Source: Crambe crambe (taxonomy: Eukaryota; Porifera; Demospongiae; Poecilosclerida; Crambeidae). Taken from it: 64,000 bases of DNA. This document shows positions 1 through 64,000 of the stretch, in pieces. The notes beneath the pieces are model-generated. The model was not told where the DNA came from. It worked only from the letters and a program-made list of their open reading frames with translations, and ran no database searches. The stretch covers positions 2,232,001 through 2,296,000 of the forward strand of contig OZ004595.1 of NCBI GenBank assembly GCA_963924555.1, written 5' to 3'. The position numbers and the translations under genes are program-made. Position 1 is the first letter of the stretch; each line of letters starts with the position of its first letter.

Positions 1-547
1 TCTGTCAACCTGCCTGCCTAACTGTCTGTCTGTCGACCTGCCTGCCCAACTGTCTGTTTGTCTGTCAACCTGCCTTCCCAACTGTTTGTCCATACCATAA
101 GCATTTTGTGCTGGTGACCAGAAAGGTGCAATATATGACACAAAGGATGAGGAAGTAGCTAATGTACAGCTAGTACAGTTAGTGAGGAAAATTCAAGCAT
201 ATGAAATGTGATTAAAATGTGATGCAGGACTGTCAACCTGCCTGCCCAACTGTCTGTTTGTCTGTCAACCTGCTTGCCCAACTGTTTGTCCATACCATAA
301 GCATTTGTGCTGGTGACCACCTCAAGAGGAAAGATGTGATGTGACACAGGGGATGAGGGAGTATGGACTTTCTGGCTGGTTTGAGGAAGTAGTCAATGCT
401 AAGAATAGTACAGCTTGGTGAAGTTAAATGAAAAGGAGTCAGTATGTGAAATGTGATAGCATAATTCTAAGATGAGCCATTGCTATAAAGTACAGTAAAA
501 GCGTGTGCATATGTGATATCCCCTCCACACAATGCACTGTGCACATT
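1..547. other. Gene-free 3' flank of gene 1, with CTGT/CCTG-rich simple repeats
   Basis: This stretch lies downstream of the stop codon of gene 1. It holds imperfect repeats of TGTCTGTCAACCTGCCTG-type sequence at about 1-92 and 231-290, then a segment that is repeated downstream of gene 4 (about 40310-40543, from CATACCATAAGCATTT to the stop). That similarity shows the 3' flank was duplicated together with the gene. I see no convincing coding exon on either strand. Confidence 0.7.
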
Positions 548-3500
548 TTAAGATGCGCCAACATTGTACTTGTCTGAGATCTTACCAGCAAGTTCATGAA
601 GCTCAATATAATTAAGAATATCGACTAATGTCTTCCAACTGACTGGCTGTAGACCAGCACCTCTGAGCCACAATTGAAATATCTCCATGTTTATAGGTCT
701 TGGATCCTTCATGTGTTTGTGAACTATAGAATCGACTTCAGTGCCAGTTGCATCCTGGAGTAGCAGAGTACCAAGGTCTTTATAATGGATGCCGATTTCT
801 TTAATGATGTTGACATGTGAACCATCACAACACTTGAACTTGATGAGCGTTGGGAGGGTGGGTTTGTCTGGGAGGAATAAACATAAGTGCTCTAGTGGTA
901 ACTCTGTATCTATTTGATGCTCACCATCTAAGTCATTGTTTGTAGATGGGTGATCAGAGGCTTGTGAAGAGATTGTTGACTCACTGCTTGTGGATGGATG
1001 ACCAGAGGATGGTAAAGTGGAGCTGATAGTTTCACACTTTCCAATAACCTATAGGACAATAATTAATAGATGATAACAATGCAATAAGTTAACACTCCAT
1101 CCTTACCTGAGGGTCTCTATCACAGAATATGCTGAACTGACTCAAGTGACAGTGCAAGTCACTGTATGTGGCACGTTTAGAGTCTCTCCAGTCAACCAAT
1201 ACTTCAAATATGGCATCTGCAGAAAGCTTTAAATCTGCTTGTTTCTGTGTGAACATCATATACACAGTCCTGCCAGCCTCGTTAGAGAAGATGCTCTTAG
1301 AAATATGCCGCAAGTAATCATCTGTGATGACATTTTCTTTCTCTGGAGAGTTGAAGAGCTGGTGAATGTTGAAGTGAGAAAATGGTTCAAAGGTGACCAA
1401 CTTCTCTAATTTGATGCTATCATGCTCAGAATTGTCACACAGAACTAATTGTAGTTGCTTACATATAGTGTGGGCTATAGATGGTAAGCTGTACAATGCA
1501 GTGTCTTCACACGATCGTGGTGGGTACTGGATGTGATCAGGGTGACAGAAGGACTCTGAAACCTCTAGTGATGGACAGATGTCTGAAACTGCTGAGGTTA
1601 TTACCTTGATCAAAGATGATCGATGGGCAAAGTAATGTGATGTTAAGTCGTGAGATGAGCTTATGCTCCGTAGCATTAGCACGACTGCCTGGCATTGCTC
1701 AGTAACTTCAACAAGACACTCCAATCCTGATCCTGTTTTCCAGGAAATGCCATTTTTCCACACTGAACAGCATCTCTGAATTGTTGGTGGATCAAAACCT
1801 ATTATTCGTCTGTTCACTACAGAAAGAGGGAAGTTGAAAGCAATTCGCAACTGCAATACTTGAAGAAATCGAGGAGTAAAAAATTCATTTGCTTGTGTGG
1901 CTTCCACAATCCAACCACATTTATTAGAGTAGTCACCATTGTCTTTCCAAATCTGCTCAGGCTTTTCAATGCTAACCAGTCCAGGAAAGAAAAAGTATCG
2001 TTGTGGATCTTTTGATTTGAGGTCACTCTCAGTTAAAAGCTGCAGAATTACTTCATCATTGATCTCTTGACAGAATTCCATGTGTGTGAGAAAACCTATC
2101 AGCATGTCTGGATCATGATGTGGAAAGTGTTTGACTAGACCAGAAAGAGTCACCACACCAGTGTTGGTGCTCAACTCCTTGAAATGCTGTCTGAAATGCT
2201 GAGGGGCAAATAGTGATCCATTCACTTTATTTAAAAGCACTTCTTTCTGCATAATCGACCAACTCTTCTCCACTTCAGACTTATTCTTTAAAAGAATGAT
2301 GTGACCCTTATTGTGCAATTCCTTACAAAGAATCAAAATATCCTCGTGTTTTGCAGGCAAGAGTCTCGCTGGACTTTCTTCTTCATTGAATTCTGGTATA
2401 GAGTCATCATCAGAATCAATGGACTCACTGTTCGCTTCCTCTTCATCTTCATTAAAGTAACGCGGATCTATTCCTGAGGAGATCCAGTGGGAAGTCAAAG
2501 TAAGAACATCACTTATAGTGATAGCTGTCAATGATTTAAAGTTATGAAGTAGAAATGCATAGAAACAGTGAAGGATGAAGTTCATTTTAGCTATGCCACA
2601 CAATTGTTTAAAACTAGCACTGAGTTGGGAACGAAGTGACACTATCTTATCAGAGTTGGGGATTCGACAATCCAGTGCAACGATAGAGACAGGCTTTGAC
2701 TGGAATTTAATAAAATTTGGTTCTAAATTTTCTCTAATGCTTCGAGTTTTTTCTTCACTTTCACAGATAGGAGGTTGATCAGCAAAGCTTAAAACTATGA
2801 CTAAGTGAGGCCTTGTACCTGATTCTGTGCCAAACTGACAATGTAAGAAATTCAACCAGTACAGGATATCCTGCTGTATATATTTGAGGTCCTTCCTAAT
2901 GTCCACTAACAAAAGGATGAGTGGGGGAGATGCAGACAATATAGTGTGTAGAATGGCTTCATGACTGGCATAATACTCACTATGGCCAGCTAAATCATAC
3001 CAGATTACAGACCCAAAGCTTTCACTCTCATAAGCTAAAGAAATTATCCCAGCGGTTAATTTTTCAGCAACCACCATATCCTGACAACCTTCACTCTTGA
3101 GAGCTTCGATGAGTGTGCTCTTACCAGTTTGATGGTTACCTATTACAATTATATTCAGTGGTGTTGGAGGTGGTTTTTCAGAAGAGTATGAATGAAAAAA
3201 ATGTTTGTAAGTGGTATAAAGGTACTGAGGGTTGGCACCATGCTCTACAAGTGTTTTTATGATGTTAGGGTGATCCAGTGGTGTGCACATTAGAGGAGTA
3301 CGGTTAACATTGTCAAGTGCATCGACATCGACTTTGGGCACAAGATACTCAACTACTCTATCACAACCTCTAAAGCAAGCAAAATGCAAAGGCCTTGCAC
3401 CTCTCAGATTAGACAAGTTGGGATCACATCCAAATTCATCACATAAGAATTTCAAGATTTCTAAATCTTCTGAACTACTCAAACAGAATTGATGCAAAAT

Positions 3501-6500
3501 TGTATTACCCTCTTTTGTTGTAACATTTGGACTACAACCATTGCTCATCAGTTTCACCTCAGACAAACCAATCCGATACCGACAAGCAAGATGTAGAGGC
3601 AATTCACCAGCATTATTCACCACATCTGTACTACATCTCTTCTCTTGTATGAGAAATTTTACAATATCACTTTTTCTGCTACTACATGCTAAGTGAAGTG
3701 GCGTGTTGCCAGCATTGTCTTGTCTGTTCACATCACAGTCAACACTTACCAACTTGATTTCATCTATGCAGAAATTAGAGTTACAAGCAAGGTGCAGAGG
3801 CAATTCCCCTTTATTGTTCACTATAGTATTACTACAGTGTCTCTCTTTCACAAGAAATCTTGCTGTGTTAGTATCATGTCTGAGACAGGCTAGATGGAGT
3901 GGTGCGTTTCCATCTCTGTCCTGAAAATTAACATCACAGCTCGCCAATAACTTTATTACTTCGAGTGAACATCCTGATCTACAGGCTATATGCAAAGGAT
4001 ATTCTTGCTTAGAATTTACAATATTTGGACTAAAATCCAACTCTTGTATCAAATGTTTGATCAAAGCACTCTGATGATTGTATGATGCCACATGTAATAT
4101 GGTATCTCCTTCTATAAGACTAGTTGGTCTAGTGCAAGCAATACCATGTTCAGAGGTGAACTTACATAATAGAGTATACACCACATCACACTTGTCAATT
4201 CCATCTATTTGTGTGTATACATCACATTGCCCAACCATCATCAAACACAAACATGCATCATAGTCCTTGTTTCTAAATGCTTCTTCAAAGAAACTTCTCA
4301 TGTTTGACTCAGAAGTTACAGCATTCAATAAAGTGAGGCCACACTGTTTAGATTCGATAGTGTGTTTGCTAGTCCTTAGTGACATAGATGCATATAATGA
4401 AGAACGACTTGTGTCAGCTTCTATGCCACATATATTCAAAGCTACATGATCAACAACACACTTTCTCTCTTCCACAAGAAACTTTACTATACCAGTGTCA
4501 CTATTGCGACATGCTATATGAAGTGGTGTGTTGCCAGCTTCATCTTGTATGTTCACATCACAACCAACACTCACTAACTGAACTATCTCTTTACCATACA
4601 TACGCATACAAGCAAGATGCAGGGGTAATTCCCCTTTGTTATTGGCCACATTAAAACCACACTTTTTCTCTTCAACAAGATATCGTACCATGTCAGTGCT
4701 ACCATTTTGACATGCCATATGAAGTGGTGTGTTGCCAGCTTCATCTTGTCTGTTCACATCACAACCAACACTCACTAACCGAACAATAGTTTTACTGTAT
4801 CGATGCTTGCAAGCAAGATGCAGGGGTAACTCCCCTTTGTTATTGGCCACATTAAAACCACACTTTTTCTCTTCAACAAGATATTGAACTATGTCAGTCC
4901 TACCATTCTGAAATGCCATTTGAAGTGGTGTGTTACCAGCTTCATCTTGTCTGTTCACATCACGACCAACACTCACTAACAGAACTATCTCTTTACCATA
5001 CATATGCTTACAAGCAAGATGCAGGGGTAATTCCCCTTTGTTATTGGCCACATTAAAATCACACTTTCTGTCTTCAACAAGATATTGTACTATGTCAGTG
5101 CTACCGTTTTGACATGCCATATGAAGTGGTGTGTTGCCAGCTTCATCTTGTCTGTTCACATCACAACCAACACTCACTAACCGAACAATAGTTTTACTGT
5201 ATCGATGCTTGCAAGCAAGATGCAGGGGTAACTCCCCTTTGTTATTGGCCACATTAAAACCACACTTTTTCTCTTCAACAAGATATTGAACTATGTCAGT
5301 CCTACCATTCTGAAATGCCATTTGAAGTGGTGTGTTACCAGCTTCATCTTGTCTGTTCACATCACAACCAACACTCACTAACTGAACTATCTCTTTACCA
5401 TACACATGCTTACAAGCAAGATGCAGGGGTAATTCCCCTTTGTTATTGGCCACATTAAAATCACACTTTCTCTCTTCAACAAGATATCGTACAATGTCAG
5501 CACTACAATTCTGACATGCCATATGAAGTGGTGTGTTACCAGCTTCATCTTGTCTGTTCACATCACGACCAACACTCACTAACAGAACTATCTCTTTACC
5601 ATACATATGCTTACAAGCAAGATGCAGGGGTAATTCCCCTTTGTTATTGGCCACATTAAAATCACACTTTCTGTCTTCAACAAGATATTGTACTATGTCA
5701 GTGCTACCGTTTTGACATGCCATATGAAGTGGTGTGTTGCCAGCTTCATCTTGTCTGTTCACATCACAACCAACACTCACTAACCGAACAATAGTTTTAC
5801 TGTATCGATGCTTGCAAGCAAGATGCAGGGGTAACTCCCCTTTGTTATTGGCCACATTAAAACCACACTTTTTCTCTTCAACAAGATATTGAACTATGTC
5901 AGTCCTACCATTCTGAAATGCCATTTGAAGTGGTGTGTTACCAGCTTCATCTTGTCTGTTCACATCACAACCAACACTCACTAACTGAACTATCTCTTTA
6001 CCATACATATGCTTACAAGCAAGATGCAGGGGTAATTCCCCTTTGTTATTTGCCACATTAACATCACACTTTTTCTCTTCAACAAGATATTGAACTATGT
6101 AAGTCCTACTATTCTGAAATGCCATATGAAGTGGTGTGTTGCCAGCTTCATCTTGTCTGTTCACATCACAACCAACACTCACTAACCGAACAATAGTTTT
6201 ACTGTATCGATGCTTGCAAGCAAGATGCAGGGGTAATTCCCCTTTGTTATTGGCCACATTAAAATCACACTTTCTCTCTTCAACAAGATATCGCACCATG
6301 TGAGTGTTACCATTCTGACATGCCATATGAAGTGGTGTGTTGCCAGCTTCATCTTGCCTGTTCACATCACAACCAACACTCACCATCTTCACCCTATCTA
6401 ATGAATGCCTAGCACAAGCCACATGCAAAGGTAGTCCATCTCCATACTCAGATATTACATCAGTACTTAGACCTACTTCATTAATCAAGTATTCTAGAAT

Positions 6501-6923
6501 TGAGCTAACTTCTTCTTCAGTGCCATGATCTCTGTTAGTCTCGCGGTGGGTGTGCAAGACTTGATCTCTGTTACAAACTACATGGAGCAGTGTACCCCTA
6601 TATCCATATTCCCTATATCTATGGTGCAATATACCCTGATATCCAAAGTTACTACGGTTACGATCCAAGTATCCATACCTGTAGTCGTTATTCCCATAGA
6701 ATCCATAACTACTGTGTTGAGTGTCAGTAGGATACTTGTACTTTTCAATGAGTGTCTTTATATCGTCAAGAGACCCATAATAGCACATGAAATGAAGAGC
6801 ACCAGCGGCATAAGTTGGTATAGATCCTGCTTCAAATCCATTTATTATCCGCAGGACTTTAGGAACATCGCGGGCTTGTACAGCTTGCTCATAAGCTTCC
6901 TTGAGCTCGATCGGCTTCGCCAT
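548..6923 (-). CDS. Gene 1: giant ankyrin-repeat / Roc-COR GTPase / Death-domain protein (about 2086 aa)
   Basis: There are three exons: 6923-1107, 1048-925 and 867-548 (stop included). Donors are GTAAGG and GTGAGC, both acceptors end in AG, and the phases (0, then 1) join cleanly. The start at 6923 (MAKPIEL) is preferred over an upstream in-frame Met because the same start is conserved in genes 3 and 5. Residues about 1-1235 are ankyrin repeats, including ten near-identical 67-residue doublets (VNRQDEAGNTPLH, NNKGELPLHLAC). A Roc-type GTPase domain follows near 1245-1410, with P-loop GNHQTGKST, a DLAGHSEY switch and SFAD where G4 is expected. COR runs to about 1850. A 41-residue Ser/Thr/Pro linker leads to the C-terminal Death domain (exon 3, with the PVSWKTLV core). 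The architecture resembles the C-terminal part of DAPK1 without kinase. A cytosolic cell-death or immune receptor role is inference. Confidence 0.88.
4527..6335 (-). repeat. 201 bp in-frame tandem repeat encoding ankyrin doublets of gene 1
   Basis: The anchor GTGTGTTGCCAGCTTCATC (or its one-base variant with TTACC) recurs every 201 bp at 4527, 4728, 4929, 5130, 5331, 5532, 5733, 5934, 6135 and 6336. Each unit encodes 67 residues, that is two ankyrin repeats. Units fall into subtypes: those at 4728, 5130 and 5733 match each other, those at 4929 and 5532 match, and those at 5331 and 5934 match. This makes a 603 bp higher-order repeat (4929-5531 versus 5532-6134). Recent unequal exchange or conversion is the simplest cause. 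Confidence 0.9.
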
Positions 6924-7040
6924 TTTGAAATCACAAGATCGCTTATTTAGAATAGTGATTCCGGAAGCTAGACGTACCTGCCCGCCCACATAATAACAAA
7001 CTGTATGGCTTCCGGAATCGATTCAGAGGGCGGCGCTCAC
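6924..7040 (-). promoter_or_regulatory. Putative compact promoter of gene 1
   Basis: Only 275 bp separate the gene 1 start from the METAP2-like stop upstream. The stretch carries two ETS-like sites in opposite orientation (CCGGAAG near 6961, CTTCCGGAA near 7009) and a GAGGGCGG box near 7026. The GAGGGCGG box recurs 35-120 bp upstream of all five giant genes. The paired ETS-like sites are seen only here and at gene 3. Transcription starts are not visible from sequence, so the assignment is inference from conservation. Confidence 0.45.
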
Positions 7041-7198
7041 GTATTAATAATGTACATTTTGTGTAACAAATATTAATGAATAGACAATGGAGTCTGGATA
7101 AAAATCAGGTGAAGCAGTCTGAGATAATGCATTGTCCTCCTCCTCCAATGAGCAGACAACACATAAGGCTACCAACAATTATTATGACTAAGTTCCAG

Positions 7199-8691
<1,493 letters not shown>

Positions 8692-9469
8692 CTACAGGAC
8701 AAAAATAAAGTTGGGTCTTCATTATGATGCACCTCAAGCAGTGAATGTTTGTGTTATGAGAAAAGTTGGTAAAGGTCTTCAGTAGTACTAGCTAATCATT
8801 TAATCTGCTATATGGATACCCTTTACCAACTCAGTGCACAGCTGCACCTCGATATACCTTAAACAGTCACTGGCAGCTGTAAGATTTCCACACAATGAAT
8901 GTCAGAGTGATGCATGGAGAATATGGTGGATTGCAGTATGTGGGACAGGATTTGGATGATATGCACTGGGAGATAACAAACATGAATGACACAGTGAACA
9001 GATGAGATGGTTTGTTGACTTACAGCATAAGAAGTCTTCATGATCCATTGTTCAATGATCATTCCTGTGGTGGAACTGAAGTCCAGAACATATCCATTGT
9101 CTAGTGATAATTCCTGAAGTTTGCCAGATGGCTGCAACTAGCTTTACTGAAGTTTACACATCTTACAATGTCCTCAGAAGGCATCAAGATATCATGAATC
9201 TACTTCACCAAACTGTGGCAACTTGGGATCATATTTCAGAGCAGACACATCAGAAAGAGGTGGCTGGAATGGGAGTCAGTCAGGGAATGGTTATTTGGTG
9301 GGTTGCTGACTATACTGCCAATACATTACTTTAAAGAGTAAATCCCTATTAATTAATAAGGTGCCATCCTTGGAGAATAACCCATGCTTTCCCATGAAAG
9401 GTAAGACTACACACTATCCAATCCACCCACAAATGTACACACCATGATAAGGTACATGAATACATAATA

Positions 9470-9626
9470 AGGTACATGAACATACCACATGCATAACAAC
9501 AGACCTATGAATACATGATAAGGTACATGAACATACCACATGCATAGCAACAGACCTATGAATACATGATAAGGTACATGAACATACCACATGCATAACA
9601 ACAGACCTATGAATACATGATAAGGT
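9470..9626. repeat. 51 bp minisatellite, about three copies
   Basis: The motif CATACCACATGCAT recurs at 9481, 9532 and 9583, giving a 51 bp period with only one or two differences between copies. The sister region near 22680-22730 has a shorter, non-expanded form, so the expansion is specific to this unit. Confidence 0.85.
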
Positions 9627-9627
9627 A

Positions 9628-9775
9628 CAGTGGATTGCAGTGATCTTGCAACATGAAATTCAGAACACCAAACCAAAATTTATATAGCCTCCTTTTAAGC
9701 AGCCCAACTCTAAAGCCACAATTAAGTCTTTGAAACTATGTAAATTTTGGTTTGGTGTTCCCTTACAATCCACTG
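9628..9775. mobile_element. MITE-like inverted-repeat element with TA target duplication
   Basis: The ends are CAGTGGATTG and its complement CAATCCACTG, flanked by TA on both sides (9626-9627, 9776-9777). Internal arms AACACCAAACCAAAATTTA and its complement form a long imperfect inverted repeat. The sister site at about 22718-22724 reads AAGGTACACAAAGC without the insert, which is a direct empty-site match. Its small size, lack of coding capacity and TA duplication suggest a non-autonomous Tc1/mariner-type element. Confidence 0.8.
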
Positions 9776-9935
9776 TACACAAAGCACTGCAAATGCACTT
9801 AAGAAGGTTACCACACCTGAGACTGCAAAGCAAACAGGATATTACATAACTGCACAGATTTAAGAACCCTAGTTTATAACCAGGCCAGGCCATGACACTA
9901 ACTCACCTTCTTACATGAACACACACACAAAGAAT

Positions 9936-9940
<5 letters not shown>

Positions 9941-9994
<54 letters not shown>
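9941..9994. repeat. (CA)27 microsatellite
   Basis: An uninterrupted CA dinucleotide run lies just after an ACACACACAAAGAATATT block that also occurs, without the long expansion, in the other units. Confidence 0.97.
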
Positions 9995-9997
<3 letters not shown>

Positions 9998-11510
9998 CAG
10001 ACTTACAGTGAGTGTGATATCACATGACATACCTGCATTTCTTACATGTCACTGCCAGTGGAACTGACATCACATGGACTGGGGTGATTACAGCATAAGA
10101 AGTCTTCATGATCCATTGCATGTCCAAACACAGTTTGCCAGATGACTGCAATCAGAGTCAGTCAGACTGCAGTAAAGAATGACATTTGGTGTGTTGCTTC
10201 ACTGAAGTAGATTTATATTACACATCTTACAATGTCCTCAGAAGGCATCAAGACATCACGAATCTGCTTCACCATACTGTGGCAACTTGGGATCACATTT
10301 CACTCTTCTTTTGGTTGACTAGTTCATTATCCAGATTTGGTTTCCCATGTCTTTCCAGTGTTAACTTGTGTAGAGGAGACACATCAGGATGGATGACCAG
10401 GTGACTGGAATGGGAATCAGTCAGGGAATGAGAAACAGCTTGTCAGGGAATGGGAATCAGTCAGGAAATGGTATTAGTTGCAGTATGACCTATAGAGGAT
10501 AGGGAAAGACATTTAAGAATTTCAGTTCAACTGACATCAAGGTCAGACAAAAATATCTACCAAAGAGTACACCCCTATAACTAGGGAAATGCAAAACATT
10601 GCGGGTGAGCACGCATCCTCAATTTACCCAAGGTCATCAATTAAATGTTAGATATACATCAGTACATATTTATATGTCTGCATATGAGGGTGAAAGGTCA
10701 TCATCACTAGAGTGAGGGTCACTTTGTTCCTCCATTAGGTTGTACATGATTACAATAGGTATCCATGGAGGACCACCTGAAGGGAAGTAGTCATTCTTAT
10801 TTCATACTCTCAGTCCATGAAAAGTTTACAGATTTCCATTCTACACTTGACACCACTTAACATTCCCAGTTCCAAAATAATTACGTGCTTGTTAACAGAC
10901 TTTTTCCTCCTTTCTAATAGACAGACATGACAGAATAAACTCAAACATAAACTTGTATACTACTCTGTATACCTCAGTATACTATGCATCACACTGTAAT
11001 GGCATCTCTTTGAGTTTGTATGCTCATTGTGTTCTAGTATACAAAGATAAATATGAACTGGGAGAGTACAAGTTGAAGCTTATTTCAAATAGGGCAGGGA
11101 AATCCGTTAAATAAGTAATTCATTTTGAACTGCCTAACTTATGTACATGGACTAGATTGAAATGACATTCTCTTGTGTGATCCAATGGAATGAATTGTGG
11201 CCATGTCACATGACACTTCAACTCGATGTGGCACTAAGTGTGCCTCTACCTATAAACCATGCATGGAACACAAGACATCTTATGTACATGCCACAAATAC
11301 CAACCTCAGAGTTCTTAGAGTGGAAGGAACAATGTCATCATGAGAACAACTTCCTAGAAGTCCCCACCTCCTTTGCACATCTGCAAACACCATGAACAAT
11401 AGATTGATCAGAACCTGCTACATCACCATCCCTTACCCACTCTTAACACTCTTAACATACCAAGTAGAAAAATTAATAAAATAAAATGGCCAAATAAATA
11501 ATGCAAATAA

Positions 11511-11546
11511 ATAATGTAATGTAATGCAATGTAATGTAATGTAATG
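11511..11546. repeat. (TAATG)n pentanucleotide repeat
   Basis: There are about seven tandem TAATG units, one of them carrying a T-to-C change (GTAATGCAATG). No function is apparent. Confidence 0.9.
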
Positions 11547-11926
11547 TTTTCTGCTCTTACATGCACTCTAGAGCTTCATTCTTCCCATCTCAGAACTTAC
11601 TACTGTCATAAAAGAGCCGGAAATTACATGCCATCTTCTCTTTCTCAGCCATTGCTCAGCATGTCTTATAGAGCAGACACATCAGGTAGGATTGACAAAG
11701 GTGGCTGGAATGGGAATCAGTCAGGGAATCCGGGAATGGGAATCAGGATAATAATTTGGTGAGTTAAAGTAGATTTATAAATGTTGCAGCATGACCTATA
11801 AGAGAATATATCAAGGCCAGATGAATAGTACTAGTGAGTAAGTCCCTGTCAATTAATAAGGAGGTGAGGTAGGATTAGCTTGATGAAAGGTCAGAGTTCA
11901 CAGACCACATGCCATAAAAATTAATA

Positions 11927-12032
11927 CACATACATTGTGTGTAAAAACAACCCATTTTTAGGTTATCTGAGTTCTAATTTGCAACTCAGAAAACCTAAAA
12001 ATGGGTTGTTCTTACACAATTGTTTTACAGTG
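11927..12032. mobile_element. Near-palindromic MITE (hairpin), TA-flanked
   Basis: The two arms of about 35 bp (11939-11973 and 11983-12017) pair with two mismatches around a 9 base loop; the core is ACAACCCATTTTTAGGTT. Outer ends CACATACATTGTG and CACTGTAAAACAATTGTG are imperfect repeats, flanked by TA at 11925-11926 and 12033-12034. Related sites in other units (for example near 50296) lack the insert. The whole element is about 106 bp and non-coding. Confidence 0.72.
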
Positions 12033-12264
12033 TATCAATGATAAGGTACACAAAAGCAACCACCCACTGTTTAAAATACACACACCTGGTGTCTGTCAGA
12101 CACAACACACTATGCATTATTGGTCCATTTCATACAGGTAAATGTCACGTCCATGGAAAATGCAGCAAAGTTTTTCCCCAGACATCTTAAGGCATAGCGG
12201 CCATAGCTATATCATTTTGCTCTCTGGTTTACCACACAATCATTGTCATGGCACACTAACTCAC

Positions 12265-12333
12265 CTTCTTCAATCAGTTCAAAGTGTTTTTCCAGGACCA
12301 CTTGAATGTCTGTGGTCCTCACTAATGAATGAC
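12265..12333 (-). pseudogene. Possible upstream exon of the METAP2-like relic
   Basis: This 69 base segment is bounded by CAG before it and GTGAGT after it on the minus strand. It is open in phase 1 and ends in FELIEEG. This resembles the region of METAP2 just before its substrate pocket, where human METAP2 has a KLIKENG-like segment. Degenerate copies occur near 13086, 22798, 37972, 49625 and 61781. The match is short, so this is tentative. Confidence 0.35.
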
Positions 12334-13518
12334 CTACAGGAAACAATAGTGGGCAAGAAAAACATGACCTACAGGACAAAATACATAACCAATTGACCTG
12401 TATGTGGTTTAACACAAACATTCAGTGTGGTTTTCCCTTATAAGGACATTGTGTACATGAACACGCACACAAAGAATATTAGCACTGACTCAAACACACA
12501 CACAGCACAGACTTGCAGTGAGTGTGACATTACATGACATACCTGCATTTCTTACATGTCACTGCCAGTGGAACTGACATCACATGGACTGGGGTGAGGA
12601 CAGGAATGACACAGAGATGGTTTGTTGCAAGGATAAACTATCTCGAGGTTTTATTTTGGTTATAATGCATATTTGGTCTCTCCTATTCTTCATGTCTTTC
12701 CAGTGATTGCTTATGCATAGATTATATAGAGGTGGCTGGAATGGGAATCAGGGTTGAAGTCAAATTACAAATGCTGCAGCAAAACCTTCCTATAAATCAA
12801 GGACAGAGTAAATCCCTGTCAATTAGTAAGGAGGTGATCGAGGTATAACTATATCATAAAAGGTCAGAGTTCACAGACCACATGCCATAGATACACCCAC
12901 CGATGAATACATGATAAGGTACACAAAAGCAACCACTCACTGTGAATGCACTTAAAGGAAACCATGAATGCACACACCTGAGATACATGGTAACTGTCAT
13001 GCAGGAGTCTTAGGTAAAGCAAACAGAATATCACAATGCATGTCATAGCTAGTCACCCTGGTTGCCACACAACCTCACTAACTCACCTTCTTCAATCAGT
13101 TTTCCAGGACCACTTATAATGGGAAAATTAACTAGAAAAACATGACCTACAGGATAAAACATAACATTAACCTGCATGTGGGTTAACATAATTATAGGCA
13201 AACACACAGTACATGACATACCTGCATTTTTTACATGTCACTGCCAGTGGGACTGACATCACATGGACTGGGGTGAGGACAGGTGGACTGGACACACACA
13301 CAGGAGAACACTGCAGTCAATGGCTGTCAAGAACACTTCTCACAGTAAGACATTAACTCCTGACAGAGATGGAGGCCATGTACCAATAAGAAAGGAGCGG
13401 TGACTGAAAGTGCTATGATTGTGAACAAACTTGAGGCATAGTATCTCTTGGAATGAAATGTTTCTTGTTTCTTGCAATCAGTCGGTTATACCACCAGCTC
13501 ACATATGAGCAATGGATC

Positions 13519-13825
13519 AACCAATTAACCAACCACAAAACAACCAACCAACCATTACAAACAACCAACCAACCATTACAACCAACCAACCATTACAAAC
13601 AACCAACCAACCAACCATTACAAACAACCAATCATTACAAACAACCAAACTACAACCAAAAAACTACTAAACAACCAACCAACCAACCATTACAAACAAT
13701 GTGCAAACAATCAATGACTCTATTATGCACACCACCACACCATCGACTAATTTGCCTGCCTGCCTGCCTGCTTGCCTGACCTTCCCAAAATATCTATCAA
13801 CCTGCCTGTCTGTTTGTCTGCTCAT
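13519..13825. repeat. CCAACCAA / ATTACAAACAA minisatellite followed by CTGCCTG repeats
   Basis: From 13519 to 13697 the sequence is built from irregular AACCAACC and ATTACAAACAACC units. From 13754 it changes to CCTGCCTGCCTGC-type repeats. The same pair of repeats occurs in this order at 24401-24660 and 51291-51620, always between the relic and the 3' end of the next giant gene. It is therefore part of the duplicated unit. Confidence 0.88.
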
Positions 13826-14206
13826 ACCATCAGCATTTTGTGCTGCTGGTGATAGGAAAATGACACATTATGCACTTTTGGGAAGTAAAACGACAGCTCA
13901 CTTATAGAGAGGCTGGTAAAGTGTCACTGCTTGTAGATGGGCAAAGTGGTTGTTGAATCACAGGGGTGGCGTGAATTATGTTTCTTGCCAGTTTGAGGTC
14001 AGGGGTTAGATATCTCACTGGATTTTGGTATGGGAATCAAATTAGACCATATCACACAACTTAGTAGGTTGTGGTACCAAACCAGTAAGATGAAGACTAC
14101 TATGTCAGTTATTAGAGACATGTCCACTGTATGCTTCCTTTATTAGGTGGGCTAACACTAAAGATTGAGCTACTGATAATATACTCACTTCTATGTATGT
14201 AGGTGT

Positions 14207-17200
14207 TTAAAATGCTTTAGCGGTTGAGATCTTGTCAGCCAGAACATAAAGCTTAATATCTTTAAGAACGTCAACTAATGTCTTCCAACTGACTGGCTGT
14301 AGACCAGCACCACTGAGCCACGATCGAAGTATCTCAAGGTTTATCGCATTTGGATTCTCCCTGTGTTTGTGAGTTATGGAGTCCACTTTAGCACCAGTTT
14401 TATCTTGAAGAAGCAGATAACCAAACTCCATGTAATGGACACTAATTTCTTCAGCAATATGGACATGTGAGCCATCACAACACTTGAACTTGATGAGAGT
14501 TGGGAGGGTGGGTTTGTCTGAGGGGGATAAACATATTTCATATAAGTGCTATAGTGGTAACTTTGTATCTATTTGATGCTCACCATCTAAGTCATTGCTT
14601 GTGGATGGATGACCAGAGGATGGTAAAGTGAAGCTGATAGTTTCACACTTTCCAATAACCTACAGGACAATAAATAGATGATAACAATGCAATAAGTTAA
14701 CACTCCATCCTTACCTGAGGGTCTCTATCACAGAATATGCTGTACTGACTCAAGTGACAGTGCAAGTCACTGTATGTGGCATGTTTAGAGTCTCTCCAGT
14801 CAACCAATACTTCAGATATGGCATCTGCAGAAAGCTTTAAATCTGCTGGTATGGTTTGTTCTTGTGTGAACATCATATACACAGTCCTGCCAGCCTCGTT
14901 AGAACAGATGCTCTTAGAAACGCGCCGCAAGTAATCATCCGTGATGACATTGTCTTTCTCTGAACAGTTGAACAGATGGTGAATATGAAAGTGAGAAAAT
15001 GGTTCAAAGGTGACCAACTTCTCTAATTCAATGCTCTCATGTTCAGGATCATCACACAGAACTAATTGTACTTGCTTACATATAGTGTGGGCTATAGATG
15101 GTAAGCTGTACAATGCAGTGTCTTCACACTCTTGTGGTGGGTACTGGATGTGATCAGGGTGACAGAAGGACTCTGAAACCTCTAGTGATGGACAGATGTC
15201 TGAAACTGCTGAGGTTATTACCTCGATCAAAGATGATCGATAGGAAATGTAATATGATGTTAAGTCTCGAGATGAGCTTATGCTCCGTAGCATTAGCACG
15301 ATTGCCTGGCATTGCTCAGTAACTTCAACAAGACACTCCAATCCTGATCCTGTTTTCCAGGAAATGCCATTTTTCCACACTGAACAACATCGCTGAATTG
15401 TTAGCGGTTCAAGAGAGAAACCTATCTTTCGTCTAGGCACTACAGAAAGAGGAAACTTGAAAGCAATTCGCAACTGCAACACTTGAAGAAATCGCAGAGT
15501 AAAAAAAAAATTTGCTTGTGTGGTTTCCATGATCCAACCACATTTATTGGAATAGTCACCATCGTCCTTCCAAATCTTCTCAGGCTTTTCAATGCTAACC
15601 AGTCCAGGAAAGAAAAAGTATCGTTGTGGATCTTTTGATTTGAGGTCATTCTCATTTAAAAGCTGCAAAATTACTTCATCGTTAATCTCTCGACAGAATT
15701 CCATGTGTGTGAGAAAACCTATCAGCATGTCTGGATCATGATGTGGAAAGTGTTTGACTAGACCAGAAAGAGTCACCACACCAGTGTTGGTGCTCAACCC
15801 CTTGAAATGCTGTCTGAAATGCTGAGGGGCAAATAGTGATCCATTCACTTCATTCAGAAGCACTTCTTTCTGGATGATCAACCAACTCTTCTCTATGTCT
15901 GATTTGTGCTTTATGAGGATGATGTGACCTTTATTGCTTAATTCTTCACACAGCCTCAAGATTTCCTTATCTTGCACAGGTAGAAGCTTAATAGGACTTT
16001 TTTCTTCAAATTTTGATTCAAATATGAAATCATCCCAATCTATGCCATCATCAGAGTCTGCATCAGTATAGGAAAGAGGATCTATTCCAGATTTGATCCA
16101 ATCTTCACTCAAAGCAAGAACTTCACTTGCTGTAATAGCAGGTTCGGATTTGAAGTTACCAAGGAGGAAAGCATAGAAACAGTGAAGGATGAAGTTCATT
16201 TTAGCTATGCCACACAACTCTTTGAAACTAGCACTGAGTTGGGAACGAAGTGACACTATCTTATCAGAGTTAGGCATTCGACAGTCCAGTGCAATCAATG
16301 AGACTGGTTCTAGCTGAAATCTTGTGGAATCTGAAGTTAAATATTTCTTGGTATTTTGAATTTTTTCTTCACTTTCCTCCACTGGAGATTGGTCAGCAAA
16401 GCTTAAAACTACAACCAAGTGAGGCCTTGTGCCCACTGATTCTGAAGGTGATTGACAATGCAAGAAATTCAACCAGTACAGGATATCCTGCTGGATATAT
16501 TCAAGGTCCTTCCTAATGTCCACTAACAAAAGGATGAGTGGAGGAGATGCAGACAATATAGTGTGTAGAATGGCTTCATGACTGGCATAATACTCACTAT
16601 GGCCAGCTAAATCATACCAGATTACAGACCCAAAGCTTTCACTCTCATGAGCTGAAGGAATTATCCCAGCAGTGAGTGCTTTAGCATGCACCATATCCTG
16701 ACAACCTTCACTCTCGAGAGCTTTGATGAGTGTGCTCTTACCAGTTCCATGTTTACCTATTACAATTATATTTAGTGGTGTTGGAGGTGGTTTTTCAGAA
16801 GAGTATGAATCAAAAAAATGTTTGTACGCGTTATAAAGGTACTGAGGGTTGGCACCATGCTCTACAAGAAGTTTTACAATTTCAGGACACTCTAATGATG
16901 TGTTCATTAGAGGAGTACAGTGAGCATTGTTCTGCATATCAACATTGACTCCTGCAACTGACACTAAATACTCCACAACATTAAAAGAGCCTTGATAGCA
17001 AGCTAAATGCAAAGGTGTGTCACCTTTCAAATTGGGGAAGTTGGGATCACTGCTCAAATCCTCACATAAGAATTTCACAACTTCTACATTACAATCACTA
17101 GTTCTACACACTTCATGTAAAGCTGTATTGCCTTCAATGGTCACAGCATTGGGATTAATACCACTGGTAACTAGTTTCACTTTATGGACATCACAATTGC

Positions 17201-20003
17201 GAGCAGCCAGATGGAGTGGTAGTTCATGGAATACATTCCTCACTGTTAAGTAGTCAACAAAGTTCGTCATCTCAACTAATCTTTCTATGAGGTAATCGTC
17301 ATCATTTCTTAATGCTATGTGCAAAATAGTGTCCTCATTTTGAGCTAACAGATCAAAGTCAGTTAAATTTTTTAGGTAGATTAATGCAGCTGATTTAATA
17401 CAACTGGATCTCTGTGGGCAACTTTCAGTGATAATAGAGTCCAAAGATAAAATTTCGTGTATCTTTTTTCCTGTTTTATTTTTTATGTTAACTGAGCAAT
17501 GCTTAGAACCCAATAACCATGATATCATATCATCCCTCATAGGATGATGCAAGCATACAAGATGGAGTGGCGTGTTTCCATCTATGTCTTGATGATCAAC
17601 ATCACAGTCCCCCAATAACTCCATCACTTCTAGTGAACATCCCAATCTACAGGCTATATGCAGAGGATATTCTTGTCTAGAGTTCATCTTGTTGAGATTA
17701 AAGTAGATGACACGAATCAAATGTTTCATCAGAGAATAACTACTCTGCCAATCGTATGATGCCACATGTAATATGGTGTCTCCTTCTATAAGACTAGTTG
17801 GTCTAGTGCAAGCAATACCATGTTCAGAGGTGAACTTACATAATAGAGTATACACCACATCACACTTGTCAATTCCATCTATTTGTGTGCATACATCACA
17901 TTCCCCAACCATCATCAAGCACAAGCATGTATCAAAGTCCTTGTTTCTAAATGCTTCTTCAAATAAAGTTCTTGAGTTTGACTCAGAAGTTCCAGCATTC
18001 AATAAAGTGAGGCCACACTGTTTAGATTTGATAGTGTGTTTGTTAGTCCTTAGTGACATAGATGCATATAATGAAGAACGACTTGTGTCAGCTTTTATGC
18101 CACATATATTCAAAGCTACATGATCAACAACACACTTTCTCTCTTCCACAAGAAACTTTACTATACCAGTGTCACTATTGCGACATGCTACATGGAGTGG
18201 TGTATTGCCGGCTTCATCTTGTCTGTTCACATCACATCCAACACTCACTAACTGAACTAGCTTTATATAATTACACTTATCATGTCTGTTCACATTCCAA
18301 TTCACTAATTGAGCACCATATCGGTGCTGGCAAGCAAGATGAAGGGGTAATTCCCCTTTGTTATTGGCCACATTAACATCACACTTTCTCTCTTCAACAA
18401 GATATTGTACTATGTCAGTGCTACCATTCTGACATGCCATATGAAGTGGTGCATTGCCAGCTTCATCTTGTCTGTTCACATCACAACCAACACTCACTAG
18501 CTTTATATATTTACACTTATCATGTCTGTTCACATTCCAAGTCACTAATTGAGCACCATATCGGTGCTGGCAAGCAAGATGAAGGGGTAATTCCCCTTTG
18601 TTATTGGCCACATTAACATCACACTTTCTCTCTTCAACAAGATATTGTACTATGTCAGTGCTACAATTCTGACATGCCATATGAAGTGGTGTATTGCCAG
18701 CTTCATCTTGTCTGTCCACATCACAACCAACACTCACTAACTGAACTATTTCTTTATCATATGTATGCTTACAAGCAAGATGCAGGGGTAATTCCCCTTT
18801 ATTATTGACCACATTTAAAAAATCACACTTTCTCTCTTCAACAAGATATCGTACAATGTCAGTGCTACCATTCTGACATGCCATATGAAGTGGTGTGTTG
18901 CCAGCTTCATCTTGTCTGTTCACATCACAACCAACACTCACTAACCGAACTATCTCTTTACCATATTTATGCTTACAAGCAAGATGCAGGGGTAATTCCC
19001 CTTTATTATTGACCACATTAAAATCACACTTTCTCTCTTCAACAAGATATCGTACAATGTCAGTTCTACCATTCTGATATGCCATATGAAGTGGTGTGTT
19101 GCCAGCTTCATCTTGTCTGTTCACATCACAACCAACAATCATTAACAGAACTATCTTTTTACCATATTTATGCTTACAAGCAAGATGCAGGGGTAATTCC
19201 CCTTTATTATTGACCACATTAAAATTACACTTTCTCTCTTTAATAAGATATTGTACTATGTCAGTGATACCATTCTGACATGCCATATGAAGTGGTGTGT
19301 TGCCAGCTTCATCTTGTCTGTTCACATCATAACCAACACTCACTAACTGAACAATAGTATTACTGTATTGATGCTTGCAAGCAAGATGCAGGGGTAACTC
19401 CCCTTTATTATTGGCCACATTAAAACCACACTTTTTCTCTTCAACAAGATATCGTACCATGTCAGTGCTACCATTCTGACATGCCACATGAAGTGGTGTG
19501 TTGCCAGCTTCATCTCGCCTGTTCACATCACAACCAACACTCACCATCTTCACCCTATCTAATGAATCCCTAGCACAAGCCACATGCAAAGGTAGTCCAT
19601 CTCCATACTCAGATATTACATCAGTACTTAGGCCTACTTCATTAATCAAATATTCTAGGATTGAGCTAACCTCTTCTTCAGTGCCACTATCTCTGTTACA
19701 AACTACATGGAGCAGTGCACCCCGATATCCATAGTCACTTTCCAAGTAGTCATTATCCCCATGACTCAGACTGCTGTATCCACCATAGATCCAATCATCA
19801 TAGATCCGACAACGGTGTCGAGTGTCAGTAGGATACTTGTACTTTTCAATGAGTGTCTTTATGTCGTCAAGAGACCCATAGTAGCACATGAAATGAAGAG
19901 CATCCGCGGCATAAGTTGGTATAGATCCTGGTTCAAATCTATTTATCATCTGCAGGACCTTACGAACATCACGGGCTTGTACAGCTTGTTCATAAGCTTC
20001 CAT
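14207..20003 (-). CDS. Gene 2: giant ankyrin / Roc-COR / Death-domain protein (about 1891 aa)
   Basis: Exons are 20003-14715, 14659-14584 and 14517-14207, with GTAAGG and GTGAGC donors, AG acceptors and compatible phases. The N-terminus (MEAYEQAVQ) lacks seven residues found after the Met in genes 1, 3 and 5, an in-frame 21 base deletion that keeps the start codon. Residues about 2-1060 are ankyrin repeats, in places spaced by an extra HDKCKYIKL-type insert. The Roc P-loop is GKHGTGKST near 1085, with DLAGHSEY after it; COR follows to about 1680. The linker exon is short (25 residues). The Death domain exon encodes the same 74-residue C-terminus as gene 5, residue for residue. That identity, with less similar ankyrin regions, points to recent conversion or duplication. 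Ligand and adaptor are unknown. Confidence 0.88.
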
Positions 20004-20050
20004 TTTGATATCACAAGATCACGTGTAACTTATTCAGAGGGCGGAGCTCG
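20004..20050 (-). promoter_or_regulatory. Putative compact promoter of gene 2
   Basis: A CACGTG E-box (20020-20025) and the conserved GAGGGCGG box (about 20037-20044) sit within 45 bp of the start codon. Genes 4 and 5 have the same pair at similar spacing, whereas genes 1 and 3 have ETS-like sites instead of the E-box. Function is inferred from conservation only. Confidence 0.42.
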
Positions 20051-20172
20051 TAATAATTGGTTTGTTTCATAAGCTACTAATTCTATTGAACATTAATGTC
20101 CAATGAGCCAACATCACATTCTGTGCAGCAGCAGGTGACATGAGCTGGATACGTGATGATCTGGACATAAGT

Positions 20173-20173
<1 letters not shown>

Positions 20174-20241
<68 letters not shown>
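20174..20241. repeat. (CA)34 microsatellite
   Basis: A pure CA run lies between the gene 2 promoter and the last exon of METAP2-like relic 2. Units 4 and 5 have only five to seven CA units at the matching place. Confidence 0.97.
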
Positions 20242-20242
<1 letters not shown>

Positions 20243-20280
20243 GATTAAGGCTACCAACAATTATTATGACTAAGTTCCAG

Positions 20281-21849
<1,569 letters not shown>

Positions 21850-23576
21850 CTACAGGACAAAAATAAAAATAAAGCAAGTTGGGTCTTCATTACGATGCAC
21901 CTCAAGCAGTGAATGTTTGTGTTATGAGAAAAGTTGGTAAAGGTCTTTAGTAGTACTAGCTAATCATTTAATCTGCTATATGGATACCCTTTACCAACTC
22001 AGTGCATAGATGCACCTCGATATACCTTAAACAGTCACTGGCAGCTGTAAGATTTCCACACAATGAATGTCAGAGTGATGCATGGAGAATATGGTGGATT
22101 GCAGTATGTTGAACAGGATTTGGATGATATGCACTGGGAGATAACAAACATGAATGACACAGTGAACAGATGAGATGGTTTGTTGACTTACAGCATAAGA
22201 AGTCTTCATGATCCATTGTTCAATGATCATTCCTGTGGTGGAACTGAAGTCCAGAACATATCCATTGTCTAGTGATCATTCTTGAAGTTAACAATTTGAA
22301 AGCTAGAGCATTCACACAGTTTGCCAGATGGCTGCAACCAGCTTTACTGAAGTTTACACATCTTACAATGTCCTCAGAAGGCATCAAGACATCACTAATC
22401 TGCTTCACCAAACTGTAGCAACTTGGGATCACATTTCAGAGCAGACACATCAGAAAGAGGTGGCTGGAATGGGAGTCAGTCAGGGAATGATTATTTGGTG
22501 GGTTGCTGACTATACTGCCAATACATTACTTTAAAGAGTAAATCCCTATCAATTAACAAGGTGAGCTAGGTAGCCATCCTTGGAGTATAACCCAAAGCAA
22601 GCATGCTCTCCCATGAAAGGTAAGACTACACACTATCCAATACGTCCACCAATGTACACACCCATGAATACATGATAAGGTATACACAACATGATAACAG
22701 ACCTATGAATACATGATAAGGTACACAAAGCAAACAGGACATTACATAACTGCATGTTTACAACTAAACCATGTCATGGCAATGACACTCACTCACCTTC
22801 TTTAATCAGTTCAAGGATCACTTGGATTTCTATGGTCCACTGAATAATGAATAACCTACAGTAAATAAAAGTGCCAAATTGTCTTACTGGGCAAACCAGT
22901 TACCTACAGGACAAACACATAACCAATTGACCTGTATGTGGTTTAACACAAACATTCAGTGTGGTTTTCCCTTGATATGTACTTATAAGGACATTGTGTA
23001 CATGAACACACACACAAAGAATATTAGCACTGACTCAAACACACACAGCACAGACTTGCAGTGAGTGTGGCATTACATGACATACCTGCATTTCTTACAT
23101 GTCACTGCCAGTGGGACTGACATCACATGGACTGGGGTGAGGACAGGAATGACACAGAGATGGTTTCTTGCAAGGTTAAACTATCTCTTTTGGTTATAAT
23201 GCATATTTGGTCTCTCCTATTCTTCATGTCTTTCCAGTGATTCCTTATACATATATAGAGGTGGCTGGAATGGAATCAGTTAAGGAATGGGAATCAGTCA
23301 AGGAATGGGGATCAGGGTTGAAGTCGAATTACAAATGCTGCAGCATGACCTTCCTATAAATCAAGGTCAGATAAAAATTGTCAATTAATAAGGTGGTGAT
23401 GAGGTATAGCTATAGTACATATCACGAAAGGTCAGAGTTCACAGACCACACACTATCAAATACACCCACCAATGAATACATGATAAGGTACACAAAAGCA
23501 ACCACCCACTGTGAATGCACTTAAAGAACCATGAATGCACACACCTGGTGTCTCTCAGACACAACATTATGCATTA

Positions 23577-23763
23577 CAGAGCTTATGATAACAACCTGAC
23601 ACTTGATATTTTCAGGCCAATATTGGCATATGTCTGGTCATTATTTGCTTGTCAGGACAAAAGTACTGGTCAAAATGCACACTGATGCAATGTCCAGTTA
23701 AATATTAGGCCTACAAACTATATATCATGTCTGGTCAATATCAATTTCTTATCATAAGCACTG
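23577..23763. mobile_element. Small inverted-repeat element (about 187 bp), copy in unit 2
   Basis: The ends CAGAGCTTATGATAA and TTATCATAAGCACTG are inverted repeats with one mismatch, flanked by CATTA on both sides. Equivalent elements occupy the same site in units 3 (38725-38911) and 4 (50407-50738). Units 1 and 5 have the empty sequence. The insertion thus dates a common ancestor of units 2, 3 and 4, or was spread by conversion. Confidence 0.75.
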
Positions 23764-24400
23764 CATTATGGTAACTGAGTCTTAGGTAAGGCAAACAATA
23801 TCACAATGCATGTCATTTCTGCTCACCCTAGTTGCCACACAACTTATAACTTGCCTCCTTCAATCAGTTAAATGGGTTTTCCAGGACCAATTGACCTACA
23901 GTAAACATTAAAATTAACTGACCTACAGGACAAAACACACAACCAATTGACCTGTATGTGGTTTAACACAAACATTCAGTGTGGTTTTCCCTTGATATGT
24001 ACTTATAAGGACATTGTGTACATGAACACACACACAAAGAATATTAGCACTGACTCAAACACACACAGCACAGACTTGCAGTGAGTGTGACATTACATGA
24101 CATACCTGCATTTCTTACATGTCACTGCCAGTGGGACTGACATCACATGGACTGGGGTGAGGACAGGTGGACTGGACACACACACAGGAGAACACTGCAG
24201 TCAATGGCTATCAAGAACACTTCTCACAGTAACTCCTGACAGAGATGTGAGCTGGTAGTATAACTGACTGATTGGATTGCATAATAGATCCACACAAGAA
24301 ACGAGAAAAATGCCTCAAGTTTGTTCACAATCATAGCACATTCAGTCGCTACTTGAAAACTGGGTACATGGCCTCCATGAGCACTGTATCAACAAATTAA

Positions 24401-24660
24401 CCAATCACGAAACAACCAACCAACCAACCCTTACAACCAACCATTATAAACAACCAATCTACCATTACAAACAACCAACCAACGATTACAAACAACCAAT
24501 CAACCAACAATTATAAATAACCAACAAACCATTACAAACAACCATCTAACCATTACAAACAACCAGTGACTCTCTATTATGCACACCACCACACCATTGA
24601 CCAGTTTGTCTGTCTGCTTGTCTGCCTGCCCAACCTCTGGACTGCCTGTCTGTATCTACA
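24401..24660. repeat. CCAACC / ATTACAAACAACC minisatellite plus CTGTCTG repeats, unit 2 copy
   Basis: Same composition and order as at 13519-13825, but with different copy number. It lies between relic 2 and the 3' flank of gene 3. Confidence 0.85.
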
Positions 24661-25036
24661 TTTTACGCTGCTGGTGATAGGAAAATGACACCTTTTGGGA
24701 AGTAAGCTGACAGCTCTTGGCTGGTAAAGTGGTTGTTGAATCACTACTTGTAGATGTGGTGAAGTGGTTGTCGAATCACTATTAGGAAATGGGGTAGCAT
24801 GAATTATTTCTTGCCAGTTCAAGGTCAGGGGTTGGAATTCTCACTGGATTTTGGTATGGGAATGAGACTATCACAAATTCTCCACACAATTTAGTAGGTT
24901 GTGGTACCAAACCAATAAGATGAAGGTCCACTGTATATATGCTTTCCATATTAGGTTGGTGGGCTAACACTAAAGAATTGGCTGATTGAACTAACAATGC
25001 ACTGACAATATACTCACTTCTATGTATGTAGGTGTG

Positions 25037-28000
25037 TTAAAATGCTTTAGCGGTCGAGATCTTGTCAGCCAGAACATTAAGCTTAATATCTTTAAGAACG
25101 TCGACTAATGTCTTCCAACTGACTGGCTGTAGACCAGCACCATTGAGCCACAATCGAAATATCTCAAGGTTTATAGCACTTGGATCCTTCATGTGTTTGT
25201 GAGTTATGGAATCCACTTTAGCACCAGTTTCATCTTGAAGAAGCAGATAACCAAACTCCATATAATGGATGCCTATTTCTTCAGCGATATTGACATGTGA
25301 ACCATCACAACACTTGAACTTGATGAGAGTTGGGAGGGTGGGTTTGTCTGGAGGGGGAGGGATAAAAAGAGGTATAATAATTATACAACCTGAAGTGATT
25401 GTCTATTTAATGCTCACCATCTAAGTCATATGGGTGGTCAAAAGAGGCTGCTGAATCACTGCTTGTGAATGGGCAAGAAACTGGAGAAGAAATTAATCTC
25501 ATTTTCTTTCTTACAGGTGGAGAAGAAATGTCTCTAGATGCTAAAGAGGTGCTGATTGTAGATGGGTGACCAGGAGTGGTTGTTGAATTACTGGTTGTAG
25601 ATGGGCGACCAGAGGTAGGTAAAGTGGTTGTTGAATCACTGCTTGTAGATGAGTGACCAGAGGCTGGTAAAGTTGTTGTTGAATCACTGCTTGTAGATGG
25701 GTGACCAGAGGCTGGTAAAGTGGTTGTTGAATCATTGCTTGTAGATGGGTGACCAGAGGCTGGTAAAGTGGTTGTTGAATCACTGCTTGTAGACGGGTGA
25801 CCAGAGGATGGTAAAGTGGTTGTTGAATCACTGGTTGTAGATGGGTGTCCAGAGGTTGGTAAAGTCTTTAGTTTCCTTTTCTTTTTTTCTGGTGGAGAAT
25901 AGATGTCTCTAGATGTTGATTCACATGCTGATGATGTGGAGATAACACTTGATGAATCACTACTTGTAAATGAGTGACCAGAGGCTGGTAATGTGGTTGT
26001 TGAATCATTGCTTGTAGATGGGTGACCAGAGGCTGGTAAAGTGGTTGTTGAATCACTGCTTGTAGATGGGTGACCAGAGGCTGGTGAAGTGGTTGTTGAA
26101 TCTCTACTTGTAGGAACCTATAATATAATATTATACAAATATCTGAAGGTATAATCACAGAGTTGGGATTTGACTAAATACCTTCTTTGCCATCACTGCA
26201 TGACCACATTTCTTCAGTGCAGTAGCAAGTCTGTCCCATGAAGCTTCTCTATTGTTATCAATCCAGTATGTGATGACATCCATTAACACTCCATCAGCAT
26301 TATGAGGATTGTTTACAGCAAATGTATGAAGTCGTTCCTGTGGTACATTCAGAAACACAACCAGCTGCCTAGCCTTGCTGGCAGAGAAACGTTCCTCTTT
26401 TAAGAATCTTATAACTTTGTTGGCTTCCAGGGGTAGGCTGGTTATATCTGGAGAAAAAATAAAGCGGCATTGGAATTTCATACAAATAGTACCACAGGCT
26501 GGTTTGTACTCAGCTAATAGATAATGACCCCTGCGCTCTGGTTGAGAATTGTAAATAGCAACATCAAGGTGTTTCAGAAGTGACCCTTCAATCACTCATG
26601 ATAGGAAGAGGAAGGTGAACTCAAAGAGAGCCAAGGTGATTTAAATATGATTCCAAGGCTCCATGTGAAAAAAAGGGCACAGAAAAATAATATTGTGGGG
26701 GTTCCACCATGCATCACAGTGATGGTCTTAGCTAATTGTCACATCTGGTGGCTCATATAGTTGTCATACCTTCTTTATCCCCAATTACTAGCTCCATCCG
26801 TGTGGAGTTCTTGGTTGTAACCTACTACTCTAATAAGTGCCCACTCTTCCTAGTATTATAATTAAACAAACTAAAAAAAGTACCTCGTTCATCCATTGCC
26901 TCATTCTCATCAGGGTTTAGTTGTCCTGTACTTTCCCTTGCACTTTGCCTCCCACCATCTTTGTCTCTTCCTAGAAAAGTAATTGTAGTTAAGAAGTGGA
27001 AAGTAACTACCATAGGGTCAAAGTACTCTGCTGTTCAATTCTGTGCCTTAATATCACATTAAAGAATTTTGATATTCTTGTGGCTATTAAAATACACCAC
27101 ATGAAAGAAAAAACCCATCAGAGTGGTGTTGCACCTCTAACACCCTTGAGTATTATACCACACATAATGTTCAGTATTATACCACACATAATGTTCATAC
27201 CTGGTTCATCCGTTGCCGCATGCTTGTCAGACTGTCGTTGTCCCACACTCTGCCTTGCATTTTGCTTTCCACCTTTGCTCACATTTTTGTTTCTTCCTGA
27301 ACATATTAAGTCATTAGCACACCCCATTCAAACTATAGTATTAAATTATACTCTTACTTTGTATCTTCTTTGCCATCACTGGATGACCACATTCTTCCAG
27401 AGCAGTGGCAAGTCTGTCCCATGAAGCTTTTCTATCTTTATCATTATCAATCCAGTAAGTGATGACATCCATTAACGCTCCATCAGCATTATTAGGATTG
27501 TTTACTGCAAAAGTATGAAGTCGTTCCTGTGGTACGTCCAGAAACACACCCAGCTGCCTAGCCTTGCCAGCAGGGAAATGTTCTTTAATTAAGAACTGTA
27601 AAAAACTGTTTGTAGATGGGTGACCAGAGGCTGGTAAAGTAGTTGTACAGCTTGTAGATGGGTGACCAGAAGCTGGTAAAGTGGTTGTACAGCTTGTAGA
27701 TGGGTGACCAGAAGCTGGTAAAGTGGTTGTACTGCTTGTAGATGGGTGACCAGAAGCTGGTAAAGTGGTAGTACTGCTTGTAGATGGCTGACCCAAGGCT
27801 GGTAAAGCACATTTCATTATTTCATACTTTCCAATAACCTATAGGACAATTAATAGATGATAACAATGCAATAAGTTAACACTCCATCCTTACCTGAGGG
27901 TTTCTATCACAGAATATGCTGTACTGACTCAAGTGACAGTGCAAGTCACTGTACGTGGCATGTTTAGAGTCTCTCCAGTCAACCAATACTTCAAATATGG

Positions 28001-31000
28001 CATCTGCAGAAAGCTTTAAATCTGCTGGTATGTTTTGTTCTTGTGTGAACATCATATACAGAGTCCTGCCAGCCTCGTTAGAACAGATGCTCTTAGAAAC
28101 GCGCCACAAGTAATCATCCGTGATGACAATTTCTTTCTCTGAAGAGTTGAAGAGCTGATGAATGTTGAAGTGAGAAAATGGTTCAAAGGTGACTAACATC
28201 TCTAATTCAATGCTCTCGTGTTCAGGATCATCACACAGAACTAATTGTTCTTGCTTACATATAGTGTGGGCTATAGATGGTAAGCTGTACAATGCAGTGT
28301 GTTCACACTCTTGTGGTGGGTATTGGATGTGATCAGGGTGACAGAAGGACTCTGAAACCTCTAGTGATGGGCAGATGTCTGAAATTGCTGAGGTTATTAC
28401 CTTGATCAAAGATGATCGATAGGAAATGTAATGGGATGTTAAGTCTCGAGATGAGCTTATGCTCCGTAGCATTAGCACGACTGCCTGGCATTGCTCAGTA
28501 ACTTCAACAAGACACTCCAACCCTGATCCTGTTTTCCAGGAAATGCCATTTTTCCATACTGAACAGCATCTCTGAATTGTTGGTGGAGCAAAACCTATTA
28601 TTCGTCTGTTCACTACAGAAAGAGGGAAGTTGAAAGCAATTCGCAATTGTAGCACCTGAAGAAATCGCGGAGTAAAAAATTCATTTGCTTGTGTGGTTTC
28701 CATGATCCAACCACATTTATTGGAATAGTCACCATCGTCCTTCCAAATCTTCTCAGGCTTTTCAATGCTAACCAGTCCAGGAAAGAAAAAGAATCGCTGT
28801 GGATCTTTTAATTTGAGGTCACTCTCATTTAAAAGTTGCAAAATTACTTCATCGTTAATCTCTCGACAGAATTCCATGTGTGTGAGAAAACCTATCAGCA
28901 TGTCTGGATCATGATGTGGAAAGTGTTTGACTAGACCAGAAAGAGTCACCACACCAGTGTTGGTGCTCAACCCCTTGAAATGCTGTCTGAAATGCTGAGG
29001 GGCAAATAGTGATCCATTCACTTCATTCAGAAGCACTTCTTTCTGGATGATCAACCAACTCTTCTCTATGTCTGATTTGTGCTTTATGAGGATGATGTGA
29101 CCTTTATTGCTTAATTCTTCACACAGCCTCAAGATTTCCTTATCTTGCACAGGTAGAAGCTTAACAGGACTTTTTTCTTCAAATTTTGATTCAAATATGA
29201 AATCATCCCAATCTATGCCATCATCAGAGTCTGCATCAGTATAGGAAAGAGGATCTATTCCAGATTTGATCCAATCTTCACTCAAAGCAAGAACTTCACT
29301 TGCTGTAATAGCAGGTTCGGATTTGAAGTTACCAAGGAGGAAAGCATAGAAACAGTGAAGGATGAAGTTCATTTTAGCTATGCCACACAACTCTTTGAAA
29401 CTGGCACTGAGTTGGGAACGAAGTGACACTATCTTATCAGAGTTAGGCATTCGACAGTCCAGTGCAATCAATGAGACTGGTTCTAGCTGAAATCTTGTGA
29501 AATCTGAAGCTAAATATTTCTTGATATTTTGAATTTTTTCTTCACTTTCCTCCACTGGAGATTGGTCAGCAAAGCTTAAAACTACAACCAAGTGAGGCCT
29601 TGTGCCCACTGATTCTGAAGGTGATTGACAATGCAAGAAATTCAACCAGTACAGAATATCCTGCTGGATATATTCGAGGTCCTTCCTAATGTCCACTAAC
29701 AAAAGGATGAGTGGAGGAGATGCAGACAATATAGTGTGTAGAATGGCTTCATGACTGGCATAATACTCACTATGGCCAGCTAAATCATACCAGATTACAG
29801 ACCCAAAGCTTTCACTCTCATAAGCTGAAGGAATTATCCCAGCAGTGAATGCTTCAGCATGCACCATATCCTGACAACCTTCACTTTCAAGAGCTTTGAT
29901 GAGTGTGCTCTTACCAGTTGCATGTTTACCTATTACAATTATATTCAGTGGTGTTGGAGGTGGTTTTTCGGAAGAGTACGAATCAAAAAAATGCTTGTAC
30001 ATGTTATAAAGATGCTGAGGGTTGGCACCATGCTCTACAAGAAGTTTGACAATTTCAGGACACTCTAATGATGTGTTTATTAGAGGAGTGCAGTGAGAAT
30101 TGTTCTGCATATCAACATTGACTCCTGCAACTGACACTAAATACTCCACAACATTAAAAGAGCCTTGATAGCAAGCTAAATGCAAAGGTGTGTCACCTTC
30201 CAAGTTGGGGAGGTTGGGATCACTGCTCAACTCCTCACATAAGAATTTCACGATTTCTATACCACAATCACTAGTTCTACACACTTCATGTAAAGCTGTA
30301 TTGCCTTCAATGGTCACAGCATTGGGATTAATACCACTACTAACCAGTTTCACCTTACGGACATCACAAATGCGAGCAGCCAGATGGAGTGGTAGTTCAT
30401 GGAATATATTCCTCACTATTAAGTAGTCAACAAAGTCCTCCATCTCAACTAACCTTTCTATGAGGTAATCGTCATCATTTCTTAATGCTATGTGCAAAAT
30501 AGTGTCCTTATTTTGAGCTAATAAATCAAAGTCAGTAAAATTTTTTAGGTAGATTAATGCAGCTGATTTAATACAACTGGATCTCTGTGGGTAACTTTCA
30601 GTGATAATGGAGTCCAAAGATAGAATTTCATGTATCTTTTTTCCTGTTTTATTCATTATGTTAACTGAACAATCCTTAGAACCCAATAACCATGATATCA
30701 TATCATCCCTCATAGGATGATGCAAGCACACAAGATGGAGAGGTGTGTTTCCATCTACGTCTTGATGATCAACATCACAGTCCCCCAATAACTCCATCAC
30801 TTCTAGTGAACATCCCAATCTACAGGCTATATGCAGAGAATATTCTTGTCTAGAGTTCATCTTGCAGGGATTAAAGTGGATGACATGAATCAAATGTTCC
30901 ATCAGAGAATAACTACTCTGCCAATTATATGATGCCACATGTAATATGGTGTCTCCTTCTATAAGACTAGTTGGTCTAGTGCAAGCAATACCATGTTCAA

Positions 31001-34000
31001 AGGTGAACTTACATAATAGAGTATACACCACATCACACTTGTCAATTCCATCTATTTGTGTGTATACATCACATTGCCCAATCATCATCAAGTAAAAGCA
31101 TGTATTGTAGCCATTGTTTCTGAATGCTTCTTCAAATGGAGTTCTCCCAAATTCTGAAGTTAGAGCATTAAATGGAATAGTGGCATACCTTGGTTCACCT
31201 TTATTTGCCACATTAACATCACATTTTTTTACCTTAACAAGATATTGTACTATGTCAGTGCTATCATTCTTACTGGCTATATGAAGTGGTGTGTTGCCAG
31301 CTTCATCTTGTCTGTTCACATGACAACCAACACTCACTAACCGAACTATCTCTTTACCATAATGATGCTTACAAGCAAGATGCAGGGGTAATTCTCCTCT
31401 GTCATTGACCACATTAACATCAAACTTTCTCTTTTCAACAAGATATCGTACCATGTCAGTGCTATCATTCTGAAATGCTATATGAAGTGGCGTGATGTCA
31501 GTGCTATCATTCTGAAATGCTATATGAAGTGGCGTGTTGCCAGCTTCATCTTGTCTGTTAACATCACATCTCGCCAACAACTCTATTACTGCAAGTGAAC
31601 ATCCTCTTCTACAGGCTATATGCAAAGGATATTCTTGCTTAGAATTTGCTATACTTGGACTAAAATGCAACGCATGTATCAAATGTTTGATCAAAGCACT
31701 CTGACAATTGTATGATGCCACATGTAATATGGTGTCTCCTTCTATAAGACTAGTTGGCCTAGTGCAAGCAATACCATGTTCAGAGGTGAACTTACATAAT
31801 AGAGTATACACCACATCACACTTGTTAATTCCATCTATTTGTGTGTATATATCACATTGCCCAACCATCATCAAGCCCAAGCATGCATCATAGTCATTGT
31901 TTCTAAATGCTTCTTCAAATAAAGTTCTTGTGTTTGACTCAGAAGTTACAGCATTCAATAAAGTGAGGCCACACTGTTTAGATTTGATAGTGTGTTTGCT
32001 AGTCCTTAGTGATATAGATGCATATAATGAAGAACGACTTGTGTCAGCTTCTATGCCACATATATTCAAAGCTACATGATCAACAACACACTTTCTCTCT
32101 TCCACAAGAAACTTTACTATACCAGTGTCACTATTGCGACATGCTATATGAAGTGGTGTATTGCCAGCTTTATCTTGTCTGTTCACATCACAACCAATAC
32201 TCACTAACTGAACTATCTCTTCGACAAATATATGAAGATCCAGGAATAATTCCCCTGTATTATTATTACAAACAAGATGCAGGGGTAATTCCCCTTTGTT
32301 ATTGGCCACATTAACATCACACTTTCTCTCTTCAACAAGATATCGCACCATGTGAATGTTACCATTCTGACATGCCATATGAAGTGGTGTGTTGCCAGCT
32401 TCATCTTGTCTGTTCACATCACAACCAACACTCACTAACTGAACTATAGTTTTATTTCTACACTTATAAGCAAGATGCAGGGGTAATTCCCCTTTGTTAT
32501 TGACCACATTTAAATCACACTTTCTCTCTTCAATAAGATATCGCACCATGTGAGTGTTACCATTCTGACATGCCATATGAAGTGGTGTGTTGCCAGCTTC
32601 ATCTTGTCTGTTCACATCACAACCAACACTCACTAACTGAACTTTCTCTTCGACAAATATATGAAGATCCAGGAATAATTCCCCTGTATTATTATAAACA
32701 AGATGCAGGGGTAATTCCCCTTTGTTATTGGCCACATTAACATCACACTTTCTCTCTTCAACAAGATATCGCACCATGTAAATGTTACCATTCTGACATG
32801 CCATATGAAGTGGTGTGTTGCCAGCTTCATCTTGTCTGTTCACATCACAACCAACACTCACTAACCGAACTATAGTTTTATTTCTACACTTACAAGCAAG
32901 ATGCAGGGATAATTCCCCTTTGTTATTGACCACATTTAAATCACACTTTCTTTCTTCAATAAGATATCGCACCATGAGAGTGTTACCATTCTGACATGCC
33001 ATATGAAGTGGTGTGTTGCCAGCTTCATCTTGTCTGTTCACATCACAACCAACACTCACTAACTGAACTATCTCTGTACCATATTTACACTTACAAGCAA
33101 GATGCAGGGGTAATTCCCCTGTGTTATTGGCCACATTGAAATCACACTTTCTCTCTTCAACAAGATATTGCACTATGTCAGTGCTACCTTTCTGACATGC
33201 CATATGAAGTGGTGTGTTGCCAACTTCATCTTGCCTGTTAGCATCACAACCAACACTCACCATCTTCACCCTATCTAATGAATGCCTAGCACAAGCCACA
33301 TGCAAAGGTAGTCCATCTCCATACTCAGATATTACATCAGTACTTAGACCTACTTCATTAATCAAGTATTCTAGGATTGAGCTAACTTCTTCGGATCAAC
33401 TATAATATACGGACACGCGCGTGCGTGAAATTATACGCGCGAATTGAGATAACCACACCCCCATGAAAGAGGTTGCCAAAAGAATTTTGAACGAACTAGC
33501 TGCTGCTTGCCTACACCCATCCTTGACTGACTTATACGGCACCATGAGGCTAGGGCTCCTGCAAGGGAGCGAGCGGAGCGAGCATTAGATGTATGGGACG
33601 TACTATTCACGCACTGTTGTGACTCCAAGGCTAGGCAACACTCGCCCAGCTTGCAGTGTGGGCCAAAGGGCTCCCTAAGGCAACCAAAGAGTTTGAGGTC
33701 AAAGGTCGGTGCCGTTTAAGTAAGCAAGAGTAATCATATTGTATGAGAGATACTTAAAGTAGGAGATATAAAGTAGGGTTGGTATGAGTAGGGTGTCTGT
33801 TATCAAAATGTTATTTATACAGGATAAATGGTCGCAATATCACGATAGATATTGCCCAAAACGTCATCATTGCTCCTTCCATATCTTTCTCGCCACATGA
33901 ATTCATCAAGATAAGAAGGAAGCATGGAGCGATGGCAGCCTCTCATTCTCTTTAGTTTGATCTTTGCCCTATTCCAGTAGGATTCGATATGATTGGTATG

Positions 34001-35296
34001 AACCCCAGTAGGACTAACGAATTCTACAGAATGATTGACAGTGCTGTAGCCCGAAATAGCAGGTGTAGTGGCCAAATTGTTGTACGCTGCCCAACCATCT
34101 GACCAGATGGTGGTTCCTGGCTGTACGTGTGCCAGGATTATGGGTAGAAGGGTAGCAGCATCCCTGTGGTCAACTAGTTCCATATACCCAAGGGCTGGGG
34201 TCACACTCGTATCACACATTCCAAATACCCATGCTTCTTTATCTGCAGGCCGGCCTCTATTGTACTGGAAATAAAGTTATATAAATACCCATGCTTCTTC
34301 ACTTACATCTAATTATACCTTTGGTTTGTGTGAAAACAACGATTCATCGATCGATACAATCTTCCCAGGACCACCCAATTTAATTTCGGGATCGAGGTTG
34401 CAGAGTCTGTAACTGCACACATCTCTCAACCATGAGTATACCTGGATAGCTGTGGCCTCTGTGACACCAATTTCCTCTTTGGCGTCTGTGACTGGATACT
34501 GCCTGGCCCACCAATGCATCAACAGAAGCCACTTCTGAAGGGAGAGCTTCGATTTCTCAAAGAAACTACCCTTCCTGATGCTAATGCATTTGTGACAATC
34601 AGGACAACGCCATCGGCAGCCATCACTTATATCCTGCCTGCTCTGGAGTACCATCGTAGTGCCGCATGGGCACTTTTTCTGGCTGGCAAGAACATGTTTA
34701 CCCTGCAAGAAGGTGATAATACCAGGAGTGCCTCCAAAGGCTACAGGCCCAAGCTCAAGAAGAGACATTTCCCGCTTCTTTCCCGCCAAAAATTTAAATT
34801 ACAATAGTAATGATGTCATCACGTTTAATTTCGCGCGTATAATTGCACGCACGCGCGTGTCCGTATATTATAGTTGATCCACTTCTTCTTCAGTGCCATG
34901 ATCTCTGTTAGTCTCGCAGTGGGTGTGCAAGACTTGATCTCTGTTACAAACTACATGGAGCAGTGTACCCCTATATCCATAGTCCCTATATCTATGGTGC
35001 AATATACCCTGATATCCATAGTCACTACGGTTACGATCCAAGTATCCATACCTGTAGTCGTTATTCCCATAGAATCCATGACTACTGTGTTGAGTGTCAG
35101 TAGGATACTTGTACTTTTCAATGAGTGTCTTTATGTCGTCAAGAGACCCATAATAGCACATGAAATGAAGAGCACCAGCGGCATAAGTTGGTATAGATCC
35201 TGCTTCAAATCCATTTATTATCCGCAGGACTTTAGGAACATCGCGGGCTTGTACAGCTTGCTCATAAGCTTCCTTGAGCTCGATCGGCTTCGCCAT
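25037..35296 (-). CDS. Gene 3: ankyrin / Roc-COR protein with three death-fold domains, first exon split by a transposon
   Basis: Predicted exons are 35296-27894 (interrupted by the Merlin element), 27838-27358, 27296-27201, 26970-26884, 26447-26182, 26117-25418 and 25347-25037. All junctions are GT-AG and their phases agree. Removing the element plus one 8 bp duplication leaves 5907 coding bases in exon 1, divisible by three, and a product of about 2615 aa. Order: ankyrin repeats to about 1280, Roc (P-loop GKHATGKST), COR, a Ser/Thr/Pro linker of 14-residue units (TTTLPASGHPS), an extra death-fold domain (VPQERLHTF, KASWDRLATAL), two small basic cassette exons, a second such domain (EASWDRLATAL), a long linker with the basic cluster EKKKRKLK, and the usual terminal Death domain. 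As it stands, reading from the start codon stops soon inside the transposon, so full-length protein is unlikely from this allele unless the element is excised or spliced out. Confidence 0.8.
25547..26117 (-). repeat. 48 bp coding minisatellite, linker 2 of gene 3
   Basis: Units of 48 bp encode 16 residues of the type SDSTTTLPASGHPSTS. About ten units are present. They are interrupted by segments encoding SPPEKKKRKLK (near 25880) and, at the downstream end, SSPPVRKKMRL. The frame stays open throughout and joins the terminal Death exon through the conserved GTGAGC donor. Confidence 0.85.
27608..27805 (-). repeat. 42 bp coding minisatellite, linker 1 of gene 3
   Basis: Five units of 42 bp encode TTTLPASGHPSTSC-type sequence directly upstream of the first extra death-fold domain, in the same exon. 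Genes 1, 2, 4 and 5 have only one or two such units in the matching short exon, so this linker has expanded. Confidence 0.85.
33393..34880 (-). mobile_element. Merlin-type (IS1016-related) DNA transposon inserted in exon 1 of gene 3
   Basis: Terminal inverted repeats of about 49 bp start GGATCAACTATAATATACGG and differ at one position between the two ends. The 8 bp sequence ACTTCTTC is duplicated exactly at 33385-33392 and 34881-34888. In genes 1, 2 and 4 the corresponding site is present once. The element is 1488 bp and encodes one transposase with a short intron. Merlin elements are known for IS1016-like transposases and 8-9 bp duplications. Near-perfect ends and an intact gene suggest a recent insertion. 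Confidence 0.93.
33815..34789 (-). CDS. Merlin / ISXO2-like DDE transposase, two exons (306 aa)
   Basis: Exon 1 is 34789-34319 and exon 2 is 34264-33815 (stop included), joined in phase 0 across a 54 bp GT-AG intron. The N-terminus has a zinc-ribbon-like Cys cluster (CPCG, then CPDCHKC) followed by RKGSFFEKSKLSLQKW, typical of the IS1595/IS1016 group. Catalytic acidic residues are visible as IDESLF (exon 1), SDGWAAY (exon 2) and HIESYWNRAK (exon 2). No internal stop or frameshift is seen, so it may still encode active enzyme. It would bind the terminal repeats and cut and paste the element. It is transcribed in the same direction as gene 3. Confidence 0.92.
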
Positions 35297-35425
35297 TTTG
35301 AAATCACAAGGTCGCTTATTTAGAATAGTGATTCCGGAAGCTAGACCTGCCCGTCCACATAATAACAAACTCGTGCATCAGCCGGGAAATGTATGGCTTC
35401 CGGAATCGATTCAGAGGGCGGCGCT
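35297..35425 (-). promoter_or_regulatory. Putative promoter of gene 3
   Basis: This is nearly identical to the gene 1 upstream region, with ETS-like CCGGAAG near 35334, CTTCCGGAA near 35397 and the GAGGGCGG box near 35413. It has an extra 20-odd bases between the ETS-like sites. The similarity continues into METAP2-like relic 3, marking a shared duplication. Confidence 0.42.
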
Positions 35426-35586
35426 CGCGTATTAATAATGTACATTTTGTGTAACAAATATTAATGAATAGACAATGGAGTCTGGATAAAAATCAGGTGA
35501 AGCAGTCTGAGATAATGCATTGTCCTCCTCCTCCAATGAGCAGACAACACATAAGGCTGCCAACAATTATTATGACTAAGTTCCAG

Positions 35587-37058
<1,472 letters not shown>

Positions 37059-38724
37059 CTACAGGACAAAAATAAAAATAAAGCAAGTTGGGTCTTCATT
37101 ACGATGCACCTCAAGCAGTGAATGTTTGTGTTATGAGAAAAGTTGGTAAAGGTCTTCAGTAGTACTAGCTAATCATTTAATCTGCTATATGGATACCCTT
37201 TACCAACTCAGTGCATAGATGCACCTCGATATACCTTAAACAGTCACTGGCAGCTGTAAGATTTCCACACAATGAATGTCAGAGTGATGCATGGAGAATA
37301 TGGTGGATTGCAGTATGTGGGACAGGATTTGGATGATATGCACTGGGAGATAACAAACATGAATGACACAGTGAACAGATGAGATGGTTTGTAGACTTAC
37401 AGCATAAGAAGTCTTCATGATCCATTGTTCAATGATCATTCCTGTGGTGGAACTGAAGTCCAGAACATATCCTTTGTCTAGTGATAATTCCTGAAGTTTG
37501 CCAGATGGCTGCAACTAGCTTTACTGAAGTTTACACATCTTACAATGTCCTCAGAAGGCATCAAGACATCACGAATCTACTTCACCAAACTGTGGCAACT
37601 TGGGATCACATTTCAGAGCAGACACATCAGAAAGAGGTGGCTGGAATGGGAGTCAGTCGGGGAATGGTTATTTGGTGGGTTGCTGACTATACTGCCAATA
37701 CATTACTTTAAAGAGTAAATCCCTATCAATTAACAAGGTGAGCCAGGTAGAGTATAACCCAAAGCAAGCATGCTCTCCCATGAAAGGTAAGACTACACAC
37801 TATCCAATACGTCCACCAATGTACACACCCATGAATACATGATAAGGTATACACAACATGATAACAGACCTATGAATACATGATAAGGTACACAAAGCAA
37901 ACAGGACATTACATAACTGCATGTTTACAACTAAACCATGTCATGGCAATGACACTAACTCACCCACCTTCTTTAATCAGTTCATGGATTTCTATGGTCC
38001 ACTGACTAATGAATAACCTACAGTAAATAAAAGTGCTAAATTATCTTACTGGGCAAACCAGTTACCTACAGGACAAACACATAACCAATTGACCTGTATG
38101 TGGTTTAACACAAACATTCAGTGTGGTTTTCCCTTGATATGTACTTATAAGGACATTGTGTACATGAACACACACACAAAGAATATTAGCACTGACTCAA
38201 ACACACTCACAGCGCAGACTTACATGACATACCTGCATTTCTTACATGTCACTGCCAGTGAGACTGACATCACATGGACTGGGGTGAGGACAGGAATGAC
38301 ACAGAGATGGTTTCTTGCAAGGTTAAACTATCTCTTTTGGTTATAATGCATATTTGGTCTCTCCTATTCTTCATGTCTTTCCAGTGATTGCTTATACATA
38401 TATAGAGGTGGCTGGAATGGAATCAGTTAAGGAATGGGAATCAGTCAAGGAATGGGGATCAGGGTTGAAGTCGAATTACAAATGCTGCAGCATGACCTTC
38501 CTATAAATCAAGGTCAGATAAAAATTGTCAATTAATAAGGTGGTGATGAGGTATAGCTATAGTACATATCACGAAAGGTCAGAGTTCACAGACCACACAC
38601 TATCAAATACACCCACCAATGAATACATGATAAGGTACACAAAAGCAACCACCCACTGTGAATGCACTTAAAGGAACCATGAATGCACACACCTGGTGTC
38701 TGTCAGACACAACATTATGCATTA

Positions 38725-38911
38725 CAGAGCTTATGATAACAACCTGACACTTGATATTTTCAGGCCAATATTGGCATATGTCTGGTCATTATTTGCTTGT
38801 CAGGACAAAAGTACTGGTCAAAATGCACACTGATGCAATGTCCAGTTAAATATTAGGCCTACAAACTATATATCATGTCTGGTCAATATTAATTTCTTAT
38901 CATAAGCACTG
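38725..38911. mobile_element. Small inverted-repeat element (about 187 bp), copy in unit 3
   Basis: The ends CAGAGCTTATGATAA and CATAAGCACTG, and the position, match the copies in units 2 and 4, with very few base differences. See 23577-23763. Confidence 0.75.
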
Positions 38912-40164
38912 CATTATGGTAACTGTCATGCAGGAGTCTTAGGTAAGGCAAACAATGTCACAATGCATGTCATTTCTGCTCACCCTGGTTGCCACACAAC
39001 TTATAACTTGCCTCCTTCAATCAGTTAAATGGGTTTTCCAGGACCAATTGACCTACAGTAAACATTAAAATTAACTGACCTACAGGACAAAACACACAAC
39101 CAATTGACCTGTATGTGGTTTAACACAAACATTCAGTGTGGTTTTCCCTTGATATGTACTTATAAGGACATTGTGTACATGAACACACACACAAAGAATA
39201 TTAGCACTGACTCAAACACACACAGCACAGACTTGCAGTGAGTGTGACATTACATGACATACCTGCATTTCTTACATGTCACTGCCAGTGGGACTGACAT
39301 CACATGGACTGGGGTGAGGACAGGAATGACACAGAGATGGTTTGTTGCAAGGATAAACTCTCAAGGTTTTATTTTGGTTATAATGCATATTTGCTCTCTC
39401 CTATTCTTCATGTCTTTCTAGTGATTGCTTATGCATAGAATAGAGGTGGCTGGAATGGGAAATCAAGGAATGGAATCAGTCAAGGAATGGGAATCAGGGT
39501 TGAAGTCGAATTACAAATGCTGCAGCATGACCTTCCTATAAATCAAGGTCAGATAAAAATTGTCAATTAATAAGGTGGTGATGAGGTATAGCTATAGTAC
39601 ATATCACGAAAGGTCAGAGTTCACAGACCACACACTATCAAATACACCCACCAATGAATACATGATAAGGTACACAAAAGCAACCACCCACTGTGAATGC
39701 ACTTAAAGAACCATGAATGCACACACCTGGTGTCTGTCAGACACAACATTATGCATTAACAGCACAGACTTGCAGTGAGTGTGACATTACATGACATACC
39801 TGCATTTCTTACATGTCACTGCCAGTGGGACTGACATCACATGGACTGGGGTGAGGACACAGGAGAACACTGCAGTCAATGGCTGTCAAGAACACTTCTC
39901 ACAGTAAGACAGTAACTCCTGACAGAGATGGAAGCCATGTACCAATAAGAAAGGATGAACTTTCAAGTGGTGCCTGGAATGTGTGGGTTGAGGCAACTGA
40001 AGTGAAAGTGCTATGATGAACAAACTTGAGATGGTGATGACTTCTTGTTTCTTGTCTTGAGATGATAAAAAGATGAGCAATCAATTAGTCAGTGCATGAT
40101 TCTTCCTTATACACACCACGACCAGCTCACACACCATCGACCAGTTTGTTTGCCTATCTTAATC

Positions 40165-40335
40165 TGCCGGCCTGCCCAACAGTCTCTCTCTCTGTCAACC
40201 TGCCTGCCCGACTGTTTGTCAGTCTGTCTGTCAATCTGCCTGCCCGACACTGTCTGTCTGTCTGTCTGTCTGTCTGTCAACCTGCCTTCCCAACTTCTGT
40301 CAGTCTGTCAACCTGCCTTCCCGACTATTTGTCCA
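40165..40335. repeat. CTGTCTGTC / CCTGCCTGCC simple repeat
   Basis: Imperfect tetranucleotide repeats with interspersed TCAACCTGCCTGCC units, similar to the left edge of the window. No coding potential is likely, although both strands have long repetitive open frames. Confidence 0.88.
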
Positions 40336-40543
40336 TACCATAAGCATTTGTGCTGGTGACTTAAGAGGAAATGTGTGATATGACATAAGGGATGAAGGAG
40401 TATGCTGGTTTGCTAAATCAAAAAAAGTCAGCATATGACATGTGATTGTATAATTCTATTAGTACAGATGAGTCGTTGCTATGGAGTACAGTAAAAGCAT
40501 GTGCATATGTGATATCCCCTCCACACAATGCACTGTGCACATT

Positions 40544-43500
40544 TTAAGATGTGCTAACATTGTACTTAACTGAGATCTTACCAGCAAGTACATGAAGCTC
40601 AATATCATTAAGAACATCGACTAATGTCTTCCAACTGACTGGTTGTAGACCAGCACCACAGAGCCACAATTGAAATATCTCCCTATTTATAGGTCTTGGA
40701 TCCTTCATATGCTTGTGAATTATAGAATCAACTTCAGTGCCAGTTGCATCCTGGAGTAGCAGAGTACCAAAGTCCTTGTAATGGATGCCAATTTCTTTAA
40801 TGATGTTGATATGTGAACCATCACAACACTTGAACTTGATGAGAGTTAGGAGGGTGGGTTTGTCTGGGGGTGGGGGGGGGGGGGGGGGGGGGGGGGTAAA
40901 TAAGTGCTCTAGTGGTAACTTAGCCTCGTTTCCAGGCCCATTAAAATAGGGCCTGGTATACACTGATTGCACATGCGCAAGATTAAGTCGTCATAATGAC
41001 AACCACGTAGTTATTATGACCAACTATCACAGTAGGCTCCCTCCACCAGACGTGAATAGGGCTTCAGGATCACAAAAGAAGACACTGTCAGTGTAAAGGC
41101 TCGAGTCTGAAGCAATTTGAGATGAGATGACCACCTATTTCATACATCTCAGTCTCTTTCTTAGAGTTTCAACCTGGTAAACCATCAGAGCAATGAGTGG
41201 AGACACTACAAGCACAGCACTGGTCTTCTGACTGCCAGCAAGGAAGCAAGCCAGCCAGGAAGGGAAGCACTTGGTAGCACAGACTCTTTCCGACGTCTGG
41301 CTATCTGTGGGGAGACACACACAAAGACATCTCTACCCTCTAAATGGTTGAATGGTTAGGCACTGCTCTTCTTTGAAACCAATAATGAACCAACTTTTCC
41401 AAAAACGATCTTAAGAAATCAAACACACACATTATTCTTACGTAATAGTAAAGGTATACGGATGATATTACGCGGAGGTCCTGGAATGCTGGGGCATTTT
41501 AGCGCATGTGCTATGCGCAATCAGTGTATACCAGGTCCTATTTTTTCTCCTCCCCGAAAAAAAAAAAATGGCCTGGGAACAAGGCTGAACACACCCATGT
41601 AGCTGCCATTGCAGCATAAACATAAGTGCTCTAGTGGTATGTATCTATTTGATGCTCACCATCTAAGTCACTGCTTGTAGATGGGTGACCAGAGGCTTGT
41701 GAAGAGATTGCTGACTCACTGCTTGTGGATGGATGACCAGACGATGGTAAAGTGGAGCTGATAGTTTCACACTTTCCTATAACCTACAGGACAATTAATA
41801 GATGATAATAATGCAATAAGTAACACTCCATCCTTACCTGAGGGTCTCTATCACAGAATATGCTGTACTGACTCAAGTGACAGTGCAAGTCACTGTACGT
41901 GGCATGTTTAGAGTCTCTCCAGTCAACCAATACTTCAAATATGGTATCTGCAGAAAGCTTTAAATCTGTTGGTATGTTTTGTTCTTGTGTGAACATCATA
42001 TACACAGTCCTGCCAGCCTCGTTAGAATAGATGCTCTTAGAAACGCGCCGCAAGTAATCATCCGTGATGACACTTCCTTTCTCTAGGAAATTGAAGAGTT
42101 GGTGAATGTTAAAGTGAGAAAATGGTTCAAAGGTGACCAACTTCTCTAATTCAATGCTCTCATGCTCAGGATTGTCACATACTACCAATACTTGTTGTTT
42201 GCATAGAGTTTGTGCTATAGATGGTAAGCTGTACAATGCAGTGTCTTGACATGATTGTAGTGGATACTGGACATGATCAGGGTGACAGAAGGACTCTGAA
42301 ACCTCTAGTGATGCACAGATGTCTGAAACTGCTGAGGTTATTACCTTGATCAAAGATGATCGATAGGAAATGTAATGTGACGTTAAGTCTTGAGATGAGC
42401 TAATGCTCCGTAGCATTAGCACGACTGCCTGGCATTGCTCAGTAACTTCAACCAGACACTCCAATCCTGATCCTGTTTTCCAGCAAATGCCATTTTTCCA
42501 CACTGAGCATTGACGTTGAAGTGTAAGTTGAGGAATACCAATCTGTCGTCTGGTCTTAACAGCTAGAGGATAGTTGAAAGCAACTCGCAACAGTAACACT
42601 TGCACGAATCGCGGAGTGAAAAATTCATTTATTTCTGAAGTCTGTAAAATCCATCCACAGGTATTAGAATGGATTAGGTCATCCTTCCAAATCTTCTCTG
42701 GCTTTTCAATATTCACCAGCCCAGGAAAGAAAAAGAATCGTGAATCCTGTGATTCGAGTTTAGAATCGGTTAAAAGCTGGAGAATTATTTCATCATCAAT
42801 CTCTTGACAGAACTCCAATTGTGTGAGAAAACCTATCAGCATGTCTGTATTGTAATGAAGGAAGAGTTTGGCTAGATTAGAATACATCACAACACCAGTA
42901 CTAGTGCTTAATGACTTGCAGTGCTGTCTGAAATGCTGAGGAGCAAATAGTGATCCATTCACTTCACTCAAAATCATCTCTTTATGGATGATCAACCAAC
43001 TCTTTTCTATTCCAGACTTGTGCTTTATGAGAATGATGTGACCTTTATTGCTTAATTCTTCACACAAAGTTAAGATGTTACTTTGTCCTGAAGGTAAAAG
43101 CTTGGCTGGACTTTCCTCTTCAAACTCTGGTTCAAATTCAGGATCATAAACATATGCATCATCAGAGTCACTACTTGCTTCCTCTCCAGATTCAGTTAAG
43201 GAAAGAGGATCTATTCCAGATTTGATCCACTCTTCACTCAGAGCAAGAACTTCACTTGCTGTGATAGCTGGTTTGGATTTGAAGTTGCCAAGGAGAAAAG
43301 CATAGAAACAGTGAAGGATGAAGTTCATTTTAGCTATGCCACACAACTCCTTGAAACTAGCACTGAGTTGGGAACGAAGTGACACTATCTTATCAGAGTT
43401 AGGCATTCGACAGTCCAGTGCAATCAATAAGACTGGTTCTAGCTGAAACTTGCTAAAATCTGAAGCTAAATTTTGCCTAACATGTTTGATCTTATCTTCA

Positions 43501-46500
43501 CTGTTAACAGTTGGAGATAGATCAGCAAAGCTAAAAACCACTACCAAGTGAGGCCTTGTGCCTACTGACTCTGAAGGTGATTGATGATGCAAGAAATTCA
43601 ACCAGTAAAGGACATCCTGCTGGATATATTCGAGGTCTTTCCTTATGTCTACTAACAGAAGGATGAGTGGAGGAGATGCAGACAATATAGTGTGTAGAAT
43701 GGCTTCATGACTGGCATAATACTCACTCTGGCCAGCTAAATCATACCAAATTACAGACCCAAAGCTTTCACTCTCATATGCTGAAGGAATTATCCCAGCA
43801 GTGAATGCTTCAGCATGCACCATATCTTGACAACCTTCACTCTTAAGAGCTTTGATGAGTGTGCTCTTGCCAGATGAAGGATTACCAACCACAATTATCT
43901 TCAGTGGTGTGGAAGGGGGTTCTTCAGAAGAATGCTTGTAAAAGAATTCCCTATATGTTGCGTAAAGATGCCGAGGGTCAGCACCATTTTCTATCAAGTG
44001 TTTAATGATGAAATGATTATTAAATGGTGTGTACATTAGAGGAGTCCAGTTATCATTGTCCCTTGCATCAATATCAACCTTTAGTGTTGAAAGGAAATAC
44101 TCAACTATTCTACTGGTACCTTGATGACAAGCTAAATGCAAAGGCCTTTCACCTTTCAAGTTGGAGAGGTTAGGATTACATTTCAAATCTTCACATAAGA
44201 ATTCCACAATTTCTAAATCTTGATCACTATCAGTGCAAGTTTGACAGACTTCATGTAAAGCTGTATTGCCTTTATTGGTCACAGCATTGGGACTACAACC
44301 ACTGCTCACCAGTTTCACCTTATCAACATCATGAGTGCGAGCAGCAAGATGGAGTGGTAGTTCACCAAACACATTCCTCTTAGAGAAGTACTTTTCCTCA
44401 AGAGACTCCAAAGAAAGAGCCTTTTTATTAGCATTGTTCATTATATTAACTGAACAATACCTAGAAAACAACAACCATGATATCAAATCATCCCTCATAG
44501 GATGATGCAAGCACACAAGATGAAGTGGTGTGTTTCCATCTATGTCTCGACGATCAACATCACAGTCCCCCAATAACTCCATCACTTCTAGCGAACATCC
44601 CAATCTACAGGCTATATGCAGAGGATATTCTTGTCTAGAGTTTATTATATTCAGTCTAAAATCCCACACATGTATCAAATGTTTGATCAAAGCACTCTGA
44701 CAATTGTATGATGCCACATGTAATATGGTGTCTCCTTCTATAAGACTAGTTGGTCTAGTGCAAGCAATACCATGTTCAGAGGTGAACTTACATAATAGAG
44801 TATACACCACATCACACTTGTCAATTCCATCTATTTGTGTGTATACATCACATTCCCCAACCATCATCAAGCATAAGCATGTATTAAATTTTTTCTTTAT
44901 GAAAGCTTCTTGAAAAAATGTATTCACAACCTTACTGGATTGTGCAGTTGAACGCACAGCTTTTAACAGAGTAATAGCACACAGTACATCTTTCATAGTA
45001 TTTTGATGATAATTGTATGATAAAAGTGAAGATTTAAAAGATTTTGTATAAGATGTATCAAAAACAATCATCATCAAGGACAAGCATGCTTTGTTTCTAA
45101 ATGCTGGAGTTCTTGTGTTTGACTTAGCATTCAATAAAGTGAGGCCACACTGTCTAGATTCGATAGTGTATTTGCTGTATTTGTTTGTATTGAAAACAAT
45201 ATCAAGGATTGATTTATTCTCTTTATTTACTGCAGAAATATTACACCTTTTCTCTTCAATGAGAAATTGAACAACGTTAGAGTTTTGCTGCATACATGCT
45301 ATATGAAGTGGTGTGTTGCCAGCTTCATCTTGTCTGTTCACATCACAACCAACACTCACTAACCGAACTACTTCTGTATCACTATGCTGGCAAGCAAGAT
45401 GCAGGGGTAATTTCCCTTCATTATTTGACACATTAACATAACATTTTCTCTCTTCAACAAGATATCGTACTATGTCAGTGTTACCATTCTGACAAGCCAT
45501 ATGAAGTGGTGTGTTGCCAGCTTCATCTTGCCTGTTCACATCACAACCAACACTCACCATCTGAACTATCTCTTTATCATATTCAAGCTTACAAGCAAGA
45601 TGCAGGGGTAATTCCCCTTTGTTATTGGCCACATTAACATCACAGTTTTTCTCTTTAATAAGAAATGTTACTAACTCAATGTTAAGACTCTGACATGCTA
45701 CATGGAGTGGTGTGTTACCAGCTTCATCTTGTCTGTTGACATCACAACTAAGACTCACTAACTGAATTATCTCTTTATATTTAAGCTTATCATGTCTGTA
45801 GATGTTCCAATTCAATAATTGAGCAAAATGTCGGTGCTGGCAAGTAAGATGAAGGGGTAATTCCCCTTTGTTATTGGCCACATTAACATCACACTTTTTC
45901 TCTTTAATAAGAAATGTTACTAACTCAATGTTAAGACTCTGACATGCTACATGGAGTGGTGTGTTACCAGCTTCATCTTGTCTGTTGACATCACAACTAA
46001 GACTCACTAACTGAACTATCTTTTTATATTTAAGCTTATCATGTCTGTTCATTTTCCAATTCGCTAATTGAGCAAAAAGTCCGTGCTGGCAAGTAAGATG
46101 AAGGGGTAATTCCCCTTTGTTATTGGCCACATTAACATCACACTTTTTCTCTTTAACAAGATATCGCACCATGTGAGTGTTACCATTCTGACAAGCCATA
46201 TGAAGTGGTGTGTTGCCAGCTTCATCTTGTCTGTTCACATCACAACCAACACTCACTAACTCTTTACCATACATACACTTACAAGCAAGATGCAGGGGTA
46301 ATTCCCCTTTGTTATTGGCCACATTAACATCACACTTTTTCTCTTTAACAAGATATCGTACCATGTCAGTGCTACCTTTCTGACATGCCATATGAAGTGG
46401 TGTGTTGCCAACTTCATCTTGCCTGTTAGCATCACAACCAACACTCACCGTCTTCACCCTATCTAATGAATGCCTACAAGCCACATGCAAAGGTAGTCCA

Positions 46501-46904
46501 TACTCAGATATTACATCAGTACTTAGACCTACTTCATTAATCAAGTATTCTAGGATTGAGCTAACCTCTTCTTCAGTGCCATGATATCTGTCACAAACCA
46601 CATGAAGCAGTGTACCCTGATATCCATAGTCACTACAGTTACCATCCCAGTATCCATAACTGTAGTCGTTATTCCCATAGAATGCATGACTACGGTGTTG
46701 AGTGTCAGTAGGATACTTGTACTTTTCAATGAGTGTCTTTATGTCGTCAAGAGACCCATAGTAGCACATGAAATGAAGAGCATCCGCGGCATAAGTTGGT
46801 ATAGATCCTGGTTCAAATCTATTTATTATCTGCAGGACCTTACGAACATCAAGGTCTTCTACAGCTTGTTCATAAGCTTTCTTGAACTCAATCGGGTTTG
46901 CCAT
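40544..46904 (-). CDS. Gene 4: giant ankyrin / Roc-COR / Death-domain protein (about 1836 aa)
   Basis: Exons are 46904-41838, 41783-41660 and 40863-40544, with the same phases as gene 1. The start is MANPIEFKKAYEQ. Ankyrin repeats cover about 1-990 and include diverged units with HDKLKYKKI inserts, plus a unique stretch around SLLSYNYHQNTMKD. The Roc P-loop is GNPSSGKST near residue 1010, the switch is DLAGQSEYY (Gln where the others have His), and COR follows with more substitutions than in the other copies. The linker and Death exons resemble gene 1 (terminal YNVSTS), not genes 2, 3 and 5. Intron 2 is 796 bp instead of about 57 bp because of an inserted element, and its acceptor side contains a 25-base homopolymer. 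Total coding length is 5511 bases including the stop. Confidence 0.86.
40872..40896. repeat. (G)25 homopolymer in intron 2 of gene 4
   Basis: On the transcribed strand this is 25 consecutive C, a few bases before the AG acceptor of the Death exon, so it replaces the usual mixed pyrimidine tract. The length may be unreliable in the assembly. Confidence 0.9.
40921..41587. mobile_element. Inverted-repeat element with RecQ-like helicase fragment in intron 2 of gene 4
   Basis: The left end reads AGCCTCGTTTCCAGGCCC and the right end, complemented, AGCCTTGTTCCCAGGCC. Further in, both ends share CCTGGTATACACTGATTGC. An 18 bp intron segment (ATAAGTGCTCTAGTGGTA) is present on both sides (40900-40917, 41622-41639) but only once in gene 1, which marks the insertion. 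About 34 bp of unexplained sequence lies between the right end and the right copy. The family is not recognised. Confidence 0.68.
41135..41320 (-). pseudogene. RecQ-type helicase fragment inside the intronic element
   Basis: The minus strand encodes a short open frame with VVSPLIALMVYQVETLR, which matches helicase motif Ia of RecQ proteins. A degraded Walker A region lies upstream (CLPTDSQTSE where LPTGSGKS is expected). Only about 60 residues remain. The missing Gly-Lys-Ser shows it is not functional. It may be a captured host fragment or the remnant of a helicase-carrying transposon. Confidence 0.6.
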
Positions 46905-46965
46905 TTTGAAATCATAAGATCACGTGTACGTGCAACTTATTCAGAGGGCGGGGCTCGCGTACTAA
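46905..46965 (-). promoter_or_regulatory. Putative compact promoter of gene 4
   Basis: A CACGTG E-box (46921-46926) and a GC box GGGCGGGG (46946-46953) lie within 50 bp of the start codon, as in gene 5. The core GAGGGCGGGGCTCGCGTA is shared exactly with gene 5. Confidence 0.45.
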
Positions 46966-47169
46966 TGTAGCTCAACACTTAATAGGTAAACAGGAGTCTG
47001 GATGTGAGAAAATGCAGAACTGGGCTTTGTCCCCTCCTCCAATGAGCCAACATCACATTTTGTGCAGCATGCAACAGGTGACATGAGCTGGATACGTGAT
47101 GATCTGGACATAAGTGCACACACACACACAGGATTAAGGCTACCAGCAATTATTATGACTAAGTTCCAG

Positions 47170-48701
<1,532 letters not shown>

Positions 48702-50406
48702 CTACAGGACAAAAATAAAAATAAAGCAAGTTGGGTCTTCATTACGATGCACCTCAAGCAGTGAATGTTTGTGTTATGAGAAAAGTTGGTAAAGGTCTTC
48801 AGTAGTACTAGCTAATCATTTAATCTGCTATATGGATACCCTTTACCAACTCAGTGCATAGATGCACCTCAATATACCTTAAACAGTCACTGGCAGCTGT
48901 AAGATTTCCACACAATGAATGTCAGAGTGATGCATGGAGAATAATATATTATGGTGGATTGTAGTATGTGGGACAGGATTTGGATGATATGCACTGGGAG
49001 ATAACAAACATGAATGACATAGTGAACAGATGAGATGGTTTGTTGACTTACAGCATAAGAAGTCTTCATGATCCATTGTTCAATGATCATTCCTGTGGTG
49101 GAACTGAAGTCCAGAACATATCCATTGTCTAGTGATAATTCCTGAAGTTTGCCAGATGGCTGCAACTAGCTTTACTGAAGTTTACACATCTTACAATGTC
49201 CTCAGAAGGCATCAAGACATCACGAATCTACTTCACCAAACTGTGGCAACTTGGGATCATATTTCAGAGTAGACACATCAGAAAGAGGTGGCTGGAATGG
49301 GAGTCAGTCAGGGAATGGTTATTTGGTGGGTTGCTGACTATACTGTCAATACATTACTTTAAAGAGTAAATCCCTATTAATTAATAAGGTGAGCCGGGTA
49401 GCTATCCTTGGAGTATAACCCAAAGCAAGCATGCTCTCCCATGAAAGGTAAGACTACACACTATCCAATACGTCCACCAATGTACACACCCATGAATACA
49501 TGATAAGGTATACACAACGTGATAACAGACCTATGAATACATGATAAGGTACACAAAGCAAACAGGACATTACATAACTGCATGTTTACAACTAAACCAT
49601 GTCATGGCAATGACACTAACTCACCTTCTTTAATCAGTTCAAGGATCACTTGGATTTCTATGGTCCACTGACTAATGAATAACCTACAGTAAATAAAAGT
49701 GCCAAATTGTCTTACTGGGCAAACCAGTTACCTACAGGACAAAACACATCACCAATTGACCTGTATGTGGTTTAACACAAACATTCAGTGTGGTTTTCCC
49801 TTGATATGTACTTATAAGGACATTGTGTACATGAACATACACACAAAGAATATTAGCACTGACTCAAACACAGACTTGCAGTGAGTGTGACATTACATGA
49901 CATACCTGCATTTCTTACATGTCACTGGCAGTGGGACTGACATCACATGGACCGGGGTGAGGACAGGAATGACACAGAGATGGTTTGTTGCAAGGATAAA
50001 CTCTCGAGGTTTTATTTTGGTTATAATGCATATTTGCTCTCTCCTATTCTTCATGTCTTTCTAGTGATGGCTTATGCATAGAATAGAGGTGGCTGGAATG
50101 GGAAATCAAGGAATGGAATCAGTTAAGGAATGGGAATCAGTCAAGGAATGGGAATCAGGGTTGAAGTCGAATTACAAATGCTGTAGCATGACCTTCCTGT
50201 AAATCAAGGTCAGATAAAAATTGTCAATTAATAAGGTGGTGATGAGGTATAGCTATAGTCCATATCACGAAAGGTCAGAGTTCGCAGACCACATGCCATA
50301 AATACACCCACCAATGAATACATGATAAGGTACACAAAAGCAACCACCCACTGTGAATGCACTTAAAGGAACCATGAATGCACACAGACACAACATTATG
50401 CATTAA

Positions 50407-50738
50407 CAGAGCTTATGATAACGACCTGACACTTGACATTTCTGGCCAATATTGGCATATGTCTGGTCATTATTTGCTTGTAAGGACAAAAGTACTGGTC
50501 AAAATACACACTGATGCAATGTCCAGTTAAGAGTTGGTTGGCACTCTGCTCTACTTTCCACTCTGCCAGTTGTACTTATATAAAGACCTAAGACAACATA
50601 CAATTGCTTTAGCTACCAAGTCATAACTACAACTGGTGAATGGGAAGTCAGCAGAGTGCCAACCAACCTGCAAAGTACTGTAGGCCTACAAACTATATAT
50701 CATGTCTGATCAATATCAATTTCTTATCATAAGCACTG
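50407..50738. mobile_element. Small inverted-repeat element, unit 4 copy, containing a nested element
   Basis: The ends CAGAGCTTATGATAA and TTATCATAAGCACTG match the 187 bp elements of units 2 and 3. The body is interrupted after GATGCAATGTCCAGTTAA by a second element (50533-50668). Confidence 0.75.
50533..50668. mobile_element. Nested near-palindromic MITE
   Basis: The left arm GTTGGTTGGCACTCTGCT and right arm AGCAGAGTGCCAACCAAC are perfect inverted repeats. The pairing continues imperfectly inward to AGTTGTA / TACAACT. The sister elements at 23577 and 38725 lack this segment, giving a direct empty site. No coding capacity. Confidence 0.82.
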
Positions 50739-51290
50739 CAGTATGGTAACTGTCATGCAAGAGTCTTAGGTAAAGCAAACAATGCATGTCATTTTGCTCA
50801 CCCCGGTTGCCACACAACTCACCTCCTTCAATCAGTTTTCCAGGACAAATGACCTACAGTAAACATTATAGTGGGCAAATTAACTAGAAAAACATGACAG
50901 TGTGGTTTTCCCTTGATATGTACTTATAAGGACATTGTGTACATGAACACGCACACAAAGAATATTAGCACTGACTCAAACACACACACAGCACAGACTT
51001 GCAGTGAGTGTGACATTACATGACATACCTGCATTTCTTACATGGGACTGCCAGTGAGACTGACATCACATGGACTGGGGTGAGGACAGGTGGACTGGAT
51101 ACACACACAGGAGAACACTGCAGTCAATGAACACTTTTCACAGTAAGACAGTAACTCCTGACAAAGATGGAGGCCATGTACCGAAGTGGTGACTGAAAGT
51201 GCTATGATTGTGAACAAACTTGAGGCTTGGAACTTCTCATTTCTTGTGTGGAGCAATACTACCAGCTCACATATGAGCAATGGATCAACC

Positions 51291-51620
51291 AATTAACCAA
51301 CCACAAAACAACCAACCAACCAACCAACCAACCAACCAACCATTACAAACAACCAACCAACCATTACAAACAACCAACCAACCATTACAAACAACCAACC
51401 AACCAACCACATTACAAACAACCAGTGATTCTCTATTATGCACACCACCACAGTTTGTCTGCCTGCCTGCCAAACCTATAGACAATAGACAGTATCTGTC
51501 AACCTGCCTAAGATGCCAGTCTGTCATTTTTCTATCCATCTATCAACCTGCCTGTCTATCTGTTCTGCCTGCCCAACCTATGGACAGTATCTGTCAACCT
51601 GCCTAAGATGCCTATCTGTC
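51291..51620. repeat. CCAACCAA / ATTACAAACAACC minisatellite plus CTGCCTG repeats, unit 4 copy
   Basis: Regular AACCAACC and CATTACAAACAACCAACC units run from 51291 to 51425, followed by CTGCCTGC and TCTGTCAACCTGCC units. Same order as in units 1 and 2. Confidence 0.88.
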
Positions 51621-52010
51621 TGTTCATACCATTAGCATTTTGTGCTGCTGGTAATAGGTAAATGACACAGTATGGAAGTAAGCTGACAGCTCTTGGCTAG
51701 TAAAGTGGTTGTTGAATCACACTACTTGTAGATGGGTAAAGTGGTTGTCAAATCACTATTTGTAAATGGGGTTGTTTCTTGCCAGTTTAAAGTCAGGGGT
51801 TGGAATTCTCACCGGATTTTGGTATGGGAATGAGACAATATCACATAATCCCCACACAACTTAGTAGGTTGTGGTACCAAACCAGTAAGGTGAAGATTAC
51901 TATGTCAGTTATTAGAGACATATCCACTGTATGCTTCCCATATTAGGTTGGTGGGCTAACACTAAAGATTGAACTACTGACAATATACTCACTTCTATGT
52001 ATGTAGGTGT

Positions 52011-55000
52011 TTAAAATGCTTTAGCGGTTGAGATCTTGTCAGCCAGAACATAAAGCTTAATATCTTTAAGAACGTCAACTAATGTCTTCCAACTGACTGG
52101 CTGTAGACCAGCACCACTGAGCCACGATCGAAGTATCTCAAGGTTTATCGCATTTGGATTCTCCCTGTGTTTGTGAGTTATGGAGTCCACTTTAGCACCA
52201 GTTTTATCTTGAAGAAGCAGATAACCAAACTCCATGTAATGGACACTAATTTCTTCAGCAATATGGACATGTGAGCCATCGCAACACTTGAACTTGATGA
52301 GAGTTGGGAGGGTGGGTTTGTCTGAGGGGGATAAACATATTTCATATAAGTGCTATAGTGGTAACTCTGTATCTATTTGATGCTCACCATCTAAGTCATT
52401 GCTTGTGGATGGATGACCAGAGGATGGTAAAGTGAAGCTGATAGTTTCACACTTTCCAATAACCTACAGGACAATAAATAGATGATAACAATGCAATAAC
52501 ACTCCATCCTTACCTGAGGGTCTCTATCACAGAATATGCTGTACTGACTCAAGTGAGAGTGCAAGTCACTGTATGTGGCATGTTTAGAGTCTCTCCAGTC
52601 AACCAATACTTCAGATATGGCATCTGCAGAAAGCTTTAAATCTGCTGGTATGGTTTGTTCTTGTGTGAACATCATATACACAGTCCTGCCAGCCTCGTTA
52701 GAACAGATGCTCTTAGAAACGCGCCGCAAGTAATCATCCGTGATGACATTGTCTTTCTCTGAACAGTTGAACAGATGGTGAATATGAAAGTGAGAAAATG
52801 GTTCAAAGGTGACCAACTTCTCTAATTCAACACTCTCATGCTCAGAATTGTCACACAGAACTAATTGTTCTTGCTTACATATAGTGCGGGCTATAGATGG
52901 TAAGCTGTACAATGCAGTGTCTTCACACTCTTGTGGTGGGTACTGGATGTGATCAGGGTGACAGAAGGACTCTGAAACCTCTAGTGATGGACAGATGTCT
53001 GAAACTGCTGAGGTTATTACCTTGATCAAAGATGATCGATAGGAAATGTAATGGGATGTTAAGTCTCGAGATGAGCTTATGCTCCGTAGCATTAGCACGA
53101 TTGCCTGGCATTGCTCAGTAACTTCAACAAGACACTCCAATCCTGATCCTGTTTTCCAGGAAATGCCATTTTTCCACACCGAACAACGTCGCTGAATTGT
53201 TAGCGGTTCAAGAGAGAAACCTATCTTTCGTCTAGGCACTACAGAAAGAGGAAACTTGAAAGCAATTCGCAACTGCAACACTTGAAGAAATCGCAGAGTA
53301 AAAAATTCATTTGCTTGTGTGGTTTCCACGATCCAACCACATTTATTGGAATAGTCACCATCATCCTTCCAAATCTTCTCAGGCTTTTCAATGCTAACCA
53401 GTCCAGGAAAGAAAAAGAATCGTTGTGGATCTTTTGATTTGAAATCACTCTCAGTTAAAAGCTGCAGAATTACTTCATCATTGATCTCTTGACAGAATTC
53501 CATGTGTGTGAGAAAACCTATCAGCATGTCTGGATCATGATGTGGAAAGTGTTTGACTAGACCAGAAAGAGTCACCACACCAGTGTTGGTGCTCAACCCC
53601 TTGAAATGCTGTCTGAAATGCTGAGGAGCAAATAGTGATCCATTCACTTCATTCAGAAGCACTTCTTTCTGGATGATCAACCAACTCTTCTCTATGTCTG
53701 ATTTGTGCTTTATGAGGATGATGTGACCTTTATTGCTTAATTCTTCACACAGCCTCAAGATTTCCTTATCTTGCACAGGTAGAAGCTTAACAGGACTTTT
53801 TTCTTCAAATTTTGATTCAAATATGAAATCATCCCAATCTATGCCATCATCAGAGTCTGCATCAGTATAGGAAAGAGGATCTATTCCAGATTTGATCCAA
53901 TCTTCACTCAAAGCAAGAACTTCACTTGCTGTAATAGCAGGTTTGGATTTGAAGTTACCAAGGAGGAAAGCATAGAAACAGTGAAGGATGAAGTTCATTT
54001 TAGCTATGCCACACAACTCTTTGAAACTAGCACTGAGTTGGGAACGAAGTGACACTATCTTATCAGAGTTAGGCATTCGACAGTCCAGTGCAATCAATGA
54101 GACTGGTTCTAGCTGAAACTTGCTGAAATCTGAAGCTAAATATTTCTTGATATTTTGAATTTTTTCTTCACTTTCCTCCACTGGAGATTGGTCAGCAAAG
54201 CTTAAAACTACAACCAAGTGAGGCCTTGTACCCACTGATTCTGAAGGTGATTGACAATGCAAGAAATTCAACCAGTACAGGATATCCTGCTGGATATATT
54301 CGAGGTCCTTCCTAATGTCCACTAACAAAAGGATGAGTGGAGGAGATGCAGACAATATAGTGTGTAGAATGGCTTCATGACTGGCATAATACTCACTATG
54401 GCCAGCTAAATCATACCAGATTACAGACCCAAAGCTTTCACTCTCATGAGCGGAAGGAATTATCCCAGCAGTGAGTGCTTTAGCATGCACCATATCCTGA
54501 CAACCTTCACTCTCGAGAGCTTTGATGAGTGTGCTCTTACCAGTTCCATGTTTACCTATTACAATTATATTCAGTGGTGTTGGAGGTGGTTTTTCAGAAG
54601 AGTATGAATGAAAAAAATGCTTATAAGTGATATAAAGGTGCCGAGGGTTGGCACCATGCTCTACAAGAAGTTTGACTATTTCAGGACACTCTAATGATGT
54701 GTTCATTAGAGGAGTACAGTGAGCATTGTTCTGCATATCAACATTGACTCCTGCAACTGACACTAAATACTCCACAACATTATAAGAGCCTTGAGAACAA
54801 GCTAAATGCAAAGGTGTGTCACCTTTCAAGTTGGGGAGATTGGGATCACTGATCAAATCCTCACATAAGAATTTAACTATTTCTACACCACAATCACTAG
54901 TTCTACACACTTCGTGTAAAGCTGTATTGCCTTCAATGGTCACATCATTGGGATTAATACCACTGCTAACCAGTTTCACCTTACGGAGATCACAATTGCG

Positions 55001-57610
55001 AGCAGCCAGATGGAGTGGTAGTTCATGGAATACATTCTTCATTGTTAAGTAGTCAGCAAAGTCCTCCATCTTAACTAATCTTTTTATGAGGTAATCGTCA
55101 TCATTTCTTAATGCTATGTGCAAAATAGTGTCCTTATTTTGAGCTAATAAATCAAAGTCAGTTAAATTTTTTAGGTAGATTAATGCAGCTGATTTAATAT
55201 AACTGGATCTCTGCAGGAAACTCTCAGTGATAATGGAGCCCAAAGATAGAATTTCATGTATCTTTTTTTCTGTTTTATTTTTTATGTTAACTGAACAATC
55301 CTTAGAACCCAATAACCATGATATCATATCATCCCTCATAGGATGGTGCAAGCATACAAGATGGAGTGGTGTGTTTCCATCTATGTCTTGATGATCAACA
55401 TCACAGTCCCCCAATAACTCCATCACTTCTAGTGAACATCCAAATCTACAGGCTATATGCAGAGGATATTCTTGTCTAGAGTTCATCTTGTTGAGATTAA
55501 AGTGGATGACATGAATCAAAAGTTTCATCAGAGAATAACTACTCTGCCAATTGTATGATGCCACATGTAATATGGTGTCTCCTTCTATAAGACTAGTTGG
55601 TCTAGTGCAAGCAATACCATGTTCAGAGGTGAACTCACATAATAGAGTATACACCACATCACACTTGTCAATTCCATCTATTTGTGTGTATACATCACAT
55701 TGTCCAACCATCATCAAACACAAGCATGCATCAAAGTCACTGTTTCTATATGCTTCTTCAAATAGAGTTCTCATATTTGACTTGCAAGTTACAAGAAACT
55801 TTACTATATCAGTACACAGATATTCTATCTGAAGTGGTGTGTTGCCAGCTTCATCTTGTCCGTTCAAAACACTCACTAATTTTCTATAATAACACTGGCA
55901 AACAAGATGCAGGGGTAATTCCCCTTTGTTATTGGCCACATTAACATCACACTTTCTCTCTTCAACAAGATATCGTATCATGTCAAGTGGTGTATTTCCA
56001 GCTTCATCTCGTCTGTTCACATCAAGCTTACAAGCAAGATGCAGGGGTAATTCCCCTTTGTTATTGGCCACATTAAAATCACACTTTCTCTCTTCAATAA
56101 GATATCGTACTATGTCAATGCTACCATTCTGACATGCTATATGAAGTGGTGTGCTGCCAGCTTCATCTTGTCTGTTAACATCACTTCTTACCAACAACTC
56201 TATCACTTCAAGTGAACATCCTGATCTACAGGCTATATGCAAAGGATATTCTTGCTTAGAATTTGCTATACTTGGACTAAAATCCCACACACGTATCAAA
56301 TGTTTGATCAAAGCACTCTGACGATTGTATGATGCCACATGTAATATGGTGTCTCCTTCTATAAGACTAGTTGGTCTAGTGCAAGCAATACCATGTTCAG
56401 AGGTGAACTTACATAATAGAGTATACACCACATCACACTTGTCAATTCCATCTATTTGTGTGTATACATCACATTGCCCAACCATCATCAAGCACAAGCA
56501 TGTATCAAAGTCATTGTTTCTAAATGCTTCTTCAAATAAAGTTCTCATGTTTGATTCAGAAGTTACAGCATTCAATAAAGTGAGGCCACACTGTTTAGAT
56601 TTGATAGTGTGTTTGCTAGTCCTTAGTGACATAGATGCATATAATGAAGAATGACTTGTGTCAGCTTTTATGCCACATATATTCAAAGCTACTTGATCAA
56701 CAACACACTTTCTCTCTTCCACAAGAAACTTTACTATACCAGTGTCACTATTGCGACATGCTATATGAAGTGGTGTATTGCCAGCTTCATCTTGTCTGTT
56801 CACATCACAACCAACACTCACTAACTGAACTATCTCTTTACCATACATACGCTTACAAGCAAGATGCAGGGGTAATTCCCCTTTGTTATTGGCCACATTA
56901 AAATCACACTTTCTCTCTTCAACAAGATATTGTACTATGTCAGTGCTACCATTCTGACATGCCATATGAAGTGGTGTGTTGCCAGCTTTATCTTGTCTGT
57001 TAACATCACAACCAACACTCACTAACCGAACTATCTCTTTGCCATATCCACGCTTACAAGCAAGATGCAGGGGTAATTCCCCTTTGTTATTGGCCACATT
57101 AAAATCACACTTTCTCTCTTCAACAAGATATTGTACTATGTCAGTGCTACCATTCTGACATGCCATATGAAGTGGTGTGTTGCCAGCTTCATCTTGTCTG
57201 TTCACATCACAACCAACACTCACCATTTTCACCCTATCTAATGAATGCCTAGCACAAGCCACATGCAAAGGTAGTCCATCTCCATACTCGGATATTACAT
57301 CAGTACTCAGACCTACTTCATTAATCAAGTATTCTTGGATTGAGCTAACCTCTTTTTTGGTGTCACGATATCTGTTACGAACCACATGGAGCAGTGCACC
57401 CCGATAGATCCAACTACGACGTTGAGTGTCAGTAATGAGTGTCTTTATGTCGTTAAGAGACCCATAGTAGCACACGAAATGAAGAGCACCAACGGCATAA
57501 GTTGGTATAGATCCTGGTTCAAATCCATTTATTATCCGCAGGACCTTAGGAACATCACGGGCTTGTACAGCTTGCTCATAAGCTTTCTTGAGCTCGATCG
57601 GCTTCGCCAT
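52011..57610 (-). CDS. Gene 5: giant ankyrin / Roc-COR / Death-domain protein (about 1827 aa)
   Basis: Exons are 57610-52514, 52463-52388 and 52321-52011, with GTAAGG and GTGAGC donors. The start is MAKPIELKKAYEQ. The ankyrin region (about 1-1000) is the shortest in uniform doublets but carries an internal duplication of the block around CDVVYTLLC and ACTRPTSLIEGDT. Roc has P-loop GKHGTGKST near residue 1021, DLAGHSEYY and the SFAD motif; COR follows; the Death exon is identical in its last 74 residues to gene 2. The acidic segment after Roc (DADSDDGIDWDDF) is shared with genes 2 and 3 and differs in genes 1 and 4, which splits the family into two groups. A receptor or scaffold role in cell-death signalling is inferred from domain order only. 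Confidence 0.88.
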
Positions 57611-57665
57611 TTTGAAATCACAAGATCACGTGTAACTTATTCAGAGGGCGGGGCTCGCGTACTAT
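57611..57665 (-). promoter_or_regulatory. Putative compact promoter of gene 5
   Basis: A CACGTG E-box (57627-57632) and GGGCGGGG (57646-57653) lie within 45 bp of the start, with the same order and spacing as gene 4 within a few bases. Confidence 0.45.
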
Positions 57666-57867
57666 GTAGTTCTTATTACATTTTGTGTAAATCCAGTCAC
57701 AAATATTAATAGACAATGGAGTCTGAAGCAGTGTTCTTCGGCAGAGAACTGGGCACTGTCCCCTCCTCCAATGAGCCAACATCACATTCTGTGCAGCAGC
57801 AGGTGACATGAGCTGGATACGCGATGATCTGCACACACACACACAAGATTAAATTATTAAGTTCCAG

Positions 57868-59493
<1,626 letters not shown>

Positions 59494-62400
59494 TCAAGAT
59501 CAGATAGAAGGTCCTGATTGAAGTGGGTGTCCTTATTGGTATTCAGGGGTATGTATATTATAATGGAAGATATAATCTAGAGAGTTCATGTTGAGGAGTT
59601 CCATTGTATTCCACAGCACCTCTACAACTTACCAGCTTTCAATCTTTGACCTCTATACCAAAGTTCAAACAATCTCTTCCAAATGCTCACACATTAATTG
59701 ATTTCACCTAGAGGATAAGAAGTGCTCAAAGTAATCTTTCTATACAATGAGACCAACTAAATTATTTTCAGGAACATAGACCTTTTGGAGTCTGAAGATC
59801 TTGAAATTTTTGACCACCTCTCACCCCATGGACCCAATGGTGTAGAATTCCCTCTAGTGGTCTCAATCAAAAATACATCACAGTTCTAGTTGCATTGAAA
59901 AAACCACTAGAATAAAGAATAAATTGGTAAAGGTCTTCAGCAGTTCTAGCATTCTAAGCCTGCTATATGGATACCCTTTACCAACTCAAGTACACAGATA
60001 CATTTCAATACATACCTTGATCACTTACTGGCAGCTGGAACATGGAATCAGAATGAAACTTCAAAGTACTGGAATGTGGAACAGGATTTGGATGATATGG
60101 CACTGCATGAGAGATAACAAACATGAATCACACAGAGATGGTTTGTTGTAAGGATAAACTTACAGCATAAGAATCCATTACATGTCCAATTGATCATTCC
60201 TGTGATGGAACTGAAGTCTCAACTTGAGAGTAGAGCAGTCACACAGTTTGCCAGATGACTGCAATCAGACTGCAGTGAAGAATGACATTTGGTGTGTTGC
60301 TTCACTGAAGTAGATTTATATTGCACATCTTACAATGTCCTCAAGAATGCATCAAGACATCACGAATCTGCTTCACCAAACTGTGGTATCTCCAGGGTCA
60401 CATTTCACTCTTCTTTTAGTTCATAATCCAGATTTGGTTTCCCATGTCTTTCCAGAGGAGACACATCAGGATGGATGACGAGGTGACTGGAATGGGAATC
60501 AGTCAGGGAATGAGAAACAGCTTGTCAGGGAATGGGAATCAGTCAGGAAATGGTATTAGTTGCAGTATGACCTATAGAGGATAGGGAAAGACATTTAAGA
60601 ATTTCAGCCAGGATAAGACTGAAACATCAAGGCCAGACATAAATACTTCACTATACCTACACATACTGTGACCAAATACTTTTAAGAGTACACATTGGAT
60701 ACCCTTTACCAACTCAAGTACACAGATTTACATCAATAATCATGTACCCTGAGCAGTTACTGGATTTCCACACAATGAATGATGAATGTATGGTGGAAAT
60801 GGAACCAGAATTGAGTTCTTGGCATTGGAATGAATGCACACTGATTTGGATTGCAATATGTGGAGAACCAGAGATGGTTTGTTGTAAGGATAAACTTACA
60901 GCATAAGAAGTACTTCATGACCCATTGTCCAATGATCATTCCTGTGGTGGAAATTTGAGAGTATGCATACAATAATACAGCTGACAATCTTCACACTAAT
61001 GATGATGTAATCATAATAAAACATCTTACAATGTCCTCAGATTATTCCAAGACATCATGAAAACTGTTGTTTTTTTTTGCTGGCTGAGGGTTGATCTTAA
61101 CGTAACTCCTTCACTTTATCCTGGTGACTGAAGGGTCTTGTTTTACTCAGCACCACTGTCATGCCACTTTTAGATATAGTTTCCAGGTAGGTGGATGTCA
61201 CATGACTTAATATCACACCATCTCAGGGTCTTCGAGTCATAATTCATATTTTGGTCTCTCCTATGCTTCACGTCCTTCCAGTGATTGCTTCATTTCATAG
61301 AAATGTTTTTTTCCTATGCTTCATTGGTGACTTGTAAATGATGCAGCATGACCTATAAGAGAATACATCAAGGACAGATAAAAATCTACCAATAGTACTT
61401 TAATGAGTAAGTCCCCGTCAATTAATAAGGAGGTGAGGTACCCAAAGCAAGTCATCCTCTCCATTGATGAAAGGTCAGAGTTCACAGACCACGAATACAC
61501 CCACCAATGAATACATGATAAAGTACACAAAAGCAACCACCCACTGTGAATGCACTTAAAGAAACCATGAATGCACACACCTGGTGTCTGTTAGACACAA
61601 CAGTGTATTATGGTAACTGGTCCATTTCATACAGGTAAAAAATATTCAATGTCATGTCCATGGAAAATGCAGCAAAGCTAATTGCAGGTTTTCCCCCAGA
61701 CATCTTAAGGCATAGTGGCCATAGCTAGGTCATTTTGCCCCCTGGTTTACCACACATCCATTGTCATGGCACACTAACTCACCTCCTTCAATCAGTTCAA
61801 AGAGTTTTCCAGGACCACTTGAATGTCTGTGGTCCTACAGGAAACAGTAGTGGGCAAATTAAATAGAAAAACATGACCTACAGGACAAAACACATAACCA
61901 ATTGACCTGTATGTGGTTTAATACAAACATTCAGTGTGGTTTTCCCTTGATATGTACTTATAAGGACATTGTGTACATGAACACACACAGGAAGAATATT
62001 AGCACTGACTCAAACACACACAGCACAGAATTGCAGTGAGTGTGACATTACATGACATACCTGCATTTCTTACATGTCACTGCCAGTGGGACTGACATCA
62101 CATGGACTGGGGTGGACTGGACACACACAGGAGAACACTGCAGTCAATGGCTGTCAAGAACACTTTTCACAGTAACTCCTGACAGAGATCATGTACCATG
62201 AACTTTTAAGTGGTGACGGAGTGTGTTGGTCGAGGAAACAAGCTTGAGGAATGAGAAATCTCTTGGAATATAGCACCCTGAATATTTCTTGTGTGAGGAT
62301 AAACAGCATACCAAAACCAGCATCAACCAGTTAGTCTGTCTGTAAACCTGCAATCTTGACAGTCTATCCGTCTGTCTACCTGCCTGATAGTCCATCAATC

Positions 62401-62502
62401 TGTGACTGTGTACTGTTTGTTCTCTTATATTGTCATTACTATCTATGTAGTTATTTAAATCATAGTAGATATCCAGCAATGAAGGCAATAACTGCTATGC
62501 AT

Positions 62503-62560
62503 AACATTGGAAACCACCATATCATTGGAAACCATGTCCATATCATTGGAAACCACCTCC
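62503..62560. repeat. Three tandem ATCATTGGAAACCA units
   Basis: The motif CATTGGAAACCA occurs three times with short spacers, immediately before the (GA)n tract. Confidence 0.85.
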
Positions 62561-62561
62561 C

Positions 62562-62563
<2 letters not shown>

Positions 62564-62653
<90 letters not shown>
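62564..62653. repeat. (GA)45 microsatellite
   Basis: An uninterrupted purine dinucleotide run of about 90 bases. It creates long artificial open frames on both strands (Arg-Glu and Leu-Ser repeats). Confidence 0.97.
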
Positions 62654-62656
<3 letters not shown>

Positions 62657-62859
62657 CATACTGAAAATAATAGTACTAGGGAAATGCAAGCATCGTGAGG
62701 TGAGTGTGCCATGCTCAGTTAACTTTACCCAAGGTTGTCACAAAAAGAAACTACAATCTATGTATGTTAGAACGTACATATAATTATAGCAGTGTTCCCG
62801 CAGTTCACTCCCTAGTGTGGGGTTTGTTTGCCCAAATTAGTACTCCAGCTACTAAACTA

Positions 62860-62990
62860 GGGAGTGGCAAGCGAAGCTTTAGCCTATGACATCGCCATAT
62901 TGTAAAGGACGGAATGCAAAGCATTGTGGCAAGCAAAGCTTTGGCTGATGACGTCACCATATTGCAAAGGATGGAACCAGAAGAAGATAC
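62860..62990. repeat. Two imperfect copies of a 60-70 bp repeat
   Basis: GTGGCAAGCGAAGCTTTAGCC followed by ATGACATCGCCATATTG is echoed by GTGGCAAGCAAAGCTTTGGC and ATGACGTCACCATATTG. Nearby ACTCCCTAG and CTAGGGAGT form an inverted pair. It may be part of a mobile element that I cannot delimit. Confidence 0.55.
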
Positions 62991-63243
62991 ATACGATATA
63001 TATAGTGCCACTTTCATTCAACCCCCTAGTGGCTCGCTTCACTTGCAATTAATATTGTGTTCTTACCATTGTAACCTACTACTCTAATAAATGCCCACTC
63101 TTTCTACTATTGGTCATTACCATAACAAACTAACACACCAATTGTCTCAAACTCTGCCTCTGCTTCCTATCATTCTTCACATCATTAATTAGCATGCCCA
63201 CTCAAACTACTTTAAGCCTGACTTCAACACTCTCAACTCTTAC

Positions 63244-63876
63244 TTTGGATCTTCTTTGCCATCACTGCATGACCACATTCTTTCAATGCAGCTGCAAGTT
63301 TGTCCCATGAAGCTTCTCCATCGTTATCAGTCCAGTAAGTGATAACATCCATTAACACTCCATCAGCATCATTAGGATGGTTTGTTTCAAAAGTAGAAAC
63401 TTGTCCCGGTGGTATGTTGAGACACACACCCAGTTTTCTAGCTTTGCCGGCAGGAAAATATTCTTCATTTAGGAATCTTATAACTTTGTTGGCTTCCAGG
63501 GGTAGGCTGATTGTATCTGGGAGAGAAAAAAATAAGCGCCATGGTAATTTTCATACGTATTTCTAGTACCACAGGCTGGTTTGTACTCGGCTAATATGGA
63601 TAATGATCCACACCCTCTTGTTGAGAATTGCAAATAGCGTGGAGTGACCCCACTCATAATAGGTGAACTAGCATCAAGGTGACTTAAGTTCCAAGGCTCC
63701 ATGGTAAAGGGTACGCAAAAATAATATTGAGGTGTTCTAACATGCACTGATTCTAATACATGTGATGGTCTTAGCTAATTGTCGTGTCTGGTGGCTCATG
63801 TAGTTACCATACCTTCTTTCTTCCAATTATTAGCACCATCCTTAATAGTGTCATCCCTGCTGTACTTGACACTAGT
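63244..63876 (-). CDS. Gene 6 (partial): death-fold exon related to the extra domains of gene 3
   Basis: The exon 63516-63244 starts after CAG in phase 1. It encodes a death-fold domain (KVIRFLNEEYFPAGKAR, EASWDKLAAAL, MAKKIQ) that aligns with the two extra domains of gene 3. A likely upstream exon, 63876-63813, is open in phase 0, ends in phase 1 before GTATGG and joins it in frame. Downstream, either the GTAAGA donor is used, or translation runs four codons to a TGA at 63233. The cassette and terminal Death exons of gene 3 are missing or decayed here, so this may be a shorter gene or a fragment. Any ankyrin and Roc-COR part would lie beyond the right edge. Confidence 0.55.
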
Positions 63877-64000
63877 CTGGTCAGTAGCATGTTCTAAATA
63901 TCAAAAATTAGTGCATGCATTTTTTCACACAAATTCATGCAGTTGAGAAAAAGAAAAAAGAAAAGAAAAAAAAGCATCAAGTGCACAAATAGCAAGAAAA
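63877..64000. other. Right edge, no feature recognised
   Basis: AT-rich sequence with an A/G-rich tract near 63950-63980. If gene 6 continues, this is intron. Confidence 0.5.

Follow-up and report, generated by a model that had tools for sequence, protein, structure and literature searches.

Five units of a tandem array of kinase-less, DAPK-like Roco genes, candidate cytosolic recognition and cell-death sensors

What kind of protein is encoded by a row of giant genes that combine ankyrin repeats, a GTPase and Death-type domains, and could such genes act as receptors? The window (the whole stretch of DNA analysed here, 64,000 nucleotides) contains five giant exons, all on the minus strand and with open frames of 1711-1977 codons (Table 1). 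The computed architecture follows the same order in all five genes, namely ankyrin repeats, GTPase and COR-like region. The exon plan is likewise common: the giant exon ends in ..CAG/GTAAGG (the slash marks the splice junction), the acceptor (T)AG/GTT follows 50-58 bp later, and downstream of this short intron a Ser/Thr/Pro linker precedes the Death-type domains. One strand, one exon plan and one domain order had been claimed in an earlier note on this DNA, and all three hold for the five genes. The same note described five complete genes; this is wrong for gene 3, which is split by a transposon, while the giant frames of genes 1, 2, 4 and 5 are unbroken from start Met to donor. It also described a cluster of five genes; these are present, but the computed array runs beyond the window and comprises 16 copies over C18:2,201,129-2,403,619 (~203 kb, one contig). 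The giant exon of the next array gene is outside the window, with its Roc-COR region at C18:2299431-2301602, and a 17th copy (L023) is found 1 Mb from the array; all copies and counts are from one genome assembly. Our main reading, to which we assign a probability of about 0.5, is that the window consists of five units of this array of kinase-less, DAPK-like Roco genes, whose products would serve as cytosolic recognition and cell-death sensors.

Table 1. Features of the five units and their surroundings, in window coordinates.
Feature	Positions	Strand	Length
Gene 1, giant open frame	1089-7022	-	1977 aa
Gene 1, giant exon, start Met to donor: N-terminal cap, ankyrin, Roc, COR-like	1107..6923	-	1939 codons
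Gene 1, tail: Ser/Thr/Pro linker and type-B Death (15.2 bits, below cut-off 22.6)	551..1048	-	
METAP2 relic upstream of gene 1, broken (frame shift, deletion)	7205..8652	-	
Gene 2, giant open frame	14697-20018	-	1773 aa
Gene 2, giant exon, Met to donor: ankyrin, Roc, COR-like	14715..20003	-	1763 codons
Gene 2, type-B Death (15.2 bits, below cut-off)	14210..14548	-	
METAP2 relic upstream of gene 2, broken (stops, frame shifts)	20284..21813	-	
Gene 3, giant open frame	27876-33395	-	1839 aa
Gene 3, giant exon, N-terminal piece severed by transposon	34881..35296	-	
IS1595-type DNA transposon within gene 3; transposase pieces on minus strand	33393..34880	-	
Gene 3, giant exon, remaining part: ankyrin, Roc, COR-like	27894..33392	-	
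Gene 3, tail exon: linker and type-A Death (28.9 bits, above cut-off)	27344..27838	-	
Gene 3, second type-A Death (23.3 bits, above cut-off)	26158..26595	-	
Gene 3, Ser/Thr/Pro repeat linker, two basic clusters	25410..26117	-	
Gene 3, type-B Death (16.5 bits, below cut-off)	25040..25402	-	
METAP2 relic upstream of gene 3, broken (frame shifts)	35593..37019	-	
Gene 4, giant open frame	41784-46919	-	1711 aa
Gene 4, giant exon, Met to donor: ankyrin, Roc, MMR_HSR1, COR-like	41838..46904	-	1689 codons
Gene 4, linker reading past intron	41634..41783	-	
Insert between gene 4 linker and gene 4 Death reading	40943..41544	.	602 bp
Gene 4, reading with type-B Death (12.0 bits, below cut-off)	40547..40990	-	
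METAP2 relic upstream of gene 4; fifth piece inverted (48022-48219, + strand)	47173..48662	-	
Gene 5, giant open frame	52391-57625	-	1744 aa
Gene 5, giant exon, Met to donor: ankyrin, Roc, COR-like	52514..57610	-	1699 codons
Gene 5, type-B Death (by alignment with the others)	52014..52352	-	
METAP2 relic upstream of gene 5, broken (stops, frame shift)	57871..59694	-	
Type-A Death (22.6 bits, at cut-off), next array gene's tail by position	63236..63550	-	

The GTPase is assigned to Roc through relatives, since the window copies themselves fall below the Pfam cut-off (15.4-23.3 bits versus 27 in all five genes). MMR_HSR1 exceeds its Pfam cut-off in three of the five; in gene 4 it scores 28.5 bits and Roc 23.3 bits. 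A profile of the wider family (A1, 15 members) finds the Roc-COR of LRRK2 as its top match in the PDB (E 1e-16) and also an archaeal Roco (4e-6), while the best non-Roco match (5e-4) covers the P-loop only; all 15 members match Pfam Roc at E<=1. The corresponding profile of the five window copies gives a weak result against the PDB, where an immunity-related GTPase (E 0.13) ranks ahead of LRRK2 Roc (0.15); within this genome it matches an LRR-Roc gene with prob 93.7 and E 1.9e-7. Both the P-loop GxxxxGKST and the switch-II motif D(L/V)AG(Q/H)xEYYAS are found in 17 of 17 copies. A G4 motif was located by script in 10 of 17 copies; it reads SFAD and thus differs from the THxD/NKxD of well-studied GTPases. 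The COR-like region of the window genes can be aligned with the relatives, and the match of A1 to LRRK2 reaches position 273 of 675, beyond Roc, and an archaeal Roco is matched over 4-349. Pfam COR-A is matched by 4 of the 15 A1 members at E<=1 (best 0.0007) and by none of the five window copies. Structure prediction of Roc-COR from the window-only alignment yielded no usable model (mean pLDDT 31.8). By Roc kinship, established via the relatives, the window genes can be classed as probable Roco proteins. A Pfam search for Roc, COR, Ank and Death, proposed in the earlier note, succeeded for ankyrin (Ank_2, E 9.4e-105 to 1.1e-181 in the five giant frames) and for type-A Death in gene 3, but left Roc sub-threshold in all five and COR-A unmatched.

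No kinase was found before the ankyrin repeats: the giant frames begin with an N-terminal cap, upstream of which a METAP2 relic is located. A Pfam scan of two of the gaps, three frames each, returned no family, but this is weak evidence, since the METAP2 relics lying there were missed as well. The five giant frames have no LRR family in their Pfam matches and no NACHT/NB-ARC at E<=1; a weak nSTAND3 match occurs in 2 of the 15 A1 members (best E 0.039). With respect to origin, a collection of 84,980 species gave 46 candidate stretches for a prokaryotic source, of which one was confirmed, and that contig resembles host DNA. It belongs to a Nitrosopumilus bin, encodes the same architecture, 48% identical to a relative from the present genome, and is probably sponge host DNA, which lends indirect support to an origin of the array in a sponge. 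A prokaryotic origin was rejected, and the array most likely belongs to a sponge.

The Death-type domains occur in two types, A and B, which are related to each other (hhalign 98.5%, E 2e-15). The Pfam Death cut-off is passed by type-A tails only; at E<=1, a Pfam Death match was obtained for 12 of 12 examples of this type. Type B is present in all five window genes, with 12.0-16.5 bits versus 22.6 in the scanned genes 1-4. A Death domain after COR is indicated in gene 3 by type A over the cut-off; for genes with type B only, the putative Death call draws on sub-threshold scores (12.0-15.2 bits) and on kinship with type A. Judged by eye, all 17 copies are followed within 1.5 kb by at least one A- or B-type reading. 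Comparison with solved structures gave no significant relative for type A or for type B (best for B: Fas Death domain, E 0.44); type B showed no match to the Death tail of relative L037, which is canonical, and structure prediction of type B from the window-only alignment gave no usable model (mean pLDDT 41.9). We do not claim that the giant exon itself ends in a Death-like region, since Pfam gives only sub-threshold scores for it in L037 (16.1 bits) and L043 (17.4), with no Pfam match in a window copy, L029, L033 or L027.

Death content differs between close paralogs, in agreement with the earlier statement that the C-terminal death-fold content varies; one example is the first Death type of gene 3 (A) and gene 2 (B), whose Roc-COR dS is 0.07. 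On the Roc-COR tree the first type changes 5 times, compared to a mean of 5.9 for shuffled labels (659 of 2000 shuffles with 5 or fewer). Tail type and tree are therefore unrelated, and inherited swaps were dropped as a reading of the tail pattern, as shuffled labels do as well. Both types are present in gene 3 and in copy L025/L026 (flanks of 1.5 kb viewed), so that an A+B ancestor whose descendants lost one type could also explain the pattern, which on its own is no proof of exchange.

Across the 17 copies (136 pairs), Roc-COR dS ranges from 0.04 to 0.62 (median 0.30), which rules out that the array copies are assembly duplicates. For the same pairs, dN/dS has a median of 0.35 (range 0.25-0.44), and Roc-COR is under purifying selection. 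Genome-wide, three merged Roc-COR searches locate 99 loci in several clusters.

The ankyrin part behaves differently along its own doublets. Their number varies between the genes, as noted before (9, 6, 5, 5 and 2 strict doublets in genes 1-5, with the fewest in gene 5), and identical doublets occur within single genes, implying recent repeat turnover. Most of the contrast in amino-acid change falls on a single face, the helix-loop-helix: for 67 unique doublets, the face has a dN/dS of 0.88 (bootstrap 0.77-1.07) and the remainder 0.31 (0.28-0.35), and the 41 unique doublets outside the window give 0.94 versus 0.29. Among 33 column-frame shifts (41 outside doublets) the chosen frame ranks first for dN and second for dN/dS, outranked by its +1 neighbour (1.08); the small 'helix B end' subset has a value of 1.57 with few synonymous changes. 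Neither value is relied on and positive selection on the face is not accepted. Diversifying selection is not established, since a dN/dS of ~0.9 fits relaxed constraint equally well. The variable recognition part proposed in the earlier note gains support insofar as change clusters on one face, but the ratio there does not exceed 1. Many ankyrin proteins bind their partners through the beta-turn tips; here these tips show the strongest conservation of all classes compared (0.09 and 0.19 in two analyses), which weighs against the main reading.

The ratio of ~0.9 would also suit ordinary DAPK-like signalling or scaffold proteins that are tandem-expanded and have no recognition role, with relaxed constraint accounting for the variation of the ankyrin face. 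Repeat turnover by itself alters repeat number, and the units have been multiplied along with a useless METAP2 relic. Yet a housekeeping scaffold would hardly be expected in such numbers (99 Roc-COR loci, spread over several clusters), and the contrast is restricted to one face because the rest of the doublet stays constrained; we regard such a role as rather unlikely. If the array instead encodes sensors, as we prefer, an extended ankyrin solenoid would be joined, in the predicted cytosolic protein, to a Roc-COR unit, and a flexible linker would carry one to three Death-type domains. The helix-loop-helix face, variable in sequence and copy number, would contact a target, which may be of non-self origin or a host protein that has been altered. 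Target binding would shift the nucleotide state or dimerisation of Roc-COR, changes that are known for Roco proteins, and the Death tails might then cluster with adaptor Death domains and initiate cell death or NF-kB-type signalling. As in the earlier note, a receptor function of the array genes, and with it a possible immune role, is an inference.

A large tandem array, repeat-number variation and death-type tails would also be features of a self/non-self (allo)recognition locus, whose copies or alleles vary between individuals and cause death at contact zones; fungal incompatibility proteins with near-identical repeats are of similar design. Hydropathy of the five giant frames (19-residue stretches, none above 1.82, the top stretch in the G domain) gives no membrane or secretion signal, which fits the main reading and speaks against such a locus, and we consider it improbable.

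Two of the five window genes carry inserts. The element in gene 3 (1,488 bp) has 35-bp perfect terminal repeats and an 8-bp target duplication, and its transposase portion is DDE_Tnp_IS1595 (68.7 bits, Pfam). The insert in gene 4 has inverted ends of 32 bp (94% complementary) and shares the first 48 bases of the Death reading. The METAP2 relics, one per window unit and broken in five of five, constitute a built-in control: they are copied with each unit and decay, while most giant frames stay open. That the array is mostly decaying, with the majority of its copies unexpressed or pseudogenes, would agree with these inserts, the decayed relics and two broken frames among 16, but is very improbable given that 14 of 16 frames are free of breaks across N-terminal cap, P-loop and exon end (1,336-2,070 codons), that Roc-COR remains constrained (0.25-0.44) at dS up to 0.62, and that the giant-exon donor is kept in 16 of 16 array copies (L023 left out of the count).

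The plan of a repeat sensor, an NTPase switch and a death-fold domain is also that of the NLRs, whose switch is a NACHT/NB-ARC ATPase, in contrast to the Roc-COR GTPase of the array. We tentatively suggest, at somewhat below even odds, that in the sponge a Roc-COR GTPase replaces the NACHT ATPase as the switch, in a set of ~100 or more recombining, tandem, death-coupled sensors whose Death tails vary independently of the switch. If true, the NLR plan was built a second time, with a different switch and in an early animal lineage, Roc-COR of the Parkinson-linked LRRK2 kind would be a mass-produced recognition switch, and a receptor class parallel to the NLRs would exist. The Roco gene number would exceed the published counts met here (up to 47, as given in PMC11378527). 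No description of such an array was recognised among open-licence papers, judged by title and start of the abstract.

Among known systems, DAPK1 represents the third Roco group with the order kinase-Ank-Roc-COR-Death, and shares with the array the succession ankyrin-Roc-COR-Death, with a COR-like region in the array, and the lack of LRRs, according to the domain descriptions in PMC6320773 and PMC6337361. The likeness to the regulatory half of DAPK1, pointed out in the earlier note, is fair at the level of architecture, DAPK1's own Roc lying outside the comparison. The array differs in that no kinase was found, in its many tandem genes with one giant exon, in a repeat linker that bears up to three Death-type domains, and in its variable ankyrin doublets. 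By the wider-family profile, the nearest solved Roc-COR structures are those of LRRK2 and prokaryotic Roco; LRRK2 is described with LRR, kinase and WD40 (PMC6337361), none of which was matched in the five giant frames. In Amphimedon, Death/TRADD-N/ankyrin proteins likewise form a sponge expansion that joins death-fold and ankyrin domains, but these are built on TRADD-N, and the account in PMC8195603, as far as it is drawn on here, describes no Roc-COR switch. Roco and death-fold are combined in another early animal, Trichoplax, whose ROCO genes include some that encode CARD or death domains; at least 17 genes with varied partners are reported, and the word ankyrin is absent from the main text (PMC4104024). 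The brown-algal LRR-ROCO genes are likewise expanded, with fast-changing repeats and a proposed immune-receptor or recognition role. As described in PMC11378527, they consist of LRR-ROC-COR only, with LRRs on separate shuffling exons, and number 9-47 per species, mostly dispersed in N. decipiens, whereas the array has ankyrin doublets in one exon, tandem copies and death-type tails, within a genome in which 99 Roc-COR loci were found.

The five giant open frames of the window (C18:2,232,001-2,296,000; 1711-1977 codons, minus strand; source assembly of 143 Mb in 119 contigs) are part of a larger array. With the Roc-COR region of gene 4 as the query, 16 close minus-strand copies are found on contig C18 (OZ004595.1) at 2,201,129-2,403,619, together with one more copy at C18:1,193,241 on the plus strand. 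The head-to-tail cluster of five described in the earlier note therefore stands as to frames and strand, but not as to its limits. Its single exon plan is borne out: in each window gene the giant exon ends in CAG|GTAAGG, the acceptor follows 50-58 bases on, and beyond the intron lies a Ser/Thr/Pro-rich linker followed by Death-type readings. The donor recurs in all 16 array copies. That all five genes are complete applies to four, which run from the start methionine to the donor without a break; the giant exon of gene 3 is split by a transposon. Throughout the array, cap, P-loop and exon end share a single frame in 14 of 16 copies, the exceptions being gene 3 and the copy at 2333300, whose N-terminal part lies in a different frame. 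The element in gene 3 encodes part of a transposase of IS1595 type, a group that in animals goes by the name Merlin. Among the short readings in the gene 4 insert is one that weakly matches DEAD-helicase (13 bits, cut-off 26). By eye, the linker of gene 3 (window 25410-26117) has Ser/Thr/Pro repeats as well as two basic clusters that look like nuclear localisation signals.

Inserted elements and METAP2 relics in the window
Feature	Window position	Description
METAP2 relic	7205-8652	upstream of giant gene 1
METAP2 relic	20284-21813	upstream of giant gene 2
METAP2 relic	35593-37019	upstream of giant gene 3
METAP2 relic	47173-48662	upstream of giant gene 4
METAP2 relic	57871-59694	upstream of giant gene 5
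IS1595-type element	33393-34880	1,488 bp; 35-bp perfect ends, 8-bp target duplication; splits gene 3 giant exon
Insert in gene 4 tail	40943-41544	602 bp; inverted ends

The array copies are real paralogs under constraint. Pairwise dN/dS in Roc-COR has a median of 0.35 (range 0.25-0.44, dS 0.04-0.62, 136 pairs). The gap upstream of each window gene holds pieces of METAP2, and none of the five relics is intact: they carry stops, frame shifts, a deletion or an inversion. The giant frames, by contrast, are intact in 14 of 16 cases. Beyond the array edge, at about C18:2,417,149-2,419,404, is a gene resembling the parent of these relics, its fourth piece being METAP2 by sequence (E 1e-35). Adjoining it is a further gene of about 280 codons in two similar copies, L041/L042 (C18:2411994-2416211).

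By single-sequence Pfam searches, the domain assignment of the earlier note holds for ankyrin (strong match in 5/5 giant frames), not for Roc, which stays below its cut-off in all five (15.4-23.3 bits, cut-off 27), and for Death only in the type A domains of gene 3. MMR_HSR1 exceeds its cut-off in three frames, and on such searches the case for Roc and COR is weak. The region after the GTPase can be aligned with relatives from the same genome, and a profile of the five window copies and ten such relatives matches LRRK2 Roc-COR (E 1e-16) and archaeal Roco (4e-6); its best non-Roco match (5e-4) covers the P-loop only. At E<=1, all 15 members match Roc and four match COR-A. The five window copies alone reach LRRK2 at E 0.15, after an immunity-related GTPase at 0.13. 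Their profile aligns with L008, a gene of LRR-Roc type in this genome (Roc 78.9 bits, COR-A 66 bits), with a probability of 93.7 and E 1.9e-7. Judged by transitivity through relatives, the Roc identity of the window GTPase is secure, and a COR following it is probable. The P-loop is present and switch II readable in 17/17 copies, histidine replacing glutamine in four; G4 has the unusual reading SFAD in the ten copies where our script located it.

Amino-acid change in the ankyrin repeats is localised to one face of the doublet. Among the 27 window doublets (25 unique) it concentrates at columns 25-32 and 58-65, which correspond to the last part of helix A, the loop and the first part of helix B. 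There dN/dS is 0.92 (bootstrap 0.73-1.13), against 0.41 (0.35-0.50) in the remaining columns; the beta-turn tips give 0.09. The same columns give 0.94 vs 0.29 in 43 doublets outside the window (41 unique), where among 33 shifts of the column frame the chosen one has the highest dN and the second-highest dN/dS (+1 shift, 1.08). For all 71 doublets (67 unique) the values are 0.88 (0.77-1.07) for the face, 0.31 (0.28-0.35) for the rest and 0.19 for the tips. Some doublets are DNA-identical within one gene. The concentration of change on this face is real, but with dN/dS there at about 0.9 it does not demonstrate positive selection.

At least one Death-type reading, A or B, was judged by eye to lie within 1.5 kb downstream in 17/17 copies. 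Type A exceeds the Pfam Death cut-off in gene 3 (28.9 and 23.3 bits), is at the cut-off at window 63236-63550 (22.6), and matches at E<=1 in 12/12 examples. Type B is present in each of the five window genes, scoring 12.0-16.5 bits in the four that were scanned, and is related to type A (hhalign 98.5%, E 2e-15); no relation is visible between it and the canonical Death tail of the relative L037. No significant solved-structure relative was found for either type. Tail type is unrelated to the 17-sequence Roc-COR tree, on which the first Death type shows five changes, compared with a mean of 5.9 for shuffled labels (five or fewer in 659/2000). Nearest relatives on this tree often lie apart in the array, and genes 3 (first Death A) and 2 (B) differ at a Roc-COR dS of only 0.07. 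Exchange explains this difference; alternatively, loss from an ancestor with A and B could do so, since gene 3 and the copy L025/L026 have both types.

Three merged searches give 99 distinct Roc-COR loci in the genome (same-strand matches within 1.5 kb counted as one), 92 with an open frame of at least 800 codons. A scored Pfam Death lies within 4 kb downstream of at least 43 (48 of 150 Death rows entered), a lower bound because 150 of 965 candidates were scored; the window array is absent from these 43. In the sample of ten sequences scanned for ankyrin, seven giant frames exceed the ankyrin cut-off, all except L036 also matching Roc at E<=0.05; the remaining three are L028 (under the ankyrin cut-off), L008 and one Death tail. 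Giant Roc-COR frames also form separate clusters at C18:5.25-5.59 Mb, C17:2.86-3.21 Mb and C15:1.39-1.69 Mb, and many of these frames are followed by Pfam Death matches. Loci at C13:7356229-7381334 and C21:590968-598549 combine strong Roc matches (78-83 bits) with long frames; L008, the one scanned, is LRR-Roc-COR. Contigs C8 and C10 hold many loci, with open frames of about 600-1,300 codons, that match Roc over positions 2-89 and may represent another GTPase family.

A scan of an 84,980-species prokaryote collection yields 46 pattern matches and one confirmed relative, L043, a 3,960-bp contig of the Nitrosopumilus bin HM_N. Its 988-codon frame exceeds the ankyrin cut-off, with Roc under its cut-off (18.8 bits) and Death in the next exon (33 bits). 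Over 922 residues this frame shares 48% identity with the relative at C18:5.45 Mb. A thaumarchaeal symbiont is described for the sponge Hymedesmia (Stylopus) methanophila in PMC7848895, and we infer that HM_N is this symbiont. L043 encodes an animal-type Ank-Roc-COR gene and is probably sponge host DNA misplaced in an archaeal bin; these two readings also serve as the chief argument for a sponge as the source of the window.

We consider the giant genes best read, with a probability of about one half, as a family of cytosolic sensors, in which the variable ankyrin solenoid would sense, Roc-COR would switch and the Death domains would provide the output. Architecture and constraint are demonstrated by the sequences; the three activities are predicted. 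A less likely alternative is an expansion of signalling proteins that take no part in recognition.

Roco proteins have been considered as receptors before: the 9-47 LRR-ROCO genes per brown-algal species, with shuffled repeats, are proposed immune receptors (PMC11378527). In Trichoplax, Roco genes number at least 17, and CARD or death domains occur in some of them (PMC4104024). Excerpts of further work describe sponge ankyrin-repeat genes (PMC6208332, PMC8242945) and Death-domain genes (PMC6208332) that change in response to microbial cues; no link is drawn from these to the Roc-COR array family. Searches of an open-licence library yielded no ankyrin-Death version of Roco arranged in large tandem arrays. 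The reviews, in the portions available, distinguish LRR-Roc-COR, LRR-Roc-COR-kinase and DAPK1 (PMC6337361, PMC6320773), and the kinase-less Ank-Roc-COR-Death type falls outside all three as stated there.
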